Shown piece by piece: positions 1 to 64,000 of a stretch of 64,000 bases of DNA. Each line of letters opens with the position of its first letter. The stretch's first letter is position 1. Source of the stretch: Ornithodoros turicata. Its lineage: Eukaryota; Arthropoda; Arachnida; Ixodida; Argasidae. The translations under genes were made by a program, and so were the position numbers. The stretch covers positions 89,216 through 153,215 of the forward strand of contig NW_026999484.1 in assembly GCF_037126465.1 (NCBI RefSeq), in the 5' to 3' direction. The notes beneath the pieces are model-generated. The model saw only the letters and a program-made list of their open reading frames with translations, was not told the DNA's origin and ran no database searches.

Positions 1-56
1 GGGCTGCTGCGGCTGCTGCCGCGCGATGGGGGCACCAAGATCCCGACGCCGGGACA
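1..56. repeat. Short GC-rich repeat shared with 9209-9251
   Basis: The first 54 bases (CTGCGGCTGCTGCC then CGATGGGG and GCCGGG) closely match 9209-9251, just left of the first satellite unit. LINE sequence begins at about 57. It may be the 5' part of another LINE copy running off the left edge, but only about 50 bp is visible. Confidence 0.5.
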
Positions 57-588
57 GTTTTACGAGCTGATCTGTAAACAATAGCACCATAATCGAGTTT
101 TGAGCGAATGCAAGACATGTAGATGCGGTGTAGAACCTCGTGGTCTGCGCCCCATGATCTGTGAGACATGACTTTGAGTAAATTGAGGGACTTCATACAC
201 TTTCCCTTTAGGCGCCTTATATAGGGTCTAAAAGTCAGCTTGCTGTCAATTATGAGGTCAAGGAATGTGTGCTCGTGTTTGACAGTGATGACCTGATCAT
301 TCATTTGGAGTGTGGGATCAGGGAAAGCACCCCTTACCCTGAAGAATGGCACACAGACAGTTTTGTCAGGTGAAAACCTGAAGTCGCTCTCCGAAGACCA
401 TTTTGTTAACATGTTTACACCAAGCTGAAGCTAGCTTTCACATCTAGAGAGGCTCGTACAGCAACAGGATATTTGTATATCATCTACATACAAGGAATAT
501 GTCACAGTAGGTGGGCTGGCATTGGCAACAGAGTTCATTTTGACAATGAAGAGCGTAACACTAAGAACTGATCCCTGGGGAACACCGT
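57..588 (-). pseudogene. LINE ORF2: RT catalytic core and thumb
   Basis: The continuation left of gypsy-1 reads GVPQGSVLS, then SLYVDDIQIS, which is the YxDD catalytic box, followed by SDFRFSPDKTVCVPF, KHEHTFLDLIIDSKLTF, and MSHRSWGADHEVLHRIYMS: the standard LINE RT thumb order. One stop follows the YVDD box. The homology stops at about 57, so the RT C-terminus and 3' UTR are missing or displaced. Confidence 0.75.
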
Positions 589-734
589 TGTGGGAGCTAA
601 GATAGAAGCGACCACAAGGGACTAGGATCGGGTGAGAAGTGTCTTTAATGGAACCGGGTAAGGCCAGCGGCCGGGTGCGCGAGATGCCGTCTTTTTCCTT
701 GAGCCAGGCACCGATGGCGCTGCTAGCCGCCACA
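589..734 (-). repeat. gypsy-1 3' LTR
   Basis: 146 bp, TG...CA ends in minus orientation, matching 4539-4684. A purine-rich tract (GGGGGAGTG on the minus strand, at about 735-750) lies just inside and would serve as the polypurine tract priming plus-strand synthesis. Confidence 0.85.
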
Positions 735-751
735 GACACTCCCCCGGCCAG

Positions 752-2054
752 TCACGGAGTGGTTCGGACCAAGTGCGGAGACCAGTGGACGTGGCGTGGG
801 ACAGGGTCGTGAGATTTCGTACTCGGCTGGTCGGGGAAGTTGACACTGTGGAGGTGACTGTCAGGTGCGTCGAGATACGCAGGTTTGAGGCGGTCCAATG
901 AGACGGTGTCTTCACGGCCGGCGATGTCGAGCGTGAAGAATTTTGAGGCGCGCTTGAGGACTTTGTAAGGGCCAAGGTACGGAGGCTGGAGGGAAGAACG
1001 CATGCCGTCGTGGCGGATGAGACGGCACGGAGACGCGTGGTCGATGTCCTTGTGGATGAAAGGGGAGGGGGCCCAAGAAAGACGCGGGGGAACCGGGCGG
1101 ATGTCACGGAAAGTCACGCAGCTGCTGCAGAAAGGCGTCGGTACTGATGGGAGCGGCTGGATGAGTAGCGAAGAAAGCGCCGGGGAGATGGAGGGTGGTA
1201 CCATAGACAAGCTCAGCTGAGGAGCAGTGTAAGTCAGCCTTGAGAGCGGCGCGAAGGCCGAGGAGTACCAGTGAAATGTTAGCCACCCAAAGTGTTGGAT
1301 CGGCTTGCGGAGCGGCTGATGGGAGCGAATTTACCGATGGAGGCGCTCAACGATGCCGTTACTGGAAGGGTGGTACGCGGTGGTCCTGTGCCTCGTCGAG
1401 CCAAGCAATCTGAGGACGTCGTTGAACAGGTTGGACTCGAATATGCGGCCTCGGTCCGACGTGACGGTTTCGGGAACTCCAAATCGGAAGACCCATACTG
1501 ACAGGAAGGTTCGTTCAACGGCGTCAGCGGTAACGTCCTGGATCCGTTGTGCTTCCGGCCAGCGCGTGCAGCGATCGATGCAGGTAAATAGATACCGGAA
1601 ACCACGAGAAGGGGTCAGTGGCCCGAAAATGTCCACATGGACATGTTGGAAACGATGAGAGGGAGGCAGAAAGGCTTGCACAGAGGTGACTGTGTGTCTG
1701 CCGATTTTCGCTCGCTGGCAAGCCAGGCAGAGCGAGTCCAGCCAAGCCGGATGTCCGAGTTGATGCGAGGCCAAATGAAGCGTTGGCAAGCAAGACGCTG
1801 AGTGGCACGAATTCCTGGGTAAGAAGGTGCATGAAGTATTTTGAAGATGGAAAAACGAAATTGCTCGGGCACGTAGGGACGTGGGGAGCCAGTAGATGTG
1901 TCACAAGCAAGGGTTGTGTCCGCATATGGGGTGTGGACATCTTGAATGTCCAAGGATGAGCCAGAGCGGAGTTGTTGCAGCACTGGGTCATCGGTTTGCG
2001 CCGCTGCCAGCGCGGAAAAGTCGACGGTAGGTGGTAACTGCAAGACAGACGCAA
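752..2054 (-). pseudogene. gypsy-1 integrase
   Basis: From right to left: an N-terminal linker (DDPVLQQLRSGSSLD), a degenerate zinc-binding region ending CLACQRAKIGRHT, and a DDE catalytic core with VHVDIFGP (first Asp), TSDRGRIFES (second Asp) and SSNGIVERLHR (Glu). The C-terminal part follows near 1250-850 with SSAELVYGTTLHLPG and PPYLGPYKVLKR ending LDRLKPAYLD. At least two frameshifts separate core and C-terminal domain. The role would be inserting element cDNA. Confidence 0.75.
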
Positions 2055-2167
2055 TTTGAGCGCGGGAGAGGCGTCAGCTGCGGCGTTTTGGGCTCCCGTA
2101 ATGTGGCGGATGTCAGTTGTAAATGCTGCTATATATGCGAGCTTTTATCATAATTATCGAAAATTTA

Positions 2168-2974
2168 TCATACCGAGAAATTCCCGCAACTTCTCCTGTG
2201 TTGAGGGCAGTGGAAAATCACGGACAGCCTGAACTTTGGTTGGAAGAGGGTGGATGCCGTCTTGAGAAACGAGGTGTCCGAGGAACTCCAGTTGTTGTAC
2301 GCCGAAGAGACACTTGCCGGGATTAATGATGAGTCCGTACTGCTGGAGCCTGGTGAAGAGCTCGCGAAGGTGCTGGCAATGATCTTCTGAGTTGGGCTCG
2401 CGACCAAGATGTCATCGATGAAACAGTTAGGGAGGCATCGGATAACTTCGTCGACGAAAAGCTGAAAGGACTGCGCCGCATTCCTGAGACCGAAGGGCAT
2501 ACGGAGATACTCGAAAAGCCCAAAAGGCGTAGTAATGGCCGTCTTCGCGATACTGTCGGGGTGCATGGGAATTTGGTGATATGCTTTCACAAGGTCTATC
2601 TTTGAGAAGGTGGTTGATCCGTGGAGAGAGGCCGCGAAGTTGTGAATATGGGGAATGGAGTATCGATCAGGAATAGTGACTCGATTAAGTGCGCGGTAAT
2701 TTCCGCATGGTCTCCAGTCCCCGGTCTTTTTGGGGACCATATGAATCGCTGACGCCCAACTGCTGGATGATGGTCTGACGATTCCGAGGTCAAGCATATG
2801 CTTGAACTCGGAGCGCGCAATCTTGAGCTTCTCGGGTGCGAGGCGTCTAGGTCGAGTGAACACAGGAGGGCCGGTGGTCTCGACGTAGTGTAGCGGACTC
2901 TGGAGGACCACAACGACGACAACGATGGCCACGCGCATGGAGCACCCGCTTCTCAGTTCCACCGGCGCGGCCAT
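2168..2974 (-). pseudogene. gypsy-1 reverse transcriptase
   Basis: An open stretch of 268 codons includes the RT fingers and palm in order: [53 protein letters not shown] (first catalytic Asp), [15 protein letters not shown], and [10 protein letters not shown] (catalytic Asp pair). After this box the frame is lost: the text up to 2168 is out-of-frame RT, and RNase H is not recognisable before the integrase begins at about 2050. A copy with this lesion could not replicate alone. Confidence 0.75.
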
Positions 2975-3439
2975 GGAGATAGGCCACCGTCATCGCCTCT
3001 CCGTGGCATACCGTCATCGCCGGTCAGGGCTCATGTAGAGGAAGACCACCGTCCTCTACAGTAGTGGAAGACGCTGTGCTTGATGGGTTTCAAGTCATTG
3101 GCTGGGGACGTGATATCGGGAAAGTCGACGAGGATAGAGTCGTACGGTGCCGTGACTGACGGGCGCAGGACTGGGATTGCGGACGATCGTATGCAGGTAG
3201 AAACGCCCGTGACGCGGAGCGTTGTGGCTTCGTCGAGCAACCCCCAGTGGCGCATGTTGACGGCGAGGTTGAAATAGCTTAGGAAATCTGCGCCGAGGAT
3301 TGGGTGAGTGACATTAGCGATCAGAAATACCCAGCGGAATGTGCGTCGCAGGCCGAGGTCGAGGGTAAGACTGCGTGCTTCATACGTGGTGATGGGGGTC
3401 TTGTTGGCAGCTTGGAGGAAAGGGCCGGATGAGGAGCGG

Positions 3440-3690
3440 CGGAGGTCAGTTGGTGAAGGAAGGAGGGATGATGCTGACTTCGGCACCGGTATCTATAAGG
3501 AAGGAGACTTTGGAGATGCGATCAGCGATGAAAAATAGGTGATCTTGGTGAGGACCAGCAACGGGGGTCGCCTTTAGTTGCCGGTGCCCGGGTTTCCCTG
3601 AAATATGCAGGGTTCTTGGCACTTCGTGGCGGCCTTGCCGAAGTGTGCGTGGTACCAGCAAAGTTGATATTGGGGACGATTAGGGGAAGA
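3440..3690 (-). pseudogene. gypsy-1 Cys-rich knuckle and aspartic protease
   Basis: A Cys/His segment reading YHAHFGKAATKCQEPC near 3660-3600 is followed by VSFLIDTGAEVSIIPPS at about 3510-3460. The DTGA box is the retroviral-type aspartic protease active site, which cleaves the gag-pol polyprotein. The protease continues in a shifted frame to GADFLSYFNLAVNM near 3290. Frame changes between knuckle, active site and C-terminal half show the gene is broken. Confidence 0.65.
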
Positions 3691-3741
3691 GGAACGGTAA
3701 CGGGAAGGGCGCGGTCGTTGCGGGCTAGGAGAACGTGGACG

Positions 3742-4495
3742 TCAAGAGACGGTGGCAACTGGGTCGAAGTGCTGATCTGAGTCGCAGGTTTCAGGCATAG
3801 ATAGGCGCGACACGATGGCGGAAAGACCCTTTCCGTTCAGTTCGTAGGGTGTCGCAGGAGGAGCAGACAGGTGGACTGGGAGTTGGTAGGGGGGGGGGAC
3901 GGGGTCACTAGGGTGTGATGGAATAATGGCATTGGTGCCGCAAAACTGTGGCGTTGCTTCCATAATGCGATCGGCGAGTTCTGATAGATCGCAAAGCGAC
4001 ACGGTTGGAGACGCCGAAAGGATCATTCGTAACGTGTGCGGTAGCCGTTGGAGAAATAATTCGAGGAGTACTGAATCGTCTGGGGCTGAGGACTCGCTGC
4101 CAAGGAGATGGTACATTCGACGTAAGAACTGGCTGGGAGTGCGGTCACCTAATTCTTCAGTGATGAGCAAATGGAGTAATCTCTGTTATAGAGACTCGAA
4201 GAGGCGTTGAATGAGTTGAGTCTTCGGGGTGTCGTAAGGGTTGGTATCGGGAGGTTTAATGACAATGTCGCGTACTTGAGCTATAATGGGAGCAGTAAGG
4301 GATGTCAAGACATGGTGATACCTTGACTGCTGTCTGGTAATGTGCCGTTTGGCGAATTCGGCTTCTACGAGGACGAACCAGGGTGCGGGATCATTTGCCC
4401 AGAAACTCGGCAGCTTCAGTTCTGTGACATTGACCTGGGCAGAAGGGCGTGCTGTTGAGAAGCTGTTGGGGTTGCGGATTGAGCCATGGCTGACC
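3742..4495 (-). pseudogene. gypsy-1 gag
   Basis: The gag-like region is open only from 4170 to 3742; upstream, to about 4495, stops interrupt recognisable sequence. The block reading EELGDRTPSQFLRRMYHLLG is the conserved capsid segment and has a close counterpart in gypsy-2 (DLSDRRPSQFLRHMQ). The following LQRLPHTLRMILSAS and LSELADRIME fit the same family. Gag forms the particle around element RNA. Broken by stops and probably non-functional. Confidence 0.65.
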
Positions 4496-4519
4496 AGTGA
4501 TGATAGAAGGTGCGGGCGA

Positions 4520-4536
4520 TCACGTTCGGGTCACCA
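4520..4536 (-). promoter_or_regulatory. gypsy-1 tRNA primer-binding site
   Basis: Two bases inside the 5' LTR the minus strand reads TGGTGACCCGAACGTGA, starting with the TGG that pairs with a tRNA 3' CCA end. gypsy-2 has the near-identical TGGTGACCCGAACAATG at the same place, so both probably use the same tRNA. Confidence 0.7.
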
Positions 4537-4538
4537 AT

Positions 4539-4684
4539 TGTGGGAGCTAAGATAGAAGCGACCACAAGAGACTAGGATCGGGCGAGAAGTGTCTTTAATG
4601 GAACCGGGTAAGACCAGCGGCCGGGTGAGCGAGATGCCGTCTTCTTGCTTGAGCCAGGCACCGATGGCGCTGCTAGCCGCCACA
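4539..4684 (-). repeat. gypsy-1 5' LTR
   Basis: 146 bp copy of 589-734 with a few substitutions. It is followed inward by a primer-binding site at 4520-4536 and outward by TCGT and LINE sequence. Confidence 0.85.
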
Positions 4685-5995
4685 TCGTTTTCCTGCACGA
4701 AAGGTCGAGAGAGGGTTGTTCCAACTCTGCCTCTGAATGTTCTCTCCCGAAGGAAGTCAGCGATGCAGTGGGGCAGAGGGCCACGTATTCCAAATTCATG
4801 CAAATCCCGGAGAATGCCGTATCGCCATGCCGTATCATAAGGCTTCTCGAGATCAAATAATATGGAAATGCAATGTTGCTTTCATGCAAAGGCTTCTCTA
4901 ATTATTGTCTCCAAACGCAACAGATGGTCCGTGGTAGAGCATGCAGTTCTGAATCCACACTGGTACCGATCTGAGCACTTATTTTCTTCGAGGTAGTGTA
5001 TTAGACGGTTGTTCACCATATGTTCGAAGGTTTTGCCCAGGTAACTTCTGAGCGCTATAGGCCTGTAACTGCTGGGGTTAAATGGATCTTTCCCTAGTTT
5101 TTAAAAAATGAATGATTATTGCTTCCTTCCAATGGGATGGGAGACGGCCTTCATTCCAGATCGAGTTAAAGAGACAAAGCAAGCATTCTTGAGCTGCTGG
5201 TGCCACGTGTTCTAACATGCTGTAAGTGATACAGTCTGGCCCTGGAGCAGTCTGTTTTGACGCAGACAGAGCTCTTAAAAGTTCCGTCATGTTGAAGGGT
5301 TTGTTGTATGCACAGCAGTCACCAGTGCCGTACACAATGTTGCGTTTTTCAGTAGAGTTCTTTAGCTCTAAGAATTCATTGCTGTAGTGGGAAGACGACG
5401 ACACATTCTGGAAGTGTTCTCCCAGGGCGTCACCCTGTTCTTCTAAAGTCTCTCAAACAATGCCATTTTTCTGAAGAAGGGTGACAGAGAAGCAGGTATA
5501 ATCACATTTGATTTTTCTGATCCTATCCCATACCACTTTTGCTGGTGTATTTGAAGTTAAGGAAGACACGAACACCTTCCAAGAGTCCCGTTTTGGTTGT
5601 TTTCGTGTCCATCTCGCCTTAGCTCTGGCTCTTTTGAACAGCAGTAGATTTGCTAGTGTAGGATACCTTGGGAACCGACCCCATACACGGTTTTGTTCCT
5701 TTATCGCCTCTTCGCAGTCATTTGTCCACCAGGGTTTGCAACACCTGGGGAGGTGACCCTGGTCTGCCGAATAGACCTAGTGGCGTCTTTTATTACCATG
5801 TCCACAAATAAATCATTGGCCTCGTCAATATCCATTCTCTGCAACGATGCCAACAACTGAGTGGTTTCCTCTTGAAAAGACACCCAGTCTGCTAAGTCTG
5901 TTTTTCACCGGGGCGGTCGCGTAATTAAAGATTCAGATAGAAGGCGGAGTTTGAGCACCACAGGAAAGTGGTCGCTACTGTAAGGATTGTTGTCC
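4685..5995 (-). pseudogene. LINE ORF2: endonuclease tail and N-terminal half of RT
   Basis: From right to left: SDHFPVVLKLRLL, the last conserved strand of an APE-type endonuclease; the linker containing KPWWTNDCEEAI and RARAKARWTRKQ; then RT fingers/palm with LLRALSASKQTAPGPD, SHWKEAIIIHFLK, the RPIALRSYLGKTFEHMV block, and YQCGFR followed by TTDHLL. A frameshift lies near the basic tract at about 5100 (TTTTTAAAAAATG), and a stop interrupts the block before the first catalytic Asp region. The ORF is cut at 4685 by the 5' LTR of gypsy-1 and resumes at 588. Confidence 0.7.
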
Positions 5996-6352
5996 ACACA
6001 CGAGTCTATGTTCTGGAAGAGACATACAGCACAGAAAGAAAGACCAATGGCTGAAAATGATTGTGAAGCACACTGTATAATGCTCTTGGAACTCATCACA
6101 AGCGTTGAGAGAAAGAGGAGGAGCAAGAGCTGACTTATACTCCGGAGAAGTAAAGACTGTGAGATTAATTTGTGCACCAGTGTGTAATAATTAAGGAGGC
6201 TGTTTCCTTGGTGGAGGAATCCGTTGCTGTTCTTTTGTTTTGGCGCCCTTACCTCTTCCACCATTCTTGTTTCCTCTCTGCTCTTTACTAGGAGTGAACC
6301 CTGGCAAACTTGATGACGTCTTCTGCGATAAGCAGTCGTCGTCGTCAACATC

Positions 6353-7505
6353 CATACTCTGTGTTGCATTTTGAGACGGGTGCTTTGAAATCCCGTCCCA
6401 AATAGAGGGAGTTGCGGACCTCCTCAGAGGCTCCGGCAGTCTCTGCCTTGCCGTTTTGTTGTGTGGCCACTGAAGAGCAGACCTCAGTGACCTTCTCTTT
6501 GCCTTGAAGAGTGTGGAGTGGAGGCCCAGAGGTCTGGGTCTCCACTGAAACTCTGAGTGGTGCCACTCCCCTGCGCGCCACTTCACAGAAATTTCCTTTT
6601 CTCTGGAACTCTAACTGTGCTCTTGCCGCTCGGTATGGAATGTTCTGTTCGGTCTTTATTTTGAGTACTTGTTTTTCTTCCTTCCAGAGAGGACAGGATC
6701 TGGAAAATGCTGGTGGCTACCCTCACAGTTTGTGCATCGTACATCATTAGAACAAGTCTCTGAAGAGTGATCCTTTCCAGCAGACTTTGCACAGACAGCC
6801 TACCCACGGCACACCTGCGAACCGTGGCCAAATCGCTGGCACTTGTAACAGCGTCTGGGGTAGGGGATCCACGCTTTGACATGGCAGCTTACATATCCGG
6901 CCTTTATGGTTGTTGGAAGACTGTCAAGTTGAAAACAGAGTACAATGTGCTTAGTTGGAATCATTTATCCGTCGCTTCTCATCGACATTGTCTTTGCTGA
7001 AATGGCACCCTGCTTCCTTAGGCCCTCGTCAAGTTCCAGCTCAGTGCACGAGAGCAACTGATCTTCAGAAACGACGCCTTTGATTGTATTGAGGATTCTG
7101 TGTGGAGAAGTGGTCACGGCAATGCCGTCAATGTTTCTTAGTGAAAGAAGTGCCAGACTCTGCTCCTTTGTCTCAATCTGAACTTGCAGACCACCAGTTC
7201 TCAGTGTTTTCGCATTGTATCTTTTACCTATTGTTGTCTCTAGTGTCTTTCCAACAACTAATGGTGACATTTTTCCAAGTGGCTTTTATTCTTCATCAGA
7301 GTGAACAACAATATCCTTCGCAAACCAGGACTCTGAATTGGTTTCGAAGTTGTTGAAGCTTTTTGTTCCATCGGTGCGGAACCGTTTCCGGTTCCGACAA
7401 TTGTGTTTTGGGTTGTTGTTCTCCATACAAGAAAACTAGCAATTCAGTGCAGAGACCCTGCCGCCCACCACGGAGCCCAACCAGGGGACCATGCCCAGCC
7501 AGCAC
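6353..7505 (-). pseudogene. LINE ORF1 (nucleic-acid chaperone-like) remnant
   Basis: Fragments in different minus frames form one ORF1-like product. The N-terminal stretch is 7505-7296. The central part (7270-6965) carries TIGKRYNAKTLRTGGLQVQI and IAVTTSPHRILNTIKG, typical of the RNA-binding gag-like proteins of Jockey/I elements. A zinc-knuckle region near 6870-6720 reads RCYKCQRFGHGSQVC followed by a second Cys-rich motif, and a low-complexity tail ends near 6353. At least two frameshifts separate the blocks, so no intact protein is made. The family role is coating element RNA for retrotransposition. I assign the family from motif order, not from a search. Confidence 0.65.
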
Positions 7506-7666
7506 GGTAACAGGTGTCTCTGCACGATACCCAAGTGTACTTTCTGGAGGGTGAAGGACTACCCAAGGTTGACCCTTGCCGCTAAAGAAGGTGAAAGAGG
7601 AAGGCGGGGTAGAAGAGAAGGTAGAAAGAAAAAGTAATGAAAAGGGGGATGGCGACTAGCTGAATA

Positions 7667-7816
7667 TGTAGGAAACTATCCCAGCTAGAGATAAAAGAGA
7701 CACGTCCGGCCAGCGAGCCCAAAAACGAAAGACTGATTTATTCTGCACGGCCTCACGCTGAGGCGCGATGCGTGGGCGGCGCTAGCTGACCGGCTTCGTC
7801 GTCGGCAGTCACCACA
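7667..7816 (-). repeat. gypsy-2 3' LTR
   Basis: Matches 8886-9028 with a few substitutions and a small length difference near CGAAAGAC. It ends CACCACA on the plus strand. A purine-rich minus-strand tract (GTGGGGGGGCAG) adjoins at 7817-7832, the expected polypurine tract position. Confidence 0.8.
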
Positions 7817-7861
7817 GCTGCCCCCCCACCCTCTCAGTGTGGTGACGGTACGGGAAGGTTA

Positions 7862-8377
7862 TCATGTCTTCAGATGAGAGGGCGCATGGGGTACGTAGTC
7901 ACCCCAGGTGACGTGCTTCACCTGTACAGGCATAGGAGGCGCTGGAAAGGCTTGTCCGGAGAGGGAGGAAACGGGAGGAGCGTGGTCTATGAATGCAGGC
8001 TTTTGCCTGTCGATGGAGACGGATTGATGTTGGCCGTGGACATCGATGACAAAAGTCTTGGGGGAAAGGCGCAGAACCGTGTAAGGCCCAGAATACGGAG
8101 GCTCGAGTGCGCGACGAAGACGATCCGTCCGGAGGAAAACGTGCGACGTTGTACCCAATTCCGACGGGACGAAGGGAGGTGATGATGCCACCGCTCGGGT
8201 CGAAGTGAACTGAAGCGTAGCAAAAGCTTGTCTGAGGCGGGCGAGGTAAGCAGGCTGATCCGTGCAGGGGACGGATGAAGGTACAAAGACGTCGGCGGGC
8301 AGGCGGAGCGGGGTTCCATATACCAGCTCCGCCGACGAACAGCCAAGACCGACTCTAACTGCTGCGCGGATGCCCAA
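7862..8377 (-). pseudogene. gypsy-2 integrase C-terminal part
   Basis: Open frame of 171 codons with GCSSAELVYGTPLRLPADVF, HVFLRTDRLRRALEPPYSGP, YTVLRLSPKTFVIDVHG and SIDRQKPAFID. This is the same C-terminal domain as in gypsy-1 (AELVYGTTLHLPG, PPYLGPYKVLKR, LDRLKPAYLD), but from a clearly different subfamily. The DDE core is absent. Confidence 0.7.
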
Positions 8378-8414
8378 TAGGATGGACGGGAGGTGATCCG
8401 ACTAGCTCGCACGA

Positions 8415-8882
8415 TCACCGTGGGCCATAATGGCTTGTTTGAGGTGACGATGGAAACGTTCCACCAGGCCGTTGCATGTGACGCAAGAATTGCGATGGGC
8501 GCCTATCCGAAAGGTCCTCTGCGGACAAGAGTTGCTGAAGGCGCTTGCGTTCTGAGGCGGTAGTGCGTTCGATGATAGCCGCCTTCAGCGTATCGTACGG
8601 CATAGGAGGGGTTGTACCACAGAGGATGTCAGCGATTTCTGTAGCAATGTCTGGGGGTAATACCGAGACGACATGAGAGTACCTCGTAACTTGTGAAGTG
8701 ATACCAGCCAGATGAAATTGGCGCTCTACTTGTGAAAACCAAACGTTTGGGTTGGCGTTCCAGAAGGGCGGGAGCCGTACTGCTATGTGTCCAACGCTAG
8801 GGCGAGAGGCAGGGTCGTTGCGGTCTCTTGTATCGTTGTGGGCCCCTGTCGGAGGCGCAGCGTGTTCCATTGTTCGGGTCAC
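8415..8882 (-). pseudogene. gypsy-2 gag N-terminal part
   Basis: Minus-strand open frame of 155 codons starting MTRTMEHAAPP. It contains VRLPPFWNANPNVWFSQVE, the typical start of the arthropod gypsy gag domain, then DIATEIADILCGTTPPMPYD, ERKRLQQLLSAEDLSDRRP and SQFLRHMQ. After SQFLRHMQ the sequence jumps to unrelated residues and stops, at the internal deletion joint. It keeps the capsid N-terminal region but has no nucleocapsid knuckle. Confidence 0.65.
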
Positions 8883-8885
8883 CAG

Positions 8886-9028
8886 TGTGGGAAACTATCC
8901 CAGCTAGAGATAAAACAGACACGTCCGGCCAGCGAGCCCAAAGAATGATTTATTCTGCACGGCCTCGCGCTGAGGCGCGATGCGTGGGCGGCGCCAGCTG
9001 ACCGGCTTCGTCGTCGGCAGTCACCACA
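8886..9028 (-). repeat. gypsy-2 5' LTR
   Basis: 143 bp, TG...CA, paired with 7667-7816. The primer-binding site lies at 8868-8884 (minus-strand TGGTGACCCGAACAATG). Confidence 0.8.
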
Positions 9029-9260
9029 AATAATCCTGGCCGGGCCTCCCAGGACCACCCGACTATGGGAAGCAGGGGCCAAAGCGGTGTGTTGCTTTCG
9101 CGGAGGGGCCCCGAAGGGTCCTAAACAACCTCCAGGTCCACTCAACCACCAGGGTCCCCTTTCCCCAGACACGGGAGAGCCACGCACAGCTATACGTATT
9201 GGTCTCCCTCCTGCGGCTGCTGCCGTGCGATGGGGGGGCCATGTTCCCGATGCCGGGCGA
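9029..9260. other. GC-rich spacer without recognised gene
   Basis: Between the gypsy-2 target duplication and the first satellite unit. Its last 45 bases resemble 1-56. No ORF with recognisable motifs on either strand; it may be LINE 5' UTR. Confidence 0.4.
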
Positions 9261-9554
9261 GCATCTGGGGAACAAACTCACGAAGTAAGGGGTAATGGCA
9301 GGGGAAACTACTGTGTTCTATCGATAGCTAAATAAACGCCATTCTGCTTATTCGACGCTTTTCTCCCACATAAGGATCGTGCATCTGAGGAGCAAACTCA
9401 CAAAGTATGGGGTAACGGCAGGGGAAACGGCAGGGGAAACTACTGTGTTCTTTCGATACCCAAATCAACGCCATTCTACTCATCCGACGCTTTTCTCCCA
9501 CATTAGGATCGTGCATCTGAGGAGCAAACTCAGGGGAAAATACTGTGTTCTTTC
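9261..9554. repeat. sat-1 array 1 (left edge, degenerate units)
   Basis: About two and a half units of the 120 bp satellite, more diverged than elsewhere (GATAGCTAAAT and GATACCCAAAT in place of GGTAGCCAAAT), as expected at an array edge. One unit has an internal duplication of GGCAGGGGAAAC near 9417-9442. Element A begins straight after CTTTC at 9554. Confidence 0.9.
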
Positions 9555-11966
9555 ATCATTGCCACGAGGCCGAAGAAACTACATGCCACATCCTCCAATA
9601 CTGCGAAAGAGTCCACGGCCCCAGAGTCGAGCGCCCCAACTTTATTGCTACGCAATTTCAGAGACTTGTCTCCAAGTATTATCCACCATTCTCCATCATC
9701 CGAGTAACTTCCATCACATTGGACGATATACATGCCTACTATGACCCCTTGCTTTCGGGACCCTCAGCGGCATGCTCAACCAGACTATCGTCCGGGACCA
9801 AGACACCGGCCGAGTATGGGCCGCTGGAGATTGAAGAGATTGTCTCTGCGCTAAGAGCAATGGACAGAAAGTCAGCGCCCGGTCCAGATGGAGTCACCTT
9901 AGACAACCTAAACGCCGTGCCAGCGACAATCTTGCGTCACGTCTGCAATAACTTTTTCATCCACCAGCACATTCCAGATGAACTTAAGTGGTCAAAAACC
10001 GTGTTCATTCCTAAAAGGAATCGGCCTCAGACAGCTGCAGAGGTCCGCCCAATAACCATGTCGCCAATGCTCTTCAGGCTTTATTCCCGAATACTCCTAA
10101 GAAGGCTCTCAGTTTATAACTTCCACGCTCTTCAAGGCGGATTTCAGGACGATAGGGCGACGAGTAACAACCTGTTGACCCGCCAGGCCCTAATGAAAAT
10201 CTTTAAGAAAAGGAAGAAGAGTCTGCATGGGGTGAGTTTGGATGTCCGTAAAGCCTTCGACTGCGTTTCCCACGAGGCCATTGGAGCGGCCATAAGGGGC
10301 AGGGACATTCCAGAATCCTACGGAGACATTATACAAGATCTTTATAAGAAATGTGTCGCTATGTACTTCTGGAACGGAGAGACGGACGAGAGGGAGGTGC
10401 CTGTAAATCGAGGCATTAAGCAAGGAGACCCCCTCTCGCCGTTTCTCTTTAACTTGGTCTTGGATCCCCTGCTCCAAGTGGCCAAAACGTCGGGCCTCGG
10501 GGTCGAAATTGACCAACAACATGCAGCAGCGATGGCATTTGCGGACGACATCCTACTCATATCTTCCAGCCTGGAGGGCCTTAAATCCTTGATAAGGATG
10601 AATGAAAGCTATCTCAACAACGTCGGCCTCGTCCTGAATCCCGCCAAATCACAATACTTCGGGTGGCGTTACAACGGCGTGTCGAAATGGTTCGACTATA
10701 GTATTCCACCTTTGGACATTGGCGGCAGAACAATTCAGCCACGGGGGAGAGACACGCCGATCTCCTATCTCGGCCTCAAACTCTGTCAATCGGCCAAGTA
10801 GAATTGACGACAACACGGCAGAGAGGATGATCGCTATTATTACATCAGCTGCATTAAAACCTTTCCAGAAACTTAAATGCATAAAGCACCTGGTAGTCCC
10901 AAGATTTCTTTATCAAGCTGCTAACATTCTTGGGTTACTCTCCCATGCTACTAGGAAAGACAAAGCAGTTAGAAACACAGTCAAGTCCATTCTCCATCTA
11001 CCACACTCATTTCCTAGCATCCACCTTCATCTTGCAAACCGAGAGGGCGGACTCGGCGTGGCATGCATTGAATGGACGGCTGCATCAGTTCAATACAAGG
11101 CCATGGCGCGAATGACACGGTTCGGCGACCCCTTCATCGACGCAATCTTGTCTAGTGGCCTCCGGGAAAACCTCCAGCGCCTGGCTGTTCATCTGGGCAT
11201 CCCTGTCGGAATAACCGACAGGAGTGAGGTCAACGAAGCGATCTTTTGCTTAAAAAAAGGAATTTTGGAAGAGGAGGCAAGCGGCCTACAGTAACAAAGC
11301 CTTTTTTCCCATACTAAGGAACCCGCGGGCAACACCTGGCTCGCATGCGACTCTAAGTTGCTAAAAGACGGAGATCGTATAGAAGCGCTCCGGCTGCGCA
11401 CAAATTTGTATCCAACTCGGGCGCTATCGAATAAACACGCACGTGACCCGAAGATGCGCAGCTGCAGATATTGTGGTCTTGCGGAAGAATCTACCTTTCA
11501 CATATTACAGCAATGTGAAAAGGTTCACCTCCCTCGTGTGGCTAGGCACAACTTTATAGCCAAGCAAATAACAAGACTCCTACGTCAGCACGACCCAGAT
11601 GCGACTGTAGAAGAAGAAAAGTTACTAACATCGACCTCGGGTATCAGGCTTAAGCCTGATCTGATTTACACTAAAGGAGATGAGGTGGTCGTGCTGGACA
11701 TAGCGATTGCTTGGGATGCCAGCCCAGCCACACTATCCGATATGAATAGGGCCAAGGTTGCGAAGTACTCTTGCCTAGCTGCATCTTACCCTGATAAACG
11801 TTTTTCTATACATGGCCTTGCTTTTGGTGCAAGAGGGGGTACGTGCGCTGGTACACGCAGGGCCCTCCGCGACCTTGGCCTCACGAGCGGAGACATATCC
11901 TGGCTGGCTGTGAAAGTTTTAGTGGGTAGTCTGATTTGTCTCTCCCGCTTCAACCGTATGATCTGA
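9555..11966 (+). pseudogene. Element A: RT and restriction-like endonuclease
   Basis: After the foreign 42-residue head, RT begins near SITLDDIHAYYDPL and runs APGPDGVTLDNL, SLDVRKAFDCVS, GIKQGDPLSPFLFN and AMAFADDILLISSSLEG (catalytic Asp pair near 10540). A frameshift near 10790 moves to YQAANILGLLSHA and PHSFPSIHLHLANREGGLGV. Another near 11285 moves to the C-terminal domain: GDRIEALRLRTNLYPTRAL, CRYCGLAEESTFHILQQC (CCHC knuckle), VHLPR, and LKPDLIYTKGDEVVVLDIAI (PD...D endonuclease core). It ends FNRMI at 11966. The N-terminal fingers and Myb are absent through 5' truncation. Confidence 0.85.
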
Positions 11967-12207
11967 AGATGTTGAGATTTTATGGAGCACGGATGGTTTT
12001 AGTTCAGCGACCAGTACCATCTTTGTGGTAGTTTTAAATATCCTTGGGCCTTTTCCACTTTCATTTGTTTTTATAAAAGTGGTTGCCTTGTACCCTCTGG
12101 TCGGAAGGCTGACCTTGACTTCGGTTGAGGCCTGGGTCCAAGGCCATCCACTTTTGGTTGCCTTCCCCTATATTTTTAACCCCTTTCGCGGCGGAAACTT
12201 CGTGTTT
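9555..12207 (+). mobile_element. R2-type element A (chimeric 5' end)
   Basis: Inserted between CTTTC (9554) and TAGCCAAAT (12208). The first about 127 bp belong to the Cys-His region of the other lineage (match to 24251-24365 of element D). The sequence then switches to the region just upstream of RT in the VHLPR lineage, so the 5' end is a template-jump product. The 3' UTR holds AAAAGTGG at 12075-12082 paired with CCACTTTT at 12148-12155, and GCCTTG (12085-12090) with CAAGGC (12139-12144). It ends GTGTTTTAG. Confidence 0.9.
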
Positions 12208-13047
12208 TAGCCAAATCAACGCCATTTTACTCATTCGACGTTTTTCTCCTACATTATAAGATCGTGCACTGAGGCACAAACTCACAAAGTATGGGGTAAC
12301 GGCAGGGGAAAATACTGTGTTCTTTCGGTAGCCAAATAAACGCCATTCTACTCATTCGACACTTTTCTCCCACATTAGGATGGTGCGTCTGAGGCACAAA
12401 CTCACAAAGTATGGGGTAACGGCAGGGGAAAATACTGTGTTCTTTCGGTAGCCAAATAAACGCCATTCTAGTCATTCGACGCTTTTCTCCCACATTATAG
12501 GATCGTGCACTCAGGAACAAACTCACAAAGTATGGGGTAACGGCAGGGGAAAATACCGTGTCCTTTCGGTAGCCAGATAAACGCCCATTCTCGTCATTCG
12601 ACACTTTTCTCCCACATTAGGATGGTGCGTCTGAGGCACAAACTCACAAAGTATGGGGTAACGACAGGGGAAAATACTGTGTTCTTTCGGTAGCCAAATA
12701 AACGCCATTCGACGCATTCGACGCTTTCTCCCACATTAGGATCGTGCATCTGAGGCACAAACTTACTAAGTATGTGGTAACAACAGGAGGAACTACAGTG
12801 TTCTTTCGGTAGCCAAATAAACGCCATTCCACGCATTCGACGCTTTCTCCCACATTAGGATCATGCATCAGAGGCAAAAAACTCGCAAAGTATGGGGTAA
12901 CAACAGGGGGAACTACAGTGTTCTTCGGTAGCCAAATCAACGCTATTTTACTCGTTCGACGCTTTTCTCCCACATTGTAAGATCGTGCACTGAGGCACAA
13001 ACTCACAAAGTGTGGGGTAACGGCAGGGGAAAATACTGTGTTCTTTC
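12208..13047. repeat. sat-1 array 2 (7 units)
   Basis: 840 bp, exactly seven 120 bp periods from TAGCC (12208) to CTTTC (13047). Units fall into variants, for example those with GGTAACGGCAGGGG and those with GGTAACAACAGGNGG. Unoccupied units read TCTTTCGGTAGCCAAAT. Confidence 0.95.
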
Positions 13048-16000
13048 GGGATCGGGATCGGGCTTCCCGCCGGTTCTCCCGGTGGGGCCTCGGGTGTGCC
13101 CGCGGTGGCGGCTGACCCGCTTGATTTGCCCTGCAATATCACCACCCAAGAAGAGGCCGACGGCCTATCGACTGCTATCAGTTCACCTTGTTCAACGACC
13201 TCTCCTGCAATCGATTTATCTGACGATATTTCGCAGTTGGCCGGTCTGATCGCTAGTGAACAGACTACTCATCCCAGTTCTGCCCTTTACGGGGCTTTAG
13301 GAGATATACCCGCCTGGGAACCTCCTGGCTATGCGAACACGATTATGCAGGTTAGAGAACTGAGCACCCCAGAGGACCGCTTGTCGGTCGACAACAATTA
13401 CAGCGGTATTAGTGGTGTGGACGGGCGATCGGGCGGAGAGGCGGTGGCTGCGGGTTCGGCCGGGGCCCCGGTGGCCGGGGCGTGTTGGGGCCCGCCCTTG
13501 GTAGCGTCGGGGGTGAATGCTTCTCTGACCATGAACGCCGAGACTATCATGAACGATTTTCAAGAACTCGGCTTTATCGACCCTTTGCTTATTAACAGGC
13601 TAATCTCGGATCCTGTTTCTGCTGAAGATCTCAAAGAAATCCTCAACAAGTTTGGAGTGATGATGGAGTCCCCGAGAGGGCGAAGGCCTCCTGCAAGAGT
13701 GACACCCAGAAGAGCCGAGCCTGCTAACAGATCTGAAAGAAAGCGCTTAAGGTTCAATGAGCACCAAAGATTGTATCGTCTTGGCCCTAAAGTGCTCTTA
13801 CATCAGTTGATGTCCTAAGTAGAAGATGGGGCCAGTTCCTTGTCGCTGAGGGATATCCATTCCTTTTTCGAACCTCTATTGTCTGGTTCAACTGTACGAC
13901 CCCAGGTGGTTATGTCATCTACAAGTAAGACCACGGTGGAAGTTTCGCTCTTCGAGCTGGAAGATGTGAGAGTGGCCCTTGCTGGCATGGACAGAAAGGC
14001 TTCCCCAGGCACTGACCGAGTTTCTGTGAACGACTTGATGGCGGTGGACTCTAGGATACTGTTGCATATCATGAACAACTTTTTCGTATACAGGGCCACA
14101 CCTGAGGAGCTAAAGAGCTCAAAGACAGTCTTTATTCCAAAGAAGACAGCTCCGAAATCGGCAAGTGATGTCCGACCGATCACCATGTCATCGATGCTAT
14201 GCCGTTTGTACTCGAGATTACTTCTCCGGCGTTTGTCAGCCGAGAATTCCTTCCACCCCCTTCAGGGAGGGTTTCAAGACGATCGAGGAACAAGTACCAA
14301 CTTGTTGACCCTCCAGGACATTATGAAAATCCTCAAAAAGAAGAAGAAGGGCTTATATGCGGTTAGCCTAGACGTTCGGAAGGCGTTCGACTGCGTGTCG
14401 CACCAGGCCATTGCAGCAGCGGCGCGTGGTAGAGGCATCCCCGAGCATTACATAGAAGTGCTCAAAGACCTTTACAGTGGATGCTCTACCACCTTTTACT
14501 GGAATGGAGGGACTGATGGGAGGAGGGTACCCGTTCGACAGGGTATTAAGCAAGGTGACCCCCCTCTCACCCTACCTATTCAATGCTGTTCTTGATCCGC
14601 TGCTGCAAACTCTTAATGGTTCTGGCTTGGGACTACAAATCGAAGGCAGACACGCAGCCGCAATGGCCTTCGCAGACGATGTAATGCTCTTTTCTTCAAG
14701 CCTGGAGGGATTGAAGGCTCTGATTGGGCAGACGGAGGAATATCTCGGCCAGGCTGGACTTGTACTTAACCCGGAGAAATCTCAGTACTTTGGTTGAAAA
14801 TATGATGGCAGAACCAAATGGTTCAGCTAGGACATCACCCCGATAGTTATTGGCGGCAGGTTGGTCCACCCGAAAGGGAAGGATAACCCGATAACGTACC
14901 TAGGTATCGATATATATGTCAACAGACCTTCTAGAGTCCGCGACTGCCTAACAGCAAAAAATGATCGACTTGATCTGCTCGGCTGCGCTAAAGCCTTTTC
15001 AAAAACTTAAGTGCCTGAGGCAGCTAATATTACCAAGATATCTATACCAAGCTGCCAATGTACTGGGGCTACTCTCGCAGGCTACCAAGTTTGACAAGGC
15101 TATTCGCAATAAGGTTAAAAAGATAATGCACCTACCGCACTCGTTCCCCAGTGCCCACGTTCACCTCCCGGCCAGCGAGGGAGGACTCGGCATTCTACAT
15201 CTAGAATGGGTTGCTGCGGCGGTCCAGTTTAAGGCCCTAACCCGGATGGTGAGGCTGGCAGATCCTTTTGTGGACGCCGTCCTGACTTCTGGGCTGCATG
15301 AGAACATTACCCGATTGTCGACACATCTTGGCATCCCTGAGGGGATCACGGCCGTAATGAAGTTAATAACGCCTTGAAGAGTCTGCAGAGGGTGTACTGG
15401 GATAGGAGAATCGCAAGTTATAACAATAAGAGCCTGTTTGCCCATAGGAAGGAGCCCTTGGCCAACTCATGGTTGGCCTGCGATTCTCGCATTATGAAGG
15501 ACGGAGACCGTATTCGGGCTCTCCGTCTACGTACAAACTTATATCCCACTCGCACCCTCTCAAACAGACACACCCGTGACCCCGCGGCCAAGAATTGTCG
15601 GCATTGCGGCCAGAGGTCCGAGACGACGTTCCACATTCTCCAGGAATGCGAGAAGGTTCACCTGCCCCGGGTTGAGCGGCACAATTTTATTTCTAAACAG
15701 ATCGCTCGTTTGACTCGCCAATACAACCCTGAGGCCACTGTGATCGAGGAAAAGCTGATAACCTCAACAACTGGCGTCCGTTTGAAACCAGATTTAATTT
15801 TTACGAAAGGCGATGAGATCCAGTTATTGGACGTGGCGATCGCCTGGGACGCCAGTTCCTCGACACTGACTGATATCAACAAGGCCAAAGAGGCTAAATA
15901 TGTTTGCCTTGCCGAGTCCTTCCCTGGTAAGAGAGTTGCAGTACATGGTCTCTGTTTCGGTGCCAGGGGGGGGGGGGGGACGTGTGCTGGGACACGAAGG

Positions 16001-16105
16001 GCCTTGAAAGAGCTTGGCCTTACGAATAACGATGTTTCGTGGCTGGCGGCCAAGGTGTTGGTCGGCAGTCTTATCTGTCTGACCAGGTTTGGTAACATGG
16101 TGTAG
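13048..16105 (+). pseudogene. Element B: linker, RT and endonuclease
   Basis: Opens in the linker (GGASGVPAVAADPLD, then DISQLAGLIASEQ). GSAGAPVAGACWGPPLV, which in relatives leads into the Myb box SYGRWT, is joined instead to ETIMNDFQELGFIDPLL, so the whole Myb domain is missing. Next is RFNEHQRLYRLGPKVLLHQL, a TAA stop at 13816-13818, and RT in the same frame with SPGTDRVSVNDL and SLDVRKAFDCVS. An extra C in the run at about 14561 shifts the frame before AMAFADDVMLFSSSLEG. TGG has become TGA at 14795-14797, and another stop lies at 14828. The C-terminal domain is intact from 15374 (CRHCGQRSETTFHILQEC, VHLPR, LKPDLIFTKGDEIQLLDVAI) to a stop at 16105. Confidence 0.85.
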
Positions 16106-16357
16106 GAGTTCCATTGGTTTCGTTTCCATTGGTTCGTTTTTATAAGCACGGGATGCCTTTTTATGACGACTTCTCACCATCTTGTGTGATAGTTCTCCTC
16201 TTTTAGTCTCAGCTACTTTTATCGCTTTTATAAAAGTGGCTGCTTTGGGGCCTGTTATCCTGTTGGCTGGCTGCGGGGAGTGGTCCTCTGCGGTCAGGCC
16301 CCAAAGACACCCACTTTTGTTGTCGTTTTCTTACCTCGTTCGAGGAAATAGTCGTTT
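13048..16357 (+). mobile_element. R2-type element B (5' truncated, no Myb)
   Basis: Inserted between CTTTC (13047) and TAGCC (16358). The first 15 bases are a doubled GGGATCG pattern that may be untemplated addition. Truncated inside the linker after the fingers. The 3' UTR carries AAAAGTGG (16232-16239) with CCACTTTT (16311-16318), and CTTTGGGGCC with GGCCCCAAAG (16298-16307). Confidence 0.9.
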
Positions 16358-16834
16358 TAGCCAAATAAACGCCATTCAACGCATTCGACGCTTTCTCCCA
16401 CATTAGGATCGTGCATCTGAGGCACAAACTCACAAAGTATGGGGTAACGGCAGGGGAAAATACTGTGTTCTTTCGGTAGCCAAATAAACGCCATTCTACG
16501 CATTTGACGCTTTCTCCCACATTAGGATCGTGCATCTGAGGCACGAACTCACTAAGTATGGGGTAACAACAGGAGGAACTACACTGTTCTTTCGGTAGCC
16601 AAATAAACGCCATTCTACGCATTCGACGCTTTCTCCCACATTAGGATCATGCATCTGAGGCAAAAAACTCGCAAAGTATGGGGTAACAACAGGGGGAACT
16701 ACAGTGCTCTTTCGGTAGCCAAATCAACGCCATTTTCCTCGTTCGACGCTTTTCTCCCACATTATAAGATCGTGCACTGAGGCACAAACTCACAAAGTAT
16801 GGGGTAATGGCATGGGAAAATACTGTGTTCTTTC
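16358..16834. repeat. sat-1 array 3 (4 units)
   Basis: Four units between elements B and C, with mixed GGTAACGGC and GGTAACAAC variants and one unit of the REGCAAAAAACTCGC type (GAGGCAAAAAACTCGC). Confidence 0.95.
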
Positions 16835-17628
16835 TGCCAATCCATGCGTAAGTTATGTGAGGAGCTTGGCCTCTCGAGGTCCGACGTGGCATGGTTGGCG
16901 GCCAGGGCCCTGGTTGGTAGTTTGATCTGCCTGAGTCGGTTTGTAAGGAAGGTGTAGCTGGGTCGTCCATCGGTTTCTCCCTGTGGTTTTGCTAGATCTA
17001 GGTGGTTTTGCTAGATCTTTGTCGCTTGGTGTATGAGTACACCTTAACACCTGGGCGGTTAGCATTTTGAGCGTCCGCAGGGCAGCTCAATTGCTCCAAG
17101 AACATCTTACTTAGTAAATACCCCTTTAACCATTCTGTGGTTTTGCTAGATCTAGATGGGTTTGCTAGATCATTTCGCTTGGTGTACGAGTACACCTTAA
17201 CATCTGGGCAGTTAGCATTTTGAGCGTCCGTAGGGCAAGCTCAATTGCTCCATGAACTTCTTACATAGCAATTACCTTTCAACCAAACATCTTTGTGTAG
17301 CAAATACTCCTTTAGCATTATCAGACACTGTCCTACTGTCTTTCCCTGTTGGATTTGCCATAGGGTAGTGGTGTGGAGTTCCCGGTGGTTTTGCTCGATT
17401 GATCGGGACTCCTTGCTTGAGTTGTGTTGTTATTTTAACTTGAGGCGTACTGCGCTCCGCTCTTTTAGCCTATTGTTGGGCAAGTTTCTTATCAGTCTTC
17501 TTATTGTGGTGTTTTATCGGTCTTAACCCCAAGTTTGGGTCTAAGGCCAACTAGCTCACTGCGCTCCGCGCGGTGAGGCTGCAGATCCCCAACTTGGTTT
17601 CAACCCGCTCTCGGGTACAAGTTAGTTT
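16835..17628 (+). mobile_element. R2-type element C (3' end only, same family as D)
   Basis: Inserted after CTTTC (16834) and ending before TAGCC (17629). Only the last 40 codons and the 3' UTR remain. The UTR contains repeated GGTTTTGCTAGATC boxes and a GTGTANGAGTACACC inverted motif, then a tail near-identical to that of D (CTGCGCTCCGCGCGGTGAGG, ending GGGTACAAGTTAGTTTTAG). Confidence 0.9.
16838..16957 (+). pseudogene. Element C: last 40 codons of the endonuclease ORF
   Basis: Reads QSMRKLCEELGLSRSDVAWL then AARALVGSLICLSRFVRKV and a TAG stop. It is near-identical to the end of element D (24613-24743). Catalytic residues lie upstream and are lost through 5' truncation at insertion. Confidence 0.9.
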
Positions 17629-18127
17629 TAGCCAAATAAACGCCATTCTACGCATTTGACGCTTTCTCCCACATTAGGATCGTGCATCTGAGGCACAAAC
17701 TCACTAAGTACGGGGTAACAACAGGAGGAACTACAGTGTTCTTTCGGTAGCCAAATAAACGCCATTCTACGCATTCGACGCTTTCTCCCACATTAGGATC
17801 ATGCATCTGAGGCAAAAAACTCGCAAAGTATAGGGTAACAACAGGGGGAACTACTGTGTTCTTTCGGTAGCCAAATAAACGCCATTCTACTCGTTCGACG
17901 TCTTTCTCCCACATTAGGATCGTGCATCTGAGGCACAAACTCGCAAAGTATGGGGTAACGACAGGGGAAATTACTGTGTTCTTTCGGTAGCCAAATAAAC
18001 GCCATGCTACGCATTTGACGCTTTCTCCCACATTAGGATCGTGCATCTGAGGCACAAACTCACAACGTATGGGGTAACAACAGGGGGAACTACAGTGTTC
18101 TTTCGGTAGCCAAATAAACACCATTCC

Positions 18128-18216
18128 ACCTCGGTTGAAGCCTGGGCCCAAGGCTATCCACTTTTGGTTGCTTTCCACTATTCTTTTTACCCCACTTTTG
18201 GGGACACTCTGTGTTT
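18128..18216 (+). mobile_element. R2-type 3' tail embedded in the satellite (copy 1)
   Basis: CCTCGGTTGAAGCCTGGGCC to GTGTTTT; resembles the 3' end of element A (12120-12207), with the terminal ACCCC...GGGGAC hairpin. The left joint falls inside the satellite unit, not at the R2 site. Confidence 0.8.
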
Positions 18217-18477
18217 TAGTCAAATAAACGCCATTCTACTCATTCGACGCTTCTCTTCCACATTAGGATCGTGCATCTGAGGCACAAACTCGCAAAGTAT
18301 GGGGTAACGGCAGGGGAAAATACTGTGTTCTTTCGGTAGCCAAATAAACGCCATTCTACGCATTCGACGCTTTCTCCCACATTAGGATCGTCCATCTGAG
18401 GCACAAACTCACAAAGTATGGGGTAACAACAGGGGGAACTACAGTGTTCTTTCGGTAGCCAAATAAACGCCATTCGA

Positions 18478-18566
18478 CCTCGGTTGAAGCCTGGGCCCAA
18501 GGCTATCCAGTTTTGGTTGCTTTCCCCTATTCTTTTTACCCCGTTTTTTGGGGACACTCTGCGTTT
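18478..18566 (+). mobile_element. R2-type 3' tail embedded in the satellite (copy 2)
   Basis: Second copy of the 18128-18216 tail, with the same left joint after CCATTCGA and the same TAGTCAAATAAAC on the right. Confidence 0.8.
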
Positions 18567-18687
18567 TAGTCAAATAAACGCCATTCTACTCATTCGACGC
18601 TTTTCTTCCACATTAGGATCGTGCATCTGAGGAACAAACTCGCAAAGTATGGGGTAACGGCAGGGGAAAATACTGTGTTATTTCACC

Positions 18688-18830
18688 CCCGGCGTGGCAC
18701 ATCTTTTTCGCTGCTTCTTTTCCGTGTTCTGCGAAGTGTTCTTGACGGTGTGCCACAAGTGCTCCCCCACCTCCTCGTGGTGCCGGGTGGTAACGGCTCT
18801 GCTCCTTGCATAGCCGGCCAAGTGGGGAGC
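18688..18830 (+). ncRNA. HDV-like self-cleaving ribozyme, element D
   Basis: Read by eye as the HDV double pseudoknot. P1 is CCCGGCG (18688-18694) with TGCCGGG (18781-18787); a J1/2 hairpin pairs GTGGCAC with GTGCCAC; P2 is GCTCCCC with GGGGAGC (18824-18830); P3 is ACC-TCCTCGT-GGT; GGTAAC follows P1; P4 is GGCT...AGCC; J4/2 is GGCCAAG with the expected catalytic C. P1 differs completely from the other copies yet still pairs. Cleavage would fall at 18687/18688, three bases inside the insertion. Confidence 0.75.
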
Positions 18831-18953
18831 GCAGGCCTTTTGGCCTGGTGCAGGTGAAACCTGTGTTCTTTCTTCTTTTGGGTCTCCCTGTTCATAGCAC
18901 AGGGGGCCTAGACCTGCACCGTTGAGCGCGAGCGTTTTGTCTTTTATTTGAGG

Positions 18954-21549
18954 ATGGCGACCCATGAATGGGTCACCGTCTACCCACCAGAAGTCTTTCA
19001 TGTTACCTTTGTGACCTTCCTGTGTCGTCACGACCTAAACTCGAGAGCCACTACCTTCTTACACACAATACAAGGCTCGTTTGGAAGTGTTGGTGTTTGC
19101 TTGAACAAAACTTCCAACTGAAGTAAAACCATATCATCACACCACACTAAATGCAAAAGAAAGCGGAGTTCCCAGGCAGACCCCTCTGGCTCGGGCGCGT
19201 CCGGGGCGGCTTGCGCCGCGTCGGGTGGGTCTTGCGAATCGACGGCTGTAGTCCCCAGTTCCAGTCCAGAAGTTATTCCATGCTCTCCTGATGGGGGTGG
19301 CAATATCAGGGAGCAAAGTGTCTCAAGTCCGGCGAAGCCGGCTCCACAATCATGCGACGAGAGGTGTTCTCCCCTTGGGGAGGCATCGAGTGTTTCGGGG
19401 CAGGTTATTCTAAGCCCGGCTATGCCGGAAGTCGGTCCTTCCCTTGTGGTAGTGGCTGACGAGCCTGACACCCCTATGACAAGGAGCGAGTCACAGTTGG
19501 CTCAATTGCTGGCGGACAGGGGTATTGCACCCCCTCCTCTTTTTGCCGAAACAGCTCGTGGATTGGTCTCTGAACCGATCGAGTGGCAGAGAGGTAACAT
19601 CGAGCCTCAATACTCACAGTCTTCACATTCTGGCGGTTCTGGGGACTGCGAAGTTGATGAGTCGGGTCCGCACGGGGCGGTGCTGTCCGTTCGGGACGCG
19701 GCGCAGCCGGGGCGGCCTGCTATGACTTATGGTCGTTGGACCAAGGCAGAAATGCATCTTTTGGATGTGCTTGAGCTAGATTTGGGAAAACACCCATTTA
19801 TCAATCTTGAACTGTCCAAACGATACCACACCCGCTCACTTATGAGCATCAGGGGTATACGTCATCTTCAAAAGTATAAACAAATACTGGCAGCTGCACG
19901 GTCAGCACGTTACAAGGAAAGACAGGAATCTTTGAATCAAGAGCAGTGTGTGTCTGAGATTAGTATCAGGTCAGAAGGCGAAGTCACTGAGCTCAGTGTG
20001 GAGGACTTTGAGAGAGCGGGACTGCCGCGGGACCTTGCGGAAAGGATTCTATCTGAACCTTTGCATTATATTGATCTGGAGAAAATCTATCGAGCTTTCA
20101 ATGCCTTTCCCCCGTCAAAGCATCAACGTAGCGTGCCAACTAAAAAAGCCCAGCCTAGTACGAAGGCAGGGAGAAGGAGAGAGAAATACCGTGAACATCA
20201 GCGTCTTTACAGAATGGGGCCGAAGGTCCTCGTTCACCAGCTTCAAGGTGAGGGGGTGAGTTCCCCTGTCACGCTGGCTGATGTTCACTCCATTTATGAT
20301 CCACTCTTTTCTTCTCCTTCTAAAGTCAGTGCCTCGGTGCCTTCATCTAGAAGTAAGGTTAAGGCATATTGCGGCCCTGTTGCCGACTCAGAAGTCGGGG
20401 AGGCATTGAGCTCTTTCAAGAATGGTACTTCTCCCGGTCCAGATGGAGTGACTGTTGAGCTGTTGAAGCGGGTTCCCACGGTTGTCATTGCTGCAGTACT
20501 TAATAATTACATGAAGTTTGTGGTCGTTCCACCTGAGCTCAAACATTCTAGAACCATCTTTATCCCTAAGGTACCAAGGCCCGAATCGGCTTCCGATTTC
20601 AGGCCTATCACGATCTCACCCTTGGTCCTTAGGTTGTTCTCTAAAATGTTATTGTCCCGCTTTTCGGCTGAAAATCGTTTTCACGATTTGCAAATTGGGT
20701 TTGAAAGTGACCGGAGCACGAGTTCCAATCTTCTGCTTCTTCAGGGCATCCTGTTGCACTCGAAAAGAACACATAAGCCCCTGTACGTGGTGAGTTTGGA
20801 CGTTAGGAAAGCTTTTAACTCCTTCAGTCATAATGCCATCTTCTCAGCCCTGGTGGGCAAGGACGTGCCGCGACTATTCCAGGAGTTGGTCGAGGAACTG
20901 TATACTGGCAATACCACCACATTTCACTTGAACGGCAGAACAGACGGCGCCAGAGTCGCTGTACGACAAGGTATAAAGCAGGAGACCCCTTGTCACCTTT
21001 CCTTTTCAACTGTGTGTTAGACCCTCTTCTTGCCCAATTGAACCAGTCCGAGTTCGGTTATCACGCTGGCGCGGCCTCGGCTGCCTCCATCGCCTTCGCT
21101 GACGATTTGCTGGTGTTTTCCGAGAACCATTCTGCCCTAACAAGGCTGCTACAGATGGTTGAGACGTACCTGACGTCAGTTGGTCTCACGTTGACTCCTC
21201 GGAAAACCCAGTATTTCGGTTGGCGGTGGAACAGCGAAACCGGCTGGCTCGACTACGGTGCACCACCTGTGGTAATTGCAGGAGCACGGGTGGATGCTTT
21301 GGGAAGAGGATGTGTTGTAAAGTATCTCGGGGTCTCCTTATCCGTCAGTAGGGGTCCTCTGCTGGAGGACAAGTACAGTGACTCTGTTGCCCGGTTATTG
21401 ATGAAGGCATCGTTACAGCCGCTTCAGAGCATAAAATGCTACAAAGAACTAGTAGTATCACGCCAGCTATACCTGCTTTCCAACTCCTTGGCTGTTCTAT
21501 CTCAGTCCCAAAAAGTCGATAAGTGGCATAGATCCTTCGTCAAGAAAAC
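18954..21549 (+). pseudogene. Element D: fingers, Myb, RT (upstream of foldback)
   Basis: ATG at 18954 gives MATHEWVTVYPPEV, matching the YPP start of relatives. The finger region is then scrambled by frameshifts up to about 19200. The linker and Myb (TYGRWTKAEMHLLDVLEL and HPFINLELSKRYHTRSL) are open from 19422. RT reads SPGPDGVTVELLKRVP, SLDVRKAFNSFS (the Asp after KAF is changed to Asn), and QGIKQ, where a lost base near 20985 shifts the frame into SPFLFNCVLDPLL and SIAFADDLLVFSENHS. The gene is cut at 21549 by the foldback element within KKTA|HLPGSFP. Confidence 0.85.
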
Positions 21550-21553
21550 AGCT

Positions 21554-22504
21554 GGGTCATTCCACGGGGAATGGTCCAAGGTTGTCAATCAACCATCACC
21601 AATATGTTTAAAAAAATAGGGTGCGTGGGGGACACTGTCAGATTAATCGTACCGTATGTCCCAACTCGAAATATTGATTCCATGTGTTTTTAGAGCAGGT
21701 CAGAGTTTGCGCCAGGCGAGAAAACCATACCACAGGTTTTTGTCCTCTTTTCGCGCGTGCGGCTTCTATATACGAACCAATGTGGTTTTTATGTCATCCG
21801 AGGATTATGCAGCATAAGTTAAGCAGGGCATGCGAAATAACTCTCTCCCTCGCCCTCTAAAGTCGGGCCCAAATGTCGCCGTTTGTGCAACTTTTGTGAT
21901 TTTATTCCGCGTTCCCTGCTTACCTTGTTGGAAAAGTAGGTACGGCTCCCTCTTTACAAGCACATGGGGACGCTAACAATTTTTTCGCATGTCTGGGATA
22001 TACACTTGTTCTGTGAGAACCGTTGGAAAGTGACACACATCAAAACTTTCCATTTTACAGAAGAAGATTTCGAAATCTGGCAGACCACTTAAAAATCGCC
22101 GACCTACGTCATTCGATAGCACAATGCTTCAGCTACAACATATCAAAAATCTGGAGAATTACTTTTTGACAAACGCAATAAATGAATTTTTTTCTCGACC
22201 ATGGTTTGCTTGGCGTTGGGCGCGGAGAAGCACCCTTCCAGGCACATTCTGACGTGTATACTTCCGCGTCACACTAAAAGAGGAAAAAAGTAAAACCACA
22301 AGGTGTCGTGCCCAAAACACGCCCTGTCGAAAATTAACTCTCAGCACAGCTATTGTTGTTCTTAGGCCCCTTGCATACCGGGAAAGCTTTCCTCTCAGAA
22401 GAAAACGCGATTCTGCCCTCAGAAGTTGGTTCGAAGTGGTGAAACTTTCTTGTCCCAGGCAATGCAATGCAGCGGCTGTGTCTTTCGGCAAGGTTGGTCC
22501 TTTC
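21554..22504 (+). repeat. Foldback left arm
   Basis: About 951 bp, largely complementary to 22712-23771. Outermost bases are GGGTCATTCCACGGGGAATG. No coding motif is seen in the arm itself. Confidence 0.85.
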
Positions 22505-22711
22505 GTTAGCGCTTGCTGGAACTTCTACGCAACATCACACGGCAAGGGGCCGCGCGACGGAGTAGGAGGAACTGTTAAAAGGCTCGCTGCCAAAGCCAAT
22601 GTCCAGCGGCTACAGGAGAGGCCGATCCTAACACCAAGGGACTTGTATATGTGGGCAAAGGACGCGCTGAGCATAAATTGCCTGTGGGTATCAAAGGACG
22701 AAGTTGCGGCA
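22505..22711 (+). pseudogene. Foldback loop: transposase-like coding fragment
   Basis: The 207 bp loop is open on the plus strand and encodes ACWNFYATSHGKGPRDGVGG and TVKRLAAKANVQRLQERP, then DLYMWAKDALSINCLWV. The HGKGxxDGxGGxxKR signature is one I recall from many transposon-associated proteins of animals. It suggests the foldback retains a short piece of its own transposase gene, or captured one. Flanking residues in the same open frame come from the arms and are probably not coding. Confidence 0.5.
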
Positions 22712-23771
22712 GAAAGGACCATCCTTGCCGAAAGACACAGCCGCTGCATTGCATTGCCTGGGACAAGGAAGTTTCTCCACTTCGAACCAATTTCTGAGGG
22801 CAGAATCGCGTTTTTTCTGAGAGGAAATCTTTCCCGGTACGCAAGGGGCCTAAGAGCAACAATAGCGGTGCTGAGTGTTAATTTTCAACAGGGCGTGCTT
22901 TGGGCAGGACACCTTGTGGTTTTACTTTTTTTTCGCTTTTAGTGTGACGCGGAAGTATACACGTCACAAGTGGAAATAAAAGACGAACCGTCGAAAAACC
23001 CAGGAAGACAGTAGTACCAAGCATATAAAACGAACCTGTTATAGGGTCTCTGCTTAACAACGCGTCAGACCAGAATGTGCCTGGAAGTGTGCTTCTCCGC
23101 GCACAATGTCAGGCAAACCATGGCCGAGAAAAAAATTCATTTCTCGCGTTTGTCAAAATGTAATTCTCCAGATTCTTGATATGTTGTAGCTGAAGCATTG
23201 TGCTATCGAATGACGTAGGTCGGCGATTTTTAAGTGGTCTGCCACATTCCGAAATCTTCTTCTGTAAAATGCAAAGTTTTGATGTGTGTCACTTTCCAAC
23301 GGTTCTCACAGAACAAGTGTATATCCTAGACATGCGAAAATTTTTGTTAGCGTTCCCCATGTGCTAGTAAACAGGGAGCCGTACCTACTTTTCCAACAAG
23401 GTAAGCAGGGAACGCGGAATAAAATCACAAAAGTTGCACATACGGCGACATTTGGGCCCGAATTTAGAGGGCGAGGGAGATAGTTATTTCGCATGCCCTG
23501 CTTAACTTATGCTGCATAATCCTCGGATGACATAAAACCACATTGATTCGTATGTAGAAGCAAGCACGCGCGAAAAGAGGACGAAAACCTGTGGTATGGT
23601 TTTCTCGCCTGGCGCAAACTCTACTCTGCTCTAAAAACACATGGAATCAATATTTCGAGTTGGGACATTCGGTACGATTAACCTGACAGTGTCCCCCACA
23701 CACCCTATTATTTTAAAAAATATAGGTTATGGTCGATTGACTACCTTGGACCATTCCCCGTGGAATGACCC
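22712..23771 (-). repeat. Foldback right arm
   Basis: Inverted copy of the left arm, ending GGAATGACCC at 23771, with one about 100 bp insertion relative to the left arm between ACACGTCA (about 22970) and CAGAATGTGCC (about 23070). Confidence 0.85.
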
Positions 23772-24743
23772 AGCTCACCTTCCAGGGTCTTTTCCTAACG
23801 TCCTGCTCTGGCTTCCTTACAGGAGTGGTGGTATGGGGCTTTTGCCAGTACTGTGGACAGCTCCAGCAGTCCAGTTGAAGTCTTTGGGTAGACTGCGGCG
23901 CCTCGGCAACGTGTTTGTTGATGAAATTTTCAACGAGGTGCTCGGAGGCTACGCCTCGCGACTGTCCACAGTGCTGGGTGTTCCTGACGATATAGTGCAC
24001 GGGAAGGACCTGCAACTGGCCCTGAACGAAAGCAAGAGGAAATGGTTCGGTGACAAGAAGGGCAGTTATGCAAAGAGGGATCTGTTTGCATCGAGAAGGA
24101 TCTCCTCGGGAACCGATGGCTGCACCCAGACTGTCAGTTTATTAAAGGCGGCGACAAAATCAAGGCCTTGCGGCTAAGAGCGGATGTTTTCTCAACAAGA
24201 TCTCTTTTCAATAAACACGCCGAGGACCCCGCGGCTAGACTCTGTCACCACTGTCGCGAGGCCGAAGAGACGCCTTGCCACATCCTCCAGTATTGCGAAC
24301 GAGTGCACGGCCCCAGAGTCGAGCGCCACAACTTCATTGCAAAACAGTTACAGAGGCTTGTTCTTAAGTATTCTCCGAACACTACTGTTTCTGCGGAGAA
24401 AGTCTTTACTGTTGGTTGTGCTCGACTCAAGCCAGACCTTGTACTAGATAGGGGGCATGAGGTACTTGTGGTGGATGTGGCAATCGCGTGGGACTCTTCC
24501 GTGGCCAATCTTGAGAAGAAGGCAAGGGAAAAATCTGATAAGTATGCCTGTCTGGCTCAGCTTTTTCCAGGCAGAGCATTTAGAGCGGTCGGGGCGGTCC
24601 TCGGTGCCAGGGGTCTGGTTTGTCAATCCATGCGAAAGTTATGTGAGGAGCTTGGGCTTTCGAGATCAGATGTGGCATGGTTGGCGGCCAGGGCCCTGGT
24701 GGGCAGTTTGATCTGCCTGAGCCGGTTCGTACGGAAGGTGTGA
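23772..24743 (+). pseudogene. Element D: thumb and endonuclease (downstream of foldback)
   Basis: Continues HLPGSFPNVLLWLPYRSGGM and WTAPAVQLKSLGRL, then VFVDEIFNEVLGG. A frameshift lies near 24100-24175, and the C-terminal domain follows intact: LRADVFSTRSLFNKHAED, CHHCREAEETPCHILQYC (CCHC), VHGPRVERHNF, LKPDLVLDRGHEVLVVDVAI (PD...D core) and a TGA stop after FVRKV at 24743. The endonuclease family nicks the target and primes reverse transcription. Confidence 0.85.
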
Positions 24744-25727
24744 CTGGGTCGGCCATTGGTTTCCCTGTGGTTTTGCTAGATCTTCTTGTGGTGTTGCTAG
24801 ATATTCTCTGTGGTTTTGCGAGATTTTTAACGCACAGTGTATGAATACACTTAAGATCTTGCGTTGGCATTCGAGCGCTTGCTTGCTCGTTGGCTTCATC
24901 AATATTCTTCAACATCTGGTAGCAAATACTCCTTCTTTGAATATCCTGTAGTAAATACACCTCCTTCTCTGTGGTTCATTTAGATCTTCTTGCGGTGTTG
25001 CTAGATTTCCGGGTTGGTTTGCTAGATTCTTTACGCATAGTGTATTATTACACTCGAAGATCTTTGCGTCAGCAGTCCGAGCGTTTGTTGTGCTCGCTTG
25101 CTCAGTCATATTCTGAACATCTTGTATCAAATACACCTTCTTCAAACATCCTGTAGCAAATACACCTTCTTTTATCTTCTCGGTGAGTTGCTTGATCTTC
25201 TCTGTGGCTTTGCTAGATCATTAACGCACAGTGTATTATTACACTTCAGATCTTTGCGTTGGCGCTGCGAGCGTTTGTTTTGCTCGTATGCTTCATTAAT
25301 AAATTGAACATCTTGCAGCAAATACACATTGAACATCTTGCAACAAGACACCTTTGAACATTCTGTAACAGATGTACCCTCCCAGTATTCTTACAACTCT
25401 TACATCTGTTGTGTGTAGCAAATACTACCTTGCTGGCTCCCCCCCCCCCCCCTGATTTTGCCATAGGGAAGTGGAGAGGAGTTCCCGTGGTTTCGCTATT
25501 TTGATCGGGACTCCTGTTTTGTGTTTTTCAGTTTTAATTTGAGGCGTATTACGCTCCACTCGTTTTAGCCATTTGTTGGGCGAGTTCTTATATGTATTCT
25601 TAGTATGTTCTTTTACTGGTCTTAACCCCAAGTCTGGGTCTAAGGCCAACTAGCTCACTGCGCTCCGCGCGGTGAGGCTACAGATCCCCAACTTGGTTTT
25701 AACCCGTTCGGGGGTACAAGTTAGTTT
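24744..25727 (+). repeat. Element D 3' UTR with CTAGATC/GTGTATTA boxes
   Basis: About 980 bp. Repeated TGGTTTTGCTAGATC-like boxes alternate with GTGTATNATTACAC inverted motifs and GCAAATACNCCTTCTT boxes in an irregular tandem array, roughly 100-130 bp apart. It is followed by a 14 C run (25439-25452), a stem made by CCAAGT (25629-25634) and ACTTGG (25690-25695), and the terminal ACCCG-TTCG-GGGGT hairpin. The repeats may have grown by RT slippage. Confidence 0.7.
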
Positions 25728-26195
25728 TAGCCAAATAAACGCCATTCTACGCATTCGACGCTTTCTCCCACATTAGGATCGTGCATCTCAGGCTCAAACT
25801 CACAAAGTATGGGGTAACAACAGGGGGAACTACAGTGTTCTTTCGGTAGCCAAATAAACGCCATTCGACCTCGGTTGAAGCCTGGGCCCAAGGCTATCCA
25901 CTTTTGGTTGCTTTCCCCTATTCTTTCTACCCCATTTTTTGGGGACACTCTGCGTTTTAGTCAAATAAACACCATTCTACTCATTCGACACTTTTCTCCC
26001 ACATTAGGATCGTGCATCTGAGGCACAAACTCACAAAGTATGGGGTAACGGCAGGGGAAAATACTGTGTTCTTTCGGTAGTTAAATAAACGCCATTCTAC
26101 TCATTCGACGCTTTTCTCCCACATCAGGATGCTGCGTCTGAGGCACAAACTGACAAAGTATGGGGTAACGGCAGGGGAAAATACTGTGTTCTTTC
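25728..26195. repeat. sat-1 array 5 with one compound unit
   Basis: Standard units plus a third copy of the compound unit (tail 25869-25957 followed by TAGTCAAATAAAC). Element E begins after CTTTC at 26195. Confidence 0.9.
25869..25957 (+). mobile_element. R2-type 3' tail embedded in the satellite (copy 3)
   Basis: Same 89 bp tail and same joints as 18478-18566, on the other side of elements C and D. This supports amplification by unequal exchange. Confidence 0.8.
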
Positions 26196-26586
26196 TTACT
26201 TACTTTCTTACTGTCTTCTGTGTTAAAGTCGAGGGTATCGTGTTCGGTGCCCGCGGCCTGACGTGCGGGTCTACGCGGCGCATTTGCGGCGAGCTGGGGT
26301 TAACCAGAAGTGATATAGCCTGGCTCGCGTCACGAATCTTGCTTGGGAGTCTGATCTATTTGTCACGGTTCATTCGCAAAGTTTAATTTGTTAAGTCTTC
26401 CCGCTCCCTGTCCGGAAGTTTTAGCTTGTGTGGCTGTTCGGCTGTATTGTGTTATTTATCATTTATTTTAACCAGGGCCGCAAGAGCGGCGTATGGTGCC
26501 AGCACGGCGCGGCCCGGAAGGGTTCGTGTGGTACGCATCGCCGGGCTTCGCCCAGCTTTTAACCCCGTTAGGGGACAGTTTAGTTT
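26196..26586 (+). mobile_element. R2-type element E (short 5' truncated)
   Basis: 391 bp between CTTTC (26195) and TAGCC-like TAGCCAACT (26587). The first about 25 bp (TTACTTACTTTCTTACTGTC) match no coding part of the family and look like untemplated or jumped sequence. The remainder encodes the last about 50 codons and a short 3' UTR ending ACCCCGTTAGGGGAC then GTTTTAG. Confidence 0.85.
26228..26386 (+). pseudogene. Element E: C-terminal endonuclease fragment
   Basis: Reads VEGIVFGARGLTCGSTRRIC then ELGLTRSDIAWLASRILLGS and LSRFIRKV with a TAA stop. No catalytic residues remain. It is nearest to the HGPR lineage but not identical to any other copy here, so it marks a further family. Confidence 0.8.
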
Positions 26587-26705
26587 TAGCCAACTAAACG
26601 CCATTCTAGTCATTCGACGCTTTTCTCCCACATTATAGGATCGTGCACTGAGGCACAAACTCACAAAGCATGGGGTAACGGCAGGGGAAAATACTGTGTT
26701 CTTTC
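26587..26705. repeat. sat-1 single unit between E and F
   Basis: One 119 bp unit; the two neighbouring units of the array are each occupied at the same base. Confidence 0.95.
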
Positions 26706-27809
26706 GTTACGTAGCCCCTTCGTGGATGCAGTGCTATCCTCTGCCTTATTCGATCAGGAAAGCAGACTGGCAGCCTTTCTGGGTATACCAATGGGCATCA
26801 CTGCACAAGCTGATTTGACGGTGGCCTTACAAACAGCGAGACGTTCGGCACTGGCTAGAGACATCGCCAAGTATAGTAACAAGAGTTTATTCGCACACAG
26901 AAGAGAGCCGGTTGGCAACACTTGGCTGCGGCACGAATCAAGATTTCTTAAAGATGGGGACCGCATCAGGGCGTTGCGCCTGCGCACTAACCTGGTTCCA
27001 ACGAAGGCACTATACAATAAACAAGCGCAGGATCCCAAGGCGCGCGAGTGCCAGTTTTGTCCCGGCCGGGAGGAGACGGCCTTCCACATCCTGCAAGGTT
27101 GTGAGAGGGTTCATCTCCCCCGCGTCGAAAGACATAATTATATCTGCAACCAGGTTTCCCGCCTGATCCGTAAATACAACCCGGCAGCTACAATCACCCA
27201 GGAACGGGTGTATACCTCGTCGGATGGATCTCGACTAAAGCCAGATATTGTAGTTACTCTCGGCGACTCTGTACAAATTCTAGATGTGGCGGTCGCTTGG
27301 GATGCCACGACGAGCGCTTTAGAGGATATCAATAAGGCCAAGATAGAGAAATACAGGAGTTTGACCTCGTCCTTTCCCGACAAACGAGTGGAGGTACACG
27401 GGTTGTGTTTTGGAGCGAGAGGATGGACGTGCGCCACCACTAGGAACACCTTGACGGATTTAGGACTCCCCAGGATTGACGTCGCATGGCTGGCCTCACG
27501 TGTGTTGATAGGCAGTCTCATTATTTTGACGCGTTTTAATCACATGGTTTAATTTAGTATCCGTCCTTTGGTTACGGCGTCTCCGGGTTTCCCCTCAGTC
27601 GTTCAAGGTTTTATTGGGTAGTTCCCTTTTATATGTTTTACTTCCACTTGATTGACGCTTTTAGCGGTTTTAATCAAGTGGGAATGTTTGGGGCCACATG
27701 GGCAGAACACCGCCTAACCCCCGGCTGGCTAGCCAAAGGGGGTTGGCCCCAAATAAATCCCACTTGGACCGACACAGTTTTACCCCATTTTTGGGGAAGT
27801 TTCGAGTTT
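26706..27809 (+). mobile_element. R2-type element F (5' truncated, ORF open)
   Basis: Between CTTTC (26705) and TAGCC (27810). The 3' UTR has CAAGTGGG (27675-27682) with CCCACTTG (27759-27766), and TTTGGGGCC (27687-27695) with GGCCCCAAA (27745-27753). This is the same stem as in A, B and M, with changed but compensating bases. Confidence 0.9.
26707..27552 (+). CDS. Element F: endonuclease domain, partial, uninterrupted
   Basis: An open frame of 281 codons begins mid-protein with LRSPFVDAVLSSALF. It contains CQFCPGREETAFHILQGC (CCHC knuckle), RVHLPRVERHNYI, LKPDIVVTLGDSVQILDVAV (PD...D endonuclease core), VHGLCFGARGWTCATTRN, and a stop after FNHMV. No stop or frameshift, so this 5'-truncated copy is young. 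With no start context or RT it is probably not expressed as a working protein. It belongs to the VHLPR lineage but its linker and UTR sequence are distinct from A, B and M. Confidence 0.85.
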   Translation, partial: LRSPFVDAVLSSALFDQESRLAAFLGIPMGITAQADLTVALQTARRSALARDIAKYSNKSLFAHRREPVGNTWLRHESRFLKDGDRIRALRLRTNLVPTKALYNKQAQDPKARECQFCPGREETAFHILQGCERVHLPRVERHNYICNQVSRLIRKYNPAATITQERVYTSSDGSRLKPDIVVTLGDSVQILDVAVAWDATTSALEDINKAKIEKYRSLTSSFPDKRVEVHGLCFGARGWTCATTRNTLTDLGLPRIDVAWLASRVLIGSLIILTRFNHMV

Positions 27810-27929
27810 TAGCCAAATAAACGCCATTCCAGTCATTCGACGCTTTTCTGCCACATTATAGGATCGTGCACTGAGGCACAAACTCACAAAGTATGGGGTA
27901 ACGGCAGGGGAAAATACTGTGTTCTTTTG
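27810..27929. repeat. sat-1 single unit between F and G
   Basis: One unit ending GTTCTTTT where others have GTTCTTTC; the G run of element G follows. Confidence 0.9.
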
Positions 27930-28114
27930 GGGGGTGTGGCTCAGCTGTATTTTTCTGCTACGTGAGTGCTACTTTGTGCTTTGCGAATTCAGAAAGAGTG
28001 ATTTTCTTCTGCCTTAGGGCAGTGCGTCCGCCTGCAACAGCTGAGTCACGGGTGATCCGGCCTCCACGTGGCGCCCCCTGGTAACGGCAGTAGCAGCCGG
28101 CCAACGGATCACCC
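27930..28114 (+). ncRNA. HDV-like self-cleaving ribozyme, element G
   Basis: P1 is GGGGGTG (27930-27936) with CGCCCCC. The J1/2 hairpin pairs GTGGCTCAGCTGT with ACAGCTGAGTCAC (one mismatch). P2 is GGGTGATCCG with CGGATCACCC (28105-28114). P3 is GCC-TCCACGT-GGC, P1 is followed by GGTAAC, P4 is CGG-CAGTAGCAG-CCG, and J4/2 is GGCCAAC. The order matches the HDV fold, including the GCCTCC and GGCGCC boxes. Cleavage is predicted just before 27930, at the insertion junction. Confidence 0.85.
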
Positions 28115-28260
28115 ACGGCATTTTGCCGTGACTAAAGTGAAACTTTCGTTCAATTTGCCTTTTTAGGCTGCCTTGCTCGTTGCACGGCAGCCCACGCTTT
28201 TAGTCGACCACAGCTGTGATCCTTCGGCGCTGTGTGCCAGACGTGAAAGACCGTTCGAGA

Positions 28261-31200
28261 ATGAATCTCGAAGAAGCCGTGCGAGGATACCCACCAAACG
28301 ATTTGATCTGCCCACTATGTGGATTGCAGTTATCCTCAAGACCGAAATTGGAGAACCATTATCACGATCACTCCCTTGAACTGTTATGGAGGTGTAGCAT
28401 GTGCCAAACCAAAACGAGCACCAGCAGTAAAGTAATGTCATCGCACTTTACGAGGTGCAAACGCAAAACTCAAGGACGAGCTGACGGCATCCTTTCCAAC
28501 AATGCAGTAGGCATTAATGACGGCGATGGCGCCCTTGGCGCGACCTCTGGCGGGTCGGGTTCGGGTGTGCTGGCACCTTGCGGGGTCGCCGGGGTATCGG
28601 TGTCCCATCTTGACTGTTCCCCCACTGCAACTTCGACTGGGCAGTGCCCTCTTGCCCGTGTCAATGGCGGCCGATCTTCCCAAGACTCTAACATTGCTCC
28701 CACCACGTCTCTCGGAGATTCCTTGGATATTTCCGCCCTTGCGGCGGAGCTTGCCCTACTTGGGCCTACATCTCCTATACCAGTGTTGGATGAGGACGTA
28801 GGTGACTCTGAAAACCTCTCTGCTCTTGCAGCGGAGATCGTCGAACATCAACAAATGAGCATAAATGCCGCCGAGACTATGTCTCCTTCTTCTAACGCCC
28901 AGGATCCTTTCATCGGATCTCAATCGTCTTGCGGGGACATTGTAGGGATACGGACCCATGGTGCCGCGGCGGCCCTGCGGGGTGTCGGTTCGGCCGGGCT
29001 TGGCTCGGCGGAGATGGTGCCGGCGGCGCCATTAATCTCCTACGGAAGATGGACCACAGCCGAAATGAAGCTGCTCGCCACCTACGAACTACAGATCGGG
29101 CAGCATCCTTTTATTAATGTCGAGCTGGCCAAGAGACATACCACCAGATCCCTGGCAAGTATCCGATGCCTTCGCCACTTAAGCAAATATAAATCCGTGC
29201 TAAGATCGATGAGAGAGGAGCACCGCCAACAACAACCCCGCAGTCCTGCACAAAGAGCTGATGAGTTTGACGAAGAATTTCAACCTGACACCACTTCTGC
29301 AGCTAGCCAAGCTGGATTGAGCGACCTTGAACCTGGAGTGAGGGACAGACTTGAGAATTATCCTCTGCAATATCGGGACCTAGAATCCATCTACAGTGTA
29401 TTTGGCATCTCCAGCAAGAAATGCACTAAACCTACAGCGATGCGCCCTCACCCTGGACCTACACCAAGTACCAAGGCATCACTCCGGCGAGAGCGCTTTA
29501 AGTTGCACCAGCGCCTCCACAAAAAAGGTCCCAAGGTGTTGGTCCATCATATCATGATGGAAGGGGATCATCCATCAGTTACACTCGACTCTATCCACGA
29601 GCTATTCGACCCCCTATTTACGGCCCGATCGGCACAAACAACCGAGGAATTTACCACCAGTTATAGAATCAAGGCACCCTACTCGCCTTTTACCTCCGAG
29701 GAGATCGACTCATTTCTCAAGACGCTGAACACTTCTTCTTCGCCCGGCCTCGATGGCGTAGGCGCTCTTGACCTCAGGAGGATTCCTCCCCCAGTTTTGG
29801 CTCTGCTCCTGAACAATATTCTTCGGTTCAAGGCGATACCACCTGAACTTAAGTGCTCGAGAACGGTATTTATACCGAAAAAATCTTCCCCTGTCACTGC
29901 CGTGGACTTGCGCCCCATAACGGCGCCCCCTATGATCATCAGGTTGTTGTCCAGGGTTTTGCTGGGCCGCTTCTCCGCCGGAAACCGCTTTCACGATCTC
30001 CAGCAAGGCTTTGAAACTAACAAGAGCTCTAGCGGCAATCTACTACTCCTGCAGGCGCTCATGCGCCATGCCAAGAAGGCCCATAAGCCTTTCTACGCCG
30101 CCAGCCTTGACATAAGAAAGGCTTTCGACACCCTGAGCCACCGGGCAATATTTTCTGCCTTACAAGGATGAGGACTGCACGAGCAATACATTGAGCTCAT
30201 CAAAGAGCTTTACAGCGGTTGTACCACGACCTTCTGCTTCAACGGCGTCACCCATGACATCACTGTGTCTGTCCGACAAGGCATTAAGCAAGGGGACCCG
30301 CTGTCGCCGTTCCTTTTCAACTGTGTACTCGACCCTTTGCTGGAGCCCCTTAATCGATCCGGGCTCGGGTTCCATTTGGGTTCCATTTCTGCCTCCGCAA
30401 TGGCTTTCGCGGATGATTTACTACTATTTTCCGAGAGCCATGCCGCTTTAACGGAACTGTTGGACATGACGAAGCAGTTCTTGTGGAGTGTGGGACTCGA
30501 ATTGAACCCGGCAAAGACCCAGTATTTTGGATGCGCATGGTCGATTGCCAAGGGTGGTTTAATTACAACGTGCCGCCAATCGTGGTGAACGGCGTCAGCG
30601 TGGATCCCATTGCAAGAGATACGCCCTTGCGATATCTTGGATTGGACACATTCATCCACCGTGGACCGTCTCATCTCGACACAGTCTCAGAGGCCATCAC
30701 CAGTGTCATCGCGAAAGCAGACCTAAGACCTTTTCAAAAGGTACGATGCTTTAAGGAGTTAGTGGTGCAGCGGCGTCTGTACGAGTTAGCCAATTCTTTG
30801 GCCGTTATCCCCCATAGTGAGAAGACCAATAAGAGCTCACGTGAATTCATCAAGAAAACGTGCCACCTCCCCCACTCCTTTCCGAGCTCCCACATCTGGC
30901 TCCCGGCTAGGGAGGGTGGTTTAGGCGTGATCGACCTGCAATGGACTGCTCCTGCTGTTCAAGTGAAGGCTTTGGCCCGGCGGTGAAGAGGACATCAATT
31001 TATCGACGAGCTTTTCAATGAGATCTTGCATGAACACCTATTGAAGTTATGTCACTACCTCCGTATCCCTGAGGGCCTTTCCTCGTTTGAGGACATTGAG
31101 TCGGCATTGAACGAGGGGCGCCGTCGATATAAGGATGCTATGCAGTCGGGGTACAGGAACAAAGGACTATTTGCCCACACCCACGACCACGTTGGGAATC

Positions 31201-31853
31201 GGTGGTTAAGCCCAGACTGCAAGTTCCCGAAGGACGGAGATCGGATTCGTGCTCTACGCCTCCGTACTGATCTATATCCGACCAGATCTCTTTCTAACCG
31301 TCATGCCTTGGACCCCAATGCTCGTCTCTGCCACCACTGCGGCCAAACTGAAGAAACGGCGGTGCACATTCTCCAGTTTTGCGACAAGGTGCACGGCCCG
31401 CGTATAGAACGGCATAACTTCATCGCCAAGCAGGTGTGCAGACTCATTTCCGAGCATAGTCCACACGCGAAAGTTACACAGGAAAAGGTCTTCACAGTTC
31501 AGGGCGTACGCCTTAAGCCCGATATAGTGGTTGAAACCCCCGAAGAGGTCCGCATAATCGACGTTGCCATCGCATGGGACAATTCGGTCGCCCATCTGGA
31601 AAGGAAATGCAGAGAAAACCGCGACAAGTACCAAGTTTTGACATCCGCTTTTCCCGACAAATCGGTTACCGTTTCCGGATTAGTATTTGGCGCCCGAGGG
31701 ATGACTTGCCCTACTACAAGAAGATTGCCAAAGCAACTTGGATTCTCTTCGGCGGACGTCTCCTGGCTCGCTGCCCGAACCTTAGTTGGCAGTTTAATTT
31801 GCTTAAACCGGTTTGTGCGCATGGTACAACCGGTGTCGTTGCGTCACAGCTGA
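28261..31853 (+). pseudogene. Element G: fingers, Myb, RT, endonuclease (three lesions)
   Basis: I take ATG 28261 (MNLEEAVRGYPPNDL) as start because YPP before the first finger is conserved. Fingers: CPLCGLQLSSRPKLENHYHDH (CCHH) and CSMC...HFTRC (CCHC). The linker has two DISALAAELALL-type motifs. Myb: SYGRWTTAEMKLLATYELQI and FINVELAKRHTTRS. RT: SPGLDGVGALDLRR, SLDIRKAFDTLS, AMAFADDLLLFSES. A single TGA (30169-30171) sits where relatives have Arg; a frameshift near 30535 follows KTQYFG; a second TGA at 30984-30986 sits in an Arg tract. Endonuclease: CHHCGQTEETAVHILQFC, VHGPRIERHNF, LKPDIVVETPEEVRIIDVAI. Stop at 31853. Confidence 0.85.
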
Positions 31854-32037
31854 TCCTTTGCTCCGTCGAAGTAGTTTGGTTTTAGTCCCCCTTTTTATCT
31901 TATTTTAGACTCTACTCTCGACCACAAGTCACGAGCCTAAATGCCAATACCATCAGGCGGCGCTTCGCGCTCGTCCGGCACACAGACTCTGACTTGGAGA
32001 TATTTTAACCCCGTTTTTATCGGGGACGTAGTTGTTT

Positions 32038-32155
32038 TAGCCAAATAAACACCATTCTACGCATTCGACGCTTTTCTCCGACATTAGGATCGTGCATCTG
32101 AGGCACAAACTCACAAAGTATGGGGTAACGGCAGGGGAAAATACTCTGTTCTTTC
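32038..32155. repeat. sat-1 single unit between G and H
   Basis: One 118 bp unit ending CTCTGTTCTTTC. Confidence 0.95.
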
Positions 32156-32158
32156 TTC

Positions 32159-32321
32159 GGGGTGTGTGGCTCAGCTGATTCTTCTTGTGCTGTGTGACTT
32201 CGAAAAAGCGATTGTATTGGTGCGAGCTCTTTAGGTGTCAGCAGCTGAGCCACGGTGCGGTCCAGCCTCCACGTGGCGCCCCCCGGGCAACGGCAGCAGC
32301 AGCCGGCGAATTGGACCGCAC
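32159..32321 (+). ncRNA. HDV-like self-cleaving ribozyme, element H
   Basis: P1 is GGGGTG (32159-32164) with CGCCCC. The J1/2 hairpin pairs GTGGCTCAGCTG with CAGCTGAGCCAC perfectly. P2 is GTGCGGTCCA with TTGGACCGCAC (32311-32321). P3 is GCC-TCCACGT-GGC, followed by GGGCAAC; P4 is CGG-CAGCAGCAG-CCG; J4/2 is GGCGAAT, the same as in HDV itself as I recall it. Very close to the reference fold. Confidence 0.88.
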
Positions 32322-32456
32322 GAGGCCTTTGGCCTGGGTGTGAGCGGGACTCCAGTGTTTGTGTTTATCTTCAGAACTCTCTGTTCATGACAGGGAGTTT
32401 CACGCTCCTCCCTTAGTTGTGCTTTGAGGGAAATCTACGCTACAAGTGCCGCGCAA

Positions 32457-35400
32457 TGGATAAATGGGTGGCAGCTTACCCTCCTGATGGCCTGATGTGT
32501 GACCAGTGCGGAACGTCAGTATCCTCTCGCCCCAAGCTGGAGCAGCATTATTCAACTCATGATCTGACGCTAGGATGGAGATGCGACATATGCAACGATA
32601 AGACCGCTGAATCGAGCAAGGTGATGTCTTCCCACTACACCAAATGCAAGCGTCGGGCCTCTGACGGCCGGAGGGCTTCTGCGCCGGCTGGTGCCGGTGC
32701 GGGGGACGCCGTGCCGGGGGCGGGCTCCGGCGTCGTGGTCGCCTCGGCGGCCTCCGGTGGTTGCTCGGCAACTATTCCTTGTGATGGTGCTCCGTGTTCT
32801 CCTGATCATACCAAAACTTTCGGGAATCATCACCTGGGGCAAAGTGGGCTCACGTCTGACGCTGAAGCAGACATTTCTCGTTTAGCGGATGAAATTGCCG
32901 CCGCAGTAGCCTGGAGTGGCCTGGAGCCCCCAGTGAGCCCACAACTGAGCACGACATTTCCGCTTCGGCGGAAGCCTTGGCAGAAGTGGAGGGTTTGTCC
33001 CCCCCCCCCCCCCCCCACGTTTGTCTAGAGCCAATGGCAACCAGTTTGGTTTTGATGGAGTCACCTCGCCCATTTTAGATGGTGGGCTGGCCGAGGCTGC
33101 CGGGGGCGTGCCGGTGGGCGATCTGGCGCCGGGGCCTTCTGTCGGCTGGGTGCCGCCTGGATCGGGATGCTCTCCCCACAGCATCTCGATCGTCCTTAGA
33201 AGGAGATGCCGTCTCGAAGGCGATGGACGCACAGCCAATTCTATCGCATGGAAGGTGGACTGACACAGAGATGAGGGCTTTGGCCCTGCTCGAGAAAGAA
33301 CTCTTACATCGCCCCTTTATTAACCAGGAGTTGGCGCAACGTTTCCCTAGCCGATCTCTCATGGTCATCCGCATGATGCGGCACCAGAAGAAATATAAGG
33401 ACATACTTCAAGAATGTTTTACTGCCCCTTCGGAGAATTATGTCAGATGTGGGCAGGATATCTGATCCATCCGTCATTCGGGAAGACTTAGCGGCAGCTG
33501 GTCTTATGAACGATTCCTTGGCCCATAATATTAGCCAGGCCCCTTTGAGGATAACGCGGGTAACCCTGGCGGGTAACCCTGGACGCCCAATTCCCCATCC
33601 TAGTAATGCTAACCGGAATGCCAGAAGACGAGAGAAGTTCCGGGAGCATCAGCGGCTATATCGTCTTGGACCACGGGTCCTGGCACACGAGCTGATGATG
33701 AAACAACATGACGATTCTTCGGCCGTAAGCCTGGAGGACATTCATGAATACTACGACCCGCTGTTTAATTCCTGTTCCAGGCCCGTCCAGGGGGTTATCA
33801 ACTCGGCGAGTAAGATGAAGGTGTCCCTGGCCCCTATAACAGAAGCTGAGGTTACGTGGGCTATCGACAGCATGAATGATGGCGTGGCACCAGGACCAGA
33901 CGGTATCACCACACCGGAATTGAAGAAAATCCCGGCGATGATCTTGGTTCATGTGGTGAACAATTTTATGAAATTCCAAGATGTGCCTCAAGAATTGAAG
34001 TCTTCCAAAACAGTCTTCATACCGAAGACTGCTACTCCAGGATCGGCCTCGGATTTAAGACCCATCACGATGTCGTCGATTCTCTGCCGTGTGTTTTCAA
34101 AGATCATCTTGAGTCGGTTGTCTGATGGAAATACTTTTCATCCGCTCCAGGGCGGTTTCCAAAACGACCGCAGTACAAGTAACAACCTATTGCTGCTCCA
34201 AGGCATTATGAGTTATGCCAAGAAAAACAAGAGAAGCTTAATCGCTGCCAGCCTTGACGCCAAGAAAGCATTCGACACTGTGTCCCATGATGCAATATTT
34301 GCCACCCTAAGAGGAAGGGGATGCCCCGACTACTTTATCACCTTAATCCGAAACCTGTATAGCCAGACCTCAACATCTTTTTACCTTAATGGAAAAACCG
34401 ATGGCCGACGAGTTCCAACAAGACAAGGAATCAAGCAGGGTGACCCCCTATCGCCCTTCCTTTTCAACGTGGTCTTGGACCCGTTATTGCAAGAACTGAA
34501 TAGGAAGGGTGTTGGCTTCGAGGTGGGGAATGCACAGGCCGGGTGTATGGCTTTTGCAGATGACATCCTCCTACTATCTTCAAGCTTCGAGGGTCTGCGG
34601 ACCCTCACACGTGACACCGAAGCTTACCTGGCCGGAGTTCAACTTCATCTGAATCCGGCCAAGACGCAATATTTTGGGTGGCGGTACAGCGGTGTACGCA
34701 AATGCTTTGACTATGCTCCGCCACCCATCACTATTGCCGGTACTGTCGTCAAGGCAAAGGAGAAAACCACGCCAATCACCTACCTGGGCCTTGAGTTTTT
34801 CGTGAATAAGCCCCCCCCCCCCCCCCGGCCAGCTAACGACATCACGGAGGCCACTATGCAAGTTTTACGAGGGGCGGCTCTTAAGCCATTCCAACGGCTG
34901 CGATGTTTCAATGTCCTGGTTCTCCCTCGCTTTGTATACATCCTGTCTAACGCGCTCAGCGTCATGAGGGAGGCCAGGAGAAGGAATAAAAGTATAAGGA
35001 TGGCCGTGAAGAGGCTTCTGCACCTTCCCCAATATTATCCCAATGTGCACATCTACTTACCAGCAACAGAAGGTGGCCTGGGACTAACACAGTTGGAGTG
35101 GACCGCCGCGGCCTGCCAATTGAAGGCGCAGCCCGAATGTCTCGCCTGGCTGACCCCTTTATCGATGCGATTCTTGCAGAAGCTCTGAGCGACCAAGTAG
35201 CGAAACTGTCAGAGCAACTCCATGTTCCTCTTGGAGTAACGGGTCGAGCTGATTTGGCTGCTGCCATCCACGCTGCCAGGAAGGACCATATAAGAAGACA
35301 AATGCAGGAGTACAACAACCTAGGGCTCTTCTCCCATACAAAGGAACCGGTGGGCAATATGTGGCTCTTTCCTCACTGCCGCTTCATGGGGCATAACGAC

Positions 35401-35953
35401 CGCATCATGGCGCTCAGGCTCAGGTCGAACTTGTACCCTACACGGGCACTTTCCAATAAACAGTCCTCTAATCCGGCGGCAACCCAATGCAGATTTTGTA
35501 AGGACAAGATTGAGACAGCCTATCACATCCTTCACGAGTGTGATAGGGTTCATCTGCCTCGGATAGAGCGACACAATTTTATCGCAGCAGGAAAGAGTCC
35601 TTACGGCGATCGACGGAACAAGACTAAAGCCGGACATTGTCATCACTAGGGGAGAGGAGGTCCTTATCCTTAGAGAGGAGGTCCTTATCGCTGTGGCGTG
35701 GGACGCGTCCCCTACCGCCCTTGAGATTATAAACCAGGGAAAGGTTGCGAAATACTCTGTTTTGACTGCTTCCTTCCCTGGCAAGGTGGTCTCTGTCGCT
35801 GGGCTTTGTTTTGGGGCGTGTGGTTGAACGTGTGGCAGCACCAGGAAATCCCTTCAGGCGTTGGGCCTCACAAGAAATGATTTGGGCTGGCTAGCTGCAA
35901 AAACCCTAGTCGGCAGCTTGATCTGTCTGTCTCGATTTAACAAGATGACGTAG
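32457..35953 (+). pseudogene. Element H: fingers, Myb, RT, endonuclease (decayed)
   Basis: ATG 32457 starts MDKWVAAYPPDGLMCDQCG. Fingers are CDQCGTSVSSRPKLEQHYSTH (CCHH) and CDIC...HYTKC (CCHC), and the linker has DISRLADEIAAA. An 18 C run (32999-33016) breaks the frame. Myb is SHGRWTDTEMRALALLEKEL. RT is open from 33440: APGPDGITTPELKKIP, SLDAKKAFDTVS, CMAFADDILLLSSSFEG. A 16 C run lies in frame at 34811-34826. After a frameshift near 35140: CRFCKDKIETAYHILHEC, VHLPRIERHNF. A deletion follows, then a duplicated GAGAGGAGGTCCTTATC near 35653-35690, a TGA inside FGACG*TCGSTRK, and the end at 35953. Confidence 0.85.
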
Positions 35954-36160
35954 TTCCCTCGTTGCACCTGGTGTTTTAGCCTTGGATTTTAAGCTTGGAT
36001 AGTTTTAGTCGTTTTATCTCGTATACATTTCCTTTTAGCTCGGCTAAGAGGAGATCATTGGGGCCCATTGGCAAAACATCGCTGGCCTGCAAAGGCCGGG
36101 CCCCAAGGCATCCGTTTTGTCCGAGTGTTCTTTTACCCTCTTTAGGGACATTTCCGTTTT

Positions 36161-36398
36161 TAGCCAAATAAACGCCATTCTACGCATTCGACGCTTTTCT
36201 CCCACATTAGGATCGTGCATCTGATGCACAAACTCGCAAAGTATGGGGTATCGCCAGGGGAAAATACTGTGTTCTTTCGGTAGCCATATAAACGCCATTC
36301 TACTGATTCGACGCTTTTCTCCGACATTAGGATCGTGCATTTGAGGCACAAACTCGCAAAGTATGGGGTAACGGCAGGGGAAAATACTGTGTTCTTTC
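36161..36398. repeat. sat-1 array 9 (2 units)
   Basis: 238 bp, two units between H and L; the second unit has CTGATTCG where most have CTCATTCG. Confidence 0.95.
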
Positions 36399-36409
36399 TC
36401 TCTCTACGA

Positions 36410-36424
36410 CTCTCTTAAGGTAGT
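36410..36424 (+). other. 28S rDNA R2-site sequence at the 5' end of L
   Basis: ACTCTCTTAAGGTAG is identical to the conserved 28S sequence across the R2 cut (TTAAGG/TAG). Two further bases upstream (CTA.GACTC) also agree with the rDNA consensus as I recall it. After TAG the sequence leaves 28S. Confidence 0.75.
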
Positions 36425-36749
36425 GCGTCCGGTAGCACTTAATGACGTGCTCTGTCATGAAAACAGGTGGCGTTGCTTTGCAGGCGCATGCTGTGACTCC
36501 TTGGGAGCGCAGGATGCACGGTGTGGTCGCCTCCTTGGAGGTCCTGCAGGTCGTGGAGGATGCCTTCGGGTGTCGTACCGGCAAAGACCCACCAGTGCGG
36601 GGTTCTACCCCTCGAGCTCGGCAAAAACCTTTGTACACAATACTAGTAGGGGGTTGGCGAACAAAAAGCCTCCCTCATAGCCGATGCTCACTCTACCCTC
36701 TCCTGACCCCTGGGCGACTTTCGCAGGAAATGCTGCCGAAAAGGCGTGG

Positions 36750-37290
36750 GAAGGACAGAGGCACATTGAGGTGCACAAATGCACGTGTCGTCTGGTCTCG
36801 GAGTGCGTAGTAGGTGTCGGAGTACTTACGGTAGGTCATGTGGTGGCGGTTGATGGTGGTGGGACTTTGCTTCGATGCCCCTCTGCCCCTGGGCAATATC
36901 GGGACGAAACGTCTCTGAGGCGGCACTGGTAGGAGGGCGGCACATTGAGGCGCAGAGCGGCTGGGGCAAACACCCCTGATTTCGCAATGTGCGTGTCGTC
37001 CGGTCCAACCGGTAAGGTGTCGTAGTAAGGGATGGAGTAGTTCTGTGAGCTAGGGTGGCGGGGGTGGGGGAGGCCTTTGCTCTGTCGCCTCCTGCCCCTG
37101 GGCCGATCTGTGAGGAAACGTAATCCGAGGCGACGCCAGATGCTGGGCGGCACACAGAGGTGCTATGCACGTGTCCTGTCACGTCTTCCTGCGTTGTAGT
37201 AGGTGGCAAAGTAGTTGCGTAGGCCAGTGTGTGTGGTTATGGGGAGGGAGTCTCTAGCCCGGAAGCTGGGGACACTTCCGCGGCGAATTC
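36750..37290 (+). repeat. About 190 bp tandem repeat within L
   Basis: Copies begin at CACATTGAGGTGC (about 36762), CACATTGAGGCGC (about 36941) and CACACAGAGGTGC (about 37152). Each contains a TGCACGTGTC or TGCGTGTCGTC box and a GTAGTAGGTG or CGTAGTAAGG box. The third copy is cut short by the 3' end. No ORF is supported. Confidence 0.65.
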
Positions 37291-37297
37291 ATGTAGC

Positions 37298-37534
37298 TAG
37301 CCAAATAAACGCCAATCTACGCATTCGACGCTTTTCTCCCACATTAGGATAGTGCGTCTGAGGCACAAACTCACAAAGTATGGGGTAATGGCAGGGGAAA
37401 ATACTGTGTTCTTTCGGTAGCCAAATAAACGCCATTCTACGCATTCGACGCTTTTCTCCCACATTAGGATCGTGCATCTGAGGCATAAACTCACAAAGTA
37501 TGGGGTAACGGCAGGGGAAAATACTGTGTTCTTT
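37298..37534. repeat. sat-1 array 10 (2 units)
   Basis: Two units between L and M; the last ends GTTCTTT with G in place of the final C. Confidence 0.95.
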
Positions 37535-40300
37535 GCGGTCCCCTTGGTTCGGGGTCATCGGACCGAGCTGTCGTCCCTGACGAACATGGCGGTTTGCTTA
37601 CGAGAAGAAATGAAGTGATCAACGATTTTGCCGAGGCCGGGATAACGGATGCCTCATTAGTGGAACGAATAATTTCGGAACCTCTGTCTATGAACGACTT
37701 ATAGAAGATATTCCTACAGTTTGGTGTAAACCTGGGAGAAAAAAGATCCGAAAGAGGCCTGTCCAACAGGCACCCTCCTAAAGGTCAACCAAGTCTACCA
37801 CCAAGACGGAATCCCACTAATAGGAAGGAGCGCAAGCGAGCCAGGTTTGATAAGCATCAAAGACTCTATCGTCTGGGTCCCAAAATTCTGCTTCACCAGC
37901 TTATGACAGAAAACGAAGATGGGCAGACGACTCTCTCTCTCTGGATGCTATTCATGAGCTGCACGACCCGTTATTATCTGGGTCGACTCAGGAAACCAAT
38001 GTGCGATTACCTTCTTGCGCAAAAACGAACGCAGACATAGGAGCGCTTGAGCTCAAGGAGGTATTACTGGCCTTGAAGTCCATGAACAAGGGATCTGATC
38101 CTGCTCCAGACGGTGTCACTGTGAATGATATCCTAGCAGTCTCGCCGAAAGTTCTATACCACGTTTTGAATAACTTTTTCCAATACAAAAAAATCCCCAT
38201 GGAACTCAAAAAATAAAAGACGGTCTTCATCCCCAAGAAGACGACGCCGAGATCGGCTGCCGAGGTTCGTCCTATCACCATGTCCCCAATGCTCTGCCGA
38301 TTATACTCCAGGGTTCTCCTTCTGTCTCATGGCAACTCATTCCACCCGTTGCAGGGGGGATTTCAGGACGACCGCGGCACTAGTACGAATCTTTTGAGCC
38401 TCCAGGCCTTGATGAGAATTCTAAAGAAAAGAAAGAAGAACTTCTATGGCGTCAGTCTCGATGTTCGCAAGGCGTTCGATTGCGTGTCCCACGAGGCCAT
38501 TGCTGCCGCAATAAGGGGTAGAGACATCCCTGAGCACTTCGTCGAAGTCATTAACGATCTTTATCAGGGATGTTCAACAGCGTTTTATTGGAACGGCAGG
38601 ACGGATGGGAGGGGAGTGCCGGTAAACCAAGGCATAAAGCAAGGTGACCCCCTCTCTCCGTTCCTGTTTAATGCCGTCTTGGACCCCTTATTGCAACAAG
38701 CGAATTGCTCTGGCCTCGGGGTAGAGATAGAGGGACAGCATGCGGCCGCAATGGCCTTTGCGGACGACGTCATGTTGTTTTCTTCGAGCCTGGAGGGTCT
38801 TAAGGCTTTGATTCGAATGACTGAAAACTATTTAAGTCAAACTGATCTAGTCCTGAATCCTCCCAAATCACAGTATTTCGGTTGGAGATACGATGGAGTT
38901 GCAAAGTGGTTTAATTATGATATACAGCCGGTGAGCATTGGGGGCATTTTAGTGACGCCGAAAAACCAAGATACTCCCATTACGTATCTGGGTGTTAAGC
39001 TCTACATTAACAGGCCTAGTAGAGTGGAGGACTCGACAGCCGATCTCATGGTCAAGCTCATTCAGGCGTCGGCTTTAAAGCCGTTTCAGAAGTTAAAGTG
39101 CCTGACTCAATTGATTGTTCCACGTCTGTTATACCAGACAGCTACCATCCTGGGGTTACTTTCGCAAGCTGCTAAGAAGGATAAAGAAATCGCAACCTAG
39201 TCAAAAAGACGCTTCACCTGCCACATTCCTTCCCAAGCATTCACGTGCACTTGCCAACCAGGGAGGGTGGTCTTGGAGTTCTAAGCCTTGAGTGGGTCGC
39301 CGCGTCCGTACAATATAAAGCCCTTGCAAGAATAGCCAGACTGGCTTATCCATTTGTGGACGTTGTACTCACATTGGGCCTCACTGACAACACACAGAGG
39401 CTGGCGTCTCACCTCGGGATACCCATTGGTATCACCGATACAGATCAAGTAAACGAAGCGTTGCTCGTCTTGAGGAGGGACTATTGGAACAAGAAAAGGG
39501 ACGCGTACGGGAACCGGTCCCTTTTTGCCCACCAAAAAGAACTGGTGGGCAACGCGTGGCTGGGATACGATTCTCGTCTCTTAAAGGACGGGGATCGAAT
39601 CAAGGCTTTGCGGCTCAGAACTAACTTGTTTCCAACTAGATCTCTCTCAAACAAGCACACCCAGGATCCCGGGGCGAGAAACTGCCGCCATTGTGGCCAA
39701 GCAGTCGAAACAACGTTCCACATCTTACAGGAGTGCGAACGCGTGCACCTTCCTCGAGCAGCTCGCCACAATTTTATGCCAAAATATTATTATTTTACAG
39801 CCATTGCCTGGGACGCGAGCTCAACGACGCTTTCGGATATAAATAAAGCCAAGTCCGCTAAATATGCCTGTCTTTCGCAGTCCTATCCGGGCAAGCACTT
39901 TTCAGTGTTCGGGTTGTGTTTTGGTGCTCGGGGGGGGGGGGGGGGGACGTGCGCAGGTACCCGGAGAGCTCTAAGAGAATTGGGCCTCACTAAAGGCGAT
40001 GTATCTTGGTTGGCGGCCAAGGTACTGGTTGGCAGTCTTATCTGCCTCAGAAGATTTAATGGAATGGTTTGAATTTTACGGAGCACAGGGTCTTTTTATT
40101 GTGACCGCTACCATCTTTGGTGGTTGTTTTCTTTTAAACCTGGTTTTTCCCCACTTTATTTGCTTTTATAAAAGTGGCTGCCTTGGGCCCGATGGCCGTA
40201 AGGCTGACCTCGACTTGATCGTGGTCTGGGTCCAAGGCCACCCACTTTTGGTCGTCTCCCCTTTATTTTTAAGGCCACTTGATGGGGAAAGTGCATGTTT
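37535..40300 (+). mobile_element. R2-type element M (5' truncated)
   Basis: Begins after CTTT (37534), within the segment between Myb and RT, and ends before TAGCC (40301). VHLPR lineage. The 3' UTR has AAAAGTGG (40170-40177) with CCACTTTT (40242-40249), and GCCTTGGGCC (40180-40189) with GGTCCAAGGC (40229-40238). Only ten bases of satellite separate it from element I. Confidence 0.9.
37591..40072 (+). pseudogene. Element M: RT and endonuclease (broken)
   Basis: Begins near EVINDFAEAGITDASLVE, then RFDKHQRLYRLGPKILLHQL. RT: DPAPDGVTVNDILAV, TAA at 38214-38216, LQGGFQDDRGTSTNLLS, SLDVRKAFDCVS, GIKQGDPLSPFLFN and AMAFADDVMLFSSSLEG. A few residues are missing at LLLSHGNSFH. A frameshift near 39185 leads into PHSFPSIHVHLPTREGGLGV. 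The knuckle CRHCGQAVETTFHILQEC and VHLPR are kept, but about 38 residues including the PD of the endonuclease are deleted (HNFMPKYYYFTAIAWD). A 17 G run sits at 39930-39946. Catalytically dead. Confidence 0.85.
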
Positions 40301-40310
40301 TAGCCAAATA
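40301..40310. repeat. 10 bp sat-1 remnant between M and I
   Basis: TAGCCAAATA only. Element I follows directly, so its 5' junction has lost the rest of the unit (about 108 bp) that should precede its insertion point. Confidence 0.85.
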
Positions 40311-40314
40311 CGTT

Positions 40315-40460
40315 GGGGGGTTGTGTGTTGCTTCTCTTTGCTACCCCGCCAGGCGCTGTCAATTAGCCAAGCGATCAGTCTTCAAGGAGCACACTAGCGG
40401 TCCGGGCCTCCACGTGGCGCCCCCCGGGCAACGGTTGTAGCCACCGGCAAACCGGACCGC
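40315..40460 (+). ncRNA. HDV-like self-cleaving ribozyme, element I
   Basis: P1 is GGGGGGT (40315-40321) with GCCCCCC. J1/2 has a GTGTG...CACAC hairpin. P2 is GCGGTCCGG with CCGGACCGC (40452-40460). P3 is GCC-TCCACGT-GGC, followed by GGGCAAC; P4 is CGG...CCG-like GGTTGTAGCCACC; J4/2 is GGCAAA. Confidence 0.82.
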
Positions 40461-40576
40461 ACACGCCATAAGGCGTGTAAAAGCGAAAAGAGTTTATTTT
40501 GTGTTTTAGGCACCCTGCTCACTCCAGCAGGATTGCCAACGTTTTTACTTCCCCTCGCACGATTCCCCACTGAATT

Positions 40577-43500
40577 ATGGAAAGGTGGGAGATACGCTAT
40601 CCGCCAGATTAGCTGGTGTGTCACATCTGCCAGGCGAGAGTCACGTCGCGTCTAAAGCTCGAGCGACACTATACTGAACATGCAATGCAAGTCTGTTGGA
40701 GGTCTGTTATGCAACGACAAGGTCCCAACGGCGTGCGGAAGCATGTCGTCTCACCATTCAACGTGCAAACAGCGAGCCAAGAAGCACCAGTCACAAGCAC
40801 AACCGGCTGACCCCTCATCATTAGATCAGCCAGGCTCTACACGAAGCGAGCCAATCACTGGACATGGATCTCAAGCGCCATCCTATCCACCACCCGAGGA
40901 ATTGGACGATGAGGAAGACAATGTACCAGTCATGGGTGCCTGTGTGCCTCAGAGAATATCAGAGGTTGATGAGCTACAGGAGGCGGACGTTGGAGATGTT
41001 GGTGCGGTGGCTGGGGCCTCCCCGGATGGTGTGCGGGGCACGGTTTCCGGTGTGCCCGGCTGTGGGGCCGACCTGACCAGTTGCGGCGAACTAGTAGGCA
41101 GTACATGCGAATGTATGGATGAGTCCTCGCCAGATGATTTAAATCTGTCGACGGTGGCTCAGATGATTATTGATGCGAGGACAACCCCCCCCCCCCCCTG
41201 ACCCTCATGAATTGAACACCATTCTGAATGGTTGTCAAACGATGGCAACCGGCACGAGGAACGAGCCAATGGGGAGGACAGTTAGCTGCGACGCGGCTGC
41301 TGTCCCTACGTTGATTTCATACCATGGCCTACAAACTAACGGTGGGAGTGATTCCACTATACGGACTGGTGGGTTGGCCCCTCAGCCGGGCTCGGCGGGG
41401 GCGGCGCTCGGTGGCCCGTCGGGGGTGCCTCGGGCTACCGTATCGTACGGAAGATGGACGGATGCAGAGTTGAGACTTTTGGCTTCCGCTGAGATGCAGA
41501 TTGGGTCTCACCCATTCACCAATCAACAGCTGCATAACGTGTATCCGGTTAGAACGCTCATAGCCATAAGAATGACAAGGCATACCCGCCGCTACCGCGA
41601 TCTTTTGCGGGAAATGCGGGCTGCGGCTGCCCCAACCGTTGTACGGCGAGACGACACTCCTACGATGGGTCCACAGCGGACCTCGGCAGCTTGGTTCCCG
41701 GACCTGGAAAGATTCGGGATTACTGGTCATCTTAGAAGCCAGCTGTCGGAGGGTCCGCTGCAGCATCATGTACTTGACTCCATCTTCTCGTTGTACATCA
41801 AGAAAGACAATGTTCAGAGGCGCCCAGGTCGCAGAAGACAAATGGCCAAGAATTCGCAAGGAAATGCAAAGCAGCGACGGCGTTGGAGATTCCAACTGCA
41901 CCAGCACTTGTACAAAAAGGGGCCAAGAATCTTATATCACGAGTTACTTCAAGAAGACACCCATCATACTGTGGAACTGAAGGCGCTGCACGGTCTCTCC
42001 GACCCAATTTTCTCGGAGAGATCAGAGAAGGAGGTTACAGTTCCACCTATACCTGGACAACTAGCCGTACCAGTTGATCCAATTACGCCGGAGGAGGTGC
42101 GGACTTCACTAACAGCTTTGAATGCGAAGTCCTCCCCGGGACCCGACAATTTGCGGGTTGAAGACCTAAAGATGATACCGGCTAAAGTGTTAGATGCAAT
42201 ATTCAATAACTTCCTGAAGTGGAAATGCATTCCGCCACACCTGAAGAGATCGAGAACTACTTTTCTACCCAAGAATGCTGATCCCCGAGGCCCCTCGGAT
42301 TTTAGGCCAATTACGATATCATCGGCGCTGTCGCGGCTCTATTCTAAAATCCTTCTGGAAAGAATGTCCGCAACAAACAGCTTCCATGCTCTTCAACAAG
42401 GATTTCAAGCGGACAGGAGCACCAGCAGCAACCTCTTACTCCTGCAAGGAGTAATGATGTTTGCTAAGGATCAGCACAAACCACTGTATGTGTCCAGTTT
42501 GGATCTCCGAAAGGCCTTTGATTCTATTAGTCGCTTAGGAATATTGGCAACGTTGAAAGGTCGGTCCTTGCCGGATCACTATCTCCAGATTGTCGAAGAC
42601 ATGTACGCCGGTTGTACTACCCAGTTTTGGCTGGAGGGGGCTATGGATGGTAGGGATATTGCGGTCAGGAGAGGGATCAAGCAGGGTAACCCATTGTCGC
42701 CCTTCTTCTTTAACTGTGTCATGGATCCCCTCCTGGCCGCACTCAACGACTCAGGCCTAGGGTTTCATGTTGACGGCACCTCGGCAGCCCCAATGGCTTT
42801 TGCGGATGATGTGGTCTTATTATCCGAGAATCATAGCGCCCTGCAGGAGTTGATTAACAGGACGGAACGTTATCTGGCTGGTGTGCAACTTGAGGTGAAC
42901 CCGGTAAAGACACAATACTTCGGCTGGCGATGGGATGAGTCCCGCGATTGGTTCAACTATGAGGTTCCTCCCGTCTCGGTACGTGGAGAGGTTGTTCAGC
43001 CCTTGCATCGTGGTACCCCGTTGAGCTATCTTGGGTTATCTACCCATATTGCTAAAGGTCCGTTGCTATCAGACCCCACTGTTGAGAAGGTCTTAGGTGT
43101 CATTTCACGAGCAGCATTAAAGCCATTTCAACGGCTGCGCTGCCTCAAGCAACTCGTGGTGCAAAGGCGTCTGTACGCTTTGTCAAACTCCCTGGCAGTG
43201 CTATCTCATGCCGAGAGCGCAGATAAGGACCACTTGCGTCAGGCTAAAAAATACTTCATTTGCCTGGGTCCTTCCCATCTTCGCATGTGTGGCTTTCGGC
43301 AAGCCAGGGTGGCCTAGGTGTGCTCCAATTGTCCTTTGTTGCGGTTGCGGTTCAGTTAAAGGCGATTGCCCGCTTGCTAAGGCTCGCGGTGACATTTGTT
43401 GACGCCATCATGAATGCTGAACTAGTGAGGCAAGCCGATACTTTATCTGACCACCTGAGGATACCAGGCGGGGTCACCGCCGTTGCTGAATTGAAGGCTC

Positions 43501-44225
43501 TGGTGGATGAGGCGCGCAGGGCTTGGGTCGAGTGTATGCAGGCAGGGTATAGACGATCGGGGCTATTTGCTCACTCGAAGGACCCCCTATCCAATAGGTG
43601 GTTGCATCCGGAGAGTCGCCATCTAAAGGATGGCGACAGAATCACGGCACTCCGGTTGCGGACCGGCGTCTATCCCTGCCGTGCACTATTCAATATGCAC
43701 GCCCGTGATCCGGCCCAGCGCCTCTGTCACCATTGTGGCCAGAGCGAGGAGACCCCAGCCCATATCCTACAGCATTGCGAAAAGACGCACGGCCCCAGGA
43801 TCAAGCGGCACAATTATCTATGTAAGCAAATCTGCCGGTTGGTGACACAGTATAGCCCCGGAGTTTACATTACTCAGGAAAGGATTTTCAATGTGCAGGG
43901 GGCCCGCTACAAACCGGTCATTGTCGTGGAGGATGGCGACAAAGTCGTCATTCTAGATATTGCTGTGGCGTGGGACAGCACTGCCAGCACCCTAGAGAGT
44001 AGGTGCAAAGAAAAAGCTGCAAAATATGATATACTCAGGCAGTGCTTCCCTGGCAAGTCCGTGTTTGTAGAGGGGGTCGCCTTTGGGGCCCGTGGGCTTA
44101 CTTGCGTCACTGCGAGGAGGGTGTGTCGCTGCCTGGGGTTCACGACGTCTGACATTTCATGGTTGGCGTCACGGGCACTGGTCGGGAGCTTAATCTGCTT
44201 GGGCAGATTCGTTCGGTTCGTATGA
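40577..44225 (+). pseudogene. Element I: fingers, Myb, RT, endonuclease
   Basis: ATG 40577 (MERWEIRYPPD) is followed by a TAG, then CHICQARVTSRLKLERHYTEH (CCHH). Frameshifts scramble the second finger. The linker has GTVSGVPGCGADLTS and NLSTVAQMIIDA, and a 14 C run (41185-41198) shifts the frame. From 41170 a long open stretch covers Myb (SYGRWTDAELRLLASAEMQI), FQLHQHLYKKGPRILYHELL, RT (SPGPDNLRVEDLKMIP, SLDLRKAFDSIS, GIKQGNPLSPFFFN, PMAFADDVVLLSENHS). After a frameshift near 43280 the C-terminus reads CHHCGQSEETPAHILQHC, THGPRIKRHNY, YKPVIVVEDGDKVVILDIAV: here the PD of the endonuclease reads PV, a probable loss of a catalytic residue. Confidence 0.85.
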
Positions 44226-44537
44226 ATTAGCAAGACCTGGTCTGCTGTCTGGTTAGTTTGTGGCATCTTTCATTTTCTGCCCATGGTTGTGTGATCCTTT
44301 GCGGTCTCTCCGGGCAGTGGGAAGCCTGCTTCGTAATACTCCCCCTTGGTGTCCCGTGCGGGGATTTTTGTCGGGCAGTTTGGCCCTGTCTTTCTGTTAG
44401 ATTTTGTTCATTAATCGACGACCCGGGCCAAGTTGGGCTTCTGGGCGCCACCTACCACACCTTGCTAACGCATGGTGTGGCGTCAAGAGCCAGACTTGCC
44501 CTGGTTTTAACCCGCCTCTGCGGGAAAGTTTGAGTTT

Positions 44538-46454
44538 TAGCCAAATAAACGCCATTTTACTCATTCGACGCTTTTTTCCCACATTACGATCGTGCATCTG
44601 AGGCACAAACTCACAAAGTATGCGGTAACGGCAGGGGAAAATACTGTGTTCTTTCGGTAGCCAAACAAACGCCATTCTACGCATTCGACGCTTTTCTCCC
44701 ACATTACCATCGTGCATCTGAGGCACAAACTCACAAAGTATGGTGTAACGGCAGGGGAAAATACTGTGTTCTTTCGGTAGCCAAATAAACGCCATTCTAC
44801 TCATTCAACGCTTTGCTCCCACATTAGGATCGTGCATCTGAGGCACAAACTCACAAAGTATGGGGTAACGGCAGGGGAAAATACTGTGTTCTTTCGGTAG
44901 CCAAATAAACGCCATTCGACGCATTCGACGCTTTTCTCCCACATTAGGATCGTGCATCTGAGGCACAAACTCACAAAGTATGTGGTAACGGCAGGGGAAA
45001 ATACTGTGTTCTTTCGGTAGCCAAATAAACGCCATTCTACGCATTCGACGCTTTTCTCCCACATTAGGATCGTGCATCTGAGGCACAAACTCACAAAGTA
45101 TGGGGTAACGGCAGGGGAAAATACTGTGTTCTTTCGGTAGCCAAATAAACGCCATTCTACTCATTCGACGCTTTTCTTCCACATTAGGATCGTGCATCTG
45201 AGGCACAAACTCACAAAGTATGGGGTAACGGCAGGGGAAAATACTGTGCCCTTTCGGTAGCCAAATAAACGCCATTCTACTCATTCGACGCTTTTCTCCC
45301 ACATTAGGATAGTGCGTCTGAGGCACACACTCACAAAGTAAGGGGTAACGCCAGGGGAAAATACTGTGTTCTTTCGGTAGCCAAATAAACGCCATTCTAC
45401 TCATTCGACGCTTTTCTCCCACATTTGGATACTGCGTCTGGGGCACAAACTCACAAAGTATGGGGTAACGGCAAGGGAAAATACTGTGTTCTTTCGGTAG
45501 CCAAATAAACGCCATTCTACGCATTCGGCGTTTTTCTCCCACATTAGGATAGTGCGTCTGAGGCACAAACTCACAAAGTATGGGGTAACGGCAGGTGCAA
45601 ATACTGTGTTCTTTCGGTAGCCAAATAAACGCCATTCTACTCATTCGACGCTTTTCTCCCACATTAGGATACTGCGTCTGGGGCACAATTTCACAAAGTA
45701 TGGGGTAACAGCAAGGGAAAATACTGTGTTCTTTCGGTAGCCAAATAAACGCCATTCTACTCATTCGACGCTTTTGTCCCACATTAGGATCGTGCATCTC
45801 AGGCACAAACTCACAAAGATGGGCTAACGGCAGGGGAAAATACTGTGTTCTTTCGGTAGCCAAATAAACGCCATTCTACTCATTCGACGCTTTTCTCCCA
45901 CATTAGGATAGTGCGTCTGAGGCACACACTCACAAAGTAAGGGGTAACGCCAGGGGAAAATACTGTGTTCTTTCGGTAGCCAAATAAACGCCATTCTACT
46001 CATTCGACGCTTTTCTCCCACATTAGGATACTGCGTCTGGGGCACAAACTCACAAAATATGGGGTAACGGCAAGGGAAAATACTGTGTTCTTTCGGTAGC
46101 CAAATAAACGCCATTCTACTCATTCGACGCTTTTCTCCCACATTAGGATCGTGCATCTGAGGCACAAACTCACAAAGTATGGGGTAACGGCAGGGGAAAA
46201 TACTGTGTTCTTTCGGTAGCCAAATAAACGCCATTCTACTCATTCGACGCTTTTCTCCCACATTAGGATACTGCGTCTGGGGCACAAACTCACAAAGTAT
46301 GGGGTAACGGCAAGGGAAAATACTGTGTTCTTTCGGTAGCCAAATAAACGCCATTCTACTCATTCGACGCTTTTCTCCCACATTCGGATAGTGCGTCTGA
46401 GGCACAAACTCACAAAGTATGGGGTAACAGCAGGGGGAAATACTGTGTTCTTTC
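44538..46454. repeat. sat-1 array 12 (16 units, youngest)
   Basis: Sixteen units start at TAGCC 44538 and every 120 bp (one is 119), highly similar. Two families alternate: GGATCGTGCATCTGAGGC and GGATACTGCGTCTGGGGC or GGATAGTGCGTCTGAGGC. Units at 45258-45857 and 45857-46454 follow the same order of variants, including the rare GGCACACACTC...GTAAGGGG unit at about 45301 and 45900, giving a five-unit (600 bp) higher-order repeat. All fifteen internal R2 sites here are unoccupied. Confidence 0.95.
45010..45026 (+). other. Example of an empty R2-type target site
   Basis: TCTTTCGGTAGCCAAAT. The 28S R2 site is TCTTAAGGTAGCCAAAT, so 15 of 17 bases agree, with GGTAGCCAAAT identical. Insertions here replace GG and leave TAGCCAAAT at the 3' side, the same phasing as R2 in rDNA. 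Confidence 0.85.
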
Positions 46455-46459
46455 AAAGT

Positions 46460-46614
46460 GGGGGGTGTGGTTCAGCTTCGTTTCTGGTCTTGCTGTGCGA
46501 TATTTTGAGTGCCCAGATTCGTGACGCTGCTTTTCGAGCTGAACCACGGGCGGTCCGGCCTCCTCGTGGCGCCCCCCGGGCAACGGCTTACAGCAGCCGG
46601 CAAACGGACCGCCC
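46460..46614 (+). ncRNA. HDV-like self-cleaving ribozyme, element J
   Basis: P1 is GGGGGGTG (46460-46467) with CGCCCCCC. The J1/2 hairpin pairs GTGGTTCAGC with GCTGAACCAC (variant at one position). P2 is GGGCGGTCCG with CGGACCGCCC (46605-46614). P3 is GCC-TCCTCGT-GGC, then GGGCAAC; P4 is CGG-CTTACAGCAG-CCG; J4/2 is GGCAAAC. Cleavage would release the RNA 5' end at 46460. Confidence 0.85.
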
Positions 46615-46692
46615 ACGGCATAAGCCGTGGTCAGAGTGCAAATTGTGTTTCTTGTTGTGTTCTTAGGGAGCCCAGCTAAGCGCTGAGCTTCC
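46613..46692 (+). promoter_or_regulatory. Two conserved 5' UTR hairpins, element J
   Basis: Hairpin 1 directly after the ribozyme: CCACGGC (46613-46619) with GCCGTGG (46624-46630). Hairpin 2: GGGAGC (46666-46671) with GCTTCC (46687-46692), 35 bases before the start codon. Equivalent hairpins with different bases occur in D, G, H, I and K, so the pairing rather than the sequence is conserved. A role in translation of the uncapped cleaved RNA is an inference. Confidence 0.6.
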
Positions 46693-46726
46693 AACGCTCT
46701 TACCTGTTCGCCAGGATATCACCAAG

Positions 46727-49700
46727 ATGGATGACTTTGAAGTCACTTATCCGCCCGAAGGGCTTACCTGTCACCTATGTGAAGAAAGATCAACATCACG
46801 AGCCAAATTTGAGGCCCATTACCTGAGACATAATAAGAGGGTCGTATGGAGGTGTGGGGTATGCATGCTTAAGACTCTGTACGCATGTACTAGCATGTCT
46901 TCCCACCATACCAAGTGTAAGAAGAAGATGGCTGCTCAAAGAATCATACCCTCGGTGACATCTCAATCAAGACCTTCAGGTGTACATGACGGCCCTTCAG
47001 GATCGATTGCGGTGACTGCTTCAATCATACCTTCTGTCGGGGATGGCCAGGAAATCGACCAGGCTACTTGTCATGGTGCGGAAGATGAAGTAGTGGAAGA
47101 TGAAGTTGTGGAAGATGGACTTCCAGAAGTTGAGAACTCAGAGGCCGTTGCGGGATCTTTGGCTGGAGGGGATGCGCCTGCGGGGGGCGGCGGGGGTCCG
47201 GGTGTGCCCGGCCTCGTCGCTGACCTACAGCGTACGGAGGAGGCAGTCATGGGGAGCCCTGGCCCTCTGGGTCAGAACGATACAGACAGCTCTTTTGAGA
47301 TTTCAGCCTTGGCTGGTCTGCTCGCCGAGGAGAACTTAACTCCTCCTGCCGGAATGGTTAGGCGAGCGTACTCTGAACCTGTTATGACGCAGGACGAACT
47401 AGCAGAGAATGCTCCCCAAGAAGCATATGTCTACGACTTGCCCTCCACTGATAATAGACAGGAATTGTCTAGGGGCCTCGGTGATCTTCAGGCCCATAAC
47501 CAAGAACCGCAGGATGGATTGGGGATGGGGTCGGGTTCGCCCGGTGTCCCGCCGCCTCGCGGGAGCGTACCTCCTCCGGCTTTGGTCTCGTACGGCAGAT
47601 GGACGGAAGCGGAACTCCACTTACTAGCCCGCCTGGAACTTTCGATGGGAGACCACCCTTTCATCAACATGAAGTTATATGAAGCCTATCCAACGAGGTC
47701 ACTACAAAGCATAAGAATGACGCGCCATTCGAAGAGGTATAGGCAGATCCTACGAAATCTTCGTGAGACTACAAGAGTGCCTCCACATTCTACTCATGGG
47801 CCTGATGTCTTGCCTGAGAATAACGTCATCCGGAGCATGCAAGAGGAGATCCAGCGTGCGATTGAAGACACCCAGTTGCCGGACGAACTGAAAAGACGCT
47901 TGAAGAATGGCCCTATTTTGCAGAAGGACATCGAGGCTGTCTTCCAAGTTTTCAATGTTCAACCCAGACATTCAACACCGAGAAAGTCCAACAGACCAAG
48001 GCCAAGACCTCCAACAAATGCGAGGGAGAGAAGGCGGCAGCGATATAGAGATCATCAGAGACTATACAATAGGGGCCCGCGGGTTCTTTGCCATGAGCTG
48101 ATGATGGCAAAAAATGATACGACGGTGGACCTTACGGCCCTCCATGAGGAATTTGACCTGGTGATGTCCTCCCCCTCGCCGGCTGCTGTCAAGGTGCCTC
48201 CCTTGCCTGGACGTTTGAACGTGGAGATGCGATACATAACTGAGGAAGAAGTCCTTCAATGCTTGGGATCTGCGAATGCGAATTCTGCACCTGGGCCTGA
48301 TGGCGTCACCTTGAACATGATGAAGCGAATCCCAGTGGATGTCCTCTGCACCATTTTTAATAATTTCCTGGCCTTCAAAACGGTGCCGCCTGAACTCAAA
48401 AGATCAAAAACGGTGTTCGTACCGAAGAAGGCAAACCCTACCAAAGCATCGGAATTTCGACCAATTACAATTTCGTCCATGCTACTGAGATTGTATAGCA
48501 AGATCCTGTTGGCCAGGTTTTCAGCGAGGGGAGGTTTCCACGACCTGCAGCAAGGGTTTCAGGCTGATAAAGGCACAGGGACTAATCTCCTTCTGCTTCA
48601 AGGGCTGATGCGTTATGCGAAGAGGAAGCGAAGGCCACTCTATGTGGCTAGTTTAGACTTGCGGAAGGCTTTTGACCTCGTTAGCCATTATGCCATCTTT
48701 GGTGCACTTCGGGGTCGATCGCTACCAGAGGACTACACCGCCATCATAGAAGATCTTTACTCTGGATGCACGACCTCCTTCTACCTCCAGGGGTCATCTG
48801 ATCGCACAGAAATTCCAGTGAGGAGGGGCATTAAGCAAGGTGACCCCTTGTCGCCCTACCTGTTCAATAGCGTCATGGACCCCCTCCTTCATGAGCTAAA
48901 TGACTCAGGACTCGGATTTCACATAGACTCTACAACAGCAGCGGGGATGGCTTTTGCCGACGACCTCCTTCTATTCTCGGATAACCATGAAGCTCTTCAA
49001 GAACTAATTAAAATGACCGAGCGATATCTTCAACAAGTCCAGCTTCAATTGAATCCTTCCAAAACGCAGTTTTTCGGATGGAAGTGGTCCTCAGAACGAG
49101 GGTGGTTTAACTATGACATAGCCCCCATTCTGGTGTGTGGGAGCGCCGTTTTTCCGGCTACAAGAGAGCAACCCCTTACTTATCTGGGGCTCAAGATCTA
49201 CGTCCATAGTGGGCCTTCAATGATTGATGAAAAAGCAGAAGAAGTCACGAAGGTGTTGACGGGTGCTTCCTTAAAGCCATTTCAGCGTCTGCGATGTTAC
49301 AAGGAATTAGTTGTGCAGAGAAGATTATATACGCTGGCTAATTCCCTGGGTGTTATTAGTCACGCGGAGAAAGCTGACAAGGTTCATCTGAGACAAGCCA
49401 AGAAAATACTTCACCTCCCAGGCTCCTTCCCTTCGTCTCACATCTGGATGCCTAGTGGAAGGGGGGGCCTGGGGGTCTTGCAGCTGGCCTTTGTAGCTAC
49501 ACAAGTCCAGATCAAGTCTCTGGCACGACTTCAGCGCCTCGCCAACCCTTTCGTGGACTGCATATTCAACGAGATCCTGAGCTCCCACATGGGTGCCCTG
49601 TGTCACTACGTCGACATTCCGGTTGGGATGTCAGACCCTCACGATTTGTCAAGAATATTGCACGAGGCCCACACTCGTTGGACAGCGAAGATTGTTAGTG

Positions 49701-50380
49701 GGTACAAGCAGAAGTCCTCATTCGCCCACATGAATGATCAACTTGCGAACAAGTGGCTACATACAGATGCGAGACATCTAAAAGATGGAGATCGCATTAG
49801 AGCGTTGCGACTGCGAACAGGAATCTATCCCTGTAAAGCTCTTTACAACAAACACGCAGCGGATCCCAGAGAGCGGCTCTGTCATCACTGCCACGAATCG
49901 GAAGAGACCCCCGTACACATTTTACAGTTTTGTGAGCGAGTTCACGGCCCCCGCGTAGAACGACATAATTTTATTTGCGACCAAGTCGTACGACTGACGG
50001 AGAAGTACAACCCGAATGCTAAAGTTCTGCAGGAGCAGGTATTTTCGGTTCAGGGCCTTCGGTTAAAGCCAGACATTGTCATCCACGATAAAAATGAGGT
50101 AACGATAGTTGATGTCGCCATTACCTGGGACAGTGCGGTTTCGACCCTTGAGAAGAAGGTTCAAGAAAAGAATTCAAAGTATGAGCCGCTGCGACAGTGC
50201 TTCCCGGACAAAACAGTTTCGGTCGCTGGTCTGGTTATTGGTGCGCGGGGACTAACGTGTTCTTCAACTAGGAAACTGTGTCAGGCTCTTGGATTTACGA
50301 AGGCCGACGTGGCTTGGTTGGCCTCAAAAGCCCTCCTGGGGAGCCTTATTTGTTTAAGCCGTTTCGTGCGTATGGTTTAG
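46727..50380 (+). CDS. R2-type retrotransposon polyprotein, intact (element J)
   Basis: 1217 codons, ATG at 46727 (MDDFEVTYPPEGL). Domains: CCHH finger C15-C18-H31-H35; CCHC finger C43-C46-H60-C64; a disordered linker to about 285, with acidic repeats (EDEVVEDEVVED), GPGVPG and FEISALAGLLAEE; Myb-like domain about 289-345 (SYGRWTEAELHLLARLEL); basic RT-0 region ending DHQRLYNRGPRVLCHEL; RT with APGPDGVTLNMMKR, D644 in SLDLRKAFD, GIKQGDPLSPYLFN, and F743-A-D745-D746; thumb with PFQRLRCYKEL; CCHC knuckle C1052-C1055-H1064-C1069; VHGPRVERHNF; endonuclease P1115-D1116 and D1129. There is no finger beside Myb. Family role: nick the target, prime reverse transcription of its own RNA, and insert the copy. 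No lesion seen. Confidence 0.93.
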   Translation: MDDFEVTYPPEGLTCHLCEERSTSRAKFEAHYLRHNKRVVWRCGVCMLKTLYACTSMSSHHTKCKKKMAAQRIIPSVTSQSRPSGVHDGPSGSIAVTASIIPSVGDGQEIDQATCHGAEDEVVEDEVVEDGLPEVENSEAVAGSLAGGDAPAGGGGGPGVPGLVADLQRTEEAVMGSPGPLGQNDTDSSFEISALAGLLAEENLTPPAGMVRRAYSEPVMTQDELAENAPQEAYVYDLPSTDNRQELSRGLGDLQAHNQEPQDGLGMGSGSPGVPPPRGSVPPPALVSYGRWTEAELHLLARLELSMGDHPFINMKLYEAYPTRSLQSIRMTRHSKRYRQILRNLRETTRVPPHSTHGPDVLPENNVIRSMQEEIQRAIEDTQLPDELKRRLKNGPILQKDIEAVFQVFNVQPRHSTPRKSNRPRPRPPTNARERRRQRYRDHQRLYNRGPRVLCHELMMAKNDTTVDLTALHEEFDLVMSSPSPAAVKVPPLPGRLNVEMRYITEEEVLQCLGSANANSAPGPDGVTLNMMKRIPVDVLCTIFNNFLAFKTVPPELKRSKTVFVPKKANPTKASEFRPITISSMLLRLYSKILLARFSARGGFHDLQQGFQADKGTGTNLLLLQGLMRYAKRKRRPLYVASLDLRKAFDLVSHYAIFGALRGRSLPEDYTAIIEDLYSGCTTSFYLQGSSDRTEIPVRRGIKQGDPLSPYLFNSVMDPLLHELNDSGLGFHIDSTTAAGMAFADDLLLFSDNHEALQELIKMTERYLQQVQLQLNPSKTQFFGWKWSSERGWFNYDIAPILVCGSAVFPATREQPLTYLGLKIYVHSGPSMIDEKAEEVTKVLTGASLKPFQRLRCYKELVVQRRLYTLANSLGVISHAEKADKVHLRQAKKILHLPGSFPSSHIWMPSGRGGLGVLQLAFVATQVQIKSLARLQRLANPFVDCIFNEILSSHMGALCHYVDIPVGMSDPHDLSRILHEAHTRWTAKIVSGYKQKSSFAHMNDQLANKWLHTDARHLKDGDRIRALRLRTGIYPCKALYNKHAADPRERLCHHCHESEETPVHILQFCERVHGPRVERHNFICDQVVRLTEKYNPNAKVLQEQVFSVQGLRLKPDIVIHDKNEVTIVDVAITWDSAVSTLEKKVQEKNSKYEPLRQCFPDKTVSVAGLVIGARGLTCSSTRKLCQALGFTKADVAWLASKALLGSLICLSRFVRMV

Positions 50381-50608
50381 TGTTCCCATTCCCTATTGTT
50401 GACATCTTGGTGCCTGGCGGCTTTTATAATTATTTTATCTGGATTAGCCTGGGTTTAACTATTTCTACTTTATTTTACGACTCCTGGACCTTAAGAACTG
50501 GATCTGGGTGCCACCAACCGTGCGTTGCCCTATGGGCATCGCATGGCACGCAATCCTGGGCTTTGTCCACCTTTTACCCCCTTTTTTTCCGGGGGACACT
50601 TAAGTTTT
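50381..50608 (+). promoter_or_regulatory. Element J 3' UTR
   Basis: 228 bp. A GTGCGTTGCCC / GGGCATCGCATGGCACGCA-type inner stem (GTGCGTTGCC... with ...GGCACGCA) and GGATCTGGG...ATCCTGGGC flank it. It ends with CCCCC-loop-GGGGG then ACACTTAAGTTTT. By analogy with R2 it is the structure the RT would bind to start copying. Confidence 0.6.
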
Positions 50609-50721
50609 TAGCCAAATAAACGCCATTCTACTCATTCGACGCTTTTCTCCGACATCGGGATAGTGCGTCTGAGGCACGAACTCACAAAGTATGGGGTAAC
50701 GGCAGGGGGAAATACTGTATA
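50609..50721. repeat. sat-1 single unit between J and K
   Basis: One unit, truncated at its end (AATACTGT then ATA instead of GTTCTTTC), so element K lost about 7 bp of upstream target. Confidence 0.9.
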
Positions 50722-50864
50722 GGGGTGTGTGTGTTGCTTCGTTTGCTACCCGCCAGGCGCCATTTGTCTAGCCCAGCGATTTGTCAGAAGCAGCACACTG
50801 CGGTCCGAGCCTCCACGTGGCGCCCCCTGGGCAACGGCCGTAGCAGCCGGCTAATCGGACCGCA
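50722..50864 (+). ncRNA. HDV-like self-cleaving ribozyme, element K
   Basis: P1 is GGGGTG (50722-50727) with CGCCCC; J1/2 has GTGTGTTGCTTC with GAAGCAGCACAC; P2 is TGCGGTCCGA with TCGGACCGCA (50855-50864); P3 is GCC-TCCACGT-GGC; then GGGCAAC; P4 is CGG-CCGTAGCAG-CCG; J4/2 is GGCTAAT. Confidence 0.85.
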
Positions 50865-50982
50865 CACACCATAGGTGTGTAAAAGCGAAAAAGAAGAGTG
50901 TTAGTGTTCTTTTAGGTGCCCTGCTCACCCCACAGGGTGGCCCACGTTTTTACTTATACCCTGCACGATACCCCACTGCATT

Positions 50983-53900
50983 ATGGAAAGGTGGGAGGTG
51001 GAGTACCCACCAGCGGAGCTGATTTGCCACGTCTGCCAGGCACGACTGACATCACGTTTGAAGTTTGAGCTTTATTATAAGGAGCATCGAATCCAAGTTG
51101 CTTGGAGATGGACTACCTGGGGAGACAAGATCCTGACTGCTTGTAGCAGTATGTCCTCACATCACTCCAAATGCAATCAGCGCAGAAAGAAGCGTTCTTC
51201 AGGTGCTGATGCTAATAACCTCCCCACCACACAACACGTGACAGGTGGTGGTGGGAGCGCCTCATCTACAAATGGTGATGAAGGGACGTCGCGCTCCGGT
51301 TCCACACGACAACCTACGAGGGACAGAGAAGCACTTGTTATTGACACAGATAATCACGATCTTCAAGCTGTGTGCGTGAACGATGAGGGTGCCTTGAACA
51401 CCTATACAGTGGAAACAAGTGATCCTTCGGAACTGAACACTCAAGGTGTCCTTTCTGAGAGTGCACCAGAGACTTCTGATAGTGTTGCACCGCGGCCTTT
51501 GATGAGTGTTGACTTGCCGATGGCGGCCGAGGATTGTGTGGATGTCGCCATGGGGGGCTGCCGGGGTGGGGTATCTGGTTCGGTCTCTGGTGTGCCCGGC
51601 CGGGAGGCTGAGACCACTGCAAGCGACGATCGTGGTGTTGTTTCAGCGGAGGGTGTGGTGACCTCACCATCAACTCTAGACATCTCTGATTTGGCTCAAA
51701 TGATAGTAGAAGCGGGAGCTTCGGCTCCCGACCCTCAGGACCTTGCCATGTATGGTGGGTCGATTGTTTTCGACGAGAGGGCTGAGCCACAGGTGCGGGT
51801 CGAGGGCGGCAACACTGCCACCCACTCAGTCTCTATACTAAATCACAACCCTGACACCACAGATGGGAGTAATCCCGTCTACCAGGTTGGTGGATCGGCG
51901 TCTCGGCCGGGCTCGGCGGGGATTGGGCCGGGTGGCTCATCCGGGGGGCCCCCTGTGGTGATATCCTACGCTTAATCTACTGGCTACTGCTGAGATTGGG
52001 CTTGGCCCACACCCATTCATCAATCAGGAATTGCACAAGTTATACCATGTACGTACTCTGATGAGTATAAGGATGACTCGGCACTCCCAGCGCTATCCAA
52101 ATATTCTGTGGGATCTGAAGGCTTCTCGGCGTTGACTATGGCACGTACCGAAGATTCTGATGCAAGACAGGCTCAGCAGGTTCAATCAGCTGGAAGACCG
52201 GACCTTGGTCGCCATGGAATTACAGATCACCTTATCACACGTCTGGAAGAAGGTTCGTTGCAACAACATGATTTTGGGACCATTCTATCCATATTTATCC
52301 AGAAGGCAACTGCACCGAAGCGACGAGGTCCTAAACGGTGCCCAATCGTCAATCCGGGTGTGAATGCGAAGCAAAGACGTCGTCAAAGGTTTCAACAGCA
52401 TCAGCATCTATACAAGAAAGGCCCAAGGATATTATGCCACGAGCTCTTGCAAGAAACAACAGAAGGAGTGGATCTGGAGGCTTTACATGGCGTTTATGAC
52501 CGTATTTTCTCAACAGTATCAAGTGAGGACGTCTCGGTGCCTCAAGTACCGGGTCAGCTCCTCGTCTCGACTGAACCTATTGTCCCTCAGGAGGTTACGG
52601 CTTCCTTGAATGGGTTGAACGCAAAAGCTGCACCAGGGCCTGATAACCTAAAAGTGGAGGATTTAAAAAAGATACCTCCAGAGGTCCTCGCTGCAGTGCT
52701 GAACAACTTTTACAAATGGAAATGTGTTCCCCCTTACTTAAAAAGATCTCGAACCACATTCGTCCCTAAAAAGGCGAATCCTGGGGGGGGGGGGGGGGCA
52801 TCTGATTTTCGGCCTATAACGGTTTCCTCCGTCCTAGTAAGACTATATACGAAAGTACTCCTCGAGCGAATGAGTGAGAAGAACAAGTTTCATGTGCTAC
52901 AAAACGGATTCGAAACAGATAAGAGCACAAGCAGTAACCTTCTGCTTTTGCAAGGCGTGATGCGTTATACCAAAAACCAGCACAAGCCTTTGTATGTGGC
53001 GAGTCTTGATCTGCGCAAGGCTTTCGATTCCCTTAGCCACTTTGCCATTTTTATGGCTTTACGAGGAAGGTCTCTGCCTGAGCACTACTGCAAAATCATA
53101 GAGGACTTATATCAGGGCTATACCACCCAGTTCTGTCTTCAAGGTACACTGGATGGTGAGGATGTTGCCGTACGGAGGGGGATCAAGCAGGGCGACCCTT
53201 TGTCGCCCTTCTTGTTCAACTGTGTGCTCGATCCCCTTCTGTATGCCCTTAACGACTCGGGCCTGGGTGTACACATTGATGGCGTCTCCGCAGCAGCAAT
53301 GGCGTTCGCTGATGATATTATCCTTATGTCAGAAAATCACAGCGCATTGCAGGAACTAATTCACCGCACCGAAAGCTACCTCACGGGACTGCAGCTCGAA
53401 ATAAATACCGCCAAAACCCAATACTTTGGGTGGAGGTGGGAGGAGTCCAGAGGCTGGTTTAACTATCAGGTCCAGCCCATTCGCGTGGGTGGTGAGGTCA
53501 TTCAGCCGCTCGATCGGGACACCCCACTCCAATATCTAGGGCTGTCTATTAGTATAGCCAAGGGCCCGATTATGTTAGGCCCCATGGCAAACAAGATTAA
53601 AGAAATAATTTCTCGAGCAGCTCTGAAGCCCTTCCAGCGGCTGCGTTGTATGAAGGAATTGCTGGTGCAGAGACGCCTGTATTCGCTGTCTAATTCGCTC
53701 AGTGTCATTACCCAGTCCGAGAAGGTTGACAAGGAGCATTTACGGCTGGCAAAAGAATACCTTCACCTTCCCAGTCCCTTTCCGTCTTCCCATGTATGGC
53801 TACCGATGGGCCAGGGAGGACTAGGTGTATTACAGCTATCCTGTACTGCTGTGGCCGTTCAGCTCAAGGCTGTCACCAGATTGATGAGGCTCGCCGCTCC

Positions 53901-54731
53901 GTTCGTAGACGCTATTCTGAACGCTGTCCTCCTCACACACGCAGATACCCTGACTGACCACCTCAAACTGCCAAGTGGTGTTACAGGTGCTGAGGATCTT
54001 AAGGCTCTATTGAGCGAGGCGCGTAGGGCGTGGGTGGAGCGTATGAAGAGCGTGTATAGGCGTAAGGGCCTTTTCACACACACAAAGGACCCCATGGACA
54101 ATAAATGGCTCCGTCCAGACTGCCGCCGCATGAAAGACGGGGACAAGATAAAGGCCCTGCGGCTACGTACGGGGATCTACCCATGCCGCGCGCTCTTCAC
54201 ATGCATTCCAAGGATCCGACTCAGCGCCTTTGCCACCACTGTGGTCAGGGTGAGGAAACGCCTGCACATATCCTGCAGTTTTGCGAAAAGGCCCATGGTC
54301 CAAGAGTAGAGCGGCACAACTTCCTGTGTAAACAAGTGTGTAGATTGGCCGCACAATGCAATCCCAATTTGACTATTGCACAGGAGAAAAATTTTACGGT
54401 TCAGGGATCCCGATTGAAACCTGACATAGTCCTCGATGATGGGAGTAATGTGACCGTAATTGATCTAGCTATGGCCTGGGATAGCACTGTTACTACTTTA
54501 GAGCATAGATGCAAAGAAAAAGTTGATAAGTATAGGATCCTCCAACAGTGCTTCCCAGGCAAGACGGTCCGCATCGAGGGTATGTCATTCGGGGCCAGGG
54601 GATTGACTTGTGCGACCCCTAGGCGGTTGTGCCGTTCGCTGGGCTTTACTGTATCGGATGTAGCATGGCTGGCCTCGCGAACATTAGTGGGAAGTCTCAT
54701 CTGTCTGGGACGTTTCATCCGACTTGTTTAA
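50983..54731 (+). pseudogene. Element K: fingers, Myb, RT, endonuclease
   Basis: ATG 50983: MERWEVEYPPAELICHVC. Finger 1 is C-x2-C...but LYYKEH replaces the first His seen in relatives (HYxxH), a possible loss. The second finger has lost its first Cys pair (WRWTTWGDK for WRCGVC) and keeps HHSKC. Linker has GSVSGVPGREAETT and DISDLAQMIVEA. A deletion at about 51968 removes GRWTxAE of Myb and breaks the frame. RT is open from 52108: APGPDNLKVEDLKKIP, SLDLRKAFDSLS, GIKQGDPLSPFLFN and AMAFADDIILMSENHS, with an in-frame 16 G run at 52783-52798. A frameshift near 54200 leads to CHHCGQGEETPAHILQFC, AHGPRVERHNF and LKPDIVLDDGSNVTVIDLAM. Stop at 54731. Confidence 0.85.
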
Positions 54732-54959
54732 CCCGCCTTAAGATCGTGGACCCCCTCTCTCCCACTCCTTGGCTCCCGTGCAGGGATTAACCTTTTGGGG
54801 TAGTTAGACCTCTTTTTGTGAGTTTACTTTTCTTTAAAGACGACCAGGGCTAAGGTAGGCTTCTGGGCGCCAACAACCGCACCTTGCTTACGCATGGTGT
54901 GGCGTCAAGAGTCTGGCTTCCCTTCTTTTACCCATTTTTTTATGGGACATTTACTGTTT

Positions 54960-54973
54960 TAGCGAAATCAAAA
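54960..54973. repeat. Right edge of sat-1
   Basis: TAGCGAAATCAAAA, a degenerate start of a unit (TAGCCAAATAAACG), after which the sequence is unrelated. Confidence 0.7.
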
Positions 54974-55030
54974 CTGGTGGGAGCACACCCGCCACTGTGT
55001 GTTTACACAATTCTTCCTCTTTGCAGAGGT
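54973..55030 (+). repeat. Direct repeat, copy 1
   Basis: CTGGTGGGAGCACACCCGCC then ACTGTGTGTTTAC; about 57 of its bases recur at 55847-55904 with few changes. Confidence 0.75.
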
Positions 55031-55321
55031 GGTGGCTGAGTGCCTGGTGGTGTGTTGGCATCGACGGAAGCTGTGGTGGCGAACCTTCTAGCGAAGTGAC
55101 GTACAGAGAAGCAGTGGTGTCCAGAATGTGGAGCGGGTAACGGCAGCGGCTGCTGGCTGCGTGAGCCTCAAGTGGCAGCCAACCTTCATAGTTTTCTATG
55201 GAGCTGTTATACGATGTCCTCAAAGACCTGTGGTAGGGTATTCAGCGATGCAAGCTATCTCTTCAGCAGAGAGGTCGGATACACACCAAAGTAGCCACTA
55301 GGTGGCACTATAGTCAAGCAA

Positions 55322-55773
55322 GTGTAGTGCCTAGCCGCGTGGTGGAGTATTGCCGTTGAAACCCAGAGGGCGCTACAGACAAGGCCATTCGCTTATCTTC
55401 AAGCACCCAATCCTGTGCGTCACGCATATGCATATTGCCACGAATCATCATCGCGAAACTTCCAGGGCAGGCACTAAACGGTACATCTCATCCCGGCGCA
55501 TACTGAAGAAGAAGCAAGAAGCTTCCAGACACATCGCCTGCTCTCTGGCAAACGCACGTGCTGTTTCTAGACTTTTCGGCGCGACGCTTAAATGCTTCAT
55601 TCATTCATTCATTCTTTCCTTATTTCCCCCTTCCTTCCTTCCTTCTTTCTTTCCTTCTTTCTTTGGACTCAGTTGTGTTCAGAGAGCTATCACACTTGTG
55701 TTTTGCTACCAAGTAGTCTAATAAACCGTTCGCTGTTGTTCGACGACTCGCCGACCCATTTCGCTTCGTGACA
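55322..55773 (+). repeat. Possible solo LTR
   Basis: Begins TGTAGTGCC, has AATAAA at 55720-55725 about 50 bases before a TTCGTGACA end, and includes the (ATTC)n and (TTCC)n tracts at about 55597-55668. No partner LTR, primer-binding site or target duplication is seen, so this is a weak call. Confidence 0.25.
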
Positions 55774-55838
55774 ATATCTTCGATCGCCCAATCCGAGACG
55801 ACGCGAAACCTACTTAAGTCCTACGCCCGAGCGTGCCC

Positions 55839-55952
55839 GCGTAGTCTGGTGGGAGCACACCCGCCACTGTGTGTTTACCCAATTCTTCCTCCTTGCACAG
55901 GTTGGTACAGCGATATTGGTACTTTTGTAGTATTGATCCCACCAGACTACGC
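55839..55952. repeat. 114 bp segment with perfect 16 bp inverted ends
   Basis: GCGTAGTCTGGTGGGA (55839-55854) and its exact complement TCCCACCAGACTACGC (55937-55952) enclose the second direct-repeat copy. It resembles a tiny MITE or a stable hairpin; no target duplication is clear. Confidence 0.6.
55847..55904 (+). repeat. Direct repeat, copy 2
   Basis: Second copy of 54973-55030, about 874 bp away. Here it is preceded by GCGTAGT, which forms an inverted repeat with the sequence after it. Confidence 0.75.
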
Positions 55953-55960
55953 CAGGGTAT

Positions 55961-56174
55961 AGTTACCTAGACGCAATGCGATTTTTAGCATGCATCTTCC
56001 CCAGATTATGTGTTCTGCATTGTGTATATATTCATGTGGCTTCTTGTCCCCTTTTTTCACGTTTACAAGTTATCATGTATGGCCAGATTGCCTTGATGGA
56101 CCTGAGGGGTCTAAAGGCTTTGGTCTTTGTGTGAATAGTATTAATACCGCAACAGTAACGTAAAACCAGTAGAT
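55961..56174 (+). other. Upstream leader of the finger-Myb fragment
   Basis: AT-rich, no ORF. Probably the 5' UTR of the element at 56175, or flanking DNA. I found no HDV-like pairing here. Confidence 0.35.
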
Positions 56175-56480
56175 ATGGCAGCCCGTCAGGCGACGGGTCC
56201 TGCGGAGACCGCCGATTGCCCTAACTGCCATAGAACCTACAAAAAAAGAGGACTTACCTTACATCTTAGAGTCTGTGCCCCAGAAATAGCAAATGCAAAT
56301 GTCGTTCTAGAAAGAACTAACAGAAGATGGAGTAGAGAAGAGTTGATACTAATGGCGACCAAGGATATAGAGATTATGGGGAATCCATCGCCACCTAAAT
56401 TTATTAATCAGGCTCTAGCGGAAGTATTTACGACGCGCACATCCGAACAAATTAGATACAAGAGAAAGTCGCCAGCATAG
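56175..56480 (+). pseudogene. N-terminal finger and Myb fragment of an RLE-type retrotransposon
   Basis: 101 codons. CPNCHRTYKKRGLTLHLRVC is a C-x2-C-x11-H-x4-C finger at residues 19-38, followed by a Myb-like block RRWSREELILMATKDIEIMG and PPKFINQALAEVFTTRTSEQ, then IRYKRKS. The order finger-Myb with FINQ and RT(S/L)EQI matches R2/R4-type elements, but sequence and finger type differ from A-M. It ends where sat-2 starts, so RT and endonuclease are missing. Probably an R4/Dong- or other R2-superfamily member; the exact clade is unknown. Confidence 0.65.
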
Positions 56481-56490
56481 CATACCATCA

Positions 56491-59400
56491 TACGTAAAAA
56501 ACCAAAAGAATCATGCATAATTTGAAAATAATGCCATGGTTGAAAGCATAAACGTGCAAAGTTCACCAGGCAGCCATTGTAGCCCAAAATACCGCTTACA
56601 CGCGTGTTTAGTCCGCACGTACAAAACCAAAAGAATCATCCATAATTTGAAAATAATGCCATGGTTGAAAGCATAAACATTCAACGTTCATCAGGCAGCC
56701 ACTCTTGTCCGAAATACGGCATACACGCATGCTTAGTCCGAACGTAAAAAAAACAAAAGAATTATCCATATTTGAAAATAATGCCATGGCCGAAAGCATT
56801 AACGTGCAAAGTTCATCAGGCAGCCACTCTTGTCCGAAATACCGTACACGCGTGTTTAGTCCGCACGTACAAAACCAAAAGAATCATGCATAATTTGAAA
56901 ATTATTCCATGGTCAAAAGCATAAACGTGCAAAATTCATCAGGCAGCCACTCTTGTCCGAAATACCGCATACACGCGTGTTTAGTCCGCACGTAAAAAAC
57001 CAAAAGAATCATGCATAATTTGAAAATAATGCCATGGTTGAAAGCATAAACATTCAACGTTCATTAGGCAGCCACTCTTGTCCGAAATACGGCATACACA
57101 CGTGTTTAGTCCGCTCGTACAAGACCAAAAGAATAATCCATAATTTGAAGATAATGCCATTGTCGAAAGCACAAACGTGCAAAGTTCGTCAGACAGCCAC
57201 TGTTGTCCGAAATACGGCATTCACTCGTGTTTAGTCCGCACGTACAAAACCAAAAGAATCAACCATAATTTGAAAATAATGCCGTGGTCGAAAGCACAAA
57301 TGTGCAAAGTTCATCAGACAGCCACCGTTGCCGGTAATACCGCATTCACTCGTGTTTAGTCCGCATGTACAAAACCAAAAGAATCATCCATAATTTGAAA
57401 ACAATGCCATGGTCGAAAGCATAAACGTGAACAGACAGCCACTGTTGTCGGTAATACCGCATTCACTCGTGTTTCGTCCGCACGTACAAAACCAAAAGAA
57501 TCATCCATAATTTGAAAATAATGCCATGGTCGGAAGCATAAACGTGGAAAGTTCATCAGGCAGCCACTCTTCTGCGAAATACAGCATACATGCGTGTTCA
57601 GTCCTCACGTAGACATTCAAAAGTATCACCCATAATTTGAAACTAGTGCCATTGTCGAAAGCATAAAGTGCAAAGTTCATCAGGCAGCCACTCTTGTCCG
57701 AAATACCGCATACACGCGTGTTTAGTCCGCACGTAAAAAAAACAAAAGAATCATCCATAGTTTGAAAATAATGCCATGGCCGAAAGCATAAACGTGCAAA
57801 GTTCATCAGGCAGCCACTCTTCTGCGAAATACCGCATACACGCGTGTTTAGTCCGCACGTACAAAACCAAAGGAATCATGCATAATTTGAAAATAATGCC
57901 ATGGTTGAAAGCATAAACGTGCAAAGTTCACCAGGCAGCCATTGTAGCCCAAAATACCGCTTACACGCGTGTTTAGTCCGCACGTACAAAACCAAAAGAA
58001 TCATCCATAATTTGAAAATAATGCCATGGTTGAAAGCATAAACATTCAACGTTCATCAGGCAGCCACTCTTGTCCGAAATACGGCATACACGCATGCTTA
58101 GTCCGCACGTAAAAAAAACAAAAGAATTATCCATATTTGAAAATAATGCCATGGCCGAAAGCATAAACGTGCAAAGTTCATCAGGCAGCCACTCTTGTCC
58201 GAAATACCGCATACACGCGTGTTTAGTCCGCACGTAAAAAACCAAAAGAATCATGCATAATTTGAAAATAATGCCATGGTTGAAAGCATAAACATTCAAC
58301 GTTCATCAGGCAGCCACTCTTGTCCGAAATACGGCATACACGCGTGCTTAGTCCGCACGTACAAAACCAAAAGAATAATCCATAATTTGAAGATAATGCC
58401 ATTGTCGAAAGCACAAACGTGCAAAGTTCATCAGACAGCCACTGTTTTCCGAAATACGGCATTCACTCGTGTTTAGTCCGCACGCACAAAGCCAAAAGAA
58501 TCATCCATAATTTGAAAATAATGCCGTGGTCGAAAGCATAAACGTGCAAAATTCATCAGGCAGCTACTGTTGTCCGAAATACCGCATACGCGCATGTTTA
58601 GTGCGCACGTACAAAACCAAAAGAATCATCCATAATTTGAAAATAATGCCATGGTCGGAAGCATAAACGTGGAAAGTTCATCAGGCAGCCATTGTAGCCC
58701 AAAATACCGCTTACACGCGTGTTTAGTCCGCACGTACAAAACCAAAAGAATCATCCATAATTTGAAAATAATGCCATGGTTGAAAGCATAAACATTCAAC
58801 GTTCATCAGGCAGCCACTCTTGTCCGAAATACGGCATACACGCATGCTTAGTCCGCACGTAAAAAAAACAAAAGAATTATCCATATTTGAAAATAATGCC
58901 ATGGCCGAAAGCATAAACGTGCAAAGTTCATCAGGCAGCCACTCTTGTCCGAAATACCGTACACGCGTGTTTAGTCCGCACGTACAAAACCAAAAGAATC
59001 ATGCATAATTTGAAAATAATGCCATGGCCAAAAGCATAAACGTGCAAAATTCATCAGGCAGCCACTCTTGTCCGAAATACCGCATACACGCGTGTTTAGT
59101 CCGCACGTAAAAAACCAAAAGAATCATGCATAATTTGAAAATAATGCCATGGTTGAAAGCATAAACATTCAACGTTCATCAGGCAGCCACTCTTGTCCGA
59201 AATACGGCATACACACGTGTTTAGTCCGCACGTACAAGACCAAAAGAATTATCCATAATTTGAAGATAATGCCATTGTCGAAAAGCACAAACGTGCAAAG
59301 TTCGTCAGACAGCCACTGTTGTCCGAAATACGGCATTCACTCGTGTTTAGTCCGCACGTACAAAACCAAAAGAATCATCCATAATTTGAAAATAATGCCG

Positions 59401-62400
59401 TGGTCGAAAGCATAAATGTGCAAAGTTCATCAGACAGCCACCGTTGCCGGTAATACCGCATTCATTCGTGTTTAGTCCGCACGTACAAAACCAAAAGAAT
59501 CATCCATAATTTGAAAGTAACGCCATGGTCGAAAGCATAAACGTGCAAAATTCATCAGGCAGCTACAGTTGTCCGAAATACCGCATACACGCATGTTTAG
59601 TGCGCACGTACAAAACCAAAAGAATCATCCATAATTTGAAAATAATGCCATGGTCGGAAGCATAAACGTGGTAAGTTCATCAGACAGCCACTGTTGTCCG
59701 AAATACCGCATTCACTCGTGTTTAGTCCGCATGTACAAAACCAAAAGAATCATCCATAATTTGAAAACAATGCCATGGTCGAAAGCATAAACGTGAACAG
59801 ATAGCCACTGTTGTCGGTAATACCGCATTCACTCGTGTTTCGTCCGCACGTACAAAACCAAAAGAATCATCCATAATTTGAAAATAATGCCATGGTCGAA
59901 GCATAAACGTGGAAAGTTCATCAGGCAGCCACTCTTCTGCGAAATACAGCATACATGCGTGTTCAGTCCTCACGTAGACACTCAAAAGTATCACCCATAA
60001 TTTGAAACTAGTGCCATTGTCGAAAGCATAAAGTGCAAAGTTCATCAGGCAGCCACTCTTGTCCGAAATACCGCATACACGCGTGTTTAGTCCGCACGTA
60101 AAAAAACAAAAGAATCATCCATAGTTTGAAAATAATGCCATGGCCGAAAGCATAAACGTGCAAAGTTCATCAGTCAGCCACTCTTCTCCGAAATACCGCA
60201 TACACGCGTGTTTAGTCCGCACGTACAAAACCAAAAGAATCATGCATAATTTGAAAATAATTCCATGGCCAAAAGCATAAACGTGCAAAGTTCACCAGAC
60301 AGCCATTGTAGCCCAAAATACCGCTTACACGCGTGTTTAGTCCGCACGTACAAAACCAAAAGAATCATCCATAATTTGAAAATAATGCCATGGTTGAAAG
60401 CATAAACATTCAACGTTCATCAGGCAGCCACTCTTGTCCGAAATACGGCATACACGCATGCTTAGTCCGCACGTAAAAAAACAAAAGAATTATCCATATT
60501 TGAAAATAATGCCATGGCCGAAAGCATAAACGTGCAAAGTTCATCAGGCAGCCACTCTTGTCCGAAATACCGTACACGCGTGTTTAGTCCGCACGTACAA
60601 AACAAAAAGAATCATGCATAATTTGAAAATAATGCCATGGCCAAAAGCATAAACGTGCAAAGTTCATCAGGCAGCCACTCTTGTCCGAAATACCGCATAC
60701 ACGCGTGTTTAGTCCGCACGTAAAAAACCAAAAGAATCATGCATAATTTGAAAATAATGCCATGGTTGAAAGCATAAACATTCAACGTTCATCAGGCAGC
60801 CACTCTTGTCCGAAATACGGCATACACACGTGTTTAGTCCGCACGTACAAGTCCAAAAGAATAATCCATAATTTGAAGATAATGCCATTGTCGAAAGCAC
60901 AAACGTGCAAAGTTCGTCAGACAGCCACTGTTGTCCGAAATACGGCATTCACTCGTGTTTAGTCCGCACGTACAAAACCAAAAGAATCATTCATAATTTG
61001 AAAATAATGCCGTGGTCGAAAGCATAAATGTGCAAAGTTCATCAGACAGCCACCGTTGCCGGTAATACCGCATTCATTCGTGTTTAGTCCGCACGTACAA
61101 AACCAAAAGAATCATCCATAATTTGAAAGTAATGCCATGGTCGAAAGCATAAACGTGCAAAGTTCATCAGGCAGCTACTCTTGTCCGATATACCGCATAC
61201 ACGCATGTTAAGTGCGCACGTACAAAACCAAAAGAATCATCCATAATTTGAACATAAAGCCATGGTCGGAAGCACAAATATGCAAAGTTCATCAGACAGC
61301 CACTGTTGTCCGAAATACCGCATTCACTCGTGTTTAGTCCGCATGTACAAAACCAAAAGAATCATCCATAATTTGAAAACAATGCCATGGTCGAAAGCAT
61401 AAACGTGAACAGACAGCCACTGTTGTCGGTAATACCGCATTCACTCGTGTTTCGTCCGCACGTACAAAACCAAAAGAATCATCCATAATTTGAAAATAAT
61501 GCCATGGTCGGAAGCATAAACGTGGAAAGTTCATCAGGCAGCCACTCTTCTGCGAAATACAGCATACATGCGTGTTCAGTCCTCACGTAGAAATTCAAAA
61601 GTATCACCCTAATTTGAAAATAGTGCATTGTCGAAAGCATAAACGTGCAAAGTTCATCAGGCAGCCACTCTTGTCCGAAATACCGCATACACGCGTGTTT
61701 AGTCCGCACGTACAAAACAAAAGAATCATCCATAGATTTGAAACAAGTGCCATGGCGAAAGCATAAACGTGCAAAGTTCATCAGGCAGCCACTCTTTCCG
61801 AAATACCGCATACACGCGTGTTTAGTCCGCACGTACAAAACCAAAAGAATCATGCCATAATTTGAAAATAATGCCATGGTTGAAAGCATAAACGTGCAAA
61901 GTTCACCAGGCAGCCACTCTTGTCCGAAATACGGCATACACGCGTGCTTAGTCCGCACGTAAAACAAACAAATAATTATCCATATTTGAAAATAATGCCA
62001 TGGCCGAAAGCATAAACGTGCAAAGTTCATCAGGCAGCCACTCTTGTCCGAAATACCGTACACGCGTGTTTAGTCCGCACGTACAAAACCAAAAGAATCA
62101 TGCATAATTTGAAAATAATGCCATGGCCAAAAGCATAAACATGCAAAGTTCATCAGGCAGCCACTCTTGTCCGAAATACCGCATACACGCATGTTTAGTC
62201 CGCAGGTAAAAAACCAAAAGAATCATGCATAATTTGAAAATAATGCCATGGTTGAAAGCATAAACATTCAACGTTCATCAGGCAGCCACTCTTGTCCGAA
62301 ATACGGCATACGCACGTGTTTAGTCCGCACGTACAAGTCCAAAAGAATAATCCATAATTTGAAGATAATGCCATTGTCGAAAGCACAAACGTGCAAAGTT

Positions 62401-64000
62401 CGTCAGACAGCCACTGTTGTCCGAAATACGGCATTCACTCGTGTTTAGTCCGCACGTACAAAACCAAAAGAATCATTCATAATTTGAAAATAATGCCATG
62501 GTCGAAAGCATAAACGTGCAAAATTCATCAGGCAGCTACTGTTGTCCGAAATACCGCATACACGCATGTTTAGTGCGCACGTACAAAACCAAAAGAATCA
62601 CCCATAATTTGAAAATAATGCCATTGTCAAAAGCATAAACGTGTAAAGTTCACCAGGCAGCCACTGTAGCCCAAAATACCGCATACACGCGTGTTTAGTC
62701 CACACGTGCAAAACAAAAAGAATCATCCATACTTTGAAACTAGTGCCATCGTCGAAAGCATAAACGTGCAAAGTTCATCAGACAGCCACTGTTGTTCGAA
62801 ATACGGCATTCACTCGTGTTTAGTCCGCACGTACAAAACCAAAAGAATCATCCATAATTTGAAAATAATGCCATGGTCGAAAGCATAAACGTGCAAAGTT
62901 CATCAGACAGCCACTGTTGTCGGTAATACCGCATTCACTCGTGTTTAGTACGCACGTACAAAACCAAAAGAATCATTCATAATTTGAAAGTAATGCCATG
63001 GTCGAAAGCATAAACGTGCAAAGTTCATGAGGCAGCTACTCTTGTCCGATATACCGCATACACGCATGTTTAGTGCGCACGTACAAAACCAAAAGAATCA
63101 TCCATAATTTGAAAATAATGCCATGGTCGGAAGCACAAATGTGCAAAGTTCATCAGACAGCCACTGTTGTCCGAAATACCGCATTCACTCGTGTTTAGTC
63201 CGCATGTACAAAACCAAAAGAATCATCCATAATTTGAAAACAATGCCATGGTCGAAAGCATAAACGTGAACAGAGAGCCACTGTTGTCGGTAATACCGCA
63301 TTCACTCGTGTGTCGTCCGCACGTACAAAACCAAAAGAATCATCCATAATTTGAAAATAATGCCATGGTCGGAAGCATAAACGTGGAAAGTTCATCAGGC
63401 AGCCACTCTTCTGCGAAATACAGCATACATGCGTGTTCAGTCCTCACGTAGACATTCAAAAGTATCACCCATAATTTGAAACTAGTGCCATTGTCGAAAG
63501 CATAAACATCCAAAGTTCATCAGGCAGCCACTCTTGTCCGAAATACCGCATACACGCGTGTTTAATCCGCACGTAGAAAACCAAAATAATCATCCATAAT
63601 TTGAAAATAATGCCATGGTCGGAAGCATAAACGTGGAAAGTTCATCAGACAGCCTCTCTTCTGCGAAATACCGCATATATGCGTGTTCAGTCCTCACATA
63701 GAAATTAAAAAGTATCACCCATAATTGAAAAGAATGTCACTGCCGAAATGATAAACGTGCAAAGTTCACCAGGCAGCCACTGTAGCCCAAAATACCGCAT
63801 ACACGCGTGTTTAGTCCGCACGTGCAAAACAAAAAGAATCATCTATAATTTGAAACTAGTGCCATTGTCGAAAGCATAAACGTGCAAAGTTCATCAGGCA
63901 GCCACTGTTGTCGGTAATACCGCATTCACTCGTGTTTAGTCCGCACGTACAAAACCAAAAGAATCATCCATAATTTGAAAATAATGCCATGGTTTAAAGC
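56491..64000. repeat. sat-2: about 125 bp satellite, about 60 units, higher-order structure
   Basis: Units read AAAACCAAAAGAATCATCCA then TAATTTGAAAATAATGCCATG, and later CATCAGGCAGCCACTCTTGT and GTGTTTAGTCCGCACGTA. Successive TTTAGTCCGCA boxes lie 125 bp apart (for example 56981 and 57106). Variant units recur in order: an 8 bp deletion unit (GTGAACAGANAGCC) at about 57428, 59792, 61406 and 63267, each followed by the ATTCAAAAGTATCACCC unit (about 57615, 59980, 61592, 63455). It is unrelated to sat-1, lacks the R2 site, and contains no insertions. It runs off the right edge. Confidence 0.95.

What the first reader, a model, noticed from the sequence alone, without database searches (positions are those of the whole stretch)
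9555..54973. R2-type retrotransposons retargeted from 28S rDNA to a 120 bp satellite that mimics the R2 site
All thirteen insertions lie in the same orientation at the same base of the satellite unit. The empty site TCTTTCGGTAGCCAAAT agrees at 15 of 17 positions with the 28S site TCTTAAGGTAGCCAAAT. The proteins have R2 architecture (fingers, Myb, RT, CCHC, restriction-like endonuclease). R2-clade elements are known for rDNA targets; a satellite carrying the R2 core as a dedicated home for many R2 families would be a new niche.
Basis: partly seen in the sequence, partly recalled or inferred. Interest (0 to 1): 0.96.

Follow-up and report, generated by a model that had tools for sequence, protein, structure and literature searches.

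The report
R2 jumping genes in 28S-derived satellites
In a soft tick genome, R2-type jumping genes, a group known for inserting into ribosomal RNA genes, sit in hundreds of junctions at one exact base of a 120-base satellite repeat that is likely a decayed copy of the very 28S gene segment R2 recognises, which would give them a home outside the ribosomal genes.

Summary
The window is the end of contig C202 of Ornithodoros turicata (soft tick). Thirteen insertions interrupt a 120-bp satellite; all 16 3' junctions fall at one base in one orientation, 15 of 16 element ends being GTTT or GTTTT; 5' junctions vary, half losing the two bases GG, as in R2.

"Mimic" needs correction: the whole unit aligns colinearly with 28S from about -85 to +33 around the R2 site, and its 17-bp core equals a 28S-like piece of this genome. 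The satellite is most likely an amplified 28S fragment.

Genome-wide, 673 occupied and 986 unoccupied junction matches were counted; the capped lists show C32 (4.49 Mb) and C64. For one family 28 of 30 3'-end matches abut the satellite at that base; for another 6 of 7, the seventh in a 28S piece. A second, 107-bp 28S-like satellite carries insertions at the same base.

The parts
9258..9554 (+). 28S-derived 120-bp satellite block (degenerate), left edge of the array
9555..12207 (+). E1: stray 150-bp endonuclease fragment, then 5'-truncated R2-type element (RT from 9707, endonuclease to 11963)
12208..13049 (+). satellite block, 7 units
13050..16357 (+). E2: R2-type element; RT very close to O. 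turicata LOC135372324
16358..16834 (+). satellite block, 4 units
16835..17628 (+). E3: 5'-truncated; its last 278 bp are 85% identical to E4
17629..18684 (+). satellite block with two copies of an 87/88-bp truncated insertion (18130-18216, 18479-18566) with 23-bp target duplication, amplified with the array (349-bp higher-order period)
18685..25727 (+). E4: R2-type element with 5' HDV-like ribozyme (core 18770), interrupted at about 21562-23776
25728..26195 (+). satellite block with third copy of the truncated insertion (25870-25957)
26196..26586 (+). E5: 5'-truncated element
26587..26706 (+). one satellite unit
26707..27809 (+). E6: 5'-truncated element; relative 87% identical over 1,103 bp sits in a 28S piece (L014)
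27810..27930 (+). one satellite unit
27931..32037 (+). E7: near full-length element; HDV-like ribozyme core 28061; finger pair and Myb
32038..32155 (+). one satellite unit
32156..36160 (+). E8: near full-length element; HDV-like ribozyme core 32266
36161..36398 (+). two satellite units
36399..37297 (+). E9: 899-bp insertion without R2 frame; starts with a 28S-like piece (GACTCTCTTAAGGTAG), ends GTAGC, not GTTT
37298..37534 (+). two satellite units
37535..40300 (+). E10: 5'-truncated R2-type element
40301..40310 (+). 10-bp remnant TAGCCAAATA between E10 and E11
40311..44537 (+). E11: near full-length element; HDV-like ribozyme core 40407
44538..46454 (+). satellite block, 16 units
46455..50608 (+). 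E12: full-length element; HDV-like ribozyme core 46559
46667..50380 (+). open frame of E12 (1,237 aa stop to stop): CCHH-CCHC finger pair, Myb motif, RT, CCHC motif, restriction-like endonuclease (by fold alignment)
50609..50718 (+). one satellite unit, 10 bases short at its 3' side
50719..54959 (+). E13: near full-length element; HDV-like ribozyme core 50810
54960..54973 (+). satellite remnant TAGCGAAATCAAAA after E13

Best explanation
The window shows a cluster of R2-type retrotransposons inserted at one base of a 120-bp satellite that is likely a decayed, tandemly amplified fragment of the 28S gene around the R2 site, and the elements most likely got there by ordinary R2 target-primed reverse transcription. 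How it would work: the satellite arrays keep the stretch of 28S that an R2 protein reads; the protein, bound to the 3' UTR of its own RNA (which ends in a potential hairpin), is predicted to nick the bottom strand between GG and TAGCC and copy its RNA from there, giving the constant GTTT|TAGCC end; the top strand is cut two bases upstream or at variable places, giving the variable 5' end. The RNA 5' end would be freed from a longer transcript by the HDV-like ribozyme at the element start. Shown here: the junction pattern, the genome-wide specificity for two families, the 28S alignment, the protein domains by motif and predicted fold. Inferred: nicking, transcription from the arrays, the ribozyme's activity, and the origin of the satellite from 28S rather than convergence.
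Confidence: 0.85

Rival explanations
1. Convergent mimic with a changed protein: the satellite is unrelated to 28S and came to resemble the R2 site by chance or selection, and the tick proteins evolved a new specificity for it.
For: The downstream half shows no significant 28S similarity by itself; the proteins show no ZnF1 by motif, so recognition may differ; satellite copies of the E6 family carry CGAGTTT (6 of 6) and the 28S copy CGTGTTT (1 of 1).
Against: End-to-end collinear alignment with 28S (0 of 5000 shuffles; 31 of 5000 with the core fixed); a 28S-like piece with the same TTTCGG core exists (L029); a second satellite of different length also aligns with 28S at the same site (1 of 3000).
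Confidence: 0.08
2. rDNA graveyard: the elements inserted into true 28S genes, and decay plus unequal exchange of those rDNA copies later left R2 copies between short 28S remnants, so no insertion into a satellite took place.
For: One family member sits in a 28S piece (L014); other 28S pieces with insertions exist (L015, L026); arrays do amplify inserted copies (349-bp higher-order unit).
Against: Nine RT-bearing elements in the window (64-69% DNA identity in their long alignments) each abut the same diverged 120-bp unit, not 28S; 28 of 30 ends of one family do so across C32, C64 and C202; 5' losses and duplications are of satellite sequence.
Confidence: 0.07

Closest known systems
Canonical R2 (R2Bm, R2Tg) in 28S genes
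   Same: Insertion base, frequent 2-bp 5' loss, one ORF with fingers, Myb, RT and endonuclease, HDV-like 5' ribozyme; predicted fold matches R2Tg and R2Bm best.
   Different: Sits in short 28S-derived satellites rather than 28S genes; finger pair and Myb but no ZnF1 by motif.
R8 and R9 (other rRNA gene sites, by recall) and the R2NS families (PMC5035012, section 17)
   Same: R2-superclade elements that depart from the 28S R2 site.
   Different: R8/R9 have other target specificities and R2NS lost specificity; here the same base of 28S-like sequence is kept but its location changed.
R1A/R1B of Drosophila ananassae in a 22-bp 28S copy within the IGS (PMC2718515, section 14)
   Same: An R element using a displaced copy of its 28S target.
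   Different: Eight elements in the rDNA spacer there; here hundreds of junctions in satellite arrays, and R2-type, not R1.
Tick R2 elements (Bunikis and Barbour 2005; only the title seen, in reference lists)
   Same: R2 in ticks whose 28S site departs from the consensus.
   Different: No satellite is mentioned in the passages of PMC3581529, PMC5035012 and PMC3160391 that I saw; the paper itself was not read.

Membership tests
R2 superclade | RT and restriction-like endonuclease of R2 type in one ORF | tested here: met
   E12: (fold aligned to R2Tg through model residue 1200)
R2 superclade | Myb domain after N-terminal zinc finger(s) (the mark against Utopia in PMC13188248) | tested here: met
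   Myb motif in E4, E7, E8, E11, E12, P0006, P0007, P0009; helices there in the E12 model; but no Pfam Myb hit in P0001, P0007 or P0009 while bird R2 P0041 has one, and the motif was not found in the E13 piece, P0010 or P0011
R2 superclade | First-strand junction at the R2 base GG|TAGCC | tested here: met
   16 of 16 in window
R2 superclade | RT phylogeny inside R2 rather than NeSL, Utopia, Hero, R4 | tested here: inconclusive
   Tick clade of 26 rows 99/98, beside R2-A and R2-D, order open; other restriction-like-endonuclease clades absent
Canonical R2 | Inserted in the 28S gene | tested here: not met
   Window copies are in the satellite; one relative of E6 is in a 28S piece. Hence filed as R2-superclade, not canonical R2
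R2 subclades A-D | ZnF1 next to Myb | tested here: not met
   By motif only: no third finger between the pair and Myb in E12, E7, P0006, P0007, P0009, P0016 (6 of 6 with both found); controls P0017, P0093, P0120 show it about 38 residues before Myb (3 of 3); that stretch of E12 is predicted disordered
R2 lineage A | Co-folded ZnF3:2 pair | tested here: inconclusive
   Pair model's best match is R2Tg, probability 0.99, TMq 0.63, but E 0.14 and no match at E<=0.001; such pairs are also predicted in some Utopia (PMC13188248, passage)
HDV-like ribozyme | P1, P2, P3 around a CCUCCNCGUGG core at the element 5' end | tested here: met
   6 elements; Rfam score below gathering; P1.1 and P4 not counted; activity not testable

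The most novel reading that the evidence does not exclude
R2 builds its own home: breaks made by R2 at a displaced 28S fragment drive unequal exchange that expands the fragment into satellites, which then serve as self-renewing, rDNA-independent reservoirs, at least two of them (120 bp and 107 bp), colonised by R2-type lineages with a new finger-pair-plus-Myb targeting module.
Probability: 0.3. Interest if true: 0.94.

Novelty: new variant of a known kind. Interest (0 to 1): 0.88.

Why it matters
R2 is the textbook rDNA-specific element and is being built into gene-insertion tools (titles). A natural case in which R2-type elements left the rDNA while keeping the target base would show a route by which site-specific elements gain a harmless, expandable niche, would let target recognition by a protein without ZnF1 be tested on natural target variants, and would make the proposed role of R2 breaks in array expansion testable on short arrays away from ribosomal function.

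Tried and rejected
Rfam on the 16-unit block found no LSU match at E<=10, so 28S origin was tested by alignment and letter shuffles instead. The LSU family search of the genome failed. The first protein search drew words from the poorly conserved N-terminus and found only 4 distant RTs; the RT region gave 770, of which 120 were listed and 50 used in the tree. Loci L031-L060 were chosen by satellite match, so they show occupancy (16 of 82 unit starts occupied) but cannot test scatter; two searches were designed for that. The 3' hairpin was read on 12 ends given; E1, E9, E10 and two amplified copies were not given, and E1 and E10 show no clean stem. The 125-bp satellite at 56492-64000 was read by eye for an R2 site and none was seen. 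Repbase was not available and no O. turicata genome paper was found. Literature searches whose titles and abstract beginnings showed no report of R2 in satellites; their full texts were not read beyond the passages cited.
Full report
What the window is. The window is positions 89,216-153,215 of contig C202 (153,215 bp) of a 1.07-Gb genome in 379 contigs. The closest named RT relatives are Ornithodoros turicata proteins whose record gives a contig of 4,489,890 bp; C32 of this genome has exactly that length, and the RT of E2 (47% of the columns filled) sits next to LOC135372324 with branches of 0.014 and 0.043. The host is therefore taken to be the soft tick O. turicata.

The observation. A 120-bp satellite runs from 9258 to 50718, all + strand. 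It is interrupted by thirteen insertions, E1-E13, and by three copies of one truncated insertion amplified with the array. All 16 element-to-satellite 3' junctions lie at the same base (TAG of TAGCCAAAT or a variant); 13 element ends are GTTT, 2 GTTTT, and E9 is the exception. Of 14 5' junction events, 7 end TTTC with GG lost, 2 keep GG, 3 lose 1, 3 or 10 bases and 2 duplicate about 10 or 23 bases. This is the R2 pattern: a rigid bottom-strand base and a loose top-strand one (PMC2718515 and PMC3774820, passages).

The satellite looks 28S-derived. Against a 28S reference made from pieces of this genome (L015 upstream, L014 downstream) the whole unit aligns colinearly from about -85 to +33 around the R2 site, score 66, reached by 0 of 5000 letter shuffles; with the 17-bp core held fixed, 31 of 5000. 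With recalled 28S, the upstream side alone gave 4 of 2000 and the downstream side alone 1453 of 2000, so the downstream half does not stand by itself, and Rfam saw no LSU match. The core TCTTTCGGTAGCCAAAT differs at two bases from the general animal site but is identical to one 28S-like piece, L029. A 28S upstream 20-mer has 197 matches (reversed control 1); of the places listed, all but five continue with TC by my reading. Hard ticks are reported to have two changed bases at this site (PMC3160391, section 17), and ticks among others an A-to-T change (PMC3581529, passage), both citing Bunikis and Barbour 2005, which I did not see. Against a TTTCGG gene: E9 and C13:2725568 carry the general TTAAGG form. 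Intact 28S genes were not found in the assembly (0 exact matches to the general site; 6 matches to the downstream side, only L029 with an unbroken R2 site), so the sequence of the functional gene is inferred. Among 46 window units the 17-bp core is one of the best conserved windows (98.4% against a mean of 95.1%, rank 5 of 120), which is weak evidence.

Genome-wide. The unoccupied junction has 702 + and 284 - matches (<=3 mismatches), the occupied one 462 + and 211 - (<=2), with 0 in reversed controls. Only the first places of each are listed, on C32 with two on C64. The counts include copies multiplied with the arrays, and most matches were not read. In 30 fetched C32 loci, 16 of 82 unit starts were occupied, 15 of these by ends in GTTT or GTTTT. 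The test that does not select on the satellite: the 3' end of the E3/E4 family has 30 matches (two are E3 and E4), 28 followed by the satellite at the exact base, one by TAG and another ribozyme motif, one unrelated on C6, where the control also has one. The E6 family has 7 matches: 6 in satellite (E6 included), 1 in the 28S piece L014, which I knew when I wrote the pattern. The last base of these patterns excluded G, a small bias. A third family could not be tested.

A second satellite. A 107-bp unit, TAGCTAAATGCC...CTGCTTTAGG, has 1206 + and 1289 - matches (<=2 mismatches; reversed control 0). It aligns with 28S over the R2 site (score 54; 1 of 3000 shuffles). About 14 of the listed places have other sequence ending directly before TAGCTAAATGCC, so elements likely use the same base there; these were not read. 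One was: L015 holds an E10-related element (67-71% identity) that ends GTGTTT directly before TAGCTAAATGCC.

RNA features. Six elements (E4, E7, E8, E11, E12, E13) carry an HDV-like ribozyme core; P2 pairs over 9-10 bp, P1 over 5-8 and P3 over 3 in all six, with differing letters, for instance GGGGGGU/GCCCCCC against CCCGGC/GCCGGG in P1. Rfam scores for E13 are below gathering (26.2 bits, E 0.0019) and the gathering scan found none. The predicted cut lies within about five bases of the recorded element start, which fits the variable 5' junctions described for such R2s (PMC3774820, abstract passage). A potential hairpin, ACCC-loop-GGG, precedes GTTT in the 12 aligned 3' ends, the 28S-inserted one included; E1 and E10, not in that alignment, show no clean stem.

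Activity. E6 and its relative in 28S differ with dN/dS 0.146 over 251 codons in two aligned blocks, so the lineage likely moved under purifying selection; of the nine RT-bearing elements only E12's frame is open throughout.

Mechanism and status. Shown: junctions, specificity for two families, 28S alignment, domains by motif and predicted fold. Inferred: nicking and TPRT on the satellite, ribozyme activity, transcription from arrays, origin of the satellite. In Drosophila R2 endonuclease breaks drive rDNA copy expansion (PMC10266012, passages); by analogy R2 could have expanded these arrays, which I offer only as the novel case.

Known relatives. R8, R9 and two R2NS families are the reported changes of target in the R2 superclade as of 2016 (PMC5035012, section 17); the 2026 survey reports non-site-specific sponge relatives and has 0 occurrences of 'satellite' and 'tick' in its main text (PMC13188248). 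The nearest precedent I saw is R1 in a 22-bp 28S copy in the D. ananassae spacer (PMC2718515, section 14). I saw no report of R2 in a 28S-derived satellite in the listings. I therefore rate this a new variant of a known kind.

Noticed in passing
genome C63 and C101, e.g. C63:377097-407023: Second 28S-like satellite (107-bp unit, 2,495 matches) with other sequences ending at the same base; some blocks show a 320-bp spacing with TTTCGG instead of TTTAGG.
   Followed up: partly
genome C13, C25, C63, C101, C129, C138, C142, C213: 197 copies of a 28S upstream 20-mer, mostly (among those listed) followed by TTTC, often then a short variable tract and TAACCTCTCAC; looks like 5' junctions of one abundant family whose 3' side was not read.
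   Followed up: no
36399-37297: E9 lacks an R2 frame, starts with a 28S-like piece carrying the general site GACTCTCTTAAGGTAG, and ends GTAGC; a related start is at C13:2725568.
   Followed up: partly
L009, L010, L013: Otherwise unrelated sequences carry a 33-37-bp piece of 28S (ATGGATTAACGAGATTCCCACTGTC and neighbours).
   Followed up: no
L026: A further element ends CAGTTTT directly before 28S, followed by an inverted copy of the same 28S piece.
   Followed up: no
56492-64000: Another, AT-richer 125-bp satellite, about 60 copies, running to the contig end; no R2 site seen by eye.
   Followed up: no
1-9250: Minus-strand pieces of other retroelements: RT 2168-2989, DUF7041 8415-8894, weak integrase SH3 7862-8401.
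   Followed up: no
P0010, P0011, P0012: Relatives with two or three tandem copies of the CCHH-CCHC finger pair.
   Followed up: no
P0017: A Trichinella R2 protein record appears to include translated 28S sequence (VNGGSNYDS) upstream of its fingers.
   Followed up: no
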